From assembly GCA_017557525.1 (NCBI GenBank), contig JAFYYN010000138.1, positions 1 to 64,000 of the forward strand: a DNA stretch of 64,000 nt, in the 5' to 3' direction. The notes under the pieces were generated by a model, which ran no database searches, was not told where the DNA came from, and was given only the letters and a program-made list of their open reading frames with translations. Below, piece after piece: positions 1 to 64,000 of the stretch. Both the position numbers and the translations under genes were made by a program. Each line of letters begins with the position of its first letter. Positions within the stretch are counted from its first letter, which is position 1. This DNA comes from Lachnospiraceae bacterium (GTDB taxonomy: Bacteria; Bacillota; Clostridia; Lachnospirales; Lachnospiraceae).

Positions 1-2
1 CC

Positions 3-461
3 GTTATAACCGGTTATGCGGATAAATATGACATAGACCGTAACAAGCTCCGTATAGAGATCACGGAATCCGTAATGATGGATGACAACCGCTACAGGAT
101 GAAGATATTAAATGAATTCCGTGAAGCAGGATTCATAGTTGAGATAGATGATTTCGGAAGCGGTTATTCCTCCCTCAATATGCTTAAGGACATGCCTGTA
201 GATATAGTAAAGATTGACATGGGATTCTTAAATCAGTCGCAGGTTAATGACAGGGCTGCCAAGATACTTCACAACATAATCAATATGAATTCCGATCTTG
301 GCATAGTCTCTCTTACAGAAGGCGTGGAAACCCTTGAGCAGTACAAGATGCTCTCAGATATGGGCTGCAGGCTCTTCCAGGGCTATCATTTTGCAAAACC
401 CATGCCTGTTAAAGATTTTGAAGATTGGGTTATGTCTTCCACCCAAAATGCTAACACCTGA
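3..461 (+). CDS. EAL-domain c-di-GMP phosphodiesterase, C-terminal part
   Basis: This is the C-terminal end of an EAL-domain protein; its start lies outside the window. The reading frame stays open to the first bases, and residues upstream of the first ATG already belong to the domain (RIEITES, the metal-binding E-x-T-E-S segment). Further EAL landmarks follow in order: IDDFGSGYSSL, the conserved lysine in VKID, EGVE and a closing QGYHFAKPMP. All are typical of active phosphodiesterases that hydrolyse c-di-GMP to pGpG. Nothing upstream is visible, so a fused GGDEF or sensor domain cannot be excluded. A bidirectional hairpin follows the stop codon. Together with the convergent GGDEF gene it gives the left edge of the window a c-di-GMP theme, relevant to the PelD receptor near 57 kb. 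Confidence 0.9.
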   Translation, partial: VITGYADKYDIDRNKLRIEITESVMMDDNRYRMKILNEFREAGFIVEIDDFGSGYSSLNMLKDMPVDIVKIDMGFLNQSQVNDRAAKILHNIINMNSDLGIVSLTEGVETLEQYKMLSDMGCRLFQGYHFAKPMPVKDFEDWVMSSTQNANT

Positions 462-476
462 TAAATTTTCATATTA

Positions 477-505
477 AAAGCCGCCCATTAGTCCGGGCGG
501 CTTTA
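477..505. terminator. Bidirectional intrinsic terminator
   Basis: A GC-rich hairpin (AAAGCCGCCC / GGGCGGCTTT with a 7-base loop) lies between the convergent EAL and GGDEF genes, with A-rich and T-rich flanks. It can end transcription from both sides. Confidence 0.8.
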
Positions 506-525
506 TCATATATATGGTAGAAAAT

Positions 526-2466
526 TTACATTCTTTCCTTACGTCTTGACTGCTTATCGATATACATATCCTCATCAGCCAGGCGCATTAGCTCCTCAAC
601 ATCAAGCTTGTCATTTATCAGAGCGCATCTGCAGCCCACACTGGCACTTATCGTAAACGGCTTTTCCTTCAAAGACTTACTCTTATTAAAGGTAGCCTCA
701 AAACGCTGTCTTACAACATCTGCGGTAAAGGAGGTCTCCATCTCGGTAAATATCGCACAGACAAACTCGTCTCCGCCGTATCTTGCACATATTCCGTTTC
801 TTATGGCAAAGTTCTTGATTGCGCTCGCTAACATCTTTAAGGCGTAGTCGCCTTCATTATGTCCGTAATTGTCATTGATAATCTTAAGACCGTCCATGTC
901 GATGGAGAAGAAGGTCAGGTATTTGCCCCTGTTGTCAAGAGATTCAACCATCTTGAACAGCTCGTCATAAAAGCCCCTGCGGTTATATAACTCTGTCAGA
1001 TAATCAAGGACGGATACTCTCTCTATCTCCCTGTTGATACGGCGAAGTCTTTCGTTTAGCTTAGTCAGCTTCTGGTTTTTAAGCACAGTATTTATCGATG
1101 TTGAAAGGAACAGGCCAAATTCCTCGCATCTGCGCATACATCTTTCATCCATTGTACGGAAGCCCTCAAGCAGATAACCATACAAGGTGGATTTAGTATG
1201 CAGGAGTCTTATCATAAACATTGATATCCCGCTGTCCGTACGTAGGAACTCCTTAAATCCGGGCATAACCTCCTCTTCCTTAAAAAGAGTATAGTCGGTT
1301 TCGTTATCAAACCTCTTCACGCAGAGCATGGACACACATGAGTCATCACTTATATACTGGGGCTCGCCGTCATCATTTTCATTTCTGGCAAACTGCTCAT
1401 AAACTGACACGAAATAAAGGTTCTGGCTCCAAAGACCTATACTTTCAAACAAAAGCGGGGTCAGGTCATGAAGCTCTTTCAGCTCATTTGAAACAAGCAT
1501 GAGCTTATTCATCGCCATCATGTGCCATTTCTGCTCATTCATCACCTGTCCCATTGCGCTCATGCGCTCTCTGGTTTCCCTGTCATTCTTATCAAAACAG
1601 CCGCAGGAATGGCTTGGCCTTATCTTGTAATCAACATATTTAGTAGTATCTGCATCGATATCCACACCGTTATGCAGCTTATCAAGTATTTCAAATATTA
1701 AAAGTACCTCAGCCTCATTATCGGGCTCTACTGTAGATATCGCAGGATAGTTTACCTTACCGCTTGAAATACCGTCAAAGCCCGTAACTATGATATCATC
1801 AGGAACCTCGTATCCGCGTTCCCTAAGAGCGGCGCAGCATGCAATGGCCATTGCGTCATTCGCGCATACTATGGCATCGGGAAGCTCAGGATCCTCATCC
1901 AAAAACTCTTCGGTAGCAGTCCTTGCAGGTCTGTCCCAGAATTCACCATATTTCAGTCTCTTCTCCTCAAAAGGTATCCCGTTCTCGGCAAGCACTTCCT
2001 TATATGCCTTAACTCTTTCTATAGAAAACTCACTGTCTTTAACACCGGCTATCATGTTTACCTTTTTGCATCCATGATGTTTGATCACATGACGCACTAT
2101 GTTCTTAAATCCTATATCAAATTTCTGTGAGATGTGTATACAGCCCGGAAGCGGAAGCTCCAGTGAAAAAGCCGGCACCTTCATATAGCTGACTGTTTTC
2201 AGGATGTAATCTATCATTGTATCATTCTTTATGGTCTCGCCCAGGATGATAACCGCTTCGCAGTTTATATATCCCATGAGCTCCATGAGCTTTCTTTCCT
2301 GCATCAGATCTTCGGTGACATCAAGGGAATCCACAGAGAAATTAAAGGCTACGACAACATAACCCCTGTCCTTACATATTCTGTTCAGCTCAGTTATGAA
2401 ACTGTATTCTTTTTCCTCGCTCAGCCAAACACCGCATACTGCGATCACTTTACGATATTCGTCCAT
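526..2466 (-). CDS. Diguanylate cyclase with LacI/periplasmic-binding-protein-like sensor domain
   Basis: Residues 1-290 resemble the ligand-binding domain of LacI-family regulators (Peripla_BP_3 type; for example the DAIVCANDAMAIACC and VTGFDGI segments) but no DNA-binding helix-turn-helix precedes it. There is no signal peptide, so the sensor is cytoplasmic. A middle helical region (about 300-470) leads to a GGDEF domain with an intact GGDEF active site at 564-568. The feedback RxxD I-site is not at its usual place upstream of GGDEF, where IRNG is seen. The expected role is synthesis of c-di-GMP from two GTP in response to a sugar-like or other small ligand. A GGTGAGG Shine-Dalgarno precedes the ATG. 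The gene converges on the EAL gene. The architecture is common in Lachnospiraceae; the ligand is unknown. Confidence 0.9.
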   Translation of the reverse strand: MDEYRKVIAVCGVWLSEEKEYSFITELNRICKDRGYVVVAFNFSVDSLDVTEDLMQERKLMELMGYINCEAVIILGETIKNDTMIDYILKTVSYMKVPAFSLELPLPGCIHISQKFDIGFKNIVRHVIKHHGCKKVNMIAGVKDSEFSIERVKAYKEVLAENGIPFEEKRLKYGEFWDRPARTATEEFLDEDPELPDAIVCANDAMAIACCAALRERGYEVPDDIIVTGFDGISSGKVNYPAISTVEPDNEAEVLLIFEILDKLHNGVDIDADTTKYVDYKIRPSHSCGCFDKNDRETRERMSAMGQVMNEQKWHMMAMNKLMLVSNELKELHDLTPLLFESIGLWSQNLYFVSVYEQFARNENDDGEPQYISDDSCVSMLCVKRFDNETDYTLFKEEEVMPGFKEFLRTDSGISMFMIRLLHTKSTLYGYLLEGFRTMDERCMRRCEEFGLFLSTSINTVLKNQKLTKLNERLRRINREIERVSVLDYLTELYNRRGFYDELFKMVESLDNRGKYLTFFSIDMDGLKIINDNYGHNEGDYALKMLASAIKNFAIRNGICARYGGDEFVCAIFTEMETSFTADVVRQRFEATFNKSKSLKEKPFTISASVGCRCALINDKLDVEELMRLADEDMYIDKQSRRKERM

Positions 2467-2681
2467 AAATACCTCACCAAATGTCCATCAGCCGGGACGC
2501 TGCATACTTATTTAAATAATTGCACAAATCCATATTACATCATATCATAATATTTTCAAAAACGCAACTTTGTTTTCTATTTGTTTACAAGTTACAATTC
2601 CCTAATTATATGGTGCAGGCCGGACAAAACGCATAAAAAAAATAAGCCGAAAAAAATTTTTTAAAATTTTAAAAAAAAGTA

Positions 2682-2710
2682 TTGACATCCAACTGTAATA
2701 GGTGTATATA
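2682..2710 (+). promoter_or_regulatory. Promoter of the GntR/ABC operon
   Basis: TTGACA at 2682-2687 and TATATA at 2705-2710 are separated by 17 bases, just upstream of the GntR regulator. This is a good vegetative promoter. Confidence 0.75.
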
Positions 2711-2731
2711 TAACACATAAACAGTTAACTG
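2691..2731 (+). promoter_or_regulatory. Probable GntR operator (nested inverted repeats)
   Basis: Three symmetric elements overlap the promoter: AACTGT (2691-2696) with ACAGTT (2721-2726); inside them GTGT (2702-2705) with ACAC (2713-2716); and a perfect CAGTTAACTG (2722-2731). YtrA-type regulators bind inverted repeats at their own promoters, so autorepression is likely. The exact operator is inferred. Confidence 0.55.
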
Positions 2732-2748
2732 CAAAAAGAGGTGATAAT

Positions 2749-3120
2749 TTGAAAATATCTCAAACAAACGGAGTACCAATTTATAAACAGATCGCAGATT
2801 CGTTCAGGACTGACATCTTAGCGGGCAAATACAGGCAGGGTGAGTACCTGCCATCGATAAGAGAGCTGGCAAAGGATTTGAGGATCAGCGTCATCACTAC
2901 GATGAAGGCATATGAACAGTTAGAAGCCGATGGGCTGGTCACAGCCTCCCAGGGCAAGGGCTTTTATGTAAATGCCCAGGATTCGGAAATGCTGCGGGAA
3001 CAGCACTTAAGAAAAGTTGAGGACTCTCTGGTCAGTGCCATAGAAGCCGCAAAGATTGCGGGCTTAAGCAATGAAGAGCTGCTGATGACACTTAAAACCC
3101 TGCTAAGCATGGACGTATAG
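2749..3120 (+). CDS. GntR-family transcriptional regulator, YtrA subfamily
   Basis: A short 123-residue GntR protein: a winged helix-turn-helix domain (about 10-75; PIYKQIADSFRTDI, YLPSIRELAKDLRIS, GKGFYVN) followed only by a short helical tail of about 45 residues. This is the hallmark of the YtrA subfamily, which lacks a large ligand domain and usually represses an adjacent ABC transporter operon. It is the first gene of a four-gene operon with an ATPase and two membrane proteins, with an AGAGGTG ribosome binding site and its own promoter/operator region. In relatives the signal is envelope stress or cell-wall antibiotics; that is inference here. Confidence 0.9.
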   Translation: MKISQTNGVPIYKQIADSFRTDILAGKYRQGEYLPSIRELAKDLRISVITTMKAYEQLEADGLVTASQGKGFYVNAQDSEMLREQHLRKVEDSLVSAIEAAKIAGLSNEELLMTLKTLLSMDV

Positions 3121-3182
3121 AGCTCACTAATTTCCTACAGAACAGACATAAAATTATATAAATATATGAAAGAGGACTTATC

Positions 3183-4082
3183 ATGGATCAGAATAATGTA
3201 ATTGAAGCAAAAAACATCAACAAGAAATATAAGAACTTTACTCTGGATATCCCGGAGTTTAAGCTCCCTTTAGGGTTCGCCACAGCACTTATCGGCGAGA
3301 ACGGCGCAGGTAAGACCACCCTGCTTAATATCCTCACAGGCTTACGACAGGATTATACCGGCAGCATCAATTATTTCGGTCAGTACAGTGAAAAAGATCT
3401 TGATAACAAACCCGAAGTCAAGGAACGCATCGGATATACCGGAACCGATAACTATTATCTTCCCAGCTGGACCGTTGGACAGATAGAGGATATCTCATCT
3501 CTTATCTTTAGCAAATTTGATAATGCTAAATTCAAAAAACTCTGTAACGATCTTGCAATCTTCGGGAATGCAAATTTCGACAAGCATAAGAAGGTAAGTG
3601 CTCTTTCAGACGGTACCAAGACCAAGCTTATGCTGGCAGGCGTACTTGCACGCGAGACAGATGTGCTCATCACGGACGAGCCCGCTTCCCCCCTTGACCC
3701 TCTCATGCGTGACAAGCTCTGTGAGCTTATCCGTGAATACATCAACTCAGGTGAAAACAAGAGCGTATTCTTCTCTACGCATAACATCTCTGATATGGAA
3801 AACGTAACCGACTATGCCATCATCATGGAGCAGGGAAAGATCGTTGAACAGGGATTCGTTGAGGACTTAAAGGAAAAATACATTGTTGTAAAGGGTGAAA
3901 CCGCTGACATCGAAAAAGCACGTCCCCATCTTTACACCATGTCCCAGTCAAATTACGGCTTCGAAGGCGTATGTCTTGCAGAAAACCTTGACAAGCTTGC
4001 AGGTCTTGATATCGTTACCGAAACTCCTTCACTTTTCAAGATCAGTGTCAGCGTAATGAAAAAGAATTCACTTATTAAATAA
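3183..4082 (+). CDS. ABC transporter ATP-binding protein (YtrB-like)
   Basis: A 299-residue ABC ATPase: Walker A GENGAGKT near residue 38, Walker B VLITDEPASPLD near 160, and an H-loop in FFSTHNI. The signature motif reads LSDGT rather than LSGGQ, as seen in some Ytr/Bcr-type ATPases, and the Q-loop is not obvious. The last 80 residues form an extra C-terminal region. It is the second gene of the YtrA-type operon, with an AAAGAGG ribosome binding site, and is followed 17 bases later by the first permease. It probably powers the two membrane proteins that follow; the substrate is unknown. Confidence 0.9.
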   Translation: MDQNNVIEAKNINKKYKNFTLDIPEFKLPLGFATALIGENGAGKTTLLNILTGLRQDYTGSINYFGQYSEKDLDNKPEVKERIGYTGTDNYYLPSWTVGQIEDISSLIFSKFDNAKFKKLCNDLAIFGNANFDKHKKVSALSDGTKTKLMLAGVLARETDVLITDEPASPLDPLMRDKLCELIREYINSGENKSVFFSTHNISDMENVTDYAIIMEQGKIVEQGFVEDLKEKYIVVKGETADIEKARPHLYTMSQSNYGFEGVCLAENLDKLAGLDIVTETPSLFKISVSVMKKNSLIK

Positions 4083-4099
4083 GAAAGAGGCACGTAAAA

Positions 4100-4765
4100 A
4101 TGAATAAATCACCTTATTTCGCCTTTACGGCCCTAAGTTACAGAATACTCCATGTCGTGACTGTGCTTGCCTTCCTGGTCATCGGCTTTTTGGCAGATGT
4201 CTACTTTGGTAATGTCGGAGCAGTCCTGTTATCGGCTTCCATACCTCTGGTTCTCGTTTTCATTGATTATTTCGCTTTTGCAGGAACGAGCTCCCAGAAA
4301 CAAAAGAACATGCAGTTTTTAAAATCCTCCTGTAAAGGTTTGGGATTTTTCAGATCAGCACTTAAAACTGACCTCCTGTTAAAGCATTTCTGCCTGCTCT
4401 TTGGATATTTGGGTTTTATCCTGGCCGAGGTCATATACTTTACAGACAGCGAAGCCTTTATTGATTCATTGCTGGTACTGCTCATATATGTACCTATTTC
4501 AGAGCTTACGCTTAATATAACTCTTATACTTTCAAGAAGGATCTCCCTTTCCATGGTAATCCAGATAGCTGTTTGCTATATCTGCTCCATGATATCAACC
4601 ATACTGCTCTTTATGTACAGTTTCCTGCTCCCGGAGCATATAAGCGACTTTACACTTGTAATAATCATATCCTTTATCATTATACAGACAATAAGTATAA
4701 TCGTTGCCATAGTTTTATATAAAGACTGCGTTAAAGGATATATCTCAAGTTTTTCAGACACCTGA
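4100..4765 (+). CDS. ABC transporter membrane protein (operon permease 1)
   Basis: A 221-residue protein with about six hydrophobic segments and no soluble domain. I recognise no specific family, but its position between an ABC ATPase and a second membrane protein of similar size, and the tight spacing, mark it as a permease subunit. The N-terminus has no cleavable signal peptide. It lacks the large extracellular loop of MacB/FtsX-type permeases. Confidence 0.7.
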   Translation: MNKSPYFAFTALSYRILHVVTVLAFLVIGFLADVYFGNVGAVLLSASIPLVLVFIDYFAFAGTSSQKQKNMQFLKSSCKGLGFFRSALKTDLLLKHFCLLFGYLGFILAEVIYFTDSEAFIDSLLVLLIYVPISELTLNITLILSRRISLSMVIQIAVCYICSMISTILLFMYSFLLPEHISDFTLVIIISFIIIQTISIIVAIVLYKDCVKGYISSFSDT

Positions 4766-4796
4766 AAATTTACATATTATACGAGGACATAATACT

Positions 4797-5495
4797 ATGA
4801 AAACTCTGATCACATATTTTAAAATGATGAAATACGCACTCCAGGCTAAACTGATACTTGTGCTGACACTTTTCTTCTTTATCTTTGGAATTGTTTTTGA
4901 ACTGTTGGATTTCACCAGAGCCGGCAGCTCATATTCTCTTGCCGCTCTTTATCTTGCTCTTACCGGCATGTATTTCTACCAGTTGGTATTTTCATCGACT
5001 GTTTCCAAACTGGTTCAATCATCTCCGTTAAAGAAGAAGCTCCAGACTTCAGGTCCCATTCTTGCGTCACTTATATTAAGCCTTTTGGTATTTGCCATAT
5101 ATGTAGTGATAAGGCTTTTCAGGATTACTCCCGAGTTTCTGGAGGAAAATGAAACATCTTACGCACAGGGGTACAGTACAATACTTTTCATGGGAGTATG
5201 TATATTTGTATTTTTCATCTACCTGGCATTTTCATATAAGACCTATATCTTCTCTCTCATATTTGTCGGAGTTACCATAATAGGTATCCTTGGTTTTGGC
5301 GTAACTACAACTTCTTTGGTAACCTTATCAGAAAAACTGATGATCGACGGAAACAATCCCATCCTGATCATAATGGTATCAGCCGTACTGATAGTACTCG
5401 GAGCAGTATTAGGATATATCATCAGCCTGCTTCTCTACAAAAAACCGATCAGCGATCTGGCTGTACGTTATGCACTCCGCCAGGCATCTAAGTGA
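4797..5495 (+). CDS. ABC transporter membrane protein (operon permease 2)
   Basis: A 232-residue integral membrane protein with about six predicted transmembrane helices, last gene of the YtrA-type operon. It starts 31 bases after permease 1 with an ACGAGGA ribosome binding site and is followed by a terminator. The two permeases would form a heterodimer with the ATPase. No specific family is recognised from sequence alone. Confidence 0.7.
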   Translation: MKTLITYFKMMKYALQAKLILVLTLFFFIFGIVFELLDFTRAGSSYSLAALYLALTGMYFYQLVFSSTVSKLVQSSPLKKKLQTSGPILASLILSLLVFAIYVVIRLFRITPEFLEENETSYAQGYSTILFMGVCIFVFFIYLAFSYKTYIFSLIFVGVTIIGILGFGVTTTSLVTLSEKLMIDGNNPILIIMVSAVLIVLGAVLGYIISLLLYKKPISDLAVRYALRQASK

Positions 5496-5602
5496 TACAC
5501 TGGATAAATGTCATATCTCCATAAATGCGATATTTGTGCTATAACTGACAATCTGACATCTATATGCGATATATCCAATGATCCGATATATAACCCTCAT
5601 AG

Positions 5603-5632
5603 AAAAAAGTCCCGATCTCCGGGACTTTTTTC
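5603..5632 (+). terminator. Intrinsic terminator of the GntR/ABC operon
   Basis: An AAAAGTCCCG / CGGGACTTTT hairpin with a 4-base loop ending in a run of T. It lies between the operon end and the convergent gene at 5713 and can work in both directions. Confidence 0.85.
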
Positions 5633-5712
5633 TTATGTGATTATACTCATTATCGAAAATACATGTCGTTTTCTTTACTTCTGTGACTCTTTAGTCCGTT
5701 TTGTCGGATTAT

Positions 5713-8700
5713 TTATGATAGATCCACATGGGAAACAGAATACAGATAATCCATAACCTTAGCTTCTATTATAGCATCCACAAAGAAACGCTCTCCAAAT
5801 TTCTTTCCGACTGCCTCAAAGAAGGCATTTCCGTCGGCATATCCATACAAAGCAGCTAAGGTATTCATATATATATCATATTCAGCCTGTGTGACAGTGA
5901 TGTTTCTGCTGTAGCAGACAGCTGCTGTCATGATCTTACGCTTGAGATTATAATCATCGATGCTTGTATCAACGCCCATCAGCTTCATTATGGTCTCAGT
6001 CGAGATCCCAAGTTTCTGATAGAGTTCGGACAGATCCATGGTTGAAGCTCTGTTAAGAGTACCCATATAAGTTCTGCATGCCTCATAATAGGTATTAGCA
6101 CTGTACTCCTCTTCTGCTACCTCTTTCCTGCCTCTCCTGTTTGCTGCCTCGGCAAGCTTTTCTGCTTTCAGAGCTTCAGTTATCTCAGTGCTGGCAGTAT
6201 CCGGATTTACGTTTTCTATTATGCTGTTAAAGAAAGCATCCTTTATCTGCTCATCGTTAGGCTTTATTTCATCAAGCTCTGTCTGCGCCTTGCTTAACAG
6301 CTCTTTCTCCAAGCTTTCAAGCGATTCATATCCGAGCTGTCCTACTATAAAGCCTTCGTTCCATCCGGCTTCCACAACCTTTGTAATCTCCTGGACTGTT
6401 ATCCTGAAATTTCCGGTGTATCCTGAGAATGAACCGAAGTCATCTCCCAAAGTCAGCTCCAACTCTACAGTCTGGCCCTTCTTAACACCTACCAGCTTAT
6501 CATCTATACCAGGGCCGTAATCATAATTTCCGACAGTGGTCTTTTCTCCAAGATATGCATAGCTTTCAATCGGCATACCGCCTATAAGAGGTATAACATC
6601 GAAAACTATCCTGTCGCCCATTTCAATATATTCGTCAGCTGTAGCCTCATGCTCAAAGGTCTGACCCAGATATTCCTGCAGGAATTTCACCTTTTCCGTC
6701 TCAAGATCGGCCACATAAGCGTCAGGCTTATCAAAATAATCATAAACCTTGAAGTTCAGCTTTTCATAGATAGGATCGGTCGAAGCGCCCTTAAACACAT
6801 CCCATGAATAAGCATATATCCCTTCACCTGCTGTCTTGGGCTTTTCAGTAAGACTCGAATACTCATATGGAGGTTCGATGTGAAGTATTTCCTTCAGCTT
6901 TTGCTTTACTACGGAATTCCCGGCACTTGTAAGACCGCTATCCACCATCATCTTTAGTCCCGGTACATCCATGTCCTTAAGACCAAGTTCGCCCTGCAGA
7001 AAGCTGCTTATGAAATTGTTTAAGCCTTCATCATTTATCTCTTCAAGCTTTCCTACTATAGGCTTTAATATCTCGGTAAGATTGATATAATCGGTATCAG
7101 CTAAGTCCATGATATCGATTACGTTTTCATCCGATGTATTAAGGCTTTGATGTGACACACCTTCCTTAAAGGTATTGGTAAAATAGATATGTGCCAGTTC
7201 GCCTTTATCCCCGGTAAGATTTATCTTAAGATCAAGGTCTGTTTTTCCGGATACCTTATCGCTGATATTTCCGTTGATATTAAGTACCCAGCTGCTTGCA
7301 CCCTTAAGCAGAGCTTCGATCATACCACCGGGCTTGATATCAATATTAAAGTATTTCTTTCCGTCCTTCTTTTCCTTTTCGGACATGATCGATGCAAGTT
7401 TCAGTCCGTTAAGAGAAATCTCGGTAGCACACTTTGTTTTGTTTTCAGCTGTATTTGCTGTTTCCGCGTTGCCTTTGTTATTTGCTTCATCCTTAATAAA
7501 TACCGAATCAAGCTTGATCTTGGTTTCATTATAGTTAAGCTTTACAGCACCGCCCTTTATATTGCCCTCATCATCTACATAGATTGTGAGGTCTGCCGAA
7601 ACAGATGCAGCTTTAAGCTTATTAAGTATATCCTCTTTTGTAGCTGCCCATGCATCATTTAGATCTGATGAGCCAAGCTTATCTGTAAATATCTGTACAG
7701 TTCCCGCTACATCTCCGAATATGCTTCCAAGACCGCTTATCTGGCTTGTTAAACCACTTATCCCGCTGCCAAGATCAATACTTCCTAAAAGCTGATCCAG
7801 CAGTTTGCTGCCAAGGTATCCGACATCATCACGGTTTAGAGCAGCATCACCAGCTTCACTATCAAATACCGTACTTGCACCCTTTAAAGCATCCATGATT
7901 CCTGCAGCATTGGTATTGGGCAGTTTGGAAATAACATCCTTCTCGATTATATCAAGATATTCCTCTGTGATCTTTATGCAGTCATCCTTGCTGAGCTTAG
8001 CGGTGAGTACATTTACTTCCTTAAGCTCCAGCCCGTTTACAGAAATATCCTTTTCTTTCTCTAAGGTAGCCTCAGTAACCTTGTCGGTAACGATTCTTAT
8101 GAGCTGTTCCTTTTTCTCAGCATTAAAACCCTTCTTAATGCTCTCACACTTCCATCTTAGAGAGTTAAAATCAGCATTTTCCCCCGCAATTTTCTTTGCC
8201 AGTTCCAGCCTGTCAAAAATATCAACACAGATTTCAGAAATTTCAACCGCCTCAGGTCTATAGCTCGGAACACCTAAAAACGCCCTTTTCTCTGCAAAAT
8301 TAAGCACCCCGGCTGCTTCTATTATTTCAACATTTTTATACGAAGGGATGATGTCAAGACTTATCGTCTTATTCTTATCTTCCGAGATGTCATACTTAAT
8401 ACCGGCATTTTCAATGCCTGCAAAATTACTGCCAAAGATCATCCCACCAAGTTCAGCACCAATTCCGACACTCAAATTTCCCTCGGTTGTCCACTCTTCG
8501 GAACGTTCTGTATTTACATTTACATCTCCGTTTGAAGAGCTTAAGGCATTTGCACTCTGTGTCGAATCTTCCTTAATCTTTTCGAGATTTCTGTCCACCA
8601 CCCAATGGAAATACTCAGTATCATCCTTGGTCATCATCGCCCATTTATTCTGCACATATTCCTTTTTAGTGGAATAAATAAATGCAAATATCGCCCCAAG

Positions 8701-8883
8701 AATGGCAATAACTGCAACTATCGCAATAAGAGCGATCTTGAGCCCCTTGTGGCTCTTTTTCGGCGCAGTTGACTGATGAGGTGTAGACTCCTGCTGAACA
8801 GGAACTTCAACCGCAGAACCGTCCCTCTGATTTACTTCAATATCTTCAGAAGTATCCTTTAATACCTCATTCTCATTATCCAT
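5713..8883 (-). CDS. Large membrane-anchored protein with C-terminal trigger-factor-like foldase region
   Basis: A 1056-residue protein with a Thr/Gln-rich cytoplasmic tail (1-47), one transmembrane segment (about 48-72), and a long extracytoplasmic part. Residues about 80-740 are not a family I can name; they hold many beta-rich stretches and a low-complexity Gly/Leu/Ser stretch near 365-395. Residues about 751-840 resemble the FKBP-type prolyl isomerase domain of trigger factor (GDRIVFDV, DKLVGVKKGQTVELELTL), and 841-1056 resemble the helical trigger-factor C-terminal chaperone arms. The end is related to the 406-residue foldase at 11929. A chaperone or foldase for secreted proteins is a reasonable inference. 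A strong promoter precedes it. Confidence 0.75.
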   Translation of the reverse strand: MDNENEVLKDTSEDIEVNQRDGSAVEVPVQQESTPHQSTAPKKSHKGLKIALIAIVAVIAILGAIFAFIYSTKKEYVQNKWAMMTKDDTEYFHWVVDRNLEKIKEDSTQSANALSSSNGDVNVNTERSEEWTTEGNLSVGIGAELGGMIFGSNFAGIENAGIKYDISEDKNKTISLDIIPSYKNVEIIEAAGVLNFAEKRAFLGVPSYRPEAVEISEICVDIFDRLELAKKIAGENADFNSLRWKCESIKKGFNAEKKEQLIRIVTDKVTEATLEKEKDISVNGLELKEVNVLTAKLSKDDCIKITEEYLDIIEKDVISKLPNTNAAGIMDALKGASTVFDSEAGDAALNRDDVGYLGSKLLDQLLGSIDLGSGISGLTSQISGLGSIFGDVAGTVQIFTDKLGSSDLNDAWAATKEDILNKLKAASVSADLTIYVDDEGNIKGGAVKLNYNETKIKLDSVFIKDEANNKGNAETANTAENKTKCATEISLNGLKLASIMSEKEKKDGKKYFNIDIKPGGMIEALLKGASSWVLNINGNISDKVSGKTDLDLKINLTGDKGELAHIYFTNTFKEGVSHQSLNTSDENVIDIMDLADTDYINLTEILKPIVGKLEEINDEGLNNFISSFLQGELGLKDMDVPGLKMMVDSGLTSAGNSVVKQKLKEILHIEPPYEYSSLTEKPKTAGEGIYAYSWDVFKGASTDPIYEKLNFKVYDYFDKPDAYVADLETEKVKFLQEYLGQTFEHEATADEYIEMGDRIVFDVIPLIGGMPIESYAYLGEKTTVGNYDYGPGIDDKLVGVKKGQTVELELTLGDDFGSFSGYTGNFRITVQEITKVVEAGWNEGFIVGQLGYESLESLEKELLSKAQTELDEIKPNDEQIKDAFFNSIIENVNPDTASTEITEALKAEKLAEAANRRGRKEVAEEEYSANTYYEACRTYMGTLNRASTMDLSELYQKLGISTETIMKLMGVDTSIDDYNLKRKIMTAAVCYSRNITVTQAEYDIYMNTLAALYGYADGNAFFEAVGKKFGERFFVDAIIEAKVMDYLYSVSHVDLS

Positions 8884-8956
8884 ATACTATATCCTCTCAA
8901 GAAACATTATTATACTATACTTTCATTAACTAAAACACATTTAAAACTCTACCGAT

Positions 8957-8985
8957 AATATACACTAAGTATCATAAAGTGTCAA
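8957..8985 (-). promoter_or_regulatory. Promoter of the 1056-residue membrane protein gene
   Basis: On the minus strand TTGACA (8980-8985) and TATATT (8957-8962) are 17 bases apart, about 75 bases upstream of the start codon. Confidence 0.75.
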
Positions 8986-9006
8986 CGAATAATGTATTGT
9001 CAATCC

Positions 9007-11412
9007 TTACTCTGTAACCCCTTCCGTCTTCTTCATGACCGGATTTCCATCCTTATCATACAACGTCCATCCACCTGGCAGGGCATAGCCTTCAGGGTAC
9101 CCGTCTGCACCAACTTCCACCCTTTTACCCTTTTCATCATAAAGATAACGGTTGCCTTCATCGTCAAAATATACAGGTTTTCCTTCGCGGTCAAGCTCTG
9201 TATCATCGGATATATCCTCTGATAAGATTATCCTGCTGCCGTCCTCACCGATATAAATAAGTTTCCCTGAAAAACCGCTGGTTTCATCAATCCCTGTATA
9301 CATTCCTGTGTTTTCATCATAACCATCAGCACCTATACCGGTACTATTATCATCTGTATCATCATTCGGATAATCGTCATTATCTGATCCGCCCCATATA
9401 GGTATCCTGTTATCGGTATATGATTTAAACTCCTTATCTTCAAGCCCCTCATGTATCTTTGTCATATAATCCTGCCAGATATACCCGGGATAGGTGTTCC
9501 CCATAAGCTCCTTCATTTCTCTTGGATAATCATAGCCGACCCAGACAGCAGTGGTATAATAACCCGTGAAACCAACAAACCATCCGTCACGCTGATTTTC
9601 TGTGGTTCCTGTTTTACCTGCACAGGTTATCCCATCTATCGCAAGCTTCCTGCCTGTACCGGATGTCATAACAGTCTTTAAAACATCCGTCATTATCCTT
9701 GACGCATTTACTTCATAAATCCTCTTGCGGTCATTTTCGTTTCCATAACCGCCTGAAAGCAGCTCTCCGTCAGAATCTGTAATCCGTAAAATACAGGTGG
9801 GATCCCGGTAAAGACCATCATAATATATTGTCGCATATGCACTGGCCATCTCCAGGGCAGTTACACCATAGGTAAGACCTCCAAGAGATGCCGCAGGCAC
9901 ATAATCCTTTTGTACCAGGCTTCCGAAATTCATACGCTTAAGATAGTCCAGCCCTACTCTTGGAGTGAGCTCTTCAAAAATCTTCCAGGCAACTGTATTT
10001 TTTGACACGGAGACAGCGTATCTTAAGTCAATCTCACCGGAATAAACTCCACCGGAATTCCTTGGACCCCCCTCAAATTTTTCATCGATTACCTTAGTAT
10101 CCGGATAATAGCCCCTCTCAAAAATAGGCGTGTAAACAACAAGAGGCTTTATGGAGCTTCCAGGCTGTCTCGGACTCTGGAACGCCCGGTTTAATGTATA
10201 GCCCTCCTGTGTCTGCTGCCTGCCGCCTACCTCTGCAACCACATAACCCGTTTCGTTATCTATACATACAGCACTTGCCTGCAGAGCATAGACTCCATTT
10301 TCCTGCTTTTCGTCATATTCCGAAAGACCATCATCGATTGTCTGCTGTAAAAGTGCCTGTTTCTCAGGATTTATGGAGGTATATATCCTGTATCCTTTTG
10401 TATAGAGGCTCCTTTTTATCCTGTAATATTCTTCCTCGTACAAATCCTCATAAGCATCCTTATCTTCATCGGATGTAAAGTCATTTCGGAAGGTAAAACC
10501 TTCCTGCTTCATCAGCATTCTTACTGTGCAGTAATAGGTAAAGGTTTCAGCATAGTCCCTGATCTCACGGCTGCTGCTCTTAAGTACTATAGTTTCTGCT
10601 ATGGCTTCGTTATATTCATCCTTTGAGATATAACCGTTCTCCTGCATCTGCTTTAATACAGAGTCCCTACGTAATACAGCATTATCATATCTTTTCTTAG
10701 GATTGTAATCTGCAGGACTGTTCGGGATACCGCATATAAAAGCTGCCTCCGATAAAGAAAGTTCTCCGACAGGCTTTCCGAAATACCCGTAGCTTGCTGC
10801 CTGGAGCCCATAATATCCATTTGCGAAATAAATATTGTTCAGATAAAACTCCAGAATGTCCTTCTTGCTGTATTTTTTCTCTAAGTTGGCCGCAAGGAAT
10901 ATTTCCTTTACCTTTCTTTCTATTGTCTTTTCATTATTTAAATATATGGTTCTGGCTAGCTGCTGGGTGATGGTGCTTCCGCCCTGTCGTATTTCTCCTT
11001 CATTATCAAGATATGCCTTTGCGGCACGCAGTATCGCATAGACATCATAGCCAGCATGCTCGTAAAATTTTCTGTCCTCAGTAGCCAAAAGAGCATTGAT
11101 ACAATACTTGGGTATGGCATCATATTCGAGATAGTAAACATCCTTTTCACCTTTAAGTACCGACATAACGCTTCCGTCTGAAAAGTAGCAGATAGAGGTC
11201 TCACTTGCACGGAAATCGCTTCTCTCGGAAGTCGCGGCAATCTTCTCAGCCTCCCGTTTTAATTCAAGGATCCTTTTTCCGTATTTATTGTAAAAGATTA
11301 TTCCGAGTACTAAAACAGTGATAAAAAATAAAAGCAACAAAACAAGAAAGGTTTTTCTGATTATCCTTCCTGCTTTGCTCCTTTTCTTTTTTTCTGCTGA
11401 TTTTTTACCCAT
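9007..11412 (-). CDS. Class A penicillin-binding protein (PBP1A-type glycosyltransferase/transpeptidase)
   Basis: An 801-residue bifunctional peptidoglycan synthase. A basic N-terminus and one transmembrane helix (about 17-42) precede a GT51 glycosyltransferase domain (ATEDRKFYEHAGYD, GGSTITQQLARTIYL, KEIFLAANLEKKYSK). The transpeptidase domain follows, with SxxK in QPGSSIKPL, SxN in SVSKN and KTG in GKTGTTENQRDGW. After about residue 655 comes an Asp/Asn/Gly-rich linker and a tail of short YDExGxR / DKDGNP-like units, which may be a wall-binding or flexible extension. Length fits PBP1A of Clostridia. It polymerises lipid II and cross-links peptides outside the membrane. The next gene downstream has its own promoter. 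Confidence 0.95.
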   Translation of the reverse strand: MGKKSAEKKKRSKAGRIIRKTFLVLLLLFFITVLVLGIIFYNKYGKRILELKREAEKIAATSERSDFRASETSICYFSDGSVMSVLKGEKDVYYLEYDAIPKYCINALLATEDRKFYEHAGYDVYAILRAAKAYLDNEGEIRQGGSTITQQLARTIYLNNEKTIERKVKEIFLAANLEKKYSKKDILEFYLNNIYFANGYYGLQAASYGYFGKPVGELSLSEAAFICGIPNSPADYNPKKRYDNAVLRRDSVLKQMQENGYISKDEYNEAIAETIVLKSSSREIRDYAETFTYYCTVRMLMKQEGFTFRNDFTSDEDKDAYEDLYEEEYYRIKRSLYTKGYRIYTSINPEKQALLQQTIDDGLSEYDEKQENGVYALQASAVCIDNETGYVVAEVGGRQQTQEGYTLNRAFQSPRQPGSSIKPLVVYTPIFERGYYPDTKVIDEKFEGGPRNSGGVYSGEIDLRYAVSVSKNTVAWKIFEELTPRVGLDYLKRMNFGSLVQKDYVPAASLGGLTYGVTALEMASAYATIYYDGLYRDPTCILRITDSDGELLSGGYGNENDRKRIYEVNASRIMTDVLKTVMTSGTGRKLAIDGITCAGKTGTTENQRDGWFVGFTGYYTTAVWVGYDYPREMKELMGNTYPGYIWQDYMTKIHEGLEDKEFKSYTDNRIPIWGGSDNDDYPNDDTDDNSTGIGADGYDENTGMYTGIDETSGFSGKLIYIGEDGSRIILSEDISDDTELDREGKPVYFDDEGNRYLYDEKGKRVEVGADGYPEGYALPGGWTLYDKDGNPVMKKTEGVTE

Positions 11413-11540
11413 ATTATTATGTTACTTGCTATTTTTCCTATTTGCTCAATATACTCTTATATATTTCGTGTTAGATTTACGTCCCCGATTTTGGGTGTGC
11501 AGAGTCTTGCCACTTAAATGACCATCCCTATAATAACACA

Positions 11541-11586
11541 AAAAGCCCTATGAATAAAGCAATAAATGCATTTTCATAGGACTTTT
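11541..11586 (-). terminator. Terminator after the DUF1858 gene
   Basis: A long hairpin (AAGTCCTATGAA / TTCATAGGGCTT on the minus strand, one mismatch) followed by TTTTT, 19 bases after the stop of the DUF1858 gene. Confidence 0.75.
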
Positions 11587-11604
11587 CATCATGTCATTAT
11601 AATC

Positions 11605-11808
11605 TCATGCCTTGTTTTTCTCTAAGAAATCGTTGATCTCTTTCATAAGTTCATCAACATCAAGACCATGAACCATAGCTGCATCCTCAATTGATTCTGC
11701 CTGAGAAGCAGGGCAGCCTAAGCAATGCATACCTGCACTCAAAAGAACGGGGGCAACATCCGGAGCCTGCTTTAAAAGCTCACCGATAGTGATATCCTTT
11801 GTAATCAT
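11605..11808 (-). CDS. DUF1858 domain protein
   Basis: A 67-residue cytoplasmic protein of the DUF1858 family, recognisable by [16 protein letters not shown] followed by a [10 protein letters not shown] motif with two conserved cysteines. Such proteins stand alone or fused to hydrid-cluster/redox proteins; the cysteine pair suggests a redox or metal role, but the function is not known. The start is placed at the ATG at 11808 because a perfect GGAAGGAG Shine-Dalgarno lies just upstream; a longer frame starting 14 codons earlier would bury that site. It has its own promoter and terminator, so it is a single-gene unit. Confidence 0.9.
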
Positions 11809-11841
11809 TATAATCTCCTTCCTTTCATTCAAATTGAATCT

Positions 11842-11870
11842 ATAATACACGAAAGTATCGGATATGTCAA
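11842..11870 (-). promoter_or_regulatory. Promoter of the DUF1858 gene
   Basis: Minus-strand TTGACA (11865-11870) and TATTAT (11842-11847) with a 17-base spacer, about 35 bases upstream of the start codon. Near-consensus vegetative promoter. Confidence 0.85.
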
Positions 11871-11884
11871 ATTAATAAATTATT

Positions 11885-11923
11885 AAAGCCGTCGGTGTAC
11901 TCATATTCGAGACCGACGGCTTA
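11885..11923 (-). terminator. Terminator after the FKBP-type foldase gene
   Basis: Stem AAGCCGTCGGT / ACCGACGGCTT-like (minus strand) with an 11-15 base loop, followed by T-rich sequence, directly after the stop codon at 11929. Confidence 0.8.
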
Positions 11924-11928
11924 TTTAA

Positions 11929-13149
11929 TTACTGGTTAACGGTAACCTTACCTCTTACGAAATCCATAACCTTTTCAAAGAGATAGCTCTGTACTACATA
12001 ACCCTGGCCATAATTAGTAAGCTGGGTATTGAAGTTTTCTTCTGTACCGCCCTCAGAAATGTAGTAATTACGTGCATCATCCACATTGGCGGTAATTCCT
12101 TCTGCCTCGGCAATTGCCTGACATGAAAGAGCAAATTTCATATCCCCTGATACTGTCTCTTCAAGTGACTCATCAAATTCTTCCTCGGTCTTAGAATATG
12201 ACTTTGTCAGATAATCCTCAAAAGATGAGTACATCTGGGTTCCGTAGTACTGTGAGTACAGTGAATTCATATAATTATAATAGTACTCTTCCTGTGCTTT
12301 GTAATTGCCCTTCGTAACCTTTAAGTAATCGGAAGGATATGACTTAACAGTACAGTTGTCTATCAGATAGTTTCTGATATAAGTTGTAAGATTGCTCTTG
12401 TAGTTTTTATCCTTCAGGTATTTACGATATCCATCTGCGGTATCGGCATAATCTGAAAGGTGCTCTTTAACAAATTCGTCTGTAAACTCAGGTGTAACAT
12501 AAATACCCTTAAGAGTTACTGTAAATACGGCATCTTTTCCAGCTATATCGGGATTGCTGGAATACTCCTCCGGGAAAGTAACCTCAACATCAAAGGTTTC
12601 TCCAACGCTGTGTCCAACAATCTGTTCCTCGAAGTCGTCTATAAATGTGTTGGAACCTAATACGTGATCATCATCTGTTGCTGATCCGCCATCAAATGCA
12701 ACTCCGTCAATCTTTCCGGTGTAATCGAGCCTTACCTTGTCTCCATCTTTTGCAGTAAGACCTTCTGTAGTTTCGAGTGTCTGATTCTGGCTTAAGATGC
12801 TTGAAATATCTGATTCAACCTTATCATCAGAATACTCTATTTCAGAAAGATTTACCGATATATTGTTATAATCAGCTACGGTTATGTAATCGGACGCTTT
12901 AACGCCCTTTATCATACCATTGTCAGTCAGTTCTCCGGAATAGTTGCTTTCGGCTACAACCTGCTTGGACTTCTTTATCTGATCTTTAACAACCAGAAAG
13001 ACTATAAGCCCGACAATTGCAAGTATTATTACCACAGCAGCAACCTTACCAAGCACGGCGTTGCGTTTTTGCCTGGCAATTTCCTTTTTTCTTGCGATTT
13101 TTCTCTGCTTACTGAGACTCATCTCAGTTTCAGAATTTTCTTTACTCAT
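11929..13149 (-). CDS. Membrane-anchored trigger-factor-like FKBP-type peptidyl-prolyl isomerase
   Basis: A 406-residue protein with a Lys/Arg-rich cytoplasmic start, one transmembrane helix (about 33-55) and an extracytoplasmic portion. Residues about 120-215 form an FKBP/trigger-factor PPIase domain (GDKVRLDYTGKIDGVAFDGG, FEEQIVGHSVGETFDVEVTFPEEY, AVFTVTLKGI). It is followed by a helical trigger-factor C-terminal-like region. The expected role is folding of proteins emerging from Sec outside the membrane. The 1056-residue neighbour ends with a related module, so this locus holds two secreted trigger-factor relatives. It has its own promoter and terminator. There is no lipobox, so it is anchored by the helix and not by lipid. 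Confidence 0.88.
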   Translation of the reverse strand: MSKENSETEMSLSKQRKIARKKEIARQKRNAVLGKVAAVVIILAIVGLIVFLVVKDQIKKSKQVVAESNYSGELTDNGMIKGVKASDYITVADYNNISVNLSEIEYSDDKVESDISSILSQNQTLETTEGLTAKDGDKVRLDYTGKIDGVAFDGGSATDDDHVLGSNTFIDDFEEQIVGHSVGETFDVEVTFPEEYSSNPDIAGKDAVFTVTLKGIYVTPEFTDEFVKEHLSDYADTADGYRKYLKDKNYKSNLTTYIRNYLIDNCTVKSYPSDYLKVTKGNYKAQEEYYYNYMNSLYSQYYGTQMYSSFEDYLTKSYSKTEEEFDESLEETVSGDMKFALSCQAIAEAEGITANVDDARNYYISEGGTEENFNTQLTNYGQGYVVQSYLFEKVMDFVRGKVTVNQ

Positions 13150-13207
13150 TTCTCTTTCCCTCCAAAGTTCGTGTTATGTCATATGGATAATACCATGTCC
13201 GAATAAC

Positions 13208-13237
13208 AATATAGCATAATCGTGAAAACTTTGTGAA
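13208..13237 (-). promoter_or_regulatory. Promoter of the FKBP-type foldase gene
   Basis: Minus-strand TTCACA (13232-13237), 18-base spacer, then TATATT (13208-13213) with an extended -10 TGC immediately before it. Confidence 0.6.
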
Positions 13238-13252
13238 AAAGATATGATTATT

Positions 13253-13921
13253 TTACAACATGAAGCTAATCTTATCATATATTTTCTTGAAATCTATCTT
13301 ACACTTGCCTTCCCAGATGTTTACAGGGATTTCATCGCTAAAAGTATATTCTGTTGGGGTATCGGACTTTGCAAAATAGTAAACAAGCACTTTTCGACTG
13401 TCCGGCATGATTATCCAATATTCATGTACGCCAGCGTTTTTGTATTTTATAAGTTTGCGTACCATATCATTATACCAGTTTGAAGGAGAAAGTACTTCTA
13501 TGACAAAGTCGGGCGCACCTACCAGACGGGCTTTATTGAACTTGTCCCTGTCACATACTACGATAATATCAGGCTGTACCATAGTTTTATCATCTTTGTC
13601 GAGCTGAACATCGGTTGGAGCCATCAGGGTAATGCATTTTCCATTATTAGCGTTGGTGTGATTTTTTAACACATTAAATATTTCGGCTATAATACCTTGA
13701 TGGGCTATGGTAGGAGCGGCCATATCATAAAAGACTCCATCGATAAGCTCGACTCGGGTTCCTTCCGGGAGCTTTAGGTAATCTTCGATGGTATTATCTC
13801 CTAAACCATTACTGTTTAACGCACTTGTCCCTTCGCTTTCATATTCCGCGAAACCTTCATTTACTATATTAATTTCAGTTTCTTGGTTTTCATCTTTGAA
13901 AATACCATCTTCTTCAATCAT
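13253..13921 (-). CDS. Uma2-family (DUF820) putative nuclease
   Basis: A 222-residue protein. Residues about 1-45 are an acidic leader; the rest matches the Uma2/DUF820 family of PD-(D/E)xK-fold proteins: PTIAHQGIIAEIFNVL, the QPDIIVV aspartate, APDFVIEVLSPSN with the acidic residue, then the lysine in RKLIKYKNAGVHEYWI. The fold is that of restriction-type endonucleases, but no cellular substrate has been established for this family. Single gene, no partner methyltransferase or toxin/antitoxin-like neighbour. The family is greatly expanded in cyanobacteria and appears sporadically in Clostridia, suggesting horizontal acquisition. Confidence 0.88.
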   Translation of the reverse strand: MIEEDGIFKDENQETEINIVNEGFAEYESEGTSALNSNGLGDNTIEDYLKLPEGTRVELIDGVFYDMAAPTIAHQGIIAEIFNVLKNHTNANNGKCITLMAPTDVQLDKDDKTMVQPDIIVVCDRDKFNKARLVGAPDFVIEVLSPSNWYNDMVRKLIKYKNAGVHEYWIIMPDSRKVLVYYFAKSDTPTEYTFSDEIPVNIWEGKCKIDFKKIYDKISFML

Positions 13922-14091
13922 ATATTAATACCTCGTTATTAAGTTGTAGTTATAGGTACTTTTTTGGGGGATTGGATGCCTAATGAGAAAATATATCGCG
14001 AAAATTTTTGATGATTGAATAGTTTCCATGTGATGAAAGTATAACACTTAAAACGAGAAATGTAAAGAGAAAATTTTCGGGGACTTTACCC

Positions 14092-14144
14092 AAAAAAATA
14101 CAGTCGTCGTGAACTCAAATTTGAGTATACCAACAACTGTATTA
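14092..14144 (-). terminator. Terminator after the double-AAA protein gene
   Basis: On the minus strand AATACAGT..ACTGTATT pairs across a 37-base loop that itself contains the perfect palindrome ACTCAAATTTGAGT (14113-14126); a run of seven T follows. It sits 20 bases after the stop codon at 14165. Confidence 0.7.
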
Positions 14145-14164
14145 TATTTTTATAAGACTAACTA

Positions 14165-16483
14165 TTATTTCTCATCACTCATTACATCATTCAGGTCAAA
14201 ATCCTGTGACATAAGAACCGAGAGCTCTGCATCGGGCTCAGCCACGAGCCTCTTCGACTGGTTAAGTATCGCCTCTTCTATCTTGTTACGTGCCAGACGG
14301 CCGTTACCTGCATCTGCAGCGCGTACCATCTGTACGGCGTTAAAATATGTTACAAGCGAAGGATCAGCACCCTCATCTATCGTGTAGCCCTTTGACTTAG
14401 CGATGCACTTGGAAATCTCAAGCAACTCCTCACCGGTATAGTCCGGGAAGTTAATCACATTCGGGAAACGGGACTTAAGTCCTGAGTTAGATGTCAGGAA
14501 CTCCTGCATCTCGTTGGAATAACCGGCAAGTATAACTATCAGGTTTTCCCTGTTATCCTCAATACCCTTAACCAGTGTATCAATAGCCTCTAAGCCAAAA
14601 CTGTCATCCTTACCCCTGTAAAGGCTGTAAGCCTCATCTATAAAGAGGACTCCGCCAATCGCAGATGAAATAACCTGATTGGTTAGCGGTGCAGTATGAC
14701 CAACATAACGGCCAACCAGATCCGCTCTTGAAACCTCAACCAGCTGCCCGCCGGTAAGCACTCCGATAGCCTTAAGATACTTGCTGATGATACGGGCAAT
14801 TGTAGTCTTTCCTGTTCCGGGACTTCCTGTAAATATCATGTGCTTGCTTACTTCGCTGGTCTTTAAGCCTTCTTCCTGCCTGCGCTTCTGTACCTTGTAG
14901 TACTCCTCGAGACTGAATACATACTCCTTGACCTTTGCCAGACCAACAATGGCATCCATTTCCTTCTTTATCTCTTCTATCTCTCCGCGGAAGCCTTCCG
15001 GAAGAAGTGCCGAAAGGTCAATAAGCTCTTCCTTGTACTTTGCGTTTATCCTGCCATCGGCCACTCCGAGCTTTAACCCCGCATCCTTAGGGTAATCACC
15101 CTCGAGCTTTGCCTGTGCCAGCGCCTGGAGCACTGAATCATAGAAGCCCTGGACTGCTTTAAGACCTCCCTGCTTCTCAGACCTTGATACGCTGTAATCT
15201 AAGAAACCCTCATCAAAATCAAGCTTAAAGAAAAACCTGTCAGCAGCCTTTGTCTTTAATTCATTAAGCTCACCCTCTGCGATCTTCCTGATCGCATCCG
15301 CCTCAAGCTCCTTTGTTGTGCAGACATCCCCAAGTGCATTGATGAAAGGTGCACCCATTATGCCTGCTGCCTTATCAAGCGTCTTTTCGGTAATGAATAT
15401 CAGATATTTCCCGGTAGCGGTAAATGCGCTTACTGCCTCGCTTGCCAATGAATTCTGTACATTTACAAGCTGACCCTTCTGGAATATATAACGCTCAGAA
15501 AGCTGGAACCTACCGTCAATTACAAGTGACGCAATATGTGAAAGGAATGAAGGATGGCAATTCTCGAAATTCTCAAAAAGCACGATCCTTGAATTACATG
15601 AAAGCGCTGAGAAAATATCCTGCAGGAAAAGCTTTTCCATGGAAGCGTCCGTATAAAGACCAAGATCAAGCACTCTTATGTCAGCATTGCGGAGGATCCC
15701 TCTCTTATTTAATTCCTTGGCTATCTCAGTTAATGCGAAATGCTTTCCGGTGTCCTTCTTGCCGGTAAGCAGTATCGTATTTAATGCCTTAGGATTCTCA
15801 GGTGGCATAACAAGAGGACGTTTAAAGGCTATAACAAGCTTTTTAACAAATTCCTCCTGCCCGAAAACAGTCTTATCTATCTCATCGGCAAGCCCTGTAA
15901 ATTTCTCGAGGTTTGCCTCTCTGGCTGCAGCAAGTTCTTTTTCACTACTCTGAGCCTGCTGTGCATTATACCCCTGTGTGCTGTCATAGCCGCCAAGAGA
16001 ACTTGCTCCAGCCTGACCGCTCACATCTATTGCCCCAAGGTTACCAGAGCTTCCGCCGGCTCCCGAAACACCTGTGCTACCGGTATTTCCCGCATCAAGC
16101 CCGAAATCCTTCATCCAAGAATTATCTACCTGCGGCTCAATACCAAAATCTTCCTTTAAGGAATTGGTGTAACTATCCAGAGCCTGGTTAAGCTTTTGCT
16201 GGTTTTCCATCAGCTGCTGGCGTACAGCTTCGTTTTTCGCCTCAGCCTCCTGCTTTCTCTTGTTGTCAGACTCTACAAGAGAGCTCAGCTCCTGATTTGC
16301 CTTTCTGTACATACTGGTAAGGTCAGCCATGCTGGTAGTTGAAGGCATACCCCTGCCGGTAAGCTTTGCCAGGTTGTCCATCAGAGTACCGCCGTTTCTC
16401 TTCTGCATTTTTCTGGCTCTGTCTATCTCATCCGCAGTATAATTACTTCTGTTTCCGGAACTGCTTAAAATATCGTCTTTCAT
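14165..16483 (-). CDS. Double-AAA ATPase (CbbX/SpoVK-like C-terminal domain)
   Basis: A 772-residue soluble protein. Residues 1-110 are helical and charged; 115-180 are a Gly/Ser/Gln linker. A first AAA-like domain (about 200-460) looks degenerate: its P-loop is GKKDTGKH at 241-248 and the Walker B place reads VLFENFE. The second AAA domain (about 505-772) is intact: P-loop GSPGTGKT at 553-560, Walker B VLFIDEAYSLYRG, then the sensor regions, matching the CbbX/SpoVK/EccA class of hexameric remodellers. The probable role is ATP-driven protein remodelling; the partner is unknown. An SCP2-like gene lies 76 bases upstream and may be co-transcribed, which is the only contextual hint. Confidence 0.85.
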   Translation of the reverse strand: MKDDILSSSGNRSNYTADEIDRARKMQKRNGGTLMDNLAKLTGRGMPSTTSMADLTSMYRKANQELSSLVESDNKRKQEAEAKNEAVRQQLMENQQKLNQALDSYTNSLKEDFGIEPQVDNSWMKDFGLDAGNTGSTGVSGAGGSSGNLGAIDVSGQAGASSLGGYDSTQGYNAQQAQSSEKELAAAREANLEKFTGLADEIDKTVFGQEEFVKKLVIAFKRPLVMPPENPKALNTILLTGKKDTGKHFALTEIAKELNKRGILRNADIRVLDLGLYTDASMEKLFLQDIFSALSCNSRIVLFENFENCHPSFLSHIASLVIDGRFQLSERYIFQKGQLVNVQNSLASEAVSAFTATGKYLIFITEKTLDKAAGIMGAPFINALGDVCTTKELEADAIRKIAEGELNELKTKAADRFFFKLDFDEGFLDYSVSRSEKQGGLKAVQGFYDSVLQALAQAKLEGDYPKDAGLKLGVADGRINAKYKEELIDLSALLPEGFRGEIEEIKKEMDAIVGLAKVKEYVFSLEEYYKVQKRRQEEGLKTSEVSKHMIFTGSPGTGKTTIARIISKYLKAIGVLTGGQLVEVSRADLVGRYVGHTAPLTNQVISSAIGGVLFIDEAYSLYRGKDDSFGLEAIDTLVKGIEDNRENLIVILAGYSNEMQEFLTSNSGLKSRFPNVINFPDYTGEELLEISKCIAKSKGYTIDEGADPSLVTYFNAVQMVRAADAGNGRLARNKIEEAILNQSKRLVAEPDAELSVLMSQDFDLNDVMSDEK

Positions 16484-16559
16484 TTATCCTGTTTTCCTCT
16501 GTTTAAAAATTTCCGTTCATAACCCGGATGGCATCACCATCATAAAAGCTTTAACATAA

Positions 16560-16895
16560 TTATTTCAGATAGGAAAGCTTTATGTTCCCAAGGCACAGCT
16601 CGAGCTTGCGTACATCTCCCTCAAATCTGAATTTTCCGCTCTCGATGCAGCTCCTCAAAGTACACTTTTTATGGCATACATCCGAAAGTACCTTGGCGGT
16701 AGTTGTAATAAGACCATCCCTGTCGTAGTAGTCGTAGGGCTCGATAACACACTGCCTGTCCGCTACCTCAAAATAAAAGATGCCCGCACCCTCGCCCTCA
16801 ACATTAACCTGAAAAGCGATATGCTCATAAATGTTCCTGCCGTCGGCATTTTCAAACACTTTTCTGACCATCTCAACTACTTGCTCATATGTCAT
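16560..16895 (-). CDS. SCP2-like lipid-carrier domain protein
   Basis: A 111-residue protein made of a single SCP2 (sterol carrier)-type fold: IAFQVNVEGEGAGIFYFEV, then ADRQCVIEPYDYYD and the typical closing GKFRFEGDVRKLELCLG. Such domains bind lipids or other hydrophobic ligands in a tunnel. It is cytoplasmic, with no signal peptide. It lies directly upstream of the double-AAA gene in the same direction; whether the two work together is unknown. Confidence 0.75.
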   Translation of the reverse strand: MTYEQVVEMVRKVFENADGRNIYEHIAFQVNVEGEGAGIFYFEVADRQCVIEPYDYYDRDGLITTTAKVLSDVCHKKCTLRSCIESGKFRFEGDVRKLELCLGNIKLSYLK

Positions 16896-17034
16896 AGTAT
16901 CGCCCCCTTGCTCCGGTTTTTTCTCATTGCCAGTTTTCGTTCACTAATCACTTCCTAAAGTGCAAACTAACTCAATGTTATTGTACCATACATTTTCGAA
17001 AATTTCAAAACATTTTTTCAAAGCCTTGAAATTA

Positions 17035-17063
17035 TTGCATATCTACACGATGAATGCTATAAT
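17035..17063 (+). promoter_or_regulatory. Promoter of alr
   Basis: A perfect extended -10 element (TGCTATAAT, -10 hexamer 17058-17063) with a weak -35 TTGCAT at 17035-17040, spacer 17 bases. Confidence 0.65.
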
Positions 17064-17101
17064 AAACGGCAGAAATATTTTCTTGTTTTGGAGGATGAAA
17101 C

Positions 17102-18271
17102 ATGGAGTCCACATTAAGGAGAACCTGGGCAGAGATAAATCTTGATGCATTGAAATTTAATTACAAAACTATCAGGGAAAAGATAGGAAAGGACGTAAAG
17201 TTCCTTGGTGTAGTAAAGGCCGATGCATACGGGCACGGTGCGATACTTACCGCTAAAACCCTTGAAGAAGAAGGTGCTGACTACCTGGCAGTAAGCTCAA
17301 TAGACGAGGCTATGGAGCTGAGATTAAACGGTATAAAAATGCCCATCCTGATCCTCGGTCACACCCCCAGGGAACAGGTTGACCGCCTCATAGAATACAA
17401 TATTACCCAGGCCGTTACCTGCAAGGCAAAGGCTGTCGAATATTCAGAAGAAGCAACCAAACTTGGGAAAACTTTAAAGATCCATATCAAGGTTGATACG
17501 GGTATGTCCCGTTTAGGCTATCTCTGCGACGGAGATTTCTTTGAGACCGGTGTCAACGGCATCTTAGAAGCCATTAATATGCCCGGGCTCGATGCAGAAG
17601 GTATCTTTACTCATTTCGCGGTATCCGATGAACCCGGTGAGGAATGCAAAGCTTACACCGAGCACCAGTTCAAGCTCTTTACTGATGTTATCAACCATGT
17701 GGAATATATGTGGGGAAAGAAATTTAAGTTAAAGCACTGCGCAAATACCGGAGCAGTTTCAGAATATCACGAAACCTATCTCGATATGGTGCGTCCAGGT
17801 CTACTGCTTTACGGCTACGGAGAATTTGCAAACAAGATGGGCCTTAAGCCCGTGATGAGCCTTAAAACCGTCATCAGTACCATAAAGACCTACCCTGCAG
17901 GCACAGCCATCAGCTATGGCGGTATATATAAAACCGACAGGACTACCCGTGTCGGTGTCCTTCCTTACGGATATGCGGACGGCTTTTTCAGAGCCCTTTC
18001 CAACAAATGCACTCTCATGACCACAGCAGGACCTGCAAAACAGCTTGGTAAAATCTGCATGGATATGTGCATGATAGATGTTTCAAATATGCAGGGAGTC
18101 GGAGTTGGTTCCGAAATCGAGATCTTTGGCGAGAAAAACCCGATAGAAAAAATAGCAGAAATTGCCGGTACTATCCCCTACGAGCTCACCTGCGCCGTAA
18201 GCAAGAGAGTGCCTAGGAGCTATTATAAAAATGGGGAGTTGATAGAAAAAGAGCTGTTGCTGAGGATGTAG
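17102..18271 (+). CDS. alr: Alanine racemase
   Basis: A 389-residue PLP enzyme that interconverts L- and D-alanine to supply D-Ala for peptidoglycan. The PLP-binding lysine is K39 in VVKADAYGHG; the C-terminal beta domain carries the catalytic tyrosine in AISYGGIY, and MDMCMIDVS and PYELTCAVSKRVPR close the protein. Length is normal. The start is the ATG at 17102, preceded by a TTGGAGG Shine-Dalgarno. It has its own promoter and is convergent with the next gene, separated by only about 10 bases holding part of a palindromic repeat. Confidence 0.97.
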   Translation: MESTLRRTWAEINLDALKFNYKTIREKIGKDVKFLGVVKADAYGHGAILTAKTLEEEGADYLAVSSIDEAMELRLNGIKMPILILGHTPREQVDRLIEYNITQAVTCKAKAVEYSEEATKLGKTLKIHIKVDTGMSRLGYLCDGDFFETGVNGILEAINMPGLDAEGIFTHFAVSDEPGEECKAYTEHQFKLFTDVINHVEYMWGKKFKLKHCANTGAVSEYHETYLDMVRPGLLLYGYGEFANKMGLKPVMSLKTVISTIKTYPAGTAISYGGIYKTDRTTRVGVLPYGYADGFFRALSNKCTLMTTAGPAKQLGKICMDMCMIDVSNMQGVGVGSEIEIFGEKNPIEKIAEIAGTIPYELTCAVSKRVPRSYYKNGELIEKELLLRM

Positions 18272-18281
18272 AAAGCTTTGA

Positions 18282-19409
18282 TCAGCAGCGAATGCCTTCC
18301 CCTCGAGGGGAAGCCATCGTCGGATTTATAAGTAACATCAAAAACGTAAGATAAAAATATGATTCAACATAAAACGACTCAAATACTGAGACCATGAGTG
18401 CCGAGATTATAGCCATCTGGCAGACTCTCTCGTATCGGAGTTGTTTTTTGTTTTGTAATCTCTTTACAAAACAGATGGCATAAGTCACTGTCGGTATGAT
18501 ACCGATGGTTTTCAGGATACTCAGTACCGTGTTATGTGCACTGTCATATATCAGCATCTTTATATCCGTACCTGAACCAAATATAGGATATTGCCTTATT
18601 AGGGAGAAAGCAGCCTCCCAGGTACCCAGACGATGGAAGGTGTTTCTGCCCATGACCTCACCTAAGTCAATTTCAACAACATTCTCCACATAATATATTG
18701 TAAAGAGTCCTGTAAGTACTATGCCCACAAGCATGATTATATAGTAATACTTATATGGTATCTCATTTCTTATGAAATAATAAAGCACACAGAAAAGTAC
18801 TGTGGCAAATGTTGCCGAGCGACAGTTAGATTCCAGGATTTTAAGCAGAAATAAAACTATTACCGGAATGGAGATGATATTCTTTGTAAGCCTTCTGATG
18901 TTAAAGGTCTCAAGTACAGTAAGCCAGCTGTATATACAGCCAAGCGCCACTATACCTACGGTATTTTTCTGATAAATAACCCCAAAGAAACTGTAATCAA
19001 AAATTTCGCCTGTGGATATCGGGTAATCTCCTTTAATGGAGAAAATGACTATCACAGTCCACAGTATTGCAGGTACCAGGTGGATAAAAAGATACATGTT
19101 CTTTTCCACCCTGATATTGTTAAATACAAAGCACGCGAGGAGCATGTTTAGGAATACAATCGATACACCAAAACTTGAGTGGTACATCATAGTGATGACT
19201 ATCGATGCCAAATTGACAAACAAGGTTCCCAGAACAAACTTGTCCGAGAGGATGTCATTTAAAAATGCCAGTACCACCAGTATACCAAAATGCAGTATGA
19301 TCAGTATCTGATTCAGTCCACCATTGCCGTATGTATACAAAGCAAAGGCCGATACAACGGTCAGGATTATCAATAATATAGAAGTTATGCTTTTCTTATT
19401 AAATCCCAT
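18282..19409 (-). CDS. O-antigen ligase / Wzy-like membrane protein
   Basis: A 375-residue protein with about ten transmembrane helices and the Wzy_C/O-antigen-ligase signature: a conserved region near 270-310 (GTWEAAFSLIRQYPIFGSGTD, then AHNTVLSILKTIGI) on an external loop. Such proteins ligate or polymerise lipid-linked glycans outside the membrane. It lies next to galE and a sugar nucleotidyltransferase, suggesting a small surface-glycan group. The last residues (SPRGEGIRC) are encoded by a dispersed palindromic repeat (18296-18313), so the natural C-terminus may have ended earlier or been replaced by the repeat. Confidence 0.85.
   Translation of the reverse strand: MGFNKKSITSILLIILTVVSAFALYTYGNGGLNQILIILHFGILVVLAFLNDILSDKFVLGTLFVNLASIVITMMYHSSFGVSIVFLNMLLACFVFNNIRVEKNMYLFIHLVPAILWTVIVIFSIKGDYPISTGEIFDYSFFGVIYQKNTVGIVALGCIYSWLTVLETFNIRRLTKNIISIPVIVLFLLKILESNCRSATFATVLFCVLYYFIRNEIPYKYYYIIMLVGIVLTGLFTIYYVENVVEIDLGEVMGRNTFHRLGTWEAAFSLIRQYPIFGSGTDIKMLIYDSAHNTVLSILKTIGIIPTVTYAICFVKRLQNKKQLRYERVCQMAIISALMVSVFESFYVESYFYLTFLMLLINPTMASPRGEGIRC
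18296..18313. repeat. Dispersed palindromic repeat, copy A (core only)
   Basis: Perfect 18-base palindrome CTTCCCCTCGAGGGGAAG, shared with copies near 21.5, 27.2 and 28.3 kb. Here it lies inside the 3' end of the O-antigen-ligase-like gene. Confidence 0.8.
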
Positions 19410-19479
19410 ATCCTTAACCTGTATCGACCTTTCGATTCTAAAACTAATACTATTTTTCCCTTATTTATGTCTGAGAGTT

Positions 19480-20493
19480 TCAATATCCCTCAGGGTTGTT
19501 CTTCTGCCATCTCCAGGAATCTTCACACATTTCCTTGATGCCGTACTGTGCCTCCCAGCCAAGCTCTTTCTTTGCGAGTGATGCATCTGCATAGCAGGTT
19601 GCTATATCGCCGGGGCGGCGTGGAGTTATTTCGTAAGGTATCTTAACGCCACTGGCCTCTTCAAAAGCCTTTACGATATCAAGCACGCTGTAGCCATGTC
19701 CGGTACCAAGATTGTAAATCTTTAATCCACAGTTTTCCTTTATCTTATTGAGCGCCTTAACGTGTCCGATGGCAAGATCAACTACATGGATATAGTCTCT
19801 TACACCTGTTCCGTCATGTGTATCATAATCATTACCGAATACATTTAAGTGGTCGCGTTTTCCAACTGCTACCTGAGTAATATAGGGCATCAGATTGTTG
19901 GGGATACCGCTCGGGTTTTCACCCATTGTACCGCTCTTATGAGCTCCTATCGGGTTAAAATATCGGAGAAGGATTACATTCCATTCCTTATCTGCTACCG
20001 TAACATCTGAAAGGATCTGCTCCAACATGGACTTTGTCCAGCCGTAGGGGTTAGTACACACTCCCTTAGGACACTTCTCTGTTATCGGGATAAACGCAGG
20101 GTCTCCATAAATAGTTGCTGATGAAGAGAATACAATGTTCTTTACGCCTGCATCCCTCATAGCCTCAACCAGGCAGAGCGTTCCGTAGATATTGTTGTTG
20201 TAATACTCTAAAGGCTTTGAAACTGACTCGCCTACTGCCTTTAACCCGGCGAAATGTATACAGGACTCTATATCGGGATTCTCAGCGAAAATCTTCTTTA
20301 ATGCCTCTTTATCCCTGATGTCTGCCTCATAAAACTTCGGTCTTTTCCCTGTTATAGCTTCTATCCTGTTTAAAACCTCAGGATTGGAATTACTTAAATT
20401 ATCTATTATTATAGCCTCAAAACCTGCATTCTGCAGTTCAACCACGGTGTGGCTTCCTATATATCCGGTACCACCGGTAACTAATATTGACAT
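19480..20493 (-). CDS. galE: UDP-glucose 4-epimerase
   Basis: A 337-residue SDR epimerase: NAD-binding [10 protein letters not shown] at residues 7-16, the YxxxK catalytic pair in [12 protein letters not shown], the SSSATIYG serine region and a C-terminal [17 protein letters not shown] segment. All residues match GalE, which interconverts UDP-glucose and UDP-galactose (and in some enzymes the N-acetyl forms). Ten bases separate it from the upstream nucleotidyltransferase, so both are one operon supplying nucleotide sugars for surface glycans or galactose use. Confidence 0.96.
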
Positions 20494-20503
20494 ATGACTC
20501 TCC

Positions 20504-21415
20504 TCACTTCCACAATTTCTCCGGATATACCCCGTCCGCTATCAGCTTTCTGATTGCCTCAACTACTTTCGGTCTATCCTCTTTATATGTAACACCAAAC
20601 CATTTTGCATCGGTCTCAAGTAGCTTGACTGTAGCTGTACCTGCATCTATCTCATCCTGAACAGCAGTTAACAGGTAGTACTCTGCCTTATTAAGCTTTT
20701 CACCCTTATTGATTTCAAAGAAATCCTTTAATCCCTTCTCTAATGTCCCGAAGAACTCAGGTGTAAAGCCCCAGCAGTTCATAGAAACATGGAGATTTTC
20801 ATCAAGTTCCTTAACATCCCCATTCTCATCGGTATTGATAAGTCTGCCGTCAGCAAGTCTTTCAATTTTTGTATGCTCGGTGATAGATGTGAGGTTCCCG
20901 TCCTTATCAAGACATACTCCGCGGGAAACCGATCCGTTCTCGGTAAGAGTATTCTTCAGCATATATGCAGCCATGCAATATCTGTGGATATTATCATTTT
21001 CATAATTGCCGCCCAGATAGTCAGCCAGGCACTTAAATGCTGCTGCCCCATAGAAGTCATCGGAATTAATTACTGCAAAAGGCTCGTTAACATACTTTCT
21101 GCAGCAGTAAACCGCATGTGCAGTACCCCAGGGCTTTACCCTGCCATCAGGGATAGTCCCGTTTTCAGGTATATCCTCTATGGTCTGGAAAGCATACTCA
21201 ACCTTTATAGCCTTCTCTATCCTTTCGCCCACGGTTTCTCTGAACAGCTCAAGATTTTCCTTCTTTATAACAAATACAACCTTGTTAAAACCGGCCTTGA
21301 TCGCATCGTAAATTGAGTAATCAAGTAAAAACTCTCCTCCCGGTCCTAAGGGGTCAAGCTGTTTTAATCCGCCGTACCTGCTGCCCATCCCGGCAGCCAT
21401 GATAATAAGTGTCAT
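20504..21415 (-). CDS. Sugar-phosphate nucleotidyltransferase-like protein
   Basis: A 303-residue protein with the NTP_transferase fold. The N-terminus ([22 protein letters not shown]) carries the nucleotide-binding G-x-G-x-R and conserved lysine, and a VINSDDFYG segment gives the metal-binding aspartate. It belongs to a lachnospiral group annotated broadly as nucleotidyltransferase or NDP-sugar pyrophosphorylase; the substrate sugar cannot be told. It is first in an operon with galE, consistent with making a hexose nucleotide that GalE then epimerises. Confidence 0.85.
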
Positions 21416-21466
21416 AATCTATACCGTTCTCCTCTCTTTTTATCTCAATTTCCCAGATATGTCTGC

Positions 21467-21582
21467 CACCTCATCAGTCGCTACGCGACAGCTTCCCTTC
21501 GCCAGGGACGGCATCGTACGTCGATTGCTTTAGCGTTCGACATCAACACTTCGTATGTCGATATATCCCCTCAGGGGGAAGA
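21467..21582. repeat. Dispersed palindromic repeat, copy B (enlarged)
   Basis: Starts CACCTCATCAGTCG, continues GACAGCTTCCC and ends CCCTCAGGGGGAAG, like copy D, but its centre holds about 65 extra bases that contain another hairpin (TCGACAT..ATGTCGA, 21537-21562). It lies in the gap between aroE and the nucleotidyltransferase gene. Confidence 0.7.
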
Positions 21583-21604
21583 CTAGATACTTTCCTATAA
21601 CTTA

Positions 21605-22567
21605 TCACTCCCTTAGAAGTAGATCCACTCCGCACCGGGCCTGCTCTTCAAGCATCTGTATACCCTTGATAACGCGACAGCCGGAATCCTTTGCTTTCTT
21701 TATAAGAAGTGTTTCATCCGGGTTATATACACATTCCGCAACTATCAGTCTTTTATTAAAGCTTATTGACTCCTGTAATGGTAGCTTTAATTCATTCCCA
21801 TGTCCGTCAGCCATCCCTAAAGGTGTGGAGTTAACCAGTACATCCGCCTCATCCAAGGCTGCCTGTAAGCTCTCCTCGTCACTGCTGTCTACAAAAACAA
21901 TCTCAGTATTTTTCTTCTTTATGCGACTGAGCATCTCTAAGGTTAAATCTAAATTTGATATTTTGTTTCTCTGTACACTACTACCCTGTCCACATATTTT
22001 CTGCTGAGCACTGTCTGTCTGCTGCTCGGAAGTACACAACTTATCACTTGTAGTCTGTTTTTCAACATCTTCTGACAAATTATCCCTGTCAGCATTAACT
22101 CCCCGGCATACAATGGTGAGTTTACCGGTATTTCTAAGGATGCTCTCTGCTATTATTGACCGGGCAGCTCCTCCACATCCGAGTATCACAAGCGAACCCA
22201 CACGCTCTTTCCCCATAACCTCTTTTATGGGGTTCATCATACCTCTGCCATCGGTGGAATCACCATACAGATGTCCTCTTCTCGAGGAAACGGTATTAAC
22301 CGCACCAGTTATCCCGGCAATATCAGAAATCTCATCCATGTAACTAACAATATCCGTTTTCCATGGCATCGTCACATTACATCCTGCCCAGACACCCCGC
22401 CTTAGCTCATCCACAAACTCCTGTAGTTTCCCGGCATCGAGTATCTCATTTCTTTCATATATTACATCGGTACCGTAAACCAGCCCTCTCTCAGTTGAAA
22501 ACCTCTCAAACAGCTGAGGTGACTTAGAGTGCCCGACCGGATTACCTATCACACAATATTTTCTCAT
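21605..22567 (-). CDS. aroE: Shikimate dehydrogenase (quinate/shikimate family) with an insertion
   Basis: A 320-residue AroE. The substrate site is intact: GHSKSPQ (serines 14 and 16), NVTMPWK with catalytic Lys70, STDGRG with Asp106; the NADP site is GCGGAARSI (130-138), and NSTPLGM is near 246. It reduces 3-dehydroshikimate to shikimate in aromatic amino acid synthesis. Typical family members are about 270-290 residues; the excess is a polar Gln/Ser/Asp-rich insertion at about 157-203, just after the GCGGAARSI nucleotide-binding segment, that is probably a disordered surface loop. No other aro genes are adjacent. Confidence 0.93.
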   Translation of the reverse strand: MRKYCVIGNPVGHSKSPQLFERFSTERGLVYGTDVIYERNEILDAGKLQEFVDELRRGVWAGCNVTMPWKTDIVSYMDEISDIAGITGAVNTVSSRRGHLYGDSTDGRGMMNPIKEVMGKERVGSLVILGCGGAARSIIAESILRNTGKLTIVCRGVNADRDNLSEDVEKQTTSDKLCTSEQQTDSAQQKICGQGSSVQRNKISNLDLTLEMLSRIKKKNTEIVFVDSSDEESLQAALDEADVLVNSTPLGMADGHGNELKLPLQESISFNKRLIVAECVYNPDETLLIKKAKDSGCRVIKGIQMLEEQARCGVDLLLRE

Positions 22568-22781
22568 ATAAAATCCATACTACAGGCATATATGCAAAAC
22601 TCTGCAGTGCCTGTATCCATTTGCAAAGATTACCCTTTACCCATATTGCCTGTTGGTACGGCTGATCGATCAGGTGTAAAAAAGCCGAGGAAAACAACAT
22701 GCAATTTCGTTAATGAGTATCTTAACTCCAAAACTTCCAAAGTTTATAATATCATTTTTTCGTCTCTTAGTCAATAAAAAC

Positions 22782-22818
22782 ACAAAGCGGAAACCTTATT
22801 CAGATTTCCGCCTGTTTG
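22782..22818 (-). terminator. Terminator after the 443-residue lipoprotein gene
   Basis: Stem GCGGAAA / TTTCCGC with extended A/T pairing and a T-rich 3' flank on the minus strand, 30 bases after the stop codon. The remaining gap up to aroE (22568-22781) shows no gene. Confidence 0.8.
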
Positions 22819-22847
22819 TCTAATACTAATCTGTTTTGTGTTATAAA

Positions 22848-24179
22848 TCAATACTCATCAAATACATCTGCGTTGATGATCCTGTATTCACCCTTATATT
22901 TCCCAATATAAAGGTATGAATCCTGAACCTGTGTCTGCTCAAACATTGTTATCTCGGTATGCATCGGGAACTTAACAATATCACTTACATCAGCCCAGTC
23001 AACCTGAGTAGTCTTGGGTTCAAGCTCTGCAAGCTCTTCTGCGCTAACCTGTTCTTCTTCACCAATAGTGATCTTAAAGGTATCCTCATTGATAAATGAG
23101 CTCAAAGCCTCTGCATTAAGCATAGCAGAATCCAACTCACCCAAAGTCTCTTCCAGTGTCTCTTCATTCATAGCTATACATGAGAGCATAGTGATCATAT
23201 CAAGCTTTGAGTAAGAATCAGCAAATAACTGAGCGACTTCCTCTGCAGTCTCGTTACCATTAAACTTGTATAATAATTCTGTGTAATCTACAGGTTCGGG
23301 AGCGGGGGTAGGAGTAGCATCGGGATCATCAGGCTCTATAACCGGATCAACCTCAGCTTCATCTTCAAAAACCATTCTGGTATTGATAACCTTATATTCT
23401 CCGTTATACTTTCCAACTATTATATTTAAGTAACTTCCGCTGTAGTTACCATCAAGTCCGGGGATTGATGCCGTTATAGAAGCAGTAAACACTTCGATAT
23501 CTGTACATGTAGTTGCAACATCTACCAGTGCGCCTGCCTGAATAGCATCTAAGTTTTCCTGAAGATCAACAGCATCTCCACCTATGATCTCAATATTAAA
23601 CATTGATGTAAGGTCTCCCATGGCACTTAATGCCTCTTTCATCTCATCAAAAGATGTCTGGATCTCCTGCACTTCTTCAGCACTGTTTTCGTCATATGCT
23701 ATCATACTTATAACTGCTTCAGCATCATATGCATAATATGCATTAACAAAGCTCTGTGCAAGCTTTCCACCCTGAGCGCTTAAAGGACGGATGTTTCCTT
23801 CGAACATATGATAAACTTTGTCAACAGGTAAAACATCAGAATCATCGTTTCCTGTAATATTATCTATAACCTCTATGTCAGTTATATCGGGCTCAAGGCC
23901 TCCGGTAATATCACTTCCGGCATCAATAAGCTCACCTGTTACTTCCGGTTCCTCTGTGGGTGTGGGCTCAGGTGTAGCAGTGGGCTCGGGTGTTGCTGTA
24001 GGTTCAGGTGTTGCTGTTACCTCTTCTGTGGGAGTTGCCTCCGGCTCCTTTGTTACGGATTCCGTAGGAGTTTCTGTAGGATCAACCTTTTCGGGCTCAT
24101 CCTTAGAGCATGCTGCCAAAACAGTCATGGAAAGTACCAGTATAAGTACTGTCAATAGTTTCTTAAAATTGTTCTTCAT
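22848..24179 (-). CDS. Lipoprotein with Thr/Pro/Glu linker and duplicated domain
   Basis: A 443-residue secreted lipoprotein: basic start, hydrophobic core, lipobox LAAC with Cys24, then a Thr/Pro/Glu-rich spacer (about 30-80) built of TPEPTA-like units, which would span the wall. Two related domains follow, about 120-275 and 300-443; each begins with a KFNGN/MFEGN-like stretch and a FVNAYYAYDAEAVISMIA / FADSYSKLDMITMLSCIA segment and ends with YIGKYKGEYRIIN / IVGKYNGEYKVIN. The duplication is clear within the gene. The family is not one I can name (NTF2-like folds share this layout). Role unknown; single-gene unit with promoter and terminator. Confidence 0.85.
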   Translation of the reverse strand: MKNNFKKLLTVLILVLSMTVLAACSKDEPEKVDPTETPTESVTKEPEATPTEEVTATPEPTATPEPTATPEPTPTEEPEVTGELIDAGSDITGGLEPDITDIEVIDNITGNDDSDVLPVDKVYHMFEGNIRPLSAQGGKLAQSFVNAYYAYDAEAVISMIAYDENSAEEVQEIQTSFDEMKEALSAMGDLTSMFNIEIIGGDAVDLQENLDAIQAGALVDVATTCTDIEVFTASITASIPGLDGNYSGSYLNIIVGKYNGEYKVINTRMVFEDEAEVDPVIEPDDPDATPTPAPEPVDYTELLYKFNGNETAEEVAQLFADSYSKLDMITMLSCIAMNEETLEETLGELDSAMLNAEALSSFINEDTFKITIGEEEQVSAEELAELEPKTTQVDWADVSDIVKFPMHTEITMFEQTQVQDSYLYIGKYKGEYRIINADVFDEY

Positions 24180-24280
24180 TTTCCTTATAACCTTTCTGCA
24201 GGCAATTATAACCTTTAAAAACTGATGTGATCATTTATATCTCGGCAGTCCGCCTGCCCGATTCCCAGATACAGTGACGT

Positions 24281-24309
24281 ATTGTACCATCTTTTTTCGA
24301 TAAAGTCAA
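24281..24309 (-). promoter_or_regulatory. Promoter of the 443-residue lipoprotein gene
   Basis: Minus-strand TTGACT (24304-24309), 17-base spacer, TACAAT (24281-24286) with an extended -10 TGG before it. A GC-rich hairpin lies in the 100-base leader. Confidence 0.7.
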
Positions 24310-24331
24310 TCCCATATAATTTTGTATATCA

Positions 24332-25333
24332 TTATCTAACTTTATTATACAATTTATAAATACGTACTGCTATAGGCAGCGGCACATAAGAGTGGATAAA
24401 CGCTGCAATCCTGATCTTTGAGCCTGCTTTCTTCAAGTCTATCAGTTTTTCAACATTCCGTATTTCTTTATGTAGCAACGCAACTGCTTTAGCTTTGTTA
24501 TCCATCTCCTTAACAGCATAGAAATAAAGTTCGCTCATAAGAGTTTCATACCACTTCTTCACAGCCTGATCAGCAAGCTCCGTTGTAAAATAATCCTTCT
24601 TATGGCGGATAACAAACTGATAATAATGCCGATAGGCCATCACTTTATCACGAAGATTTTTATATGTAAAAATCTTTGTTATACTACCTTCGCGTAATCG
24701 TCGTACCAAAAGGATTTCATTTGTTATATATATATTGGTAATATTTTCAATAACAGAGAAAATAATATCGGTATCCTCATAAATATGACCTTCACAGAAA
24801 CGAAGATTTTCCCAAACTTTCCTTTTATACAGTTTATTGGTTACTACCGTGGGCAAAACTTCCCTAAACTGCAAATCCATAGCTTCTTGCTTTGTATATA
24901 AGCCTTCTTTGCAAACAGGTATACTGGGTTTTAGCTCTTTCTCCTTTAACAGTTCTTTATCATCCGGTATCATAAAATTGGTATATGAAAATGCTACTAT
25001 ATCGGCATTATACTCTTTCATATAGATTACTGTTTTTTCAAGAAGATTTGGAAGTGCAGCATCATCAGAATCCAGGAAAAAGCATGCATCACCATTCATG
25101 ATATCAAGCCCTGCATTTCTTGCCGCGCTTAACCCCTTATTTGCCTGATGTACCACCTTGATTCTTTCATCAGTTCTTGCATACCCATCACAAATACTTC
25201 CTGAACCATCCGTTGACCCATCATCCACCAGTATCAATTCAAAATCCTGATAAGTCTGAGCTAAAACACTTTCGATAGTTTCTTTTAGAAATTTATCGGC
25301 ATTATAAACCGGCACTATCACACTTACAAGCAT
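24332..25333 (-). CDS. Family 2 glycosyltransferase
   Basis: A 333-residue GT-A enzyme of family GT2: SVIVPVYNADKFLKETIESVLAQ at the start, DDGSTDGS and a DSDDA metal-binding motif. The C-terminal third is helical and basic, likely associating with the membrane, but there is no clear transmembrane helix. It transfers a sugar from a nucleotide sugar to a glycan or lipid-linked acceptor; the specific sugar is not predictable. It stands alone, without other glycan genes directly adjacent. Confidence 0.9.
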   Translation of the reverse strand: MLVSVIVPVYNADKFLKETIESVLAQTYQDFELILVDDGSTDGSGSICDGYARTDERIKVVHQANKGLSAARNAGLDIMNGDACFFLDSDDAALPNLLEKTVIYMKEYNADIVAFSYTNFMIPDDKELLKEKELKPSIPVCKEGLYTKQEAMDLQFREVLPTVVTNKLYKRKVWENLRFCEGHIYEDTDIIFSVIENITNIYITNEILLVRRLREGSITKIFTYKNLRDKVMAYRHYYQFVIRHKKDYFTTELADQAVKKWYETLMSELYFYAVKEMDNKAKAVALLHKEIRNVEKLIDLKKAGSKIRIAAFIHSYVPLPIAVRIYKLYNKVR

Positions 25334-25470
25334 ATTGCCTCCTCAAGATATCATCACATAATCAATAAATCATTAATTGACATAAGCATTATTTACAAGA
25401 ATATACCATATCATAGGATGATTATCAATCCGTTTTCTTATTCCATCTTTAAAATTAATAAAATTAATAG

Positions 25471-25498
25471 TTTACATTTTGAAAAATTGTGCTATAAT
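25471..25498 (+). promoter_or_regulatory. Promoter of the small lipoprotein gene
   Basis: TTTACA (25471-25476), 16-base spacer, TATAAT (25493-25498) with extended -10 TGC. Because this promoter lies inside the longest open frame, it rules out the upstream start codons. Confidence 0.75.
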
Positions 25499-25556
25499 GT
25501 GCATTGTTTATTTTTCGGGAAACAATTCCGTAGATTTTTTAGGAGGACAAAAAGAA

Positions 25557-26039
25557 ATGAAGAAAGTTTTAGCATTTTTATTGGCACTTGTATTAGTATT
25601 GTCACTTACAGCCTGCGGCAGCAAGGAAACTCTTGACGGCAGTTGGAAGCTTACATCAATGACAAGCAACGGCAAAGATGTTTTCGCTGAAGAAGGCTTC
25701 TCTCTTGCAGATTTTGAAGCAAACGGCGTCCTTTTCGGACTTACAGCAAAGGATGGAAAGCTTACCATGACCATGGCAGATGAGTCATCAACACTTGAGT
25801 ATGATGACAAATACATCATCGATCCTACAGGCAATACTGAAAAGACAGAGTATAAGATCAACAACGGCATTCTTACTATGGAAGGTAAAGATGGTGATAA
25901 CACTTATACTATGAGTCTTAAGAAAATGACTGATGCAGAAGCAACCAAGTTTGCAAGCCAGACTCAGGATGACATTACTAAGGCTATGTACAAAATGCTT
26001 GGTCTTGACCCTGAAATGATTGAGAACCTTGGAGAGTAA
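25557..26039 (+). CDS. Small secreted lipoprotein
   Basis: A 160-residue protein with a lipoprotein signal peptide (MKK, hydrophobic core, LTAC with Cys20). The mature part begins GSKETLDGSWKLTSM and looks like a compact beta-sheet domain similar to lipocalin-like or DUF4923/META-like small lipoproteins; I cannot assign a family. The start is the ATG at 25557 because an AGGAGG Shine-Dalgarno is directly upstream and the promoter begins after the earlier in-frame ATG. A hairpin follows the gene. Cell-surface location is predicted; function unknown. Confidence 0.85.
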   Translation: MKKVLAFLLALVLVLSLTACGSKETLDGSWKLTSMTSNGKDVFAEEGFSLADFEANGVLFGLTAKDGKLTMTMADESSTLEYDDKYIIDPTGNTEKTEYKINNGILTMEGKDGDNTYTMSLKKMTDAEATKFASQTQDDITKAMYKMLGLDPEMIENLGE

Positions 26040-26062
26040 TATTGTAAGAACAGTTTAATTTT

Positions 26063-26092
26063 CCGGCTTCCGGGAAGCTCTTCCGGAAGCCG
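26063..26092 (+). terminator. Hairpin after the small lipoprotein gene
   Basis: GGCTTCCGG / CCGGAAGCC stem with a 10-base loop, 24 bases after the stop codon. The T tract is poor (ACCTTTAT), so termination is probable but not certain. Confidence 0.6.
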
Positions 26093-26118
26093 ACCTTTAT
26101 ACTCCCTGCAGAGAATTG

Positions 26119-26151
26119 ACAGACATCTTGCCTTTATGTAGGCATGTCTGT
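26119..26151 (+). promoter_or_regulatory. Leader hairpin upstream of the AEC transporter
   Basis: ACAGACAT + GCCT pairs with AGGC + ATGTCTGT (12 base pairs, one 3-base bulge, 6-base loop). It lies between the lipoprotein terminator and the AEC start, without a T-run, so it is unlikely to be a simple terminator. Confidence 0.45.
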
Positions 26152-26166
26152 TGCATTAGATAAATT

Positions 26167-27165
26167 ATGATAGAGAATATTACATCTGTGGCGACTCAGG
26201 TCGCCATTCTTTTTATAATAATAGGAGTCGGCGTTATACTTTCAAAATGTAAGGTATTAAATAAGGAAAGAGTTTCAGGCCTTATCGATATCGTAGTTTA
26301 CATAGTAACCCCGTCAAACATCATTGTATCCTTCCAGAGAGAATTCAAGGGCGAGCTGATCTTTAACCTCGGCTTCTCTTTTCTTGCCGCTTTTATAGTA
26401 TTTTTCATAAACTGCGTAATGGCAAAAATCGTAATCCGTGAGAAAAATCCCGATAAAAACTGTGTTATAAGATTTGCATCCGCATTCCCCAATGCAGGTT
26501 ATTTTGCCCTGCCTTTACAGAAGGCGATACTGGGAGATATAGGTGTTTTTTATGGTGCTGCCTACATAGGTATGTTCCATTGCTATATCTGGACTTACGG
26601 AGTAAAACTTTTGACCAAGAAGCCCGAAAAAACAGTGGACAGTCCTGTGTTTTCTTTAGTTGATAAAAGTCAAAACCGCCCCCTGTCTTCTCAAGTCTTA
26701 GCTGCGCTAAAGAAGATACTCCTCAACCCTCCTATTATTGGCATCTTTATAGGTATAATATTCTTTGTTTTAAAGATCAAAATACCAAACATCATTCTTT
26801 CCCCGATGCAGTCATTTGCAGCCTTAAATACCCCGCTTCCCATGCTGATCATCGGATTTTACCTGGCTAACGCCGACCTCAAGGCAACCTTCTCAAACCT
26901 CTGGGTTTATATCGGAGCATTTTTAAGGCTCATTGCCTCACCTGCCATTGCTCTTTTAATCTGCATGCTCCTAAAAGTAGACAGCGGTGTAGCAACCTCC
27001 TGTATTATAGCCTGCTCCGCACCTTCAGCAGCACTTTCCGGAATGTTGGCACAAAAATTCGGCAGAGACACCGAAGTCCCTGCCGGAATGATAACCTTTA
27101 CAACTATAGTCTGCATTATCACCATGCCAGTAATGGTAGCACTAGCACAGTATTTGTTCAACTAA
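26167..27165 (+). CDS. AEC-family (auxin efflux carrier) transporter
   Basis: A 332-residue protein of ten transmembrane helices with the AEC/PIN-like inverted repeat: an N-terminal half starting VAILFIIIGVGVILSKCKVLN, FPNAGYFALPLQKAILG in the fourth to fifth helices, and a C-terminal half ending CSAPSAALSGMLAQKFGRDTEVPAGMITFTTI. The family transports organic acids such as malate, and sometimes amino acids or other anions; substrate unknown. No good Shine-Dalgarno is present before the ATG, and a strong hairpin (26119-26151) ends only 15 bases upstream of it, so translation may be controlled there. Confidence 0.9.
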   Translation: MIENITSVATQVAILFIIIGVGVILSKCKVLNKERVSGLIDIVVYIVTPSNIIVSFQREFKGELIFNLGFSFLAAFIVFFINCVMAKIVIREKNPDKNCVIRFASAFPNAGYFALPLQKAILGDIGVFYGAAYIGMFHCYIWTYGVKLLTKKPEKTVDSPVFSLVDKSQNRPLSSQVLAALKKILLNPPIIGIFIGIIFFVLKIKIPNIILSPMQSFAALNTPLPMLIIGFYLANADLKATFSNLWVYIGAFLRLIASPAIALLICMLLKVDSGVATSCIIACSAPSAALSGMLAQKFGRDTEVPAGMITFTTIVCIITMPVMVALAQYLFN

Positions 27166-27179
27166 ACTTTTATGTTTTT

Positions 27180-27228
27180 AGCTTCCCCTCGGGGGGGAAG
27201 CTGTCAATGAAGCTGACTGACGAGAGGG
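27180..27228. repeat. Dispersed palindromic repeat, copy C
   Basis: GCTTCCCCTCGGGGGGGAAGC followed by TGTC..GACTGA, a degenerate version of the copy at 28272. It lies between the convergent AEC and GH43 genes. Confidence 0.7.
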
Positions 27229-27264
27229 ACTACCACCAGTGTTACCTCATCTGTCCCTTATGTC

Positions 27265-28245
27265 CTATTTATGGTCATAAGGATGTACAGTCTTGATAGT
27301 CCCATCCTCATTATAGAAGATTTCTGTAAATTTAACGTTTCTCCTGTGATTGATACCCTTTGATATCTCACAGTCATGGTAGAACAGATACCACTTTCCA
27401 TGATACTCTATAATGGAATGATGTGTGGTCCATCCGATAACCGGCTCCATCAGCCTGCCTCTGTAGGTGAAAGGTCCCTCAGGACTTGTACCTGTAGCAT
27501 ATACAAGATAATGAGTTGTACCGGTAGAGTATGAAAGATAGTAAAGCCCGTTATACTTATGCATCCAAGGGCCCTCGAAATAACGTCTGTCCTCATCTCC
27601 TGCCTTAATAGGCTCGCCATTCTCATCAAGGATCTGGATCATCTTAGGAGTAGCCTTAAAGGTCTTCATATCTTCATTAAGTTCTGCAAAGAACGGTCCG
27701 AGTGCGGGCTCATCTGCACCGATTTCCCTGGGGTTCTCAACAAATGAACCTGTCATCCATTTCTCAAGCTGTCCACCCCAAAGTCCGCCGTTGTAGCAGT
27801 AATATCTGCCGTTTTCCTCAAAAACTGCCGGGTCAATACTCATACTGCCGGGTATGAAGTTATCCTCTGCCTTAAAAGGACCTACCGGGCTGTCGCCTAC
27901 AGCTACGCCTAAACGGAACACACCCTGCTGATCCCTTGCCGGGAAATAGAGATAGTATTTTCCATCCTTAAATGCAGCGTCGGGAGCCCACATCTGCTTG
28001 CTAACCCACGGAACATCCTTCATATGAAGAGCCTCACCGTTGTCGATACAAGGTGTTGCCTCATCCAGATTGTCCATGGAAAGGATATGGTAGTCCTCCA
28101 TAGCATATTCAATACCCTCATCGTCATCCGCACCGTCATGGGGCAGATCGTGTGAAGGGTATACGTAAATCTTGTCATTAAATACGTGCGCGGAAGGATC
28201 CGCAGTAAATATATTGGTTACTAAAGCTTCTCTCTGTTTTGCCAT
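27265..28245 (-). CDS. Family 43 glycoside hydrolase
   Basis: A 326-residue single-domain GH43 enzyme, a five-bladed beta-propeller acting on arabinose- or xylose-containing plant polysaccharides. Visible landmarks: the catalytic base aspartate in FTADPSAHVF near the start, MWAPDAAFKDGKYYLYFPA, SIDPAVFEENGRYYCYNGG, and the catalytic acid in RYFEGPWMHKYNGLYYLSYS. There is no signal peptide, so it acts on imported oligosaccharides. The start at 28245 is chosen because GGAGG lies just upstream; the frame could extend 26 more codons, but those codons are translated from the intergenic repeat (copy D). It is tandem with a second GH43 gene. Confidence 0.92.
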   Translation of the reverse strand: MAKQREALVTNIFTADPSAHVFNDKIYVYPSHDLPHDGADDDEGIEYAMEDYHILSMDNLDEATPCIDNGEALHMKDVPWVSKQMWAPDAAFKDGKYYLYFPARDQQGVFRLGVAVGDSPVGPFKAEDNFIPGSMSIDPAVFEENGRYYCYNGGLWGGQLEKWMTGSFVENPREIGADEPALGPFFAELNEDMKTFKATPKMIQILDENGEPIKAGDEDRRYFEGPWMHKYNGLYYLSYSTGTTHYLVYATGTSPEGPFTYRGRLMEPVIGWTTHHSIIEYHGKWYLFYHDCEISKGINHRRNVKFTEIFYNEDGTIKTVHPYDHK

Positions 28246-28271
28246 GTTTGTTAGTCTCCTCTTTATATTTT

Positions 28272-28318
28272 GGCTTCCCCTCGAGGGGAAGCTGTCCGCG
28301 TAGCGGACTGATGAGGTG
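28272..28318. repeat. Dispersed palindromic repeat, copy D (complete)
   Basis: GGCTTCCCCTCGAGGGGAAGC followed by a second hairpin GTCCGC-GTA-GCGGAC (28294-28308) and TGATGAGGTG. It fills the gap between the two GH43 genes. Confidence 0.8.
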
Positions 28319-28330
28319 TTCACCTCCCAA

Positions 28331-29737
28331 TTAGATCAACTCAAACGACTTGAAACTGCAGCTTCCGCCCTCACAGAACGTGAAATACAGCGCATTCACT
28401 CCGTCAGGTATAGCAATATCAGCCTCGTGAGCCTCCCAGAAGTTCGAGCTCTCAAGCTTTATGGTTCCAAGCACCTCGCCATCCCACTTGGTCCTTACCT
28501 CAAAGTAACCGTAGGAATAACCTCTGGTAGTAACCCTTACCTTGGTGATACCCTTACAGTCAAAGTACTTGAAACCAATAGTATCGCCTTTCTTTACATT
28601 ATATACATAGCCGAGCTCTTCGTCTCCGTCGCGCCCGTCCATAATAATCTTGGCGTTATTTCCGATAAATCCCATACCGAACTGCCCGGGCTTTGCATCC
28701 TTATTAAACAGGTTACAGCAGATATAAGTAGGATATTCTCCCTTACCTACAAGTGGTCCACCGTTAAGTCCGCAGGAAGTCATCTCAACCTGCTTAATGG
28801 AACCATCAGCCTCGAACTTGATCTTTTCAGCACAGCCCTGGCGGCTAAACCAAGTACCATTGGTCTGGCGATGATAGAAAATATACCAGTCATCACCTAT
28901 CTGTACAATGCTTCCGTGATCATTACCGGGAGTACCTGCTATCATCTCCTTGGGCTTATAGCTGTCTATACCGACATCCGCGTTACTTACTATAACTCCG
29001 CCATACTTAAAGTCCCCGTCAGGTCTCTTAGATGTAGCATAGCAGAGCTCATGCATAACCTGCGAAGAGTAGATGTAATAGTAAGTATCCCCTCTCTTCC
29101 TTATGGAAGAAGCCTCAAAGAAAGCGTGCCCCTCATACTCGGTACCTGCCGCATACATAACACCGGGCACAATCCTTACAGGATCCTGGATAATGGTAAG
29201 CATGTCCTTGTCTAGAACACAGCAGAAGGAACCGGTTCTTGACTTATCTCCCATGCCGCAGAAACCGGTGTAGAGATATGTCTTTCCGTCCTCAGTTATA
29301 ACGCCGGGGTCAAACTGGGGCTCATCGCCCTGTCTTTCGCCAAGCCTTGTACCATCCTGGTAATGAACATGCCCGTAGAACTCATACTTTCCTGCGGGCG
29401 TATCACAAACCGCTACAGAAACGATCGGCACCTTGTCCAGGCAGTAATACATATAGTACCTGCCATCGGGGCCGACAGTAACATCTGGTGCGTAAAGCAC
29501 CATTCTTCCGTCATTTGCCGGGTCAGCCAGCCTTGGATAAGTGATACCTTCATATCTCCAACTTCCAAGATCATCAATAGGAGCCGACCAACCTACATAG
29601 TCCCCAAGGCAGAATGCCTGCCCGTTATACAGGTCATGAGACCCATAAACATACACCCTACCGTCAAACACATACGGTTCGCCATCGGGCACATACTCCC
29701 AAGAAGGCAGGTAAGGGTTAAAAGCCTGTTTTTTCAT
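28331..29737 (-). CDS. Family 43 glycoside hydrolase with C-terminal CBM6-like domain
   Basis: A 468-residue enzyme: GH43 propeller at about 1-325 (PYVFDGRVYVYGSHDLYNG, LYAPDVTVGPDGRYYMYYC, FDPGVITEDGKTYLYTGF, FFEASSIRKRGDTYYYIYS), then a C-terminal beta-sandwich at about 345-468 (KGDTIGFKYFDCKGITKV, ending SCSFKSFELI) typical of CBM6-like carbohydrate-binding modules. There is no signal peptide. It likely removes arabinofuranose or xylose from oligosaccharides inside the cell. The start at 29737 is set by a GGAGG site 6 bases upstream, so the first 13 codons of the longest frame are excluded. It precedes the smaller GH43 in one transcription unit. Confidence 0.93.
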   Translation of the reverse strand: MKKQAFNPYLPSWEYVPDGEPYVFDGRVYVYGSHDLYNGQAFCLGDYVGWSAPIDDLGSWRYEGITYPRLADPANDGRMVLYAPDVTVGPDGRYYMYYCLDKVPIVSVAVCDTPAGKYEFYGHVHYQDGTRLGERQGDEPQFDPGVITEDGKTYLYTGFCGMGDKSRTGSFCCVLDKDMLTIIQDPVRIVPGVMYAAGTEYEGHAFFEASSIRKRGDTYYYIYSSQVMHELCYATSKRPDGDFKYGGVIVSNADVGIDSYKPKEMIAGTPGNDHGSIVQIGDDWYIFYHRQTNGTWFSRQGCAEKIKFEADGSIKQVEMTSCGLNGGPLVGKGEYPTYICCNLFNKDAKPGQFGMGFIGNNAKIIMDGRDGDEELGYVYNVKKGDTIGFKYFDCKGITKVRVTTRGYSYGYFEVRTKWDGEVLGTIKLESSNFWEAHEADIAIPDGVNALYFTFCEGGSCSFKSFELI

Positions 29738-29855
29738 TGCAAACCTCCATACATTCTCTTTTTCCAATATTTGCATAAATCAGCAGCCATGTCTCAATTG
29801 CCAGTAGCATGGTGTTACGATTTACTTATTGCAAATACGGACTTGTATGTGATTT

Positions 29856-29884
29856 ATTATATATTATTATAAAGATTTTATCAA
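29856..29884 (-). promoter_or_regulatory. Promoter of the GH43 pair
   Basis: Minus-strand TTGATA (29879-29884), 17-base spacer, TATAAT (29856-29861). It leaves a leader of about 110 bases. Confidence 0.7.
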
Positions 29885-29969
29885 CTAAATAATTTGGGAT
29901 TATCTTGTACAGATAACAAAGCACTCTACATAAATCTTTATAGGATGATTAGAGATATTTAGGGAATAC

Positions 29970-30605
29970 TCAACGGTATATGATAACTTTGTTAATAGCT
30001 ACCCCCATCGATGAAAACCTTACCTCATACTCTGTCATGATATTACCTTCAGCATACTCACTGTTGTGGAGGTCATAGGTAACATCCCTTGTTTTCCATC
30101 CGGTCTCCACTGCTGCCTCCAGTGAATAATCAAAGAGACTCCTGTTGTCAGTTTTAAACTCTATAAAACCATCCTTAGACAGGAATTCATCATATAATTT
30201 AAGGAATCTTGGAGAAGTAAGTCTCCTAAGTGCATGCCTGTCCTTAGGCCAGGGATCGGAGAAATTAAGATAGATCCTCTCCACCTCATCCTTTTCAAAT
30301 ACGGTATTGATCTCATCGGCATTAAAAGCCATGAGCTTTAGATTGGGGAGTTTTAATTCTTCCTGCTTTTTTAAAGCCTTATACAGCACAGTAGGCACCC
30401 TTTCGATACCTACATAGTTTATACCGGGATTTTGGGACGCCAATGTCATCAGAAACTGCCCCTTCCCCATACCTATCTCAATATGAATCGGGTTATCATT
30501 CCCGAAAAGCTCGTTCCAGTGCCCTTTCCTGCTCTTTGGGGCCTGCTCCACATATTCACTGTTTTCTACTGCTATATCCGCCTTTGGGTTATGTCTGAGT
30601 CTCAT
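29970..30605 (-). CDS. trmB: tRNA (guanine-N7-)-methyltransferase
   Basis: A 211-residue SAM-dependent enzyme that methylates G46 in the tRNA variable loop. Typical TrmB features: IEIGMGKGQFL (SAM site), GIERVPTVLYKAL, NFSDPWPKDRHALRRL and the closing TDNRSLFDYSL and EYEVRF. Length is usual. It begins only 6 bases after the ABC exporter gene upstream, so it may be co-transcribed with the peptide cluster, though its function is unrelated housekeeping. Confidence 0.96.
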   Translation of the reverse strand: MRLRHNPKADIAVENSEYVEQAPKSRKGHWNELFGNDNPIHIEIGMGKGQFLMTLASQNPGINYVGIERVPTVLYKALKKQEELKLPNLKLMAFNADEINTVFEKDEVERIYLNFSDPWPKDRHALRRLTSPRFLKLYDEFLSKDGFIEFKTDNRSLFDYSLEAAVETGWKTRDVTYDLHNSEYAEGNIMTEYEVRFSSMGVAINKVIIYR

Positions 30606-30611
30606 TTTACG

Positions 30612-32393
30612 TTAAAAACCTCTTACCATCTCATCAATTTCTTCGTCATTAAGTATAACACATTTTTTATCTTTTATGGCATATACCCTGGTGCAGGCAC
30701 TAAGTACAGTGGGCCTGTGTGTTGTAACTATCAGAGTTCTAGGGTATTCGTCCTTCATGATATTCTTAAGAACCTTGCGTTCCGTAGCAACATCAAGTGC
30801 TGAAGTAGCCTCATCAAGAAGCAAAAGCGGTGATTTTCTAATTATTGCCCTGGCTATAGAAAGCCTCTGAGCCTGACCTTCTGAAATACCGCCACCACGT
30901 TCTTTAAGTTCAGAGTTAATACCATTCGGCATTTTCTCAACAAACTCCTTTGCGCATGCCATGTCAAGAGCCGCCCAGATTTCTTCATCTGTTGCATCAG
31001 GCTTAACAAAACGCATATTTTCAGCTATAGTACCTGAAAGCATGGTATTTCCTTGTGGAACATAGGAGAAAAGCTTTCTGGTCGAAGCACATAAAGGAAT
31101 AATATCTGCTTCATCTTTTGACAAATTATTTCCTCCATGTAAATATCCTTTTCCAGCTTTAGGATTAACAATTGAAAGAATCAAGCGCATCAAAGTTGTC
31201 TTTCCTTCACCGGAAGGTCCTACTAGCCCAATAATTTCATGAGGATGAGCTTTAAGCGATGCACCATCAAAGACCTGATTTCCGTTAAGATACGAGTACC
31301 TTATATCTTCAAGGCAAATACCAATTCCATCTATACTATGCCGTTTACCCAGTTTATCCACTTCTTCATCACGCGAATAATCCTCTCTTGGCATCTCTAA
31401 TATGTCCATCAATCTTCCTGCAGAAGTTGTTATCCTTATTGATGTCGGTACAAGAGAAGTTAACGAATGCAATGCCCCTGTCAAAGAGCCCGATAAAGAT
31501 AAAAACATTGTCATAGTTCCATATGAAATGACTCCGCTCCATACCCTATATATTCCCCATCCATACGAAGAATAGGTTACTGCTAATCCTGCAACAGAAA
31601 GAATTATGCTAGTCCAAATAGACATTTTTTTAAAATCCAACTGCATTCTTATATGCTCTTTCTGAAGCTGTCTAAGTCTCTCTACGTATAGTCGTACAAG
31701 AGAAAAAGCCTTAATTGTCTGTATATTAGAAAAGGTCTCTTGGTTAAATCCAGATAATTTTGCACCCATTTCCATACTTTTTTTATTGTTCTCCATCATC
31801 CTTCGCATCAATTTTCTAGATAATATTAGTGATACCGGCATTCCCATGAGAGCAAAACCTGCAAATGTCCAATCATAATATACTACAACAGCTAATGAAG
31901 AAATAAAACGTCCAACATATATCAAAAGATTCGGAATAAAATTAAGAACACCAGAAGAAACCATGCCAGCATCCCCACTCCATCTTGCAAGCAAATCCCC
32001 TGTATGGTATCCCGTCAAAGATTCCCAATCCGTCACCATAATCTTTTCAAAAATATCAGATTTTATTTCTGCGTCAACTTTCATCTGAATGAAACTTGAA
32101 ATATAATCTGTAATCAAATTAATAATCGTTGAGCCTATTCCAAATCCAATCATCAAAGCAAATGTAGCAACAACCGCGCCTGTTTCATGTCCTGTAATAA
32201 TATCGACCAAATTTTTTGATATCCAACTTGAAATAATACCTACCCCAGTTCCAACAAAGCCAAGTAAAGTATATATTATCATAAATATCCAATACCGTTT
32301 TACATAAACATATATCCAACAGGTTTGTCTCCACATTTCTTTAAGTCTGCCTGACTTTAGTGATGAAAATATTAAAAACTTTTTCTTTTCCAT
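30612..32393 (-). CDS. ABC exporter (fused permease-ATPase), candidate peptide exporter
   Basis: A 593-residue half-exporter: a six-helix type IV membrane domain (about 30-325) and an ATPase domain with Walker A GPSGEGKTT, signature ISEGQAQR and Walker B LLLLDEATSALD. There is no N-terminal C39 peptidase domain, so it does not itself cleave a leader. It follows the 140-residue candidate substrate and the radical SAM gene across a terminator (32453-32478), which makes it the best local candidate for exporting a modified peptide; a general multidrug or lipid exporter is the alternative. A GGAG site precedes the start. Confidence 0.88.
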   Translation of the reverse strand: MEKKKFLIFSSLKSGRLKEMWRQTCWIYVYVKRYWIFMIIYTLLGFVGTGVGIISSWISKNLVDIITGHETGAVVATFALMIGFGIGSTIINLITDYISSFIQMKVDAEIKSDIFEKIMVTDWESLTGYHTGDLLARWSGDAGMVSSGVLNFIPNLLIYVGRFISSLAVVVYYDWTFAGFALMGMPVSLILSRKLMRRMMENNKKSMEMGAKLSGFNQETFSNIQTIKAFSLVRLYVERLRQLQKEHIRMQLDFKKMSIWTSIILSVAGLAVTYSSYGWGIYRVWSGVISYGTMTMFLSLSGSLTGALHSLTSLVPTSIRITTSAGRLMDILEMPREDYSRDEEVDKLGKRHSIDGIGICLEDIRYSYLNGNQVFDGASLKAHPHEIIGLVGPSGEGKTTLMRLILSIVNPKAGKGYLHGGNNLSKDEADIIPLCASTRKLFSYVPQGNTMLSGTIAENMRFVKPDATDEEIWAALDMACAKEFVEKMPNGINSELKERGGGISEGQAQRLSIARAIIRKSPLLLLDEATSALDVATERKVLKNIMKDEYPRTLIVTTHRPTVLSACTRVYAIKDKKCVILNDEEIDEMVRGF

Positions 32394-32452
32394 ATAATCT
32401 CCTGTTGTATATCAAATTAGGGAAATGATATTAAAACAAAATAAATTATAAA

Positions 32453-32478
32453 AAGGCCAGTTCAAAAGAACTGGCCTT
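32453..32478 (-). terminator. Strong terminator after the 140-residue candidate substrate gene
   Basis: AAGGCCAGTTC / GAACTGGCCTT perfect stem with a 4-base loop; T5 follows on the minus strand. It lies between the substrate-like gene and the ABC exporter. Confidence 0.9.
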
Positions 32479-32517
32479 CAATATGGCTTAAATATATAAT
32501 ACGATCAGCCAAAATAT

Positions 32518-32940
32518 TTATTTGTATATTTTCTCACATATTACATATCCACCATAGCAAGAAACAGATGAATCTTTACATTTAACATATAAATCACTAA
32601 TTCCGACAAATTCACCAGTAGGATTTCCGAAGTTGTTTCTCTTAACCTTTAAAGTTGATGTTCCATCACCGGCATACAAATCTACTGAACTAGTTTTTTC
32701 ATCATTAAATTCTACATCAGCACTAAAATTGAAAACAAATATCTGGGAATTGCTGGAATGATTATCCGTAGCATTGTGTGTTGCTTCAAAATGCACAACA
32801 TAACAATCCATACCAACTTCAGGCGCTTGATCAAATCTCTTAATAGTCAATGTCCAACAACCATCACCACTACCGCTAGCATACACGCCTTCAGCCAACT
32901 CTTCGTTATCTAAGATAACGGGACTAACATAATTCTTCAT
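32518..32940 (-). CDS. Candidate ribosomal-peptide substrate with conserved short leader (140 aa)
   Basis: A 140-residue protein of unknown family. Its first 22 residues look like the leaders of the two short peptides in this window: MKN, Tyr4, Pro7, an acidic middle (DNEELAEG) and VYAS at 19-22. The remainder begins GSGDGC and is rich in beta-strand patterns with Cys28, Cys44 and several C-terminal cysteines (KCKDSSVSCYGGYVICEK). No signal peptide or transmembrane helix is present. It has its own strong promoter and terminator, unlike ordinary operon genes, and sits between the radical SAM gene and the ABC exporter. A modified and exported protein is my inference; it may instead be an unmodified surface protein with this leader. 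Confidence 0.65.
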   Translation of the reverse strand: MKNYVSPVILDNEELAEGVYASGSGDGCWTLTIKRFDQAPEVGMDCYVVHFEATHNATDNHSSNSQIFVFNFSADVEFNDEKTSSVDLYAGDGTSTLKVKRNNFGNPTGEFVGISDLYVKCKDSSVSCYGGYVICEKIYK

Positions 32941-33002
32941 AAGAATCTCTCCTCTCTTATAATATAACTCCCATGCCGTATAAACGGCTCCCCTCTAGTA
33001 AA

Positions 33003-33019
33003 TTGACATACTCTGTCAA
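33003..33019 (-). promoter_or_regulatory. Possible operator in the leader of the 140-residue gene
   Basis: Perfect inverted repeat TTGACA-5 nt-TGTCAA located 11 bases downstream of the -10 hexamer, where a repressor would block elongation. A second small hairpin, GCCGT-ATAA-ACGGC, lies at 32975-32988. The rest of the 330-base gap (33059-33270) shows no gene. Confidence 0.4.
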
Positions 33020-33029
33020 CGTTAGCCTT

Positions 33030-33058
33030 ACTATAGCAAGTGAAAGAGGCTTTGTCAA
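33030..33058 (-). promoter_or_regulatory. Promoter of the 140-residue candidate substrate
   Basis: Minus-strand TTGACA (33053-33058) and TATAGT (33030-33035) separated by 17 bases, about 90 bases upstream of the start codon. Confidence 0.8.
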
Positions 33059-33270
33059 TAAATTTTTTATTAAAAACCCGCCATTTTCCTTTCATTTTTG
33101 TTAGTTTTGGCATACAAGGGGCTAAAACTACTTTGCATTTTTAATTCTCACAAATATAATATCGGATATTTTGCTTAATTATATAACCCCTATTTATCAA
33201 AAAAATTACCCCCAAGGGTCTATTTGCAACATAATCAAGCTTTTCCATTGCAAATCCATAATGACTAATA

Positions 33271-34416
33271 TCATTCACAATCAGGTATATGTGCTATCCC
33301 ATTACGAACCATTTCTTTGGTTCTTTCACACATACCTATAGGCATCTTCCCGGGTTCCGCAAATTGATACATATTCGCAGCGCAACGATTACAAACATCA
33401 TAATATGCACACCCATTACATTCAGGTACCCTAGGCCAATTATTTGCCTTCCGGTTTACTTCACGCCAGGCACTAAGAAAGCCATCCTTTAACGGATATG
33501 CCTGTATCCTCGTAAAATCTACACAGGGCATCATTGTACCTTTCCAATCTATAGCAAAAGAGGACCGTCCACCTCCACACAGCAATCCGCACTCCGAAGT
33601 TTCATGACTCGACCCTCCATAGGGAGGTAATTTCAATTCGTCAATCTCTCTGCATTCTCCTCCATTAAGCTCATAAAGATACTTCAGAGCCTTAATAAAC
33701 AACTTTAGTTCAATTTCATCTTTATGTTTGGAACGCCCTGTTTCTTCTCTAGGTGCATTTAAGCAATAATTAATTGATACAGACTTACAGAGTTCTCTGG
33801 CTACCCTGACTGTCTCAATTATATCTTCCCCCATATATTTATTCGGAGTAATACTGATGCCTACCGGGATATCAGCCTCTATGGCACGTTTTATATTCTT
33901 TTCAACAATCGAAAACACCCGCCGCCCTGTTACTTTTTCATATATCTCGTCATTACTACCATACAATGTCACCTGAACCACTGCCGGTAAATGTCTTTTG
34001 AAAAAATGAATTCTTTTTTCATCAAGTAACAACCCATTTGTCAGGACAGAAACCTCACATCCCAGACTATGCAGATAAAGAAATAAATCATCAAATCCGG
34101 GATAGGTAAGACAGTCCCCACCTGTAAGAATTGCCGAGAGCATTCCTGCCTCCCATGCCTGATACATTAAATTCTTCCAAGTATCAACCGTAAGAATAGA
34201 CCTATCATTCAGTTGTTCAGCATTAAGATGTACATAACACATTTTACAATCCAAATTACATAAAGGAGTAAGCTCAAATTTCCCATCAACAGGAACACCT
34301 TTATCTCTCGCCTTCATAGAAATGAATTTCATCGCATCTTTATAACTTCCTTTTTGATGCCCTGTTTTTTCGCGCATATTAGCTAAATGGCTAAACCAGG
34401 TTTCAGATTGATACAT
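33271..34416 (-). CDS. Radical SAM/SPASM peptide-modifying enzyme 1
   Basis: A 381-residue radical SAM enzyme. The cluster-binding motif is CxxxCxxC with Cys53, Cys57 and Cys60 (LCNLDCKMCYVHL). The C-terminal SPASM region carries many cysteines for auxiliary Fe-S clusters (CGLLCGGG, PCVDF, CNGCAYYDVCNRCA, MCERT). Enzymes of this shape install thioether, C-C or epimerised residues in ribosomal peptides. The N-terminal 45 residues are not a recognisable RRE. It lies 124 bases downstream of a 79-residue peptide gene and is a close paralog of the enzyme at 42332, to which it aligns from end to end. Substrate assignment is inference from neighbourhood. Confidence 0.9.
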   Translation of the reverse strand: MYQSETWFSHLANMREKTGHQKGSYKDAMKFISMKARDKGVPVDGKFELTPLCNLDCKMCYVHLNAEQLNDRSILTVDTWKNLMYQAWEAGMLSAILTGGDCLTYPGFDDLFLYLHSLGCEVSVLTNGLLLDEKRIHFFKRHLPAVVQVTLYGSNDEIYEKVTGRRVFSIVEKNIKRAIEADIPVGISITPNKYMGEDIIETVRVARELCKSVSINYCLNAPREETGRSKHKDEIELKLFIKALKYLYELNGGECREIDELKLPPYGGSSHETSECGLLCGGGRSSFAIDWKGTMMPCVDFTRIQAYPLKDGFLSAWREVNRKANNWPRVPECNGCAYYDVCNRCAANMYQFAEPGKMPIGMCERTKEMVRNGIAHIPDCE

Positions 34417-34478
34417 GCTTATATCCTTTCCGTTATATGATCACTTATATCATAATAAAGGCATTAATATGTATATTC

Positions 34479-34506
34479 AAAAAGGCATCTCCATTAAGAA
34501 ATGCCT
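34479..34506 (-). terminator. Terminator-like hairpin between peptide gene 1 and radical SAM gene 1
   Basis: AGGCAT / ATGCCT stem with a 12-base loop followed by TTTTT on the minus strand, 35 bases after the peptide gene stop. It is weak enough to allow read-through into the radical SAM gene. Confidence 0.6.
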
Positions 34507-34540
34507 CAACATAACACTTTGTATAAGAAAAGAATTATAA

Positions 34541-34780
34541 TCAACTTTTTGCACAGCCATGACCGCGATTCTTATTACTATTGGGATTACAAGGTTCCGT
34601 CGTACCCACAACATTACTGGTATTATGGGTATAGCATGAATTTCCACTGCTATTTCCTGCTTTTCCATTCCCATTACCACCGTTAGAAGTACTATTATTG
34701 TCTTCATCAGAAGCAACAACATTTTCTACATAATTGAATTCATATTTTTCAGCCATCGGTGATTCATATTTTTTCTTCAT
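34541..34780 (-). CDS. Candidate RiPP precursor peptide 1 (79 aa)
   Basis: A 79-residue peptide with a leader-like N-terminus: MKKKYE, Pro8, EK at 11-12, Phe15, Tyr17, Glu19 and VVAS at 21-24. This half matches the 58-residue peptide at 42087 nearly position for position. The remainder (25-79) is a very Asn/Ser/Gly-rich stretch with cysteines at about 49, 63 and 76, no hydrophobic core and no aromatic residue apart from one Tyr, as expected of a peptide core. Promoter TTGACA-17-TATACT and a GAGGG site support real expression. It lies just upstream of radical SAM enzyme 1. The final modification is unknown. Confidence 0.75.
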   Translation of the reverse strand: MKKKYESPMAEKYEFNYVENVVASDEDNNSTSNGGNGNGKAGNSSGNSCYTHNTSNVVGTTEPCNPNSNKNRGHGCAKS

Positions 34781-34862
34781 GGGCTTTCCCTCACTTAATA
34801 TACATAGTCTTTGAAAACTTCAGCCTTTTAAGGTGTCAGTCTATCCACTGCCTAACAACTAA

Positions 34863-34891
34863 AGTATACTAAGAAAATACTTATCTGTCAA
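34863..34891 (-). promoter_or_regulatory. Promoter of candidate precursor 1
   Basis: Minus-strand TTGACA (34886-34891), 17-base spacer, TATACT (34863-34868), about 80 bases upstream of the start codon. Confidence 0.85.
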
Positions 34892-34940
34892 TGGAAATAA
34901 TATTTCGTTTTTGATAGAACTGTTAGTCATTTTACATTTT

Positions 34941-36416
34941 TCAGAAATCGGTTCTCGACCTGATTATCCTTACCTTACCTATATAATTTGCTCCCAGCTC
35001 CTCATTCCACATATTTTCATCATCATTCGCGAATCTGACAGGATAATCTCCGTACCCCGTGTCTATATCTGCTTTGGTATAAGCTATCTTTAGATATGCA
35101 TTATACTCTCCAATCTTTATGCCATTTGGAAGGTTCATAAATATCCATACCTTGTTTTTCCCGGTATCCCATTTCAACGGATCTCCGTTAACTATTAACT
35201 CACCTTCTCTAGGAGTGTGTTCCGTAACCGGTATCGTATAATTGTATTTCTCCCCTTCCAAAACTATATAGAGCTTCTTAGGTTTTATCATATTTGCAAA
35301 CCCGACATTATCTATCGTAGCCTCGATAAGCAGTTTGTCATTTAACAGGACCTCACGCGTCATCCTTATCTGTCTTAAGACAAACCGGTAACCCAAATGG
35401 TTTCTTATATAAACATACCCTGTCTGGCCGTGATAATAGCTGTCCTTACTATTATAAATCTCGTTTCTCAGGTTTTCAAAAGCTATCTGTGAATATGCAC
35501 AATTTAAATACGAGGTATGCGTTATAAACGCTTCGTCCTCAAGCTGAGAAGAACAGGTCTTACCTGTCTCCGTCGCCTGTATAGCCATCAGTTCCCCACC
35601 AAATAAAGTGTGCCTAGCCTGATTATAAAGCCAACCTACTTCTTCCTCACGGTTTGCATAAGTACCAAGGTCAGAATAAGATCCAAAGTACCCGTCATTA
35701 TATATCCCTACTCTGTAGGATGCCTCGCCCGGGTTAGTCACATCAGAGGAAATGTCAGCTCTGTCAATACCCCTCCACCAACAGTAATGAAGCGGAGTGC
35801 GTACCGTAACGCATACTGATTCAGGTAAAACTTCCAGCCATTTATCAACTATAGCTACAATAGTATCTTTATTACACATTTCCGTCCCATGCATTTCACC
35901 CCAAAGTCCAAGCAAACCTGTTTCAAGAGACGCTATGGCATTTTTGTGTTTTGAAAGGATCGGACCAAGCTGTTCCTGATGCATAATGATAATCTCAAGA
36001 GGAGGTTCTTTTACTCCCTCTCCATCAAAAAAACCATCATATGAAAATCTTATGACTACGCTGTGTCCCTGGCTTTCTATAAAGGCAAGCATTTCATCAA
36101 GACACCTAAGTGCATCTTCACTAATGGGTATATTCTCACCATTATACTGTTCACAAAAAGCGGATATATCAAGCCTTAAATGAAGAAAACGGCCTCTGCA
36201 TAACGGAGTTTCATTATCTTCAGTTTTAAGTCTAAAAAAAGTAGGAGCATATAACCCGCATTCCGCATTAAAGATTTCATCATAGGTTTCTTCATAATTT
36301 ATTTCATGACTTTCTGTCAGCGTTCTGATCTCACTCGTATCATTGACAATCGAAAACGCCGTATTGCCACTTGGAGCAAGAAAAAGAATCATTAGGCTCA
36401 TTAACAAATTTATCAT
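34941..36416 (-). CDS. DUF4874/DUF4832 protein, exported
   Basis: A 491-residue protein with an N-terminal hydrophobic segment (about 1-20) that is probably a signal peptide or anchor. The TIM-barrel-like DUF4874 region (about 45-300) shows RLDISAFCEQ, VIRFSYDGF, LLGLWGEMHGTEM and GIYNDGYFGSYSDLGTY; the DUF4832 beta-sandwich (about 310-491) shows HLGYRFVLRQIRM. The fold resembles polysaccharide-active enzymes, but no reaction has been assigned to this pair of domains as far as I know. A paralog lacking the signal occurs at 47373 beside the second radical SAM set. It follows a GT-C-like membrane gene by 15 bases. Confidence 0.88.
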   Translation of the reverse strand: MINLLMSLMILFLAPSGNTAFSIVNDTSEIRTLTESHEINYEETYDEIFNAECGLYAPTFFRLKTEDNETPLCRGRFLHLRLDISAFCEQYNGENIPISEDALRCLDEMLAFIESQGHSVVIRFSYDGFFDGEGVKEPPLEIIIMHQEQLGPILSKHKNAIASLETGLLGLWGEMHGTEMCNKDTIVAIVDKWLEVLPESVCVTVRTPLHYCWWRGIDRADISSDVTNPGEASYRVGIYNDGYFGSYSDLGTYANREEEVGWLYNQARHTLFGGELMAIQATETGKTCSSQLEDEAFITHTSYLNCAYSQIAFENLRNEIYNSKDSYYHGQTGYVYIRNHLGYRFVLRQIRMTREVLLNDKLLIEATIDNVGFANMIKPKKLYIVLEGEKYNYTIPVTEHTPREGELIVNGDPLKWDTGKNKVWIFMNLPNGIKIGEYNAYLKIAYTKADIDTGYGDYPVRFANDDENMWNEELGANYIGKVRIIRSRTDF

Positions 36417-36431
36417 AAGATATACCGTCTT

Positions 36432-37916
36432 CTACTTTTTACCTATATAATAAAATAAGCTCTGCTGATAATCCGGAGTAAAATAATTATATGCTTCATC
36501 TATCCTAATATCAGGATTACCGGAAAAGCCCTCTAACGTTTTATATTTATCCGCTAAAAAAGTCTTGTCGTTCCAATTCATGACAGTTCTTGAAAAGTTA
36601 TATACTATTTGTCCGCCTGTAATAAATACCGACAATGCCAGCATGAGCGACAGTCCATATACCCGCCAATTTCTTTTAGGTTTAGAAAAGTAAAATTCGA
36701 GACAAAGAAACATAAGGATAAACCTTGCCGGTATACTACCCCTAGAGCAGAGATCATTAAATAATCCCATCTTAAAGAAGGGTATAATGAGTAGCTCTAC
36801 CAAAGCGACATAAAGCAGCGGATTTTTAGCGTTCCGTTTAAACAGAAATACCGAATAAAGTAAAAACTCTGTCAAAATAAACACCAGATAGAATAAAAAA
36901 TTATCCTTTATATTAAACAGTTCAAACCCAACACTCCCCGGTTTCTCACTAAAAACATTCCCAGCAAAATATATACAAAAAACACCGGCAAGCGGAAGCA
37001 TAAACATATTTCCGATCCCAAAAATTGATTTTAAATAATCTTTTATAAGATTGTTTCTTATATTCCATATTGCAAAGAATATTAAAACAGGTACAAAATA
37101 CACGAAGGCAAAAGTCGCACTAAACAACAGTGGAAGTGCTATCATAACATAACTCTCAACATGTTTTCGGTTTCCAAGGAAGAAACAGGTTACAAGCCAT
37201 GGTACTATAACATGCTGGAATGCACCATAAAGTGCATCATAATTTGATGCAAAATGGATCCGGATATTCTCTATATCTATCCATTTAAAACTGTCCGGTA
37301 ATAGCTTTATTGTTCCCGAGTTAATTAGGTGATATACGATAGTTCCGAGTTCCGTACATCCTCCCCACAAAAGCATGAATAACGCTACGCTAATTTTTTT
37401 CTTTTTCGTTTCTGCCTTTAAAAGAAATGCTAAAACAGAATATACCAAAGTAAGACCTATAGCATTCCACAAAGGAATGCTCCAGGTCATTACAATTGAT
37501 GAATTAAACACCTTTCCTAAAAATGACGGCACTATATACTGCCCCAAATAATATGTCAACAAAGACCCATCTTTATATACAACCGGCCAATCATAGTTCA
37601 TCAGATCATTAAATACTGCATGATGTTTATGCCAATCAAAGTCCTGCGCAAAGAGATCACTATGTCCTACCATAACAAAAAAAAGGAAGAAAACACCAAA
37701 TGCAACCATCATCTCAGCTGCGTTACAATAAGCATCATCCTTTTTTTCTGTATATATCTTTTTCGTTGCATAATAAATTGCAACTAATGCAAAAAGGAGT
37801 ACAGGAAGTGCTATAAATATCGCTGTCCATCCAAGCAAAAATATGAAAACAGGCAGATACAAATATCCTAAAATTGATATATATATTTTGTTTATGCTAA
37901 TATTTTTTGAGAACAT
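36432..37916 (-). CDS. Polytopic GT-C-like membrane protein
   Basis: A 494-residue protein with about twelve transmembrane helices. A first extracytoplasmic loop contains FAQDFDWHKHHAVFNDLMNYDWPVVY, with acidic/His residues like those of GT-C transferases (ArnT/PMT-type, lipid-linked sugar donors), followed by YYLGQYIVPSFLGK. I cannot assign a specific family. A GCGGAGG site and a strong promoter precede it, and it is the first gene of the smaller cluster, followed by DUF4832. Likely glycosylates a surface polymer or protein. Confidence 0.7.
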   Translation of the reverse strand: MFSKNISINKIYISILGYLYLPVFIFLLGWTAIFIALPVLLFALVAIYYATKKIYTEKKDDAYCNAAEMMVAFGVFFLFFVMVGHSDLFAQDFDWHKHHAVFNDLMNYDWPVVYKDGSLLTYYLGQYIVPSFLGKVFNSSIVMTWSIPLWNAIGLTLVYSVLAFLLKAETKKKKISVALFMLLWGGCTELGTIVYHLINSGTIKLLPDSFKWIDIENIRIHFASNYDALYGAFQHVIVPWLVTCFFLGNRKHVESYVMIALPLLFSATFAFVYFVPVLIFFAIWNIRNNLIKDYLKSIFGIGNMFMLPLAGVFCIYFAGNVFSEKPGSVGFELFNIKDNFLFYLVFILTEFLLYSVFLFKRNAKNPLLYVALVELLIIPFFKMGLFNDLCSRGSIPARFILMFLCLEFYFSKPKRNWRVYGLSLMLALSVFITGGQIVYNFSRTVMNWNDKTFLADKYKTLEGFSGNPDIRIDEAYNYFTPDYQQSLFYYIGKK

Positions 37917-37969
37917 AACCGTGCCTCCGCTAATCTAGCAGTTTTTCACATAGCCTTTAGTCATTATTA

Positions 37970-37998
37970 AGTATAGTTTGGATTTGTATAAAAGTCAA
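37970..37998 (-). promoter_or_regulatory. Promoter of the smaller cluster (minus strand)
   Basis: Minus-strand TTGACT (37993-37998), 17-base spacer, TATACT (37970-37975), about 55 bases upstream of the GT-C-like gene. Confidence 0.75.
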
Positions 37999-38016
37999 AC
38001 TATTTCAATTTGATTA

Positions 38017-38044
38017 TTGACACTATATACGAATAGTATATAAT
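38017..38044 (+). promoter_or_regulatory. Promoter of the plus-strand GT-C-like gene
   Basis: TTGACA (38017-38022), 16-base spacer, TATAAT (38039-38044). The spacer contains an ACTAT..ATAGT inverted repeat. It is back-to-back with the promoter at 37970, so the two clusters diverge here. Confidence 0.75.
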
Positions 38045-38077
38045 TAAAATGAAATATTATTCTAGCGGAGAATTCAA

Positions 38078-39565
38078 ATGAAGAAGTTAGCAAAAATACT
38101 GGAAACCAAACAACCTGTAGTATATAGCTGTATTTTTTTCATTGCAGTCCTTATGTCTTTCACTGCCACAAACAATCCATTCTTAATTGGCAATACAGGC
38201 ATTGACTCTTCTGTATTCAACTATGTTGCAAGGGTAATCTTAAAAGGCGGTATGCCTTACCGGGACACCTTCGACCACAAAGGCCCTTTAATCTACTTAA
38301 TTGATGCCTTAGGGCAGTTTATCAACAAAGGCCTTGGCGTATGGTTCATCGAGCTTGCCTTTATATTCGTCATCTTCTTATTAACTTATAAAGTTGCCAA
38401 ACTCCTTGGCTGTAATAACGTAAGAGCTTTATTAGTCGTTATAATAAGTATGCTTTCATTTGCGTTGTATTATGAAGGTGGAAATTTTGTCGAGGAATTT
38501 GCCTGCCTTTTTATTTTGCTACAGCTCTACATCTTTATTCAGTTCTTTAATGGCCAAGAAATTAGCACAGGCCAGCTTATTGTAAGCGGCATTTCTTTCG
38601 GTGCCGTATGTTTTCTGCGTATCAACATGGTATCGTTATGGGTTGTAATGTGTATCGGAGTACTGATCAAATGCATTAGAGATAAAAAACCTCAAATGCT
38701 CATCCGTTTCATTTTGTGGTTTTTAGCAGGGGTATGTATGATCACTCTGCCCATCGTTATCTGGCTTATAGCCGGAGATGCACTTAAGCCATTTTTAGAA
38801 GATTACTTTTCTTTCAATTTTATGTATAGCAGTTATTCTGAAAATGGCAACTTAATAAACATAGTAAAGGCAATAGGGATATTTATAATCACTCCTCCTG
38901 TACTTTTAAGTCTTATTTTCCTGTCAATAGTGAGCTTAAAAGGCAAAAAGTTATTGGATTGGCTGTGCTTAACCTCATTACTTCTGTCAATTATCATGCA
39001 ATGTATGGCCGGTCAATATTATCTACATTACGGAATGGTATTCTGTCCCCTGGTTGTTTACGCATTTTCTTTAGCATTAACCTCTGATTATATATTACAA
39101 CTTAAAATTTTCAAGCACAAAACAAAACTGATCCTTGGCATTTGTGCTGCACTTATCTTGTGTATTATAGGGCTTTTATTAGTAGGTTTTTCTTTTAAAA
39201 TGATATTTGATAAGATTACCGGAATGTATAGAACCCAGGAATTCTCCGAGGCAAAAGAAATTGCTGAAATTGTTAAAGAAAACTCCGATGAAGATGATAA
39301 AATAATCGTACTGGGTACCAACGATCTGGTTTATCTGTTATCGGACCGAATGGCTTCCTCTAAATATTCATATCAACTTCCTATCATAACGATCGATTCA
39401 AGTAAAAAAGAAGAATTTATTGAAGAAATGAAAAAACTTGATACAGAACTGATCATATCCCACCCCGACTCAAGAGTAAAAGCCGTTATCGAAGGAATTG
39501 TATCTGATAACTATAATCTAATTGATACTGTCAATGAAATAGCAATATATAAAAAGCGCAATTAA
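38078..39565 (+). CDS. Polytopic GT39-like glycosyltransferase
   Basis: A 495-residue membrane protein with about eleven helices. The first external loop carries GIDSSVFNYVARVILKGGMPYRDTFDHKGPLIY, the Asp-rich layout of GT-C (PMT/ArnT/GT39-like) enzymes with the D-H-K-G-P motif, and a soluble domain of about 130 residues ends the protein. It would transfer a sugar from a polyprenyl-phosphate donor to an external acceptor. It is the only plus-strand gene in this 30-59 kb region, has its own promoter, and converges with the GT2 gene that could make such a lipid-linked sugar. Confidence 0.8.
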   Translation: MKKLAKILETKQPVVYSCIFFIAVLMSFTATNNPFLIGNTGIDSSVFNYVARVILKGGMPYRDTFDHKGPLIYLIDALGQFINKGLGVWFIELAFIFVIFLLTYKVAKLLGCNNVRALLVVIISMLSFALYYEGGNFVEEFACLFILLQLYIFIQFFNGQEISTGQLIVSGISFGAVCFLRINMVSLWVVMCIGVLIKCIRDKKPQMLIRFILWFLAGVCMITLPIVIWLIAGDALKPFLEDYFSFNFMYSSYSENGNLINIVKAIGIFIITPPVLLSLIFLSIVSLKGKKLLDWLCLTSLLLSIIMQCMAGQYYLHYGMVFCPLVVYAFSLALTSDYILQLKIFKHKTKLILGICAALILCIIGLLLVGFSFKMIFDKITGMYRTQEFSEAKEIAEIVKENSDEDDKIIVLGTNDLVYLLSDRMASSKYSYQLPIITIDSSKKEEFIEEMKKLDTELIISHPDSRVKAVIEGIVSDNYNLIDTVNEIAIYKKRN

Positions 39566-39587
39566 CCGCCATAACCTATGCTAAACA

Positions 39588-39627
39588 ATTAAAGGCTTGA
39601 AAGATCCCCTTCTTTCAAGCCTTTAAT
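39588..39627. terminator. Bidirectional terminator
   Basis: A 17-base-pair stem (ATTAAAGGCTTGAAAGA and its complement) with a 6-base loop between two convergent genes. It ends the long minus-strand cluster and the plus-strand GT39-like gene. Confidence 0.92.
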
Positions 39628-39631
39628 ATTT

Positions 39632-40348
39632 CTAATCGTTTATATGTATCCTAAGCTTTATAAAATCCCCCAGTGCTTTCCAGCCAATCTTTATGATTTT
39701 CTTTGGATTAATGGTATTTGTACCTTTTTCTCTTGGTTTAAAGCTAATCGGGATAAACAGGGTTCTCTCCTTAAAATATGTAAAATAGGTTGTAAACATA
39801 ATATTAGGTATATTAAATTTTCTGGGGAGCTTACCTATATACTTTTTAACAACCTCTGTTCTCATCAGTCTGAACGGTGCGTTTGCATCCTGGACTTTTA
39901 TCCCAAAAACCAGACGAAGCAAAAAGCATACCGTGTTTTCAACGAATTTTCTGTCTTTTCCATCCCCACGTACTACACGGTTTCCCAGTATAGCATCATA
40001 CTGTTCCCTTTTCTCCCAAAACTCTTCAAACTCAGCAGGGTTTGTCTGGCCATCGGAATCAGTCTGGAATATCCACTCCGCATTTTTCTTTATTGCATAG
40101 CGATACCCTGAAAGTACTGTTGCTCCGTGACCACCATTGGGCTTAGTTTTAGGATCCATCAAAGGACGGGTCTTTGCTAATTCCAACAATTTCTCATATG
40201 TACCGTCCTTTGAGCCATCATTTATTATAACCAGTCTTGAAGTCCCGTTTTCATTATGTTTCTCAACAACCGGATACCAGTCATTTACACATTTATCAAT
40301 ATTTTCTTCCTCGTTGTAAGCGGGAATGACAATATATAATCCTGACAT
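39632..40348 (-). CDS. GT2 glycosyltransferase (dolichol-phosphate-mannose-synthase-like)
   Basis: A 238-residue soluble GT2 of the DPM/polyprenyl-phosphate glycosyltransferase type: IVIPAYNEEENI, NDGSKDGT, TDSDGQ as the DxD motif, GNRVVRGDGKDRKFVE and a late NAPFRLMR segment. There are no transmembrane helices. It probably transfers a sugar to undecaprenyl phosphate, giving the donor for GT-C enzymes nearby. It is the last gene of the long minus-strand cluster, starting 23 bases after the HprK-like kinase gene. Confidence 0.9.
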   Translation of the reverse strand: MSGLYIVIPAYNEEENIDKCVNDWYPVVEKHNENGTSRLVIINDGSKDGTYEKLLELAKTRPLMDPKTKPNGGHGATVLSGYRYAIKKNAEWIFQTDSDGQTNPAEFEEFWEKREQYDAILGNRVVRGDGKDRKFVENTVCFLLRLVFGIKVQDANAPFRLMRTEVVKKYIGKLPRKFNIPNIMFTTYFTYFKERTLFIPISFKPREKGTNTINPKKIIKIGWKALGDFIKLRIHIND

Positions 40349-40371
40349 TATTTACCTCCTACTGTTTTGTA

Positions 40372-41457
40372 TCAAATATCGATAACGCCGTATTCTTTTA
40401 GCTGTGCCAGTAACGCATCCAGGTCTGCCTCAGCCGCATCTTTTTCCACATCAAATTCATCTAATACTGCCTGTAAAAGATCTTCTTTTGATATAGGATT
40501 TTGAAGCTTCTCCCAAATAAAAGCAGAAACATCATTCATTACAACACTTCCGCCAAATACTCCGATATTGTCTCCTGTCGGCATTAAAATATGCTCATCA
40601 ACTACATTTCTTAGTACAAACCCCTTTTTTGCAACCATATCCTTTTTCTCCTCTAGGTAATTATTATTTTGTAGCTCACCATATAATTTTCCGGCATCCT
40701 CTTCATTCGGGCCACAGAAAATACGCACAATGTTCATTGACTTAGCAAGTTTAGTAATATTCATCATCTGTATTGCTGCTGTCTCTGTATCCCACATAGG
40801 TAAAAAGCATTGCTTCATAAGCAGCTTACGTTTCTGAGGTAGTGACATTTTACGGACATAAACAGAATCAGAACGCCTTACCTCGCATATCGCTTTTAAT
40901 GGATAATGTACATTTCTAAAGCATTTCTCTTTTCCATCCCATGGAACTCCGTACAATTCTCCATTCCTGACATCAATCAAAGGTCGATCCCCATTGATAA
41001 GTTTGGCGTCAATCCCTTTTATCCACGCCTCGGCTCTGGTTGATTTGCCAAGACCGGATGGCCCTGTAAAAGCAAATGCCTCACCATTTACTTCTACTGA
41101 AGCTGCATGTAATGAAACATAACCCCTGCGTGCCAGCATACATTCCACAGCTATCCTTACATACCACTCCATCATACCGTAAATGGTATCATCTGTTACT
41201 CCCAGTACCTTTATCCTGCTATAGTCAGAATCAACGCATACTCCTGTATTTTCAGATTTTCCCTCATGGAAAAACCACCCATTTTCGACACGACGGTGTA
41301 TTATGGATCCGGATTCGACATCTATTCCACATGGTGGAAGTTCCTCTGTCTTCACCAATAAAATATCGGGAATACCTTCATTACAGATAAAAGATTCAAA
41401 AGAAGAAAGCTTATATTCTGATTTTATAACTATTTTTGCGATCTGATAGTAGTACAT
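40372..41457 (-). CDS. HprK-like kinase fused to a PqqD-like domain
   Basis: About 361 residues. The central region is the HPr-kinase/phosphorylase-type kinase core: LHAASVEVNGEAFAFTGPSGLGKST (P-loop near 132-140 from this start) and NGDRPLIDV, but without the rest of genuine HprK. The C-terminal 85 residues form a PqqD-like domain (FVLRNVVDEHILMP, FIWEKLQ, LLQAVLDEFDV, LKEYGVIDI) that in ribosomal peptide pathways binds the leader peptide. Kinases of this type phosphorylate a Ser of some lasso peptides, and related kinase/PqqD pairs occur in the uncharacterised HPr-rel-A system. I place the start at 41457, where GGGAG lies 5 bases upstream; four more codons are possible (41469). Confidence 0.85.
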   Translation of the reverse strand: MYYYQIAKIVIKSEYKLSSFESFICNEGIPDILLVKTEELPPCGIDVESGSIIHRRVENGWFFHEGKSENTGVCVDSDYSRIKVLGVTDDTIYGMMEWYVRIAVECMLARRGYVSLHAASVEVNGEAFAFTGPSGLGKSTRAEAWIKGIDAKLINGDRPLIDVRNGELYGVPWDGKEKCFRNVHYPLKAICEVRRSDSVYVRKMSLPQKRKLLMKQCFLPMWDTETAAIQMMNITKLAKSMNIVRIFCGPNEEDAGKLYGELQNNNYLEEKKDMVAKKGFVLRNVVDEHILMPTGDNIGVFGGSVVMNDVSAFIWEKLQNPISKEDLLQAVLDEFDVEKDAAEADLDALLAQLKEYGVIDI

Positions 41458-41474
41458 ATTTTCTCCCATAAGCT

Positions 41475-41930
41475 TTAACTTTTTTCTTTTTTATCTATAA
41501 GTCTGTGCCACCATCGGCCAAGTTTTCTGTATACCCTTCCGGCCTTGTGCCAGAATTTTGCCCAGCGTAGCCCTCTCTTTGGATTAGGTTTTATTTGCCT
41601 CTTCCCGCGCTCAACTAAACTTACCTTCCCCCAGATGCAGCTTTCAGAAATCCATCCGTCAGGTCTGTCACAATGATCTCCCCATGTAAGCGCATTATCA
41701 TTTTCAATCTCCCATACCCTGTGAACAACATATCTTCCTGTACCGGGTTCGTTAAATAATACTATATCACCTACAACAATCTCACCATTAAGCGGTGTAA
41801 TTGTCACATAATCTCTATTCCATCGAACCAATGGAAACATACTGTTTCCGTTTAAAGTAATCCTAACTGGTGGTGCATCACCCTCCATAGCCATACAGTG
41901 CCATTCAGGTATTGATATAGTCTTTTTCAT
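41475..41930 (-). CDS. Soluble S26-like (signal-peptidase-type) serine peptidase
   Basis: A 151-residue protein with the S24/S26 fold. The catalytic serine is in LNGNSMFPL; the dyad partner position reads RYVVHRVW, a His as in the ER-type (archaeal/Sip-like) S26B signal peptidases rather than Lys. GDIVLFNEP and ALTWGDHCDRPD complete the fold. There is no transmembrane helix, which is unusual for a signal peptidase and suggests a cytoplasmic processing enzyme, perhaps for leader removal. The C-terminus is very basic. It follows the 58-residue peptide gene and precedes the kinase by a few bases. Confidence 0.85.
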   Translation of the reverse strand: MKKTISIPEWHCMAMEGDAPPVRITLNGNSMFPLVRWNRDYVTITPLNGEIVVGDIVLFNEPGTGRYVVHRVWEIENDNALTWGDHCDRPDGWISESCIWGKVSLVERGKRQIKPNPKRGLRWAKFWHKAGRVYRKLGRWWHRLIDKKEKS

Positions 41931-42009
41931 AGAGTAAATCTCCTATTCTGTATTCAATAAATCGGATATTTACTTCTTTGCTTCGTTAAAATTTCTTCTA
42001 CTACAAAAT

Positions 42010-42029
42010 GGCGTCTCAAAAGAGACGCC
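42010..42029 (-). terminator. Hairpin between peptide gene 2 and the peptidase gene
   Basis: Perfect GGCGTCTC-4 nt-GAGACGCC stem. On the minus strand the T tract is short (ATTTT), so this may be an attenuator or RNA-stability hairpin that raises the peptide message over the downstream genes. Confidence 0.6.
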
Positions 42030-42086
42030 TCTTTAATTTTTTATATTACAATAATTCACTCTAAATAAATCCATTTACATCATTCT

Positions 42087-42263
42087 TCAAGCTTGATCAC
42101 CAATGAAAGGATCATATTTTTTTACCGGAGTAGAATCACATCCGTATACAGAGTCTTCATAAGATATTGTTATGCCTCCCTTACACTGTGGTGATGCCAC
42201 GACTGTTTCAGAATAATCGAATTCAATCTTCTCTACCTTCGGAATTTCATACTTTTTCTTCAT
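42087..42263 (-). CDS. Candidate RiPP precursor peptide 2 (58 aa)
   Basis: A short frame read directly from the minus strand, below usual ORF cutoffs. It starts with ATG at 42263 after AAAGGAG and stops with TGA at 42087. The leader (MKKKYE, Pro8, EK 11-12, Phe15, Tyr17, Glu19, VVAS 21-24) is nearly identical in layout to precursor 1. The core (25-58, PQCKGGITISYEDSV then YGCDSTPVKKYDPFIGDQA) has Cys27 and Cys42 in place of the long Asn-rich core of precursor 1. Located 68 bases after radical SAM enzyme 2 and before the peptidase and HprK-like kinase, it is the likely common substrate of those enzymes. The modification is unknown. Confidence 0.78.
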   Translation of the reverse strand: MKKKYEIPKVEKIEFDYSETVVASPQCKGGITISYEDSVYGCDSTPVKKYDPFIGDQA

Positions 42264-42331
42264 ATTTTTTCTCCTTTAAAAATATATATTAACAAACTAG
42301 CAAAATGCCAGTCCATTCATCAAATAAAGCA

Positions 42332-43477
42332 CTAGTCACATTCTGGTATAATTGCTATACCTTGTTGAACAAAGAATTTTGTTCTTTTACATAATTCAGT
42401 GGGTCTCTCTCCTGGTTTAACATATTGTAAAGTATTTCCGGAACAATTACTACATACACCACGATATGCACACCCCTGACACTCAGAAACGCGGGGCCAA
42501 CTATTTGCTTTCTTATTTACGCTTTTCCAGGCTTTTGCAAAGCCATCTAACAACGGGAACGCCTTAATAATATTTAAGCGATTACATGGCATCAATGTTC
42601 CCTTCCAGTCAATAACAAAAGACGAACGTCCACCACCACACTGCAAACCACATTCACCACATTCATACAACGGATTACCCGCTGGAGGAAGTTTATCCTC
42701 AGCAATCTCTTTTGTTTCTATGCCATTTAATTCGTTAAGTAATTTATAAATACGAACATACATTTCAGCATTGGCGTCAACATACATTTCAGATTTTCCT
42801 GTTTCTTCCCGTGGATTAAAAAGAGCCGAATTAACAAATACATCTTTTACTAAATTCCTACTTACGCGTATCGTCTCAAAAACATCCTCCCCTAGGTATG
42901 TGCTAGGGGTAATACTAATCCTTATAGGTAAGTCCGCTTCTAATGCCTTACTAATATTTTTTTCCACAACAGAAAAAACACGCCGACCAGTAACACGCTC
43001 ATAAACATCATCATTCCAACCATATAAAGTTATCTTCACTAAATTAGGCCTATGATGTTTGAAAAAGTCAATTCTTCTTTCATCTAATAGATAGCCATTG
43101 GTCAGAACATTAATTTCGCAACCCAGATTATTTAAATACAAATACAATTCTTCAAATCCCGGATATGCCAAACACTCCCCACCAGTTAATGTAGCACACA
43201 TCATACCAGCTTCAAATGCTTGATGCATCAGCTCTTTCCATTTGTCTACTGAAAGGACTTCTCGTCCACCCAGCTGATCCTTGTTAAGATGCACATAGCA
43301 CATCTTACAATCAAAATTACATATTGGCGTTAATTCAAACTGCCCATGAATTGGTACACCTTTTTCTCTTGCCTTAATATCCAAATACTTATAAAAGCTA
43401 TTAAAAGATTGTGTCTTCTTGCCATTTATCTTTTTAATTTCTTCAAGAAACTCGAAGCCATTTTGTGGTTCATTCAA
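42332..43477 (-). CDS. Radical SAM/SPASM peptide-modifying enzyme 2
   Basis: A 381-residue enzyme, same length as radical SAM enzyme 1 and similar throughout: CxxxCxxC at 53/57/60 (ICNFDCKMCYVHL), SPASM cysteines in YECGECGLQCGGG, MPCNR, CQGCAYRGVCSNC and LCKRT. The start is a TTG codon at 43477 with GAAAGGA 9 bases upstream and a strong promoter (43512-43540). It precedes the 58-residue peptide. The predicted product is a ribosomal peptide carrying a radical-installed bond or epimerised residue. Confidence 0.9.
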   Translation of the reverse strand: MNEPQNGFEFLEEIKKINGKKTQSFNSFYKYLDIKAREKGVPIHGQFELTPICNFDCKMCYVHLNKDQLGGREVLSVDKWKELMHQAFEAGMMCATLTGGECLAYPGFEELYLYLNNLGCEINVLTNGYLLDERRIDFFKHHRPNLVKITLYGWNDDVYERVTGRRVFSVVEKNISKALEADLPIRISITPSTYLGEDVFETIRVSRNLVKDVFVNSALFNPREETGKSEMYVDANAEMYVRIYKLLNELNGIETKEIAEDKLPPAGNPLYECGECGLQCGGGRSSFVIDWKGTLMPCNRLNIIKAFPLLDGFAKAWKSVNKKANSWPRVSECQGCAYRGVCSNCSGNTLQYVKPGERPTELCKRTKFFVQQGIAIIPECD

Positions 43478-43511
43478 GGGTGTGTATCCTTTCTATGCTA
43501 CAGCATCATTC

Positions 43512-43540
43512 ATTATATAAATTCTTTTACAAATAGTCAA
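43512..43540 (-). promoter_or_regulatory. Internal promoter for radical SAM enzyme 2 and the peptide genes
   Basis: Minus-strand TTGACT (43535-43540), 17-base spacer, TATAAT (43512-43517). It splits the peptide genes from the upstream exopolysaccharide genes for independent expression. Confidence 0.85.
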
Positions 43541-43566
43541 GAATTCTTTCACCATTGTAATTTTTT

Positions 43567-44778
43567 TCATTTAAATAGATTCAATCCCTTCACAAGTTTT
43601 CCCCTTTTACCTGCACTAGAAAACAGTTCCTTGCTTGAGACTCCTCGAACCTTTCTGTTGTTTCTAAGAAACCTTACAAGCGTAATAGTCCATAAAACCG
43701 GCCAAAGCAGAAAACACTTTCCCGCCTTTGGAAAATTCAAATGCATCTGATGATGGAACTCTCTTATATAATCAAATATTCCATTCCCACGTAAAGCTAC
43801 CATTCTTCCTTTTGCTTTCCCAAATTCCTCGGCATCCATCAGCTCTTCCATGAAGGACTCGGTTTCTTTTTCAAGTTCCTCTCTTGTCCTGCCATTATCA
43901 AAGGGTGCCATCCAAAGTACTTTTTCTCTTTTTAAACCCAGATATTTTATGCAGGTCCTGGTTATCATATCAGAAAACCCTTTTATCCCGCTTTCATTTA
44001 CCAGGTGCATGTAAGTCTTACCATCTTCTTCACTTAACCCCCGGTTCCATAGTACTACCCAGTCGCAAAGAAGTCTTATGCCAAAACCAGCTCTTAAAAA
44101 ATGCTGAAGCATATGTAATAGTAACTCATAGGCATGATATGCGTCTTCCAACACCGGAACCTCAGCACCCATAATTACTTTTCTAATAGTATGCCTGCCG
44201 CATTCCGTAACCAGACTATCAATGTAAGTGTTTATCCGGTTGTTGTCAAACGGCTCTGCCAGCATTGTATGGACCTCTATCTCAAGACCGTTAAAACCGG
44301 ACATTGATACATGATGTAATGAATGCTGATCATTATCCTTTCTAAATCCGATTTTTTCTATCTCGACTACTGCTCTCTCAATATCAGCAGGATTAGTTAT
44401 TAAAATATCTATATCACCCGATTTTCTAAGTTCCGGAACCGGGAAATCTGCTGCTGCCGCAATACCCTTCATTATGCAGAAAGGTATTCCGGCCTTATTC
44501 AGTATCTTATCAAGCCACAAGTCAACATTCAAAAGACGATAGCTGTTTAAGGCTATCATCCTTGAATATTTTTCAACTTCATTTCTTGAGGTTTCAGGGA
44601 CTGTTTCAATCAGATCAAATGTCTCAAATAGCAAGCTTGCAACGCTATTATTTTTTGCTATACGTACTATTTCTGCCCATTCAGACTCACTGATATCCCC
44701 AATAAAAGCAGGTAACTGCATCTTGTCTGTGTCAAGAGAAAACTCAAGTAGTTTTAGCAGCGTTTCGAATGCCGTCAT
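43567..44778 (-). CDS. NTP_transf_5-family nucleotidyltransferase
   Basis: A 403-residue protein with the uncharacterised nucleotidyltransferase family (NTP_transf_5) signature: IAAAADFPVPELRKSGDIDILI, with the G-D-I-D metal-binding pair, and EIEVHTML downstream. Members occur next to HprK-like kinases and PqqD-like proteins in several peptide and exopolysaccharide clusters, including some lasso peptide loci, but I know of no proven reaction. Possible roles are nucleotidylation of a peptide or a sugar. The stop of the preceding membrane gene overlaps its ATG by one base (TAATG), so translation is coupled. Confidence 0.85.
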   Translation of the reverse strand: MTAFETLLKLLEFSLDTDKMQLPAFIGDISESEWAEIVRIAKNNSVASLLFETFDLIETVPETSRNEVEKYSRMIALNSYRLLNVDLWLDKILNKAGIPFCIMKGIAAAADFPVPELRKSGDIDILITNPADIERAVVEIEKIGFRKDNDQHSLHHVSMSGFNGLEIEVHTMLAEPFDNNRINTYIDSLVTECGRHTIRKVIMGAEVPVLEDAYHAYELLLHMLQHFLRAGFGIRLLCDWVVLWNRGLSEEDGKTYMHLVNESGIKGFSDMITRTCIKYLGLKREKVLWMAPFDNGRTREELEKETESFMEELMDAEEFGKAKGRMVALRGNGIFDYIREFHHQMHLNFPKAGKCFLLWPVLWTITLVRFLRNNRKVRGVSSKELFSSAGKRGKLVKGLNLFK

Positions 44779-47357
44779 TAATTCTCTTCTTCCTCTTCGT
44801 CATCTTCATCCATTAATTCTTTATAGTTTCTTGGCCAGATAGGCTTCTCATAATCTTCTGCCGGTACCATTACTGAAGGATCCATCGTAGCCAGTTCATA
44901 TAGGTTTCTTTGGTTCTGATGGAGATAATAACATAAGAAATCGTCATCTTCATAATATACGTGAAGCTCATTCGGATACATAGCGTTAAACTTCTGACAC
45001 CATACATACGCTTTTGAGTTTAATACGACTCTTGACCAAATTTTTGCATAAACGCTTGAGTCCATAGGAAATCTTCCAAAATATACATTAGCATACTCTT
45101 CACTTATGGTATTTTTATGGATGTCATCTCCTTCACTGCAAAGACCCCAATAATAATCCGTGTACTTCTCTTCAGCTAACCAGTCAGGTCCTACAAAGAA
45201 ATGATACTGGCTTCTTTGTATAGGATTCTTTTCAATATAAATAAATATATATTCTGTAGGAATTGTATAACTCACTACCTCAGATTTATTAATAAACTCG
45301 ATCAGCTCCTCATGATAGCTTTTCCCGATTATCTGGTATAATTCGTCGGTAGACGAAACAATTGTAAAAGATTCATCAGGTAGTGTTGCTGATATCTGCT
45401 TAGTAACCATAACCACACTGTTATATCTTGTGGTCTGATAAAGAAGATATCCGTGAAAACTGTCAAATGCTTTACTTCCAAAATACAAAAATACTATAAG
45501 GCTTCCTGCAATTATCTCTGAAATTTTAAACTTGATCACTTTTGCAAGTTTGTAAAAAATCAGATCAAACGGTACAACAAATACCGGTAAGCCTATCATC
45601 ACCGCCATAGAACAAATTCTGTACGGTTCCATTATCCAGGGAAGTCCAAGCACACCGGAGCAGTAAAAAAGATGTGGAGGAATGCCCATTAGCGGAAGCA
45701 ACAGATACCCAATGTAACTGTTTTTTTCGGTACCGTCAAGTTTTTTAACCTTAACCCGGATACATTCTGCAATAGTAAGTATCAGCCATAATATTATTGC
45801 TATCATGGTAAATATGAACATCGCAGTACCTCTTGTACCCTCTATTCTTTCATATCCATATTCTAGCAATAAAGCTGGAAGTTCTGGAAGCTTCTCAAAA
45901 AAAACTGTACTCAGTAATGCCAATCTTGAGGTTCCTTCTCCAGTATTGGCAGCAACTATTCCATTAACACCGATTTTACTATCTGTACTGTTATATACTG
46001 TTGTATCCCCTTCAATATCCTTTTTCTCTTCTGTATCCGTTAAATCATTCTGCTTATCTTGATCCTGTTTTTCTTCATTCGGCAGTACATCTTCTAATTC
46101 TTCGGGCAGGGGCTCAGCCGGCATAAACAGACTCATAGCCCATGTTAACGAGCCTTGAAGGGGCAGGCCTGACATAAAACATGCTACAAAAGGCATGATC
46201 GCAATTATAAGTCCTGCAAAAATACCTGATAAAAGCGGTAAAAATTTTCTGGAAAAAATCTTTCTTATAAGTGCTACTGCAACTCCTATACATAGAAAAA
46301 GTGCCATCATAGTAGAATAAAAATGTATCATGATGGTCAAAGACATAGCCATAGTAAATAAGAAAAGATTTTCATCCTTTAACCAATAAGGACATTTTAT
46401 CCTAAATTTTCTCTTCGGTGTGCTTATCTCATCTGTTTTGGGTTTCTTCTCTTTCTTTTCTATAACACTAAACCTTAAATACCTGATGAGATATGCAGTA
46501 CATAAAAACATTGCTGGGAATCCGAATTCCTGCGGTAAAGGCCACTGAAGCCTGCACATACTGTACAAAGTCTCAACCCATTTAATATCAACGAACAAAA
46601 ACAATGCCAAGGCAAGCAGTGATGAGTATCTCCATTTGAATATTTGCTTGAACAATATATAAAGAGAAATAAAGGTTACAAATGTATTAATACCACCTAT
46701 AAATATCATGGCACTGTACATCCGCACTCCGCACAGACTTAACAACGAATAGATAAAGAAATGCATGCCCTCCGGATAAATACCGCTGGAAAAGATATTG
46801 TTTACAGAAACCTGATACACCCACTGGGTATGAACATATGCATCTCCACAGCCAAAAGAATAGTCCTGAAAGGCCCCATACGAAAAATACGCCATACCGA
46901 AAACTACAAGCACAAAGAGAGCAATGTATTCAAACCAGCAACCTTTCATCCCTTTGGTAAAGTTTTTCCAGATTGTCCTGATTGTATCCTTTATGAAATT
47001 GAAAATGTCACAGAACATACTTTTGGGTCCATATGTTCCGCTTATCAAATTCTTAAATTTTTTTATGGTAAGACGGCTTATCCTTTTATCTTTTAACAGG
47101 AAAAATAAAAAAATGCCGTAAAAAATCAATCTGTATAACCAATCATACAAAAGACGAGGCATTCCCAATACTACACACGCAAGATTTGTTAATGCAACCA
47201 TGCATATAGTACAAAATGAAAATCTGTATGTTCTTGATTTGCCGGACAAGTGCTTTCTAAATACTACAGATGGCCAAATATACATTACAAAAATAAATGA
47301 TATTAAAACCCATATATATTGAAGAAGCCAATATAACGTATCCACAATTTCCTCCAC
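44778..47357 (-). CDS. Large polytopic membrane glycosyltransferase-like protein
   Basis: An 859-residue protein with about sixteen transmembrane helices and a last soluble domain of about 210 residues ending in an acidic tail (DEDDEEEEEN). The helix pattern and the large external loops fit GT-C-type transferases; a region near 165-210 (GDAYVHTQWVYQV, YPEGMHFFIYSL) holds conserved acidic/aromatic residues. An Asp/Glu/Lys-rich loop (near 435-465) sits on one side of the membrane. No specific family recognised. It lies between DUF4832 and the nucleotidyltransferase, and shares its function class with the GT-C protein at 36432. Confidence 0.7.
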   Translation of the reverse strand: MEEIVDTLYWLLQYIWVLISFIFVMYIWPSVVFRKHLSGKSRTYRFSFCTICMVALTNLACVVLGMPRLLYDWLYRLIFYGIFLFFLLKDKRISRLTIKKFKNLISGTYGPKSMFCDIFNFIKDTIRTIWKNFTKGMKGCWFEYIALFVLVVFGMAYFSYGAFQDYSFGCGDAYVHTQWVYQVSVNNIFSSGIYPEGMHFFIYSLLSLCGVRMYSAMIFIGGINTFVTFISLYILFKQIFKWRYSSLLALALFLFVDIKWVETLYSMCRLQWPLPQEFGFPAMFLCTAYLIRYLRFSVIEKKEKKPKTDEISTPKRKFRIKCPYWLKDENLFLFTMAMSLTIMIHFYSTMMALFLCIGVAVALIRKIFSRKFLPLLSGIFAGLIIAIMPFVACFMSGLPLQGSLTWAMSLFMPAEPLPEELEDVLPNEEKQDQDKQNDLTDTEEKKDIEGDTTVYNSTDSKIGVNGIVAANTGEGTSRLALLSTVFFEKLPELPALLLEYGYERIEGTRGTAMFIFTMIAIILWLILTIAECIRVKVKKLDGTEKNSYIGYLLLPLMGIPPHLFYCSGVLGLPWIMEPYRICSMAVMIGLPVFVVPFDLIFYKLAKVIKFKISEIIAGSLIVFLYFGSKAFDSFHGYLLYQTTRYNSVVMVTKQISATLPDESFTIVSSTDELYQIIGKSYHEELIEFINKSEVVSYTIPTEYIFIYIEKNPIQRSQYHFFVGPDWLAEEKYTDYYWGLCSEGDDIHKNTISEEYANVYFGRFPMDSSVYAKIWSRVVLNSKAYVWCQKFNAMYPNELHVYYEDDDFLCYYLHQNQRNLYELATMDPSVMVPAEDYEKPIWPRNYKELMDEDDEEEEEN

Positions 47358-47372
47358 TAAGCCTTTATCTGA

Positions 47373-48668
47373 TTATTTCACTATTTCACCCAACAATATA
47401 CTGCCATCAGTCATTACTGTTTCATTAGCAAAATACACTCTTTTGTTTCCGGAATTATCTGCATAAATGCATAATTTCCCGATTACTTTTTTTATTTCTT
47501 TTGTAAAATGTTTTCGTTCCCCCGGATGACAACTGTTCAATTTTTCATCAAAGCATTCCCTTAAAACCCCTTCGTCTCCTGATATTTCAACGAAGAGACA
47601 GGTTTCTTTATATATATCCGCAAACCCACAATTCTCTATTTCTACACAGAGCTTGATATTTTCTCCGCTTTTTCTTACTTCTACATTTTTGATTACAAAA
47701 CGATATCCAAGATGAGCCCCTATATACTCATAGTATGTGCTTTTATCCCAAATTCCTTTTCTGTTAAACATGGCATTCTTCCAATATGCCATAAGTTTAT
47801 TATCATAATGTCCGTTTAAATATGTCACTCTAAGAGCTGACAATTCTGAAACATACCTGTCAGGATTATTTCTTGCTACAAATCCTTCTCCGTATAAGGC
47901 TTCTCCCCCTATTGGTGCGGTACACGCTATTTTCCCGATAAGACCAGTCTCGTTTTCCCGGTTCCATGCCTTGCTCCAACTGGTGTCTTTATTTGTACAG
48001 TCAAACGTTCCGAGGTCAGATTCAGACCCAAACATTCCATCATTAAAAATGCCCAGGTTAGCAGTATTTACCGCATTTTCTATGCTATGCTGAAAACGAA
48101 CCATTCTCCATTGTACCGGTTTTCTGAACGCTCTGTATACCGTATTGGTGAGTATACTGTCAAAAACCGAGTTAAGCTCCTTTATCCTGCTGGAGTCTAT
48201 AAACTTGGATGTATGCATTTCCCCCCATCTGCCAATAAGCAAGCCCTGGTATATAAATATTTTATCTCTGTTTTTATATACAAAATCAGCTATCTGTTCT
48301 GCATGCCTTAATACTATCTGAAAATATGAAGGTTCATTCTCAATTCCTTTCCCTTCATGGTCGTATGCAACACGCAGTATTATGCTTTTGCCATTTTGTG
48401 AAAAATAATTAATTATATTTTCCAATTTGGCAAGTGCATTTTCAATGTTCTCTTTATCCTTGTATGCCCCTATATCCGGTAAGACAAGAACAAGATTTTC
48501 TTTATCAGATAGTTTAAATTTCTTCTCATAGTCAATATCTTCTTCAATATCAAAACTATATAAGCTAAACCATCCTCTGTCGGGATTATTTAGTACTGCC
48601 GTACTCTCCTTGAGTTTTTCTTTCTTGAATCCTCTATAACTGTTAATCTTTTTTAACAACTTTATCAT
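47373..48668 (-). CDS. DUF4874/DUF4832 protein, no signal peptide
   Basis: A 431-residue paralog of the protein at 34941. Matching landmarks: NPDRGWFSLYSFD, LRVAYDHEGKG, LIGRWGEMHTSKF, GIFNDGMFGSESDLGTF, PIGGEALYG, AHLGYRFVIKNVEV, closing with GDEGVLRECF. It has no signal peptide, in contrast to its paralog. Overlapping the upstream GT2 gene by 26 bases and lying 15 bases from the membrane gene, it belongs to the same operon. The DUF4874/DUF4832 pair is often found with surface polysaccharide genes; activity unknown. Confidence 0.88.
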   Translation of the reverse strand: MIKLLKKINSYRGFKKEKLKESTAVLNNPDRGWFSLYSFDIEEDIDYEKKFKLSDKENLVLVLPDIGAYKDKENIENALAKLENIINYFSQNGKSIILRVAYDHEGKGIENEPSYFQIVLRHAEQIADFVYKNRDKIFIYQGLLIGRWGEMHTSKFIDSSRIKELNSVFDSILTNTVYRAFRKPVQWRMVRFQHSIENAVNTANLGIFNDGMFGSESDLGTFDCTNKDTSWSKAWNRENETGLIGKIACTAPIGGEALYGEGFVARNNPDRYVSELSALRVTYLNGHYDNKLMAYWKNAMFNRKGIWDKSTYYEYIGAHLGYRFVIKNVEVRKSGENIKLCVEIENCGFADIYKETCLFVEISGDEGVLRECFDEKLNSCHPGERKHFTKEIKKVIGKLCIYADNSGNKRVYFANETVMTDGSILLGEIVK

Positions 48669-49434
48669 TTACTGCACCTTCAAGATCGGCGTGGTATATC
48701 TTTATCCTCAGCCAAACTGCTATGATAGAGTACATCATTCTTATCATATAAAGTATGGGCTTAAGCCCTGAATGCATACTGGTACCTGTTTCTCTCTGAT
48801 GCATAACTGCAGGTATTTCCACTATTTTGAACCCAAGTAGCAGCATCTGAAGTATCATATTTGCATCCGGATATCTGTCATCAAAATGGTTATATTTCGA
48901 GTAAAAATAGAAGGCCCTGAAACTTAAACCTTGCAAACCCGTGGTAGGGTCCATAATCTTCTGATGACCCATATGCTTTATCAAGAACCTGAAAAACTTA
49001 ATAGCAAACTTCTTTACCTTACTTATCTTAAACTCAGAAGCCCCCTCAACAAATCTCGAACCCAGAACTATGTCAGGTACTTCGCCATTTGAGTCCTCTG
49101 TTTTTAAGGCCAGGTATAATTTTTCAACGTTTGATACATCATGCTGACCATCTGCGTCCATCTGGATAACATATTTATAGTGATTTCTTGCGGCATACTT
49201 ATACCCAAGCTGCAGTCCACTGCCATACCCCAGGTTAAATATATGTGTTACTACGCGGTATCCTCTTTCCCTTACCAGCTTCCCGGTACCGTCACTCGAA
49301 GCGTCATTCATTACCAGGATATCTGCCCACTCAGTAATTCCTGAATTCTCAAAATTGTCCAGCAACCCGCCTATTGTTTTAGCCTCGTTGTAAGCCGGGA
49401 TTATTATCAGCAATTCATTTCTCGTTTTATCCAA
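48643..49434 (-). CDS. GT2 glycosyltransferase (DPM-like)
   Basis: A 263-residue GT2 enzyme: LLIIIPAYNEAKTI, NDASSDGT, MDADGQHD (DxD motif), LGSRFVEGAS, and GLQGLSFRAF at the acceptor side. It is related to the GT2 at 39632 and probably charges a polyprenyl phosphate with a sugar. Its 3' end overlaps the DUF4832 gene. A DUF2304-type membrane protein, which commonly accompanies this GT2 type, is encoded two genes upstream. Confidence 0.9.
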   Translation of the reverse strand: MDKTRNELLIIIPAYNEAKTIGGLLDNFENSGITEWADILVMNDASSDGTGKLVRERGYRVVTHIFNLGYGSGLQLGYKYAARNHYKYVIQMDADGQHDVSNVEKLYLALKTEDSNGEVPDIVLGSRFVEGASEFKISKVKKFAIKFFRFLIKHMGHQKIMDPTTGLQGLSFRAFYFYSKYNHFDDRYPDANMILQMLLLGFKIVEIPAVMHQRETGTSMHSGLKPILYMIRMMYSIIAVWLRIKIYHADLEGAVNDKVVKKD

Positions 49435-49447
49435 AAAATCACCGCCT

Positions 49448-50656
49448 TCAGTCTACAAATATTTTTTTAACTTCTTCTCCGTTATTCATATTTCTTTTTA
49501 ATGCATTTTTCCCAAGACGTTCTCTCAAACCCTTATCTTCAATCAGTTCTTTAATTGATTTTGCAATAGATTTCGAATCAAAAGCACAAGTGAGCCCATC
49601 CTCCCCATGATTTACCTGCTCCCTGTTTCCGCTGCAGTCAGAAACTATTATAGGTTTCCCAAGTATCTGCGCTTCCTGGATTGCAATACTTTTTCCCTCA
49701 AAACGGCTGCAATGCACATAAAGATCAGCTTCTTTTATGTAAGGATATGGATTATCCACTGCCCCAAGCAGAACAAAGTCATTTTGAAGTCCCAGTTCCT
49801 GTATCAGTGATTCCAGTTTGCTTCTCTGATCTCCCTCTCCCAAAACATACCAGCGTATATTTTCTCCGTGCTCTTTAAGCATTTTTGCTGCACGTATTGA
49901 AACCTCAAAGCCCTTTTGTTTCATAAGTCTTCCGACAGTAAGTATTCTAACGCCTTTAAAGCCATCCGAAAAGCCCTCTCCTGTTTCGGCCTTTTCGATA
50001 ATGGCTTCATTATTTAACAGATTATGAAATACTCCTATTTTGTCTGAAATTTCCGGATACACCTTTTTAAATACTGCAGCTACTTCATCAGATACCCCAA
50101 ATATTTTATCAAACTTCAGGTAACAGTCCCTGTCGAGCTCTCTGGTGTACCCAGCTTTTTCATAATCCACATGTATAAATGCTACCCTACGGTCTGCCTC
50201 AACATGATCTGCTACATAATAAGCTGCTGCTCCCTCAATATACGAAACTGCTACATCATACTTTCTTTTAGGTCTCACAGCAGCGTCCGCAATGGGTCTC
50301 CACAAAAGTTTTTCAAGCAATATCTGTTTGTTTTTTAACATTACAGCCCCGTTTTTTACAAAGTAGGGCATAAGCTTTAAACCATTAGCTTCTTTTAACA
50401 AAGCACGGCTTACTTTCTTGGCCAGATGTTTTCTTCCCAGGGAATCATGTACTGAATTAGTATCTACGGTCTTGTTGACCAGTTTAACGCCCTCCGGGAT
50501 CCTGTCTATCAATTCTCCCTGCCCGGTAAGTACATATAATGACACATCATATTCCGATTTATCAATTCTCCTTAAGAGCTCGAGAAGTGCGATTTCTGCT
50601 CCTGCTCTCCCCATCGTATTGATGACAAATAATACTTTTTTTTTCTTTTGTCTCAT
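49448..50656 (-). CDS. Family 4 glycosyltransferase
   Basis: A 402-residue GT-B enzyme. N-terminal domain: VLFVINTMGRAGAEIALLELL; C-terminal domain: ILTVGRLMKQKGFEV, YVLGEGDQRSKLE and the E-x7-E region FEGKSIAIQEAQILGKPIIVSD, as in retaining GT4 transferases acting on nucleotide sugars. Its start overlaps the stop of the DUF2304 gene by four bases (ATGA type). It probably adds a sugar to a repeat unit or lipid-linked acceptor in the same cluster. Confidence 0.9.
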   Translation of the reverse strand: MRQKKKKVLFVINTMGRAGAEIALLELLRRIDKSEYDVSLYVLTGQGELIDRIPEGVKLVNKTVDTNSVHDSLGRKHLAKKVSRALLKEANGLKLMPYFVKNGAVMLKNKQILLEKLLWRPIADAAVRPKRKYDVAVSYIEGAAAYYVADHVEADRRVAFIHVDYEKAGYTRELDRDCYLKFDKIFGVSDEVAAVFKKVYPEISDKIGVFHNLLNNEAIIEKAETGEGFSDGFKGVRILTVGRLMKQKGFEVSIRAAKMLKEHGENIRWYVLGEGDQRSKLESLIQELGLQNDFVLLGAVDNPYPYIKEADLYVHCSRFEGKSIAIQEAQILGKPIIVSDCSGNREQVNHGEDGLTCAFDSKSIAKSIKELIEDKGLRERLGKNALKRNMNNGEEVKKIFVD

Positions 50657-51039
50657 TTTAATCTTTCTTCAATTTTTCTGTGATTTTCAGCTATATCTCT
50701 CTTTAACTCTACTATTTCCTGATTTAAAAGAGAGATATTCATAGCCATTTCTGTATTTTTTCTCATAAGCTCACTCATTCTGATGCTGCCCACAAAAAGA
50801 GCTATGATTGCTAAAACTATCAGTATGAAAATAATTATTAGTGCAAACGTACTAATAAAATTCCCCCATAGGTTAGGTCTTAAGATAATGCCGGCCAAGA
50901 CCATGATGATAGCCCCAAATCCCCATGTTACCGATACCGGTTCCGAAAGCTTTCTTTTAGCAAGTAACGCTACATCAACAATTAGGGATAAAACTCCCAC
51001 AGTGATCAGGAAAATCTGAATAATATACCCTTGATGCAT
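50653..51039 (-). CDS. DUF2304 small membrane protein
   Basis: A 128-residue protein with three transmembrane helices and a C-terminal amphipathic coil (MSELMRKNTEMAMNISLLNQ..., about 85-128). This matches the DUF2304 family, small membrane proteins usually encoded next to GT2/DPM-like glycosyltransferases where they may assist lipid-linked sugar transfer. Here it is 11 bases after pelG and overlaps the GT4 gene by four bases. Confidence 0.85.
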   Translation of the reverse strand: MHQGYIIQIFLITVGVLSLIVDVALLAKRKLSEPVSVTWGFGAIIMVLAGIILRPNLWGNFISTFALIIIFILIVLAIIALFVGSIRMSELMRKNTEMAMNISLLNQEIVELKRDIAENHRKIEERLK

Positions 51040-51050
51040 ATTATACCTCC

Positions 51051-52526
51051 TTAAGATCTCAGTTTCTCTTCCCTATTCTCTATCGATTTATTATTGAAAA
51101 CCATATTGCTCGGCTGTTTCTTTCCGGGTCCCCTGTCCAACAGATTTCCATTACAGAAAATATGAACATCCAGATTCTTCTCCACGCTCCTGAGCCTGAA
51201 ATATGCTACCGTAAATCCAACAAACGCTCCAAATACCAGACCCAAACCAAACCAGATTGTAGACAAATGACATGATACAATACTTCCAAGTAACGTCGAT
51301 GCCGCAAAAGCAAACGCAACGCCCATTGCACCGTTTAAGTCACTAAAATAGTAAAGGAAGAGCAGTTCACCATACATAAGGAACATTATGAAATATCCAG
51401 CTGCAAGACATGGATATATCTGAAGTATAACTCCTCCAAATCCAAACATGGGCATAAAAATGATAAAAAGCAGGTACAAAATAACGGTCACTATGAACTG
51501 CAAACGTACCAGGTTCATTATCTCATGCTTTAGCTGTTCAAACATTCTGCTTTTGGCGTTTGCTATATCCATCCCACGTCCGCCAATAACTGCCTCTGAA
51601 TATATTTTATACTTCTCATGGAAATTCATCTCCATACGGGAAATAAAAATAACACTGGCAGATATATTGGTAAACATTGCAAGACATGTAGCCATGTCAT
51701 AGGTTGGCATACATACAAAAGTATCTGCTACCACCATCCTCATATCTGTAGTCCAAAACACAAAATTATGAACATACAGGCCCAAAGTATAAAAGAAATT
51801 TGTAAGTACTAGCTGCCAATATTTTTTAAAATAATGGATTACAGCCCTGTAATTTCCACTGTTCTCACGGAAATAACTTCTGACAAGTGCCATCTCCAAA
51901 GTAGCTGTAAGTGCAAAGCCTGAATCAAGGCCTATGAGCATGGCAAGCGTTGTACTCATCCCGAAAACTTTATTAAGTACAAACGATACTAATATCGTGA
52001 GTCCCATGCCAAATATGAAGTATAAGGATATACGTCCATAGTCCTTACATATCGAAAGATATAGCATGGAATAGAATACAAGCACCAAAGCCATAAATCC
52101 ACAGAATCCTGCAAACACAAACACCGGGGCAACCTTTCCGACTACAAGCTCCCATATACAGAACGGAATCCCAAAAAATGCTGAAAAGACCACATTTATA
52201 CCCAAACCAATATAATAACACGGAAGGATATCTTCATAACGCTCCTCATATATTATATCGGACAAATATCTGGAAAGTAAAGCATTAAATGGAGAAGCAG
52301 TTAATAATCCGAAAATAAAAATATACAGAACAGTACATGCATAAAGCTCTCTTGAAAAATAATCTAGTTTTGTAAATCCAAGTAAGAGCTGCATAATTAT
52401 AATAGCACCTATGACCACGATCATAGGAGCTATAGTAATGATGGTACTATACGCAAAACCAATAAGATTCGTTGTAATCGTATTTTTGCTGTATATTTTG
52501 TTTAACTTAACGCCTATACCGGCCAT
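51051..52526 (-). CDS. pelG: PelG-family polysaccharide transporter
   Basis: A 491-residue membrane protein with about twelve transmembrane helices, matching the PelG family of MATE/MOP-related exporters: starts MAGIGVKLNKIYSKNT, has PFNALLSRYLSDIIYEER and a characteristic ISRMEMNFHEKY region. PelG moves the nascent Pel polysaccharide across the membrane together with PelF, PelD and PelE. The start is placed at the ATG at 52526 with a GAGGAG site 8 bases upstream; an upstream TTG at 52532 is too close to that site. It follows pelF with near-overlapping codons. Confidence 0.93.
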   Translation of the reverse strand: MAGIGVKLNKIYSKNTITTNLIGFAYSTIITIAPMIVVIGAIIIMQLLLGFTKLDYFSRELYACTVLYIFIFGLLTASPFNALLSRYLSDIIYEERYEDILPCYYIGLGINVVFSAFFGIPFCIWELVVGKVAPVFVFAGFCGFMALVLVFYSMLYLSICKDYGRISLYFIFGMGLTILVSFVLNKVFGMSTTLAMLIGLDSGFALTATLEMALVRSYFRENSGNYRAVIHYFKKYWQLVLTNFFYTLGLYVHNFVFWTTDMRMVVADTFVCMPTYDMATCLAMFTNISASVIFISRMEMNFHEKYKIYSEAVIGGRGMDIANAKSRMFEQLKHEIMNLVRLQFIVTVILYLLFIIFMPMFGFGGVILQIYPCLAAGYFIMFLMYGELLFLYYFSDLNGAMGVAFAFAASTLLGSIVSCHLSTIWFGLGLVFGAFVGFTVAYFRLRSVEKNLDVHIFCNGNLLDRGPGKKQPSNMVFNNKSIENREEKLRS

Positions 52527-52528
52527 GA

Positions 52529-53980
52529 TCAATTCTCCTCAATCTCATTAACCCTTTCAGGGTAGTTAAACCTATAAATCTTGTTATACAAGTCTTTATA
52601 AGTCTGTTGCATCTGGCTTATCTGGTATTTAGCCTTTACACGTTCATATCCGACCTTTCCCAGCTGTTCACGTTTCTCCGGGTGACGCGCCAGTTCTATC
52701 ATTGCCTCTGCCAGTTCTTCAGTGTTCATGATATGTGTAAGGATGCCCGCCTCACCAAGCTGATCCTCTCCTTCGCCATATATAAGTCCCGAGCAATTTC
52801 CTACGTCCGTAGCTATAACAGGCTTTTTAGCGGCGTACCCTTCAAGGATGGTAAGAGGCTGGCCTTCACTGATACTTGTAAGTATGGTAAAATCCATTCT
52901 TCCCATATATTCAGTAACGTTTATCCTTCCGGTAAATACCACATCTCTCAGGTTCATGATCTCTACCATTTCAAAGCACTCATTAGCATATTCCTCATCC
53001 TCGTCAGTAGGTCCCATGATCCAAAGCTTAAGATTAGGTACTATCTGCTTTGCAAAGGAAAAGGCCCTTATCATTGTCTTTACATCCTTGATCGGTGTAA
53101 CCCTAAGTATAGCTCCGATATTGACATACCTGTTATCCTCTTCAGTCTTTCCGGGAATATCCGCAAATCTGGACATGTCTATTCCGTTGGCTGTGATCAT
53201 TATCTTGCTTTCATTACAACCAAGCTCTATCTGAAGCTCCCTAGCATGATTATAAAGGCAGGTAACAGTATCTGCCTTATTATATGCCAGTACTGCCATT
53301 TTTTTAAACTGATCTATCCAGATATTCTTATAAATACCTGCTACCCAGGTAGCCTTTATAAGCTCTTCTTCTCGCTCTCTCGCATAAATACCATGCTCTG
53401 AAACGATCAGTCCGCACTTAAACCTCGACTTTGCCATTCCTCCTAATACACCTGCATATCCGGTAGATACACAATGGTAGATGTCAGCTTTTGGTATAGG
53501 TGTCTTAAGTATCAGGAACAAGGGCATATATATTGATCTCATAGTCCATAAGAAATCCGCAAAGTTAATCTGTGTATAACTGCTTTCATAAAGTTCCTGT
53601 ACTATATGCAGGAAATCCGCTCCCATAAGCAGGTCATCTATTGCGAAATTCTTTTCAAAAAGTTTAAAAACATTGTCCCAGTCAGGATCTTTATTCATAA
53701 CAACACTTCTTAGTGCTCTGTAATATTTCTCCCCGAAATGAGTACGACTTCCAACCTTAGGCTTCTTACCCCAGTCAAAGTCACTTAAGTATGACTCATA
53801 AACAGCTGTTACATTTTCAGGAAGTTCATATGCAAACTTTGCACTCTGGGACCTGTCTGCTATTATTGAAAGTATTACGAACTCATGCTGTGGGAAGGCT
53901 TTTATCATACTGTGTATCCATCCGGAAACTCCGCCGACCACGTAAGGATAACAGCCCTCTGCAACAAAACATATTCTCAT
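52529..53980 (-). CDS. pelF: PelF-family glycosyltransferase
   Basis: A 483-residue GT4 enzyme. The PelF hallmark is the start CFVAEGCYPYVVGGVSGWIH, followed by ITANGIDMSRF, GAILRVTPIKDVKTMI, FTGRINVTEYMGRMDF, and EGQPLTILEGYAAKKPVIATD (E-x7-E). PelF is the cytosolic synthase of Pel, a partially deacetylated galactosamine/glucosamine polymer in characterised species. The gene sits directly before pelG, as in every Pel operon, and after a secreted-type protein in the PelA position. Confidence 0.95.
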   Translation of the reverse strand: MRICFVAEGCYPYVVGGVSGWIHSMIKAFPQHEFVILSIIADRSQSAKFAYELPENVTAVYESYLSDFDWGKKPKVGSRTHFGEKYYRALRSVVMNKDPDWDNVFKLFEKNFAIDDLLMGADFLHIVQELYESSYTQINFADFLWTMRSIYMPLFLILKTPIPKADIYHCVSTGYAGVLGGMAKSRFKCGLIVSEHGIYAREREEELIKATWVAGIYKNIWIDQFKKMAVLAYNKADTVTCLYNHARELQIELGCNESKIMITANGIDMSRFADIPGKTEEDNRYVNIGAILRVTPIKDVKTMIRAFSFAKQIVPNLKLWIMGPTDEDEEYANECFEMVEIMNLRDVVFTGRINVTEYMGRMDFTILTSISEGQPLTILEGYAAKKPVIATDVGNCSGLIYGEGEDQLGEAGILTHIMNTEELAEAMIELARHPEKREQLGKVGYERVKAKYQISQMQQTYKDLYNKIYRFNYPERVNEIEEN

Positions 53981-54016
53981 TTTTTTCTTCCTTATCTGAC
54001 ATTATCAGTTGTCTGT

Positions 54017-55816
54017 TTAATCAAAAGGTCCGTCATAATGGAAAACCTCTTCGGATTCCCTAACCGTGATAGTTGTATCACCGGGTTTTACCTTAAGAAG
54101 GTAAGAATCCTTTTCTATACGGGTATACTCCGCATTATCAGATATCCCGGTTATCTCCGTATCATGAAGCCTAATTATGAAGTAATTTTCATCAGCTCCC
54201 GAAGTATGCAGTACAATAGTTTTATCATCCTTTTTCTCGTCACTATACTTTACGCTAAGCATTTTTCTAATTCTTGCGTCACTTTCCGAGATTGTTGTAG
54301 CATCAAATACCATCCAGTCGGACCAGTATGATGTTACATAACTAAATACATGATCAAAGAAGTTCTGCCACTCATCATCCTCTGACCCCGGCCATATAAC
54401 CTGGCTCATGTCAACAAGAACGTTTGTATATCCCAAGGAAGTAAGCAAACTCCTGTAAAGCAGTGCATTTTTAAATGTGTATTCATCAGCCTTGTTTGTT
54501 GCGTACTGAATGGTCACGTTATCAGAACAGAATGAAATAGCCTGATTATTATTTCTTACACTGCTTACGACAGTCCTTATATCCGGCTCCTGATTATCAA
54601 GGATGTCCTTCATCTCATCCTTCCATTCCTTGATATAAAGGCTCCTGAACCTGTAATTTATTCCTTCTTCCAAAAAGTATTTCCTGCTCAGTTCTGCTTT
54701 TTCTGTAAGTGAAATACTTCCTTTATAATCAAGGGATCTGCCTGCTTCAGCATCAAGCTCTTTCATCTGCTGCAGATAAAATTTGGTTTCATCACGACTT
54801 ATTTCTGCTTCATGGTCGTGGTCAAATCGTTCCGACAGGAAACAGGTCATGCAAAACTCGCTTCTGGTAGCCATAGATATAATTCCGGGCCATGCTATAT
54901 CTCTTTGAAATCCTTCTGCATCTCTGGCATAAATTTTCTTTAATTCTTCCGAATTCTCGTTGGACAGGTAAGGGAAATCCGCAAAAACTATATTATTGGC
55001 ATTTACTACAGGGTAAATATAGTATTCCTTAGTGTCATACATCATGGAATCAAGGAATCCTATTCCCATCATTCCCTGCAGATAATCACCGTTTACCGCA
55101 TAAATAAAAGTACCGTTATAATAGCTTCGCCAGATCATCTTCGGGAAATCATAAGGATGGACTAGATCCTCATCCATAACCCCTACGATGTAAGTCTTGG
55201 TTCCAAGCCCCGTATCATACCATGCTATATCAAGATCCAGGTCTTCAAATCTTTTCTCTTCAGGAACATCTTTATTTACTGCGTATACTGTTTCTCCTCC
55301 GAGCAGAAACCCGCTAAATATCTGCACGCCCTCTACATGTACTGCAGGCTGAACCACTTTGGTAATACCCAGTAATTTTTTCAGTTCCTCGTCACTGTCT
55401 ATATAAGCTGCATCTGGGAGATCTCCAAATATCATCGTGGCTCTGAGCTCTGTAAGTTTAAGGAGTTTATCCGTCTTATTCTTAATATCTACAGTCTTAG
55501 GGTCGATAACAATTGCTTCGAGTCCTGTTATTGTAATTGGTTCGGGTATCTCAGAAAAAACTTCCAGCTGCTGCCTGGTATAAGTACACCACTGACGGAC
55601 TGCATCACCTACAGGTCCCTCAATGTCACCTACAAACCACACCTTTTTTTCTGCCTCTACAACCGGTACATCCGAAGCCTTTAGTTCAACTTCTACTACA
55701 TGTTCATTAACATCATATTCATTTCCCTGAGCCTTCATGACTAGTGAAAACTGAAAGATAAAGAATACAGTTGCCATCATCAGAAAAATGGCGAAATAAT
55801 CTCTTCTAGAAAGCAT
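54017..55816 (-). CDS. Membrane-anchored protein in the PelA position (DUF2194-like)
   Basis: A 599-residue protein with an N-terminal transmembrane segment (about 8-28) and an extracytoplasmic region. Residues about 55-200 look Rossmann-like (VWFVGDIEGPVGDAVRQW, LEAIVIDP, RATMIFGDL). The middle and C-terminal regions include CFLSERFDHDHEAEIS, NQAISFCSDNVTIQYA and WPGSEDDEW, then a small beta domain at 520-599. It occupies the place that PelA-type hydrolase/deacetylase genes hold in Gram-positive pel operons, and from memory it resembles DUF2194 proteins, but I cannot confirm an active site. A surface polysaccharide-processing role is inferred. Confidence 0.65.
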   Translation of the reverse strand: MLSRRDYFAIFLMMATVFFIFQFSLVMKAQGNEYDVNEHVVEVELKASDVPVVEAEKKVWFVGDIEGPVGDAVRQWCTYTRQQLEVFSEIPEPITITGLEAIVIDPKTVDIKNKTDKLLKLTELRATMIFGDLPDAAYIDSDEELKKLLGITKVVQPAVHVEGVQIFSGFLLGGETVYAVNKDVPEEKRFEDLDLDIAWYDTGLGTKTYIVGVMDEDLVHPYDFPKMIWRSYYNGTFIYAVNGDYLQGMMGIGFLDSMMYDTKEYYIYPVVNANNIVFADFPYLSNENSEELKKIYARDAEGFQRDIAWPGIISMATRSEFCMTCFLSERFDHDHEAEISRDETKFYLQQMKELDAEAGRSLDYKGSISLTEKAELSRKYFLEEGINYRFRSLYIKEWKDEMKDILDNQEPDIRTVVSSVRNNNQAISFCSDNVTIQYATNKADEYTFKNALLYRSLLTSLGYTNVLVDMSQVIWPGSEDDEWQNFFDHVFSYVTSYWSDWMVFDATTISESDARIRKMLSVKYSDEKKDDKTIVLHTSGADENYFIIRLHDTEITGISDNAEYTRIEKDSYLLKVKPGDTTITVRESEEVFHYDGPFD

Positions 55817-55836
55817 TTTTTAACCTCTTAATATGA

Positions 55837-56751
55837 TCAGGTAAATACTCTAATAAGCTCCAGTGTCTCTTTGTCTATAACTATAGGCGATGCCTTTAAT
55901 TCATCAATGCAGTTGAAAAACTCAGCACGTCTGCCTTGACTAAAGAAAAGTTTAAGCTGGCAGGTGTATGATGAAAGAGCCGATGGACAATGGATTCTCG
56001 AGCGCTCGCACCACTTTTCACATTTTTCATAGTCCTCAATGCCAAGCAGCCTTAATGAAATGGCCTCAAACTGTTCTGGAGTAATGCTATCAGGTTCTCC
56101 CATGTATAATATCTCACCTACAGCTTCCATGATACCTACATAGCTTCTTTGTTCCATCTCAATAAATACCTTCTGAGAAAGTACCTGATCCATATAATCT
56201 ATAAGGTTTCTGCACCTTTCATACTTATCGGGTGCATCCTCCATTATCTCTTTATATTCCTTGTCCACTGTAGTCCTGAAATTATTTAATGCATCCTGTA
56301 ATACTGATGCTGCATAATGGGCAGTCTCTGTATCCTCACTGTTTAAGGCTAACGTAATCGATGCCAAAGAGTTTTTGATATCACTCGATACAACATTCAT
56401 CATGAGAGCACGCAGATCCTGCTTTTCAGTAATGGCTATAGCCTCTTCAAGAGGTATCATGTTTCTTTCCTTGTCTTCCTCAGCTTTCATCTCAAACTTT
56501 GGATGATCCTTTCCAAAGATAACGTCTTCCAGATCAACCGGTGCTGACATGAAAACCTTGTACCAAAGGTACGAAAGACAGATAAAAACTATACCTACTA
56601 CAGGACATAAAGCTATAACCAGTGCTTTAATTAGTATACTTTTTTCCTTATTCCTCTTTATCACAAAATTAACTATATAATAAATTGCCGCTGCGATAAA
56701 GTTTAGAACTATAAGGGTTATTATCAGGATACCCTGTCCGGTCGTAGACAT
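55837..56751 (-). CDS. pelE: PelE-like membrane protein
   Basis: A 304-residue protein with two transmembrane helices (about 8-30 and 41-63) and a cytosolic helical domain (about 90-304) of tetratricopeptide-like repeats. This is the layout of PelE, which joins PelD, PelF and PelG in the inner-membrane polymerisation complex. The start overlaps the end of the PelD-fusion gene by 28 bases, giving translational coupling. The identification leans on position (between pelD and the PelA-position gene) as much as sequence. Confidence 0.75.
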   Translation of the reverse strand: MSTTGQGILIITLIVLNFIAAAIYYIVNFVIKRNKEKSILIKALVIALCPVVGIVFICLSYLWYKVFMSAPVDLEDVIFGKDHPKFEMKAEEDKERNMIPLEEAIAITEKQDLRALMMNVVSSDIKNSLASITLALNSEDTETAHYAASVLQDALNNFRTTVDKEYKEIMEDAPDKYERCRNLIDYMDQVLSQKVFIEMEQRSYVGIMEAVGEILYMGEPDSITPEQFEAISLRLLGIEDYEKCEKWCERSRIHCPSALSSYTCQLKLFFSQGRRAEFFNCIDELKASPIVIDKETLELIRVFT

Positions 56752-58931
56752 ACTATACCATCCTCCACTATCTCTGAATCAACGCCCATTTTGTCAAATC
56801 TCTTCTGTACAAAGTCTGCATCGTTACGGCTGGTATTAGCCAAAAGCACATGAAGTGCGCCATCCTCAATACCCATGATGTCGCTCTGCCTTAAGTGCTG
56901 GTAAAGATTAGCGCTTAAACTATGGAGATTTTCTCCTTCCCTCATATTTATCCTGACTAAAACACACTCTGCAAGTCCGTTCTTTTCCGCATTTTGGAAT
57001 GCATTAAGCAATAAACCGAAAGCTTCAGGTTCAAGCACTTTTGTTCCTTCTATATATCGCTTTTCCTGCAGAGCCTGTAAATATCTTGTAGAACGAACAA
57101 CTGCGCCCTTTATTAGTGCCGAAATAACTATCAGCTGATTTGCCTGACCTAAAGTCATATTTTCCCAAGGCAGTGTCCATACCATCAGCATAATAAGGGG
57201 ATGTCCGTCATCATCAAAGATCATGTTTGCCATCATAGGAAGACTCTCTTCCATCTTCCTGTTAATAAAGACTTTCTTATTAACCAGTACTTCATACATA
57301 CTGCCAAGCTGCTCTTTGTATTTTATCGAGTTCCCAAGTGACCTTGCCTTTTTCGAAGTAGCTGAGAAAAGACGTGCATAATTGTCATTTACTATATTGT
57401 AGATTGCAACATCCTTACTCTTTACAAGTGTTGACAACATATCTGCGGCATAGAAAAGAACCTCTTCAGGACTTCGCTGATCAAGGGCTGAGGTAATGCT
57501 GTAAATCTTTCCTACCGAGTCATTCTGGTTTACGATCTGAGTCTCTAAAGCGTCCTTAACTCGTACATTGCTTGAGTTTATGTCCTTCATATCCCCAAGC
57601 TGCCCGGATAGGAATTCCTTTTCTTCCTTGCTTTCCCTTCTTAGCATTGATATCTGGTCGCGCATGTACCCGACTACAAGTCCTAAGATGAATATCTGTG
57701 CAATCCATACATATGTATTTGTGTCGAGCATAAGCTCAAATCCCGTCTGATGATACATCTGCCTGAAACAATAGCCGATAGTTGCAAGTACTGCAGAAAA
57801 TACCGCCTGCTGCTGACCATAAACAATCGCAAAAATCAGTACATATAACAAATAAAAATCCAATTTAGCAAAATATTTACTATCCGTCGCCCTGTTATTG
57901 AGCATAAAGAATGGGATAAAAGCTATAAGATTCTCAACAAAAGGAATCATGGCCTTTATCAACCATCCACCCCTGTCAAATATCCTTTGTACTAAGGATT
58001 TCTGTTTTTCTTCGTCACTATAGAATGCAGGCTTATTTAACTGCATAGTCCTGCAGATTCGCTTTACAATGTCATTATCATTACAGTAAAACTGCTTTCC
58101 AAATTCATCAATAAATCTCTCGTTTGAAAGAACAATCCTCTTCTTTTCACCGGAAAGGCTCAGAATCTGTGTGTTATCGCCCGAGTACTGCTTAACCACC
58201 TCAGCAAGCTCCGGCTCACCGATTTCCTTGCAGGATGAAATATTATATAAACTATATTTATGAGAATCAGCTACCGCAAGGCGATAGATAAACTCTACAG
58301 CATCCGTTTCATACAGAAGTGCAAATCTGCTGTTCTCATTTACTGTGATCTTATCAGAGTCAAATGCCTCAAGACACATCTTTGAACACTTGTCACGACA
58401 TTCACTTCGTCTCTTGGGGATCCCGTATACATGATCAAGTCTCAGTGTCAGAATATCTTTTTCACGGCTCACACGATAGCTGTCACACATTTCTTCAGCC
58501 TGCGCCAAAAGCATATTTCTGACGCCGATAGGTGTGGGCTGATCCTCTTCCGTAAGGTTTGTATCACTTCCCAAGCTGTAAACCTCATCGGATGACAGAT
58601 AGACAAATCTGCCTTGGTTTTTCATTGCGTAGCTCATGAGGATATTCATAAGTCCTGATGAATACTGTACCGCGTCAGCCTCTTCGTGATGCCACTTATA
58701 ATTTGTGTCGTATGCTCCAAGGAAAATCGTGAGATCCATATGTATACTTTCAAAGATCTCATTAAGGCAGGCACAATCATAAGGGAAATTGTACCTTTCA
58801 AAAACCTTTTGATACGGAGCCTTTTCGTTTCTGGATCCGGACAAAAGGTATACTCTGTGCCCTTCCTTTTTAAATTTGATGATTAGACTGTTGATCAGGC
58901 TTCCTGATCCGCCAATAAGAAGTACGTTCAC
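56724..58931 (-). CDS. pelD: SDR/epimerase-like domain fused to PelD c-di-GMP receptor
   Basis: A 735-residue fusion. Residues 1-300 are an SDR/NAD-dependent epimerase-like domain (NAD loop GGSGSL at 7-12, VYLSSDEVYSLGS), but the usual catalytic YxxxK is not visible: the region that should carry it reads PIGVRNMLL (134-142). Residues about 325-425 hold four transmembrane helices, as in PelD; a coiled coil and GAF domain follow (about 430-610), then a degenerate GGDEF-like domain whose GGDEF is lost. The RxxD site is kept as R681-Q-S-D684, the type of motif by which PelD binds c-di-GMP and activates Pel synthesis. It is second in the cluster, 33 bases after the PqqD-like gene. Confidence 0.85.
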   Translation of the reverse strand: MNVLLIGGSGSLINSLIIKFKKEGHRVYLLSGSRNEKAPYQKVFERYNFPYDCACLNEIFESIHMDLTIFLGAYDTNYKWHHEEADAVQYSSGLMNILMSYAMKNQGRFVYLSSDEVYSLGSDTNLTEEDQPTPIGVRNMLLAQAEEMCDSYRVSREKDILTLRLDHVYGIPKRRSECRDKCSKMCLEAFDSDKITVNENSRFALLYETDAVEFIYRLAVADSHKYSLYNISSCKEIGEPELAEVVKQYSGDNTQILSLSGEKKRIVLSNERFIDEFGKQFYCNDNDIVKRICRTMQLNKPAFYSDEEKQKSLVQRIFDRGGWLIKAMIPFVENLIAFIPFFMLNNRATDSKYFAKLDFYLLYVLIFAIVYGQQQAVFSAVLATIGYCFRQMYHQTGFELMLDTNTYVWIAQIFILGLVVGYMRDQISMLRRESKEEKEFLSGQLGDMKDINSSNVRVKDALETQIVNQNDSVGKIYSITSALDQRSPEEVLFYAADMLSTLVKSKDVAIYNIVNDNYARLFSATSKKARSLGNSIKYKEQLGSMYEVLVNKKVFINRKMEESLPMMANMIFDDDGHPLIMLMVWTLPWENMTLGQANQLIVISALIKGAVVRSTRYLQALQEKRYIEGTKVLEPEAFGLLLNAFQNAEKNGLAECVLVRINMREGENLHSLSANLYQHLRQSDIMGIEDGALHVLLANTSRNDADFVQKRFDKMGVDSEIVEDGIVCLRPDRVS

Positions 58932-58964
58932 GCTGCCTCCTAAAATGTGTGGACTATGTATCTG

Positions 58965-59234
58965 TCAGCTTTCTCTGTCCGGTACATATCCGAATTCCTT
59001 CAGCTGCAGTTCAAAACCTACTATGTCTCCCAATACATCCTCAGGCTTTGAACTGTATCTGTCGCCTAGTATCTCTGCTATCTGCTGATTGCTCTTACCT
59101 TCCTGCATCAGCTCAAAAATCTCTGCCCCCACTTCATTCATAGGGAGGGGCTTTTTGTAGCTTCCTATTTCCTGCTCCATATCTAAAAGCCAGTATATTC
59201 CTGCTGCATGCCTTAGTTGAAACTTGTTATTCAT
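58965..59234 (-). CDS. PqqD-like peptide-binding protein
   Basis: An 89-residue protein of the PqqD family: YWLLDMEQE near the start, MNEVGAEIFELMQEGKSNQQIAEIL, and a closing DIVGFELQLKEFGYV. PqqD proteins and their relatives (RRE domains) bind leader peptides and present them to radical SAM enzymes. It is the first gene of the exopolysaccharide/peptide run, with AAGGAG about 10 bases upstream of the ATG and its own promoter. A separate PqqD-like domain is fused to the HprK-like kinase at the other end of the run. Confidence 0.85.
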   Translation of the reverse strand: MNNKFQLRHAAGIYWLLDMEQEIGSYKKPLPMNEVGAEIFELMQEGKSNQQIAEILGDRYSSKPEDVLGDIVGFELQLKEFGYVPDRES

Positions 59235-59297
59235 CTGGCTTATACTCCTTATGTGATATCGAAGTCAAAAATAGTGTGCATAAACTACCAAATTAAT

Positions 59298-59327
59298 ATT
59301 ATACACGCAAACCTCCCCAAAAGTAAA
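59298..59327 (-). promoter_or_regulatory. Promoter of the pqqD-pel cluster
   Basis: Minus-strand TTTACT (59322-59327), 18-base spacer, TATAAT (59298-59303). A perfect -10 hexamer about 65 bases before the PqqD-like gene. Confidence 0.7.
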
Positions 59328-59638
59328 GAACTTTTTTCAGATTCGCTTGTTCTATACCTATTAGTTCCAAGTTTTTTGCGCTTTACTCACCTAATCAGAA
59401 AAAATATCGTCTGAATTTTTCTCGTTTCGTCTGCCATTTTCTAACAATTTAAAACTGTAAAAAACCTGTTGACAATTCCAAATTTGTGCAATTTACACAA
59501 ATTCATGTCCCGCCTTCATTTTCCGATTATCGTTTCAAATCTAAAAATTCTGTAAAGTACTGGTTAAGTTATCCACAAAAAACACCCTTATTTTCGTATG
59601 TTTTTGACTTATAAACGATTTTATCCACCTTATCCACA
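59299..59638 (+). promoter_or_regulatory. DnaA-box cluster in the pel/trxB intergenic gap
   Basis: In the AT-rich gap, on the plus strand: TTATACACG (59299-59307), TTATCCACA (59569-59577), TTATCCACC (59621-59629) and TTATCCACA (59630-59638). Two are perfect matches to the DnaA consensus TTATNCACA and two have one mismatch. No dnaA, dnaN or rpmH gene is nearby, so a regulatory or DnaA-titration site is more likely than the chromosome origin. No coding frame is supported between 59235 and 59991. Confidence 0.5.
59481..59503. promoter_or_regulatory. Inverted repeat, possible operator
   Basis: AATTTGTG (59481-59488) and CACAAATT (59496-59503) form a perfect 8-base inverted repeat with a 7-base spacer, about 155 bases upstream of the cluster's -35 element. 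Confidence 0.4.
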
Positions 59639-59873
59639 AAAAATCACCACTTTTGTAGTCTTGAAAAAAACCTTGTCAAGCAGAAACTTTGTTTTGTCAT
59701 TTGTGATAAATTTACAATAAAACAAAAAAGATGTTGACATATGAATCTTTTGAAAATGAGCTAAAATATTAGAATATTTAAACAATTTCCAAGCATTCTA
59801 CAAGCGAAAATTTCATTTGACCGCACTTACCATAATGTGTTATTATTGTGGCTGAACCCTCATCAATCACCGG

Positions 59874-59901
59874 TCAATCACCGGGACGGTTCTCTGATTG
59901 A
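59874..59901. repeat. GGGACGGTTCT repeat, copy 1 (before trxB)
   Basis: A 28-base element with ends TCAATCA and TGATTGA around CCGGGACGGTTCTC. An identical copy lies at 61011, on the far side of trxB, in the same orientation. Confidence 0.85.
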
Positions 59902-59991
59902 ACCACAGTCTCATTATCCCTGGATGATTTTTTGATTGTTAATGTAAATAATATATCAAAATTACGTAATTAGGAAGGAAATATCAAGACC

Positions 59992-60984
59992 ATGACATCA
60001 CAACAGATCTATGACACAATAATAATCGGCGCGGGTCCTGCTGGCATGGCAGCCGCAATATATGCCGCTCGTGCAGAGCTCAGTTTCTGCCTAATCGATC
60101 GTTCCTATGCTCCCGGCGGACAGGTGCTCTCCACCTATGAAGTAGATAACTATCCCGGGCTGCCCGGTCTCTCCGGCGGAGAGCTTTCAGATGCTTTTAA
60201 AAAGCACTGCGACAAGCTTGGCTGCACCTTTGTTACCGCAGACATAACCGATATTACGCCAGGACGCATAGCCCCTAACGGTTTTTTCAATGAGATAGAT
60301 CCCAATTCAACCGGACTTGATTCTGTAAATGAGCTCATCTATATGATCTCCACAGGCGAAGGTGAGGCATATCTTACAAAGACTGTTATCGCAGCTACCG
60401 GTGCTTCGCATAAAAAGGCTGGGATAGATGGAGAAGAAGATTTCGCAGGGATGGGTGTTTCTTACTGTGCAACCTGCGATGGAGCTTTCTTTAAGAAAAA
60501 GGATGTTGCGGTGGTAGGCGGTGGAGATGTCGCATTAGAGGATGCCATCTTTCTTTCCAGACTCTGCAACAAGGTATACATTGTCCACAGACGTGACACC
60601 TTCCGTGCTGCAAAAAGTTTGGTAACAGCCGCTGATAATATTGAAAATATAGAGTTTGTTTTTGACAGTGTCTCCCAAAAAATATCCGGTAATTCTAATG
60701 TTGAAGAACTTATAATTAAAAATGTAAAGACTGACGGAGACCGCACTCTTCCTGTTTCAGGCATTTTTATTGCTATCGGCATCACTCCTGTTACAGACCT
60801 GTTCAAAAATCTGGTAGCATGTGATGAAGCCGGCTATATTTTAGCTGACGAATCAGGCAAAACCTCCATGCCCGGCATCTATGCTGCAGGTGATATTAGG
60901 AAAAAGCCTTTAAGACAGATCATCACCGCTGCTGCTGATGGAGCCAACTGCATAACAAGCATCGAAGGCTACCTTATGAAATAA
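59992..60984 (+). CDS. trxB: Thioredoxin-disulfide reductase
   Basis: A 330-residue FAD/NADPH flavoprotein: FAD site IIGAGPAGMAAAIYAAR at 11-27, PGGQVLSTYEVDNYPG, redox motif CATCDG with Cys159 and Cys162, NADPH site VVGGGDVALEDA and closing GIYAAGDIR. It reduces thioredoxin. It is slightly longer than usual owing to a loop near 93-125. An AGGAAGG site lies upstream. Identical 28-base repeats flank the gene on both sides. Confidence 0.95.
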   Translation: MTSQQIYDTIIIGAGPAGMAAAIYAARAELSFCLIDRSYAPGGQVLSTYEVDNYPGLPGLSGGELSDAFKKHCDKLGCTFVTADITDITPGRIAPNGFFNEIDPNSTGLDSVNELIYMISTGEGEAYLTKTVIAATGASHKKAGIDGEEDFAGMGVSYCATCDGAFFKKKDVAVVGGGDVALEDAIFLSRLCNKVYIVHRRDTFRAAKSLVTAADNIENIEFVFDSVSQKISGNSNVEELIIKNVKTDGDRTLPVSGIFIAIGITPVTDLFKNLVACDEAGYILADESGKTSMPGIYAAGDIRKKPLRQIITAAADGANCITSIEGYLMK

Positions 60985-61010
60985 CCTTAACTTTTGCTGG
61001 GATGATTCTG

Positions 61011-61038
61011 TCAATCACCGGGACGGTTCTCTGATTGA
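61011..61038. repeat. GGGACGGTTCT repeat, copy 2 (after trxB)
   Basis: Same 28-base element as copy 1, in the same orientation, 27 bases after the trxB stop. Confidence 0.85.
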
Positions 61039-61055
61039 AAACTAAAAATGCATAA

Positions 61056-61089
61056 ATAATAAGAACCTCCGCTTAAGAAGGTTCTTATT
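61056..61089. terminator. Bidirectional terminator between trxB and serA
   Basis: AATAAGAACCT / AGGTTCTTATT perfect 11-base-pair stem with a 10-base loop and T-rich plus-strand tail between convergent genes. Confidence 0.85.
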
Positions 61090-61133
61090 TGTTTTATATA
61101 AGTGATAGACACACCAAACATGTCAATCCAAAA

Positions 61134-62300
61134 TTACAGCACATCCACCTTACGTACGCCTGCGATAGCCTTGATAGCGTCAACTGCACTTGCAACAGCT
61201 TCCTTAGCATCGATAAGGCAGTAGCCTACTTTACCGCGCTTGCCGTCCTTAACTGCGTTGATAACAAGACCAACACCGTTAACTGCAGTAACGATATCAG
61301 CAATAGCCTCTGCGTCGTAACGAACTGCGATTCTTACACCCTGCTTAGCACCAAGATCTACTCTAGGGTAGTTAACTGAGTTGATGATGTTTCCGTTCTC
61401 TACATAATCAACAACCTGCTTAACTGCCATAGCTGCACAGTTATCCTCTGCCTCTTCAGTAGATGCTCCGAGGTGAGGTATAGCGATAGCGCCTGCCATA
61501 TTTGCAGATGCGGGGTTCGGGAAATCTGTTACGTACTTACGTACCTTACCGCTCTCAAGCGCTGCTTTCATAGCCTCGTCATCTACAAGGAGATCACGAG
61601 CAAGGTTAAGTACGATAACGCCGTCCTTCATAAGAGCAATCTTATCAGCGTTGATCATCTTCTTTGTATTCTTCTCAGGATCGGGATCATCGATAAGAGG
61701 AGTATGTACTGAGATGAAATCAGAGTTCTTGTAGATCTCATCACGGCTTCCTACTATCTCGATAGCGGGATCAAGAGCTGCCTTAGCTGCATCACTTAAG
61801 AAAGGATCGAATCCGATAACCTTCATTCCAAGTCCGAGTGCTGCGTTACCAAGAGGTCCGCCTATTGCGCCCAGACCGATGATACCGAGGGTCTTACCCT
61901 TGATCTCTGTACCTGCGAACTTGCTCTTTCCTTTTTCAACGAGCTTAGCTACTGTCTCGTCATCCTTTACAGTCTGTACCCAGTTGATACCGCCAACGAT
62001 GTCCCTAGATGCAAGAAGCATAGCTGCGATAGCAAGCTCCTTAACTGCGTTAGCATTTGCACCGGGAGTATTAAATACTACGATATTTTCATCTGCGCAG
62101 CGATCAAGCGGGATGTTGTTTACGCCTGCACCTGCACGAGCGATAGCCTTGAGGCTTGCAGGGAACTGCATCTCATGCATAGCTGCTGAACGTACAAGTA
62201 CGATATCAGCCTCGTCAAAATTCTCTGTTACTGTATAATTGTCGGTAAGGTTAGCCATTCCGACAGGTGAAATTTTATTTAAGCAATTTACCTTGAACAT
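61134..62300 (-). CDS. serA: D-3-phosphoglycerate dehydrogenase
   Basis: A 388-residue 2-hydroxyacid dehydrogenase that oxidises 3-phosphoglycerate, the first step of serine synthesis. It has the Rossmann NAD site GLGAIGGPLG, the catalytic Arg/Glu/His trio region (NLARDLLVDD, HLGASTEEAEDN), and a short ACT-like C-terminal domain (RGKVGYCLIDAKEAVASAV) for serine feedback. The start at 62300 (MFKVN) is set by an AAGGAG site 7 bases upstream; six more codons are open but lack one. It is second in the serC-serA operon under T-box control. Confidence 0.94.
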   Translation of the reverse strand: MFKVNCLNKISPVGMANLTDNYTVTENFDEADIVLVRSAAMHEMQFPASLKAIARAGAGVNNIPLDRCADENIVVFNTPGANANAVKELAIAAMLLASRDIVGGINWVQTVKDDETVAKLVEKGKSKFAGTEIKGKTLGIIGLGAIGGPLGNAALGLGMKVIGFDPFLSDAAKAALDPAIEIVGSRDEIYKNSDFISVHTPLIDDPDPEKNTKKMINADKIALMKDGVIVLNLARDLLVDDEAMKAALESGKVRKYVTDFPNPASANMAGAIAIPHLGASTEEAEDNCAAMAVKQVVDYVENGNIINSVNYPRVDLGAKQGVRIAVRYDAEAIADIVTAVNGVGLVINAVKDGKRGKVGYCLIDAKEAVASAVDAIKAIAGVRKVDVL

Positions 62301-62384
62301 GATACTTCTCCTTTTCAATTTATCTAATGTATGACAATCATTGCTTGTGAAGGGAGAACTGTCTCCTTGTCACACCTTTTATTC

Positions 62385-63467
62385 TCAAGCATTCTTTGCT
62401 TCGTAGTCTTTTAAGAAATCAACAAGTGCCTGTACACCTTCGATAGGCATTGCGTTGTAGATAGAAGCACGAAGACCGCCAACGCTTCTGTGACCCTTAA
62501 GGTTATCAAAGCCTGCTGCCTTTGTAGCTGCAACAACTGCTGCATCCTTATCTGCATCGCCTGTTACGAAAGGAACGTTCATAAGTGAACGATACTTCTT
62601 CTCTACAGTACCCTTGAAGAGCTTGCTTGAATCAAGGAAGTCATAAAGGATAGCTGCCTTCTTCTTGTTAATCTCATCCATAGCACTAAGTCCGCCAAGG
62701 CTCTTTAAGTACTTAAATACCTTGCCGCATACATAGATAGCCCAGCAGTTAGGAGTATTGTACATAGAACCGTTCTTAGCGTGTGTGTCAAATCTGCAGT
62801 ATGTAGGCACGAAATCAGGAAGGTCCTCACGGATAAGGTCCTCACGAATGATAACGATTGCAAGACCAGCAGGACCTACATTCTTCTGAACACCACCGTA
62901 GATAAGACCATACTTTGTTACGTCTACGGGTTTACTTAAGAACATTGAAGACTGGTCAGCTACTAAAATCTTACCCTTTGTGTTGGGGAGCTCTGCATAA
63001 GTAGTACCATGGATAGTCTCATTCTCGCAGATATATACATAATCAGCATCATCATCGATAGGAAGATCTGAACAATCAGGAATGTAGCTGTAGTTCTTGT
63101 CTTCACTTGATGCTATTACATTTACCTTACCATACTTCTTAGCCTCAGAAGCAGCCTTCTTTGACCAAGCACCTGTAACAATATAATCAGCTACGCCGTT
63201 CTTCATAAGGTTCATAGGGATCATAGCGAACTCTAATGTTGCACCGCCCTGAACAAAGAGAACCTTGTAGTTATCCGGAATACCCATAAGATCACGAAGA
63301 TCAGCCTCAGCCTCATCTATGATCTGCTGATATACCTTGGAACGATGGGACATTTCCATAACGCTCATACCACAACCACGGTAATCAACTACCTCTTTTG
63401 CGATCTCCTCAAGTACGGGCAGGGGCATCATAGCGGGACCTGCTGAAAAATTGAAAACTCTTGCCAT
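62385..63467 (-). CDS. serC: Phosphoserine aminotransferase
   Basis: A 360-residue class V PLP aminotransferase, second enzyme of serine synthesis: FNFSAGPAMMPLPVLEE at the start, PLP-lysine in GGVQKNVGPAGL, a closing KGHRSVGGLRASIYNAMP that is diagnostic for SerC. It transfers an amino group from glutamate to 3-phosphohydroxypyruvate. It is the first gene of the serC-serA operon, 155 bases after a T-box terminator, with an AGGAGG site. Confidence 0.96.
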   Translation of the reverse strand: MARVFNFSAGPAMMPLPVLEEIAKEVVDYRGCGMSVMEMSHRSKVYQQIIDEAEADLRDLMGIPDNYKVLFVQGGATLEFAMIPMNLMKNGVADYIVTGAWSKKAASEAKKYGKVNVIASSEDKNYSYIPDCSDLPIDDDADYVYICENETIHGTTYAELPNTKGKILVADQSSMFLSKPVDVTKYGLIYGGVQKNVGPAGLAIVIIREDLIREDLPDFVPTYCRFDTHAKNGSMYNTPNCWAIYVCGKVFKYLKSLGGLSAMDEINKKKAAILYDFLDSSKLFKGTVEKKYRSLMNVPFVTGDADKDAAVVAATKAAGFDNLKGHRSVGGLRASIYNAMPIEGVQALVDFLKDYEAKNA

Positions 63468-63543
63468 TTCTAATAATCCTCCTTTTTATATAGGGCAGTA
63501 CTCATCTAAAGAGCCTGCAAATATGTACATAGTCAATCATGGG

Positions 63544-63610
63544 TCGATCATAGGGACGGTTCTGCGGTTGACGCATTTCCTGTCAACCACAGAACCGTCC
63601 CCGTGATCGA
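63544..63610. repeat. GGGACGGTTCT repeat, long palindromic copy in the serC leader
   Basis: Two 29-base arms (63544-63572 and 63582-63610), complementary except for 3 positions, around a 9-base loop. Each arm contains GGGACGGTTCTG. The element lies between the T-box terminator and serC. Confidence 0.85.
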
Positions 63611-63621
63611 CTCCCTACTAC

Positions 63622-63860
63622 AAAAAAGCCCCATATGCATAAAAGCATATGGGGCGAAAAATCATTATAATCCGCGGTACCACCCAATTTATCATGAAAG
63701 CCATGATATCTCTTGCGACGATATAAAGGTCGTCTCCCTCCGACTCATCGCCGGCAGCTCCGAAAGTGGAGTGGCCAGTTTCCTTATACTGCCTTGCACC
63801 AAACGGCAGCTCTCTGAATAAGTACTTTCAAGCCGTAGCTTTCATCTTTGCTGAAACGTT
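63622..63860 (-). ncRNA. T-box riboswitch (serine-specific) upstream of serC-serA
   Basis: A tRNA-sensing leader on the minus strand. The T-box sequence GGGTGGTACCGCGG (about 63672-63685) precedes a terminator hairpin (CCCCATATGC / GCATATGGGG, then T6, 63622-63655). Stem I begins near 63860 and includes the AGAGAG region. The specifier position, set by comparison with the UAC-A-CC arrangement of the tyrosine leader, reads TCC-A-C at 63768-63770, a serine codon. Uncharged tRNA-Ser would thus stabilise the antiterminator and turn on serC and serA. Confidence 0.92.
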
Positions 63861-63866
63861 ACGGCT

Positions 63867-63895
63867 ATCATACATCTATCCAAAAGAAATGTCAA
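63867..63895 (-). promoter_or_regulatory. Promoter of the serC-serA T-box transcript
   Basis: Minus-strand TTGACA (63890-63895), 17-base spacer, TATGAT (63867-63872), placing the RNA start at about 63860. From 63896 to the end I see no gene, only AT-rich sequence. Confidence 0.8.
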
Positions 63896-64000
63896 GAACT
63901 TTTTTCTTTTTCAATTTAGGTTTCAATTATTATTGATTCTTCATATAAAAAGTATACCAAAAAGTCAATTTCATTGATTATGATATTCCCCTAGCACATA

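What the first reader, a model, noticed from the sequence alone, without database searches (positions are those of the whole stretch)
39632..59234. Pel-type exopolysaccharide machine in one run with a radical SAM / HprK-PqqD / peptidase peptide pathway
Seen: minus-strand genes with gaps of mostly under 40 bases and several overlaps run from a PqqD-like protein through SDR-PelD, PelE-like, a PelA-position protein, PelF, PelG, DUF2304, GT4, GT2, DUF4832, a GT-C-like protein and NTP_transf_5, then radical SAM/SPASM, a 58-residue peptide, an S26-like peptidase, an HprK-like kinase with a PqqD domain, and GT2. Known: PqqD/RRE proteins serve leader binding for radical SAM enzymes; HprK-like kinases and NTP_transf_5 proteins accompany some lasso peptide and HPr-rel-A loci. 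Inference: a modified ribosomal peptide is made with, and perhaps attached to, a c-di-GMP-controlled polysaccharide. I know of no described system of this composition.
Basis: partly seen in the sequence, partly recalled or inferred. Interest (0 to 1): 0.93.

Follow-up and report, generated by a model that had tools for sequence, protein, structure and literature searches.

The report
Biofilm-sugar operon with own protein exporter
A gut/rumen bacterium's biofilm-sugar (Pel) operon carries its own leader-guided export line for small folded proteins, which suggests a sugar and a matching matrix protein made together; the radical-SAM peptide genes beside it look like a local add-on.

Summary
The tightly packed operon runs from PqqD to NTP_transf_5 (59234-43567). 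An 89-bp gap with a near-perfect promoter follows; the radical SAM/58-aa peptide/S26/HprK-PqqD genes after it belong to a block missing from the three closest fetched relatives that show this stretch. There the operon continues directly into a leader-bearing 134-179 aa "cargo" protein and an MsbA-like exporter, which in the window sit 10.6 kb further on (32940-30612, outside the finding).
The cargo leader (YxxP...EGVYAAS) precedes eight BLAST-distinct core types, one a CBM_2 carbohydrate-binding domain. Its model rang in 23 of 397 family genomes, all with PelG (11 of 11 in genomes not looked at before), in 19 within 30 kb of it.
The gene set (PqqD/RRE, SipW-like S26, HprK-like kinase, NTP transferase, MsbA-like exporter, YxxP leader) matches the LPP pathway of Popov et al. 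2026, whose role is unknown. Best reading: c-di-GMP-responsive Pel operons of many Lachnospiraceae carry an LPP-type route exporting folded, perhaps sugar-binding matrix proteins. Chemistry, export and attachment are inferred, not shown. New variant of a known kind.

The parts
58965..59234 (-). PqqD-type RRE (89 aa), first gene of the Pel operon
   Evidence: PF05402 32.6 bits over cut-off; directly upstream of SDR-PelD in 45 of 62 named loci
56724..58931 (-). SDR-PelD fusion with degenerate GGDEF and RxxD I-site (R681, D684)
   Evidence: Epimerase PF01370; RxxD invariant 94 of 94, R711 93 of 94 homologs
55837..56751 (-). PelE-like
   Evidence: position and conservation in Pel loci; no Pfam family over cut-off
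54017..55816 (-). PelA-position protein, DUF2194-like
   Evidence: PF09960 41.4 bits over cut-off 30.4; no PDB relative at E<=1
52529..53980 (-). PelF glycosyltransferase
   Evidence: NF038011 378 bits, cut-off 100
51051..52532 (-). PelG exporter
   Evidence: PF16933 487 bits
50653..51039 (-). DUF2304 protein
   Evidence: PF10066 33.8 bits over cut-off
49448..50656 (-). GT4 glycosyltransferase
   Evidence: PF00534; conserved neighbour
48643..49434 (-). GT2 glycosyltransferase
   Evidence: PF00535; conserved neighbour
47373..48668 (-). DUF4874/DUF4832 protein, probable glycoside hydrolase-like
   Evidence: PF16173, PF16116; DUF4832 protein SIR_1591 is a hydrolase that disperses Pel aggregates in S. 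intermedius (PMC12345266, passages)
44778..47357 (-). large membrane GT-C-like protein
43567..44778 (-). NTP_transf_5 nucleotidyltransferase, Pel-linked clade
   Evidence: PF14907 111 bits; tree 98/93 with 12 rows, 10 from Pel contigs; DxD D122/D124 invariant 31 of 31
43512..43540 (-). promoter-like site opening the interposed block
   Evidence: TTGACT-17-TATAAT, 11 of 12
42332..43477 (-). radical SAM/SPASM maturase 1 (interposed block)
   Evidence: PF04055 72 bits; no such gene labelled in 80 named PelG loci
42087..42263 (-). precursor 1, 58 aa, leader MKKKYEIPKVEKIEFDYSETVVAS
   Evidence: sequence
41475..41930 (-). SipW-like S26 peptidase (interposed block)
   Evidence: TIGR02228 41.5 bits, under cut-off 51.85; S30, H70, D85 invariant 29 of 29; outside the Pel-linked S26 clade, long branch
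40372..41469 (-). HprK-like kinase with C-terminal PqqD (interposed block)
   Evidence: PqqD PF05402 58 bits; H121, K142, D161 invariant 55 of 55; outside the Pel-linked PqqD-HprK clade, long branch
39632..40348 (-). GT2 glycosyltransferase (interposed block)
   Evidence: PF00535
34541..34780 (-). precursor 2, 79 aa, leader MKKKYESPMAEKYEFNYVENVVAS
33271..34416 (-). radical SAM/SPASM maturase 2
   Evidence: PF04055 71 bits; 56% identical to maturase 1
32518..32940 (-). leader-bearing cargo protein (140 aa), beta family
   Evidence: alignment A1; 1.5e-53 in the A1 search, being itself one of the A1 seeds; no Pfam family
30612..32393 (-). MsbA-like ABC exporter without peptidase domain, Pel-linked clade
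   Evidence: PF00664, PF00005; MsbA_rel 231 bits, under its cut-off 780; 100/100 clade of 11, 9 from Pel contigs

Best explanation
This is a Pel-type exopolysaccharide operon that has an LPP-type (RRE / HprK kinase / SipW-like peptidase / NTP transferase / MsbA-like exporter) pathway built into it. Proposed working order: the PqqD protein (RRE) binds the YxxP leader of the cargo protein; an HprK-like kinase phosphorylates the conserved Ser at the leader-core border; the S26 peptidase removes the leader; NTP_transf_5 may decorate the phospho-Ser, perhaps with a sugar; the exporter secretes the small folded core, a matrix protein that binds (or is grafted to) the polymer that PelDEFG makes under c-di-GMP control. 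In this species the Pel-type S26 and PqqD-HprK kinase lie on another contig (C4). A block with two radical SAM/precursor pairs, another S26 and another HprK-PqqD stands between NTP5 and the cargo-exporter pair. Shown here: gene content, order, clades, shared leader with different cores, restriction to PelG genomes in the sample, intact catalytic residues. Inferred from LPP biochemistry: phosphorylation, cleavage. Inferred only: secretion of the cargo, sugar-binding role, attachment, and insertion of the block rather than its loss in relatives.
For: Operon continuity PqqD to NTP5; PqqD next to PelD, 45 of 62. Relatives L190, L192, L194 (84-91% PelG identity) run NTP5-cargo-ABC with 160-214 bp between NTP5 and cargo. 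Leader/cargo model A1: 23 of 397 family genomes, all 23 among the 72 with PelG, 19 within 30 kb; genomes not looked at before 11 of 11 against 42 of 247, p about 1e-9; 2 of 391 genomes in the class sample, both already known. In the first 150 genomes 11 of 12 cargo genomes had a kinase-domain match; the twelfth, G146, 68% complete, matched only in the PqqD part. Window exporter and NTP5 fall in Pel-linked clades; the C4 kinase and S26 join the Pel-linked clades. 49 distinct cargos in eight core clusters, leader identity 56% between clusters against 9% shuffled, no hydrophobic signal. One cargo is CBM_2, 29.4 bits, cut-off 24. Catalytic residues intact; PelD RxxD 94 of 94. LPP biochemistry: PMC13381572.
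Against: No wet evidence. Only 1 of 19 of the 49 leader cargos scanned has a Pfam family; the main beta family (38 of 49) has no recognised relative in Pfam or PDB among the members and profiles tried, and the CBM_2 cargo is a single case with only weak PDB matches (E 0.35). Many Pel loci lack the set: 9 of 21 non-CotH loci (some on short contigs) and all 9 counted CotH-type loci. S26 and kinase of the Pel-linked type are not in the Pel locus here and often lie divergent or on other contigs. Only 18 of 31 named loci with room after NTP5 show the leader ORF within 2.6 kb (15 by pattern, three by eye); L195 and L196 show neither cargo nor exporter in the fetched flank. A1 seeds came from Pel neighbourhoods and the leader patterns fixed some residues, so conservation figures are partly by construction. 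The placement of the window S26 and kinase outside the Pel clades rests on long branches.
Confidence: 0.68

Rival explanations
1. One reading: a radical SAM-modified ribosomal peptide is the product, made with and perhaps attached to the Pel polymer.
For: Both radical SAM/precursor pairs lie inside the block flanked by Pel-operon parts, and their leaders share the YxxP and Ala-Ser spacing of the cargo leader; window S26 and HprK-PqqD sit next to precursor 1.
Against: No radical SAM labelled in 80 named PelG loci; of 30 PelG contigs mapped in detail only the window and G087 (about 25 kb from PelG) have one; own promoter-like site and wider gaps; rSAM homologs on another contig or about 93 kb off in relatives.
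Confidence: 0.1
2. Hitch-hiking: polysaccharide loci are gene-exchange hot spots; the LPP set makes a bacteriocin-like peptide unrelated to Pel.
For: LPP and lasso clusters sit in capsule loci of Bacilli (PMC13381572) with patchy gain and loss; HprK/S26/NTP5 sets are common off Pel in the family.
Against: Pel-linked clades of exporter, NTP5, kinase and S26; all 23 cargo genomes have PelG; PqqD often overlaps PelD; long cores, one CBM_2.
Confidence: 0.15
3. PqqD, HprK and NTP5 serve the polysaccharide itself (for example phosphoglycosyl decoration of the polymer) and the cargo is an independent secreted protein.
For: The alternative Pel loci carry CotH kinase, with VTC and DUF4956, so a kinase plus phosphate chemistry seems wanted in either case; Roseburia pel loci were read as capsule/teichoic-like, with NTase and PTase in the legend (PMC7112168).
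Against: RRE and YxxP leader pairing is a peptide-recognition signature (PMC13381572); the cargo leader recurs next to NTP5 and exporter.
Confidence: 0.07

Closest known systems
LPP (linear polyphosphorylated peptide) RiPPs, Popov et al. 2026, PMC13381572 (abstract, introduction, three results sections and discussion read, other passages by term search)
   Same: RRE, SipW-like Ser-His-Asp peptidase, HprK-like kinase, NTP transferase, MsbA-like exporter, YxxP leader, variable 35-200 aa precursors, neighbourhood of polysaccharide genes
   Different: Bacilli and capsule loci there; here Lachnospiraceae and inside a Pel operon, leader EGVYAAS instead of FETxxS, PqqD-HprK fusion, long cores including a CBM_2; radical SAM, Pel and Lachnospir- have 0 mentions in that paper's main text
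Gram-positive pelDEADAFG operon, Whitfield et al. 2020, PMC7112168 (passages)
   Same: SDR-PelD, PelE, PelA position, PelF, PelG, DUF4832 accessory gene; the Roseburia loci in its S7 legend list an NTase
   Different: PqqD and ABC transporter have 0 mentions in its main text; Roseburia clusters read as capsule or teichoic acid; figure not seen
Paeninodin/pseudomycoidin lasso peptides, PMC9266682 (passages)
   Same: HprK-like kinase plus NTP transferase; PsmK phosphorylates a Ser, PsmN adds hexoses to the phosphate
   Different: no macrolactam synthetase or B2 peptidase among the proteins scanned here; long cores; kinase target Ser there is C-terminal
HPr-rel-A and SynChlorMet cassettes (NCBIfam models)
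   Same: HprK-related kinase with PqqD partner and, for SynChlorMet, radical SAM enzymes
   Different: window kinase scores 23.4 of 200 bits (TIGR04352) and 21.8 of 125 (TIGR04249)

Membership tests
LPP RiPP pathway | SpI/SipW-like peptidase with Ser-His-Asp | tested here: met
   S30, H70, D85 invariant 29 of 29; TIGR02228 41.5 bits, under its cut-off
LPP RiPP pathway | discrete RRE (PqqD) | tested here: met
   PF05402 over cut-off at 58965-59234
LPP RiPP pathway | HprK-like kinase | tested here: met
   weak TIGR04352 match 2.7e-5, under its cut-off; His, Lys, Asp invariant 55 of 55
LPP RiPP pathway | NTP transferase and MsbA-like exporter | tested here: met
   PF14907; MsbA_rel 231 bits, under its curated cut-off of 780
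LPP RiPP pathway | YxxP leader with variable core | tested here: met
   49 cargos, eight core clusters; Y and P were in the search pattern
LPP RiPP pathway | leader ending FETxxS | tested here: not met
   cargo leaders end EGVYAAS or close variants; precursor 1 has SETVVAS
LPP RiPP pathway | polyphosphorylated Ser and RRE-dependent leader cleavage | not testable with these tools
   needs biochemistry
Gram-positive Pel operon | PelF and PelG | tested here: met
Gram-positive Pel operon | PelD c-di-GMP I-site RxxD | tested here: met
   R681 and D684 in 94 of 94; binding itself not tested
Gram-positive Pel operon | PelA deacetylase | tested here: inconclusive
   only DUF2194, no PDB relative
Lasso peptide | macrolactam synthetase and B2 peptidase | tested here: not met
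   none among window proteins scanned between 24.3 and 59.2 kb; the rest of the window was not scanned by family
HPr-rel-A system | kinase over TIGR04352 cut-off | tested here: not met
   23.4 of 200 bits

The most novel reading that the evidence does not exclude
The Pel operon of many gut and rumen Lachnospiraceae makes a glycoprotein matrix in one stroke: a leader-guided, kinase-gated, Sec-independent export line secretes interchangeable folded carbohydrate-binding domains whose phospho-Ser is linked by the NTP transferase to sugar, grafting the protein onto the Pel-type polymer.
Probability: 0.2. Interest if true: 0.92.

Novelty: new variant of a known kind. Interest (0 to 1): 0.72.

Why it matters
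The LPP pathway has no known role (PMC13381572), and as far as I know the protein partners of Gram-positive Pel are not described. It also suggests a RiPP-type leader system carrying protein-sized cores.

Tried and rejected
Considered and rejected: lasso peptide (no cyclase or B2 among window proteins scanned); HPr-rel-A/SynChlorMet (scores far under cut-offs); chance neighbourhood (held-out test); radical SAM as the conserved element (0 of 80 named loci).

Led nowhere: Rfam scan of the window at gathering scores, 0 matches; PDB profile searches with the cargo families gave only chance-level hits (the CBM_2 cargo found cellulose-binding domains at E 0.35-0.38); PelA-position protein against PDB, none. 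An early count of PqqD upstream of PelD gave 28 of 64 because overlapping genes were excluded; with overlaps allowed and a slightly different room rule it is 45 of 62. The leader pattern missed L190, L192 and L194 (Thr in place of Ala/Ser), which were added by eye. Gene calls and labels in the neighbourhoods come from my own simple ORF caller and profiles and can miss genes: PelG itself was labelled in 77 of 80 named loci, and genes were lost in G043, G012 and G140.
Full report
Observation. The seventeen genes of the finding are real. From PqqD (59234) to NTP_transf_5 (43567) they are packed with gaps of at most 36 bp and five overlaps; after that come gaps of 89, 68 and 156 bp. The 89-bp gap holds TTGACT-17-TATAAT on the coding strand, and a GC-rich hairpin lies between the 58-aa peptide and the S26 gene (such promoter-like matches are overall no more frequent than in shuffles). 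The run is therefore better seen as two units.

Outside the finding. Below 39.6 kb lie further glycosylation-type genes, a second radical SAM gene 56% identical to the first, a second precursor with nearly the same leader (MKKKYESPMAEKYEFNYVENVVAS against MKKKYEIPKVEKIEFDYSETVVAS), a 140-aa protein beginning MKNYVSPVILDNEELAEGVYAS (32518-32940) and an MsbA-like exporter with no peptidase domain found (30612-32393).

Neighbourhoods. PelG was found in 30 of 150 family genomes and relatives of the HprK-PqqD protein in 47 of 150. The mapped PelG loci (30 contigs labelled PelG, plus G140 where my gene caller missed it) fall into alternative architectures: ten carry a CotH homolog (CotH, VTC and DUF4956 verified by Pfam in one, G102; the others by phmmer), and none of the nine counted has NTP5, PqqD or HprK within 20 kb; of the other 21, twelve have at least one of these. 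Trees place the window exporter in a 100/100 clade of 11 rows, nine from Pel contigs, and the window NTP5 in a 98/93 clade of 12 rows, ten from Pel contigs. The Pel-linked kinase clade (100/100, 11 rows, eight from Pel contigs) carries a fused PqqD in ten of 11 rows, N-terminal where I checked; the window's own HprK-PqqD, with PqqD at the C-terminus, is outside it on a long branch, while a second copy in the same genome (contig C4) is inside. The S26 next to that copy likewise joins the Pel-linked S26 clade (95/86), and the window S26 does not, again on a long branch.

Named relatives. One genome-contig scan with a PelG alignment gave 80 loci (the best of 339), mostly gut and rumen Lachnospiraceae MAGs, with the cultured Fusicatenibacter saccharivorans, Blautia luti and Coprococcus catus. 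PqqD lies directly upstream of SDR-PelD in 45 of 62 loci with room to see it, fourteen with the same 4-base overlap. No gene was labelled radical SAM in any of the 80. In the three relatives with 84-91% PelG identity that show the whole stretch (L190, L192, L194) the order is NTP5, cargo, exporter with 160-214 bp between NTP5 and cargo; in the window that gap is 10,626 bp. L191 and L193 are cut by contig ends before that point. Two slightly more distant relatives (L195, L196) have neither cargo nor exporter within the fetched flank. In the genomes of L190, L192 and L194 the PqqD-HprK kinase of the C4 type (44-53% identity) is on contigs of other lengths than the Pel contig. The closest radical SAM homologs found, in the genomes of L190 and L196, are HprK-radical SAM fusions with YxxP precursors of their own; in L190's genome on another contig, in L196's on a contig of the same length as the Pel contig but about 93 kb away. 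This supports an interposed block in the window lineage, although loss in relatives is not excluded.

Leader and cargo. Forty-nine distinct cargo ORFs share an 18-residue leader, roughly YxxPxVLxxEELAEGVYA, followed by cores that fall into eight BLAST clusters (38, 4, 2 and five singletons). Leader identity between members of different clusters is 56% against 9% for shuffled leaders. Y, P and the E-x-V end were in my search patterns, so their invariance is partly by construction; the columns between were not fixed. No leader has a hydrophobic stretch, so Sec export is unlikely (inference). Of the 49, 19 were scanned against Pfam: one (L208, Acetatifactor sp. HAN003) is a CBM_2 domain at 29.4 bits, cut-off 24; the other 18 have no family over cut-off.

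Association test. The cargo model A1, built from eight Pel-linked seeds, matches 23 of 397 family genomes, some only in the leader; all 23 are among the 72 with a PelG match (70 over the cut-off). Because the seeds were chosen near PelG, the fair test is the 247 genomes not looked at before: 11 of 11 cargo genomes have PelG against 42 of 247 overall (p about 1e-9; not corrected for kinship, though by genus it was 20 of 20 against 64 of 334 in the full set). Nineteen of 23 have the cargo on the PelG contig, 18 within 20 kb and one at 28 kb; four are on other contigs of drafts. In 391 genomes sampled across the class only the two known ones match.

Mechanism. Catalytic residues are intact: S26 Ser-His-Asp in 29 of 29, kinase His/Lys/Asp in 55 of 55, NTP5 DxD in 31 of 31. 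The PelD RxxD site is present in 94 of 94 and a downstream Arg in 93 of 94. These parts match the LPP pathway (PMC13381572): an RRE binds the YxxP leader, the kinase phosphorylates a Ser just after the cleavage site, a SipW-like peptidase cleaves with the RRE's help, and an MsbA-like pump is present; deleting the NTP transferase had no visible effect there, but PsmN of pseudomycoidin adds hexoses to a phospho-Ser (PMC9266682). Most cargo leaders have a Ser in the matching region (EGVYAAS). I infer that the operon's cargo is phosphorylated, trimmed and exported, and that it acts on or in the Pel matrix. That last step is supported only by co-location and by one CBM_2 cargo.

Novelty. The LPP authors noted capsule loci in Bacilli and speculated about biofilms; the Gram-positive Pel paper noted odd Roseburia loci with an NTase (legend only). 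Searches for papers joining PelG and PqqD (four papers by listing, judged by title unrelated, not read), the gene set (none) and Pel/RiPP terms (listings) found no description of the union in the held library, which lacks most subscription journals. I rate it a new variant of a known kind.

Noticed in passing
window 33271-34780: Second radical SAM/precursor pair; the two radical SAMs are sisters (98/88) next to an HprK-radical SAM fusion type, suggesting duplication of a two-gene module.
   Followed up: partly
L080 (G000 C4:84000-103000): Another polysaccharide-type region in the same genome with PqqD-HprK, S26, an exporter and PqqD, but no PelG labelled there.
   Followed up: partly
L081:14322-17507 and similar loci: Pel loci of the family come in a CotH type (with VTC and DUF4956 in G102) and an LPP type that did not overlap in the sample; both bring a kinase.
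   Followed up: partly
L068, L096, L089, L177, L260 (type with CDSxYMNGVW...GCLGCPA): A Cys-rich cargo family with the same leader and no Pfam family over cut-off in the two members scanned.
   Followed up: partly
window 27265-29776: Two GH43 glycoside hydrolase genes past the exporter, and a putative methyltransferase (PF02390) at 29970-30605.
   Followed up: no
family-wide, e.g. G120, G124, G032, G103, G025 C64: Many HprK/PqqD/radical SAM/S26/NTP5/ABC sets away from Pel, some with other YxxP-type precursors; perhaps a large peptide family of its own.
   Followed up: no
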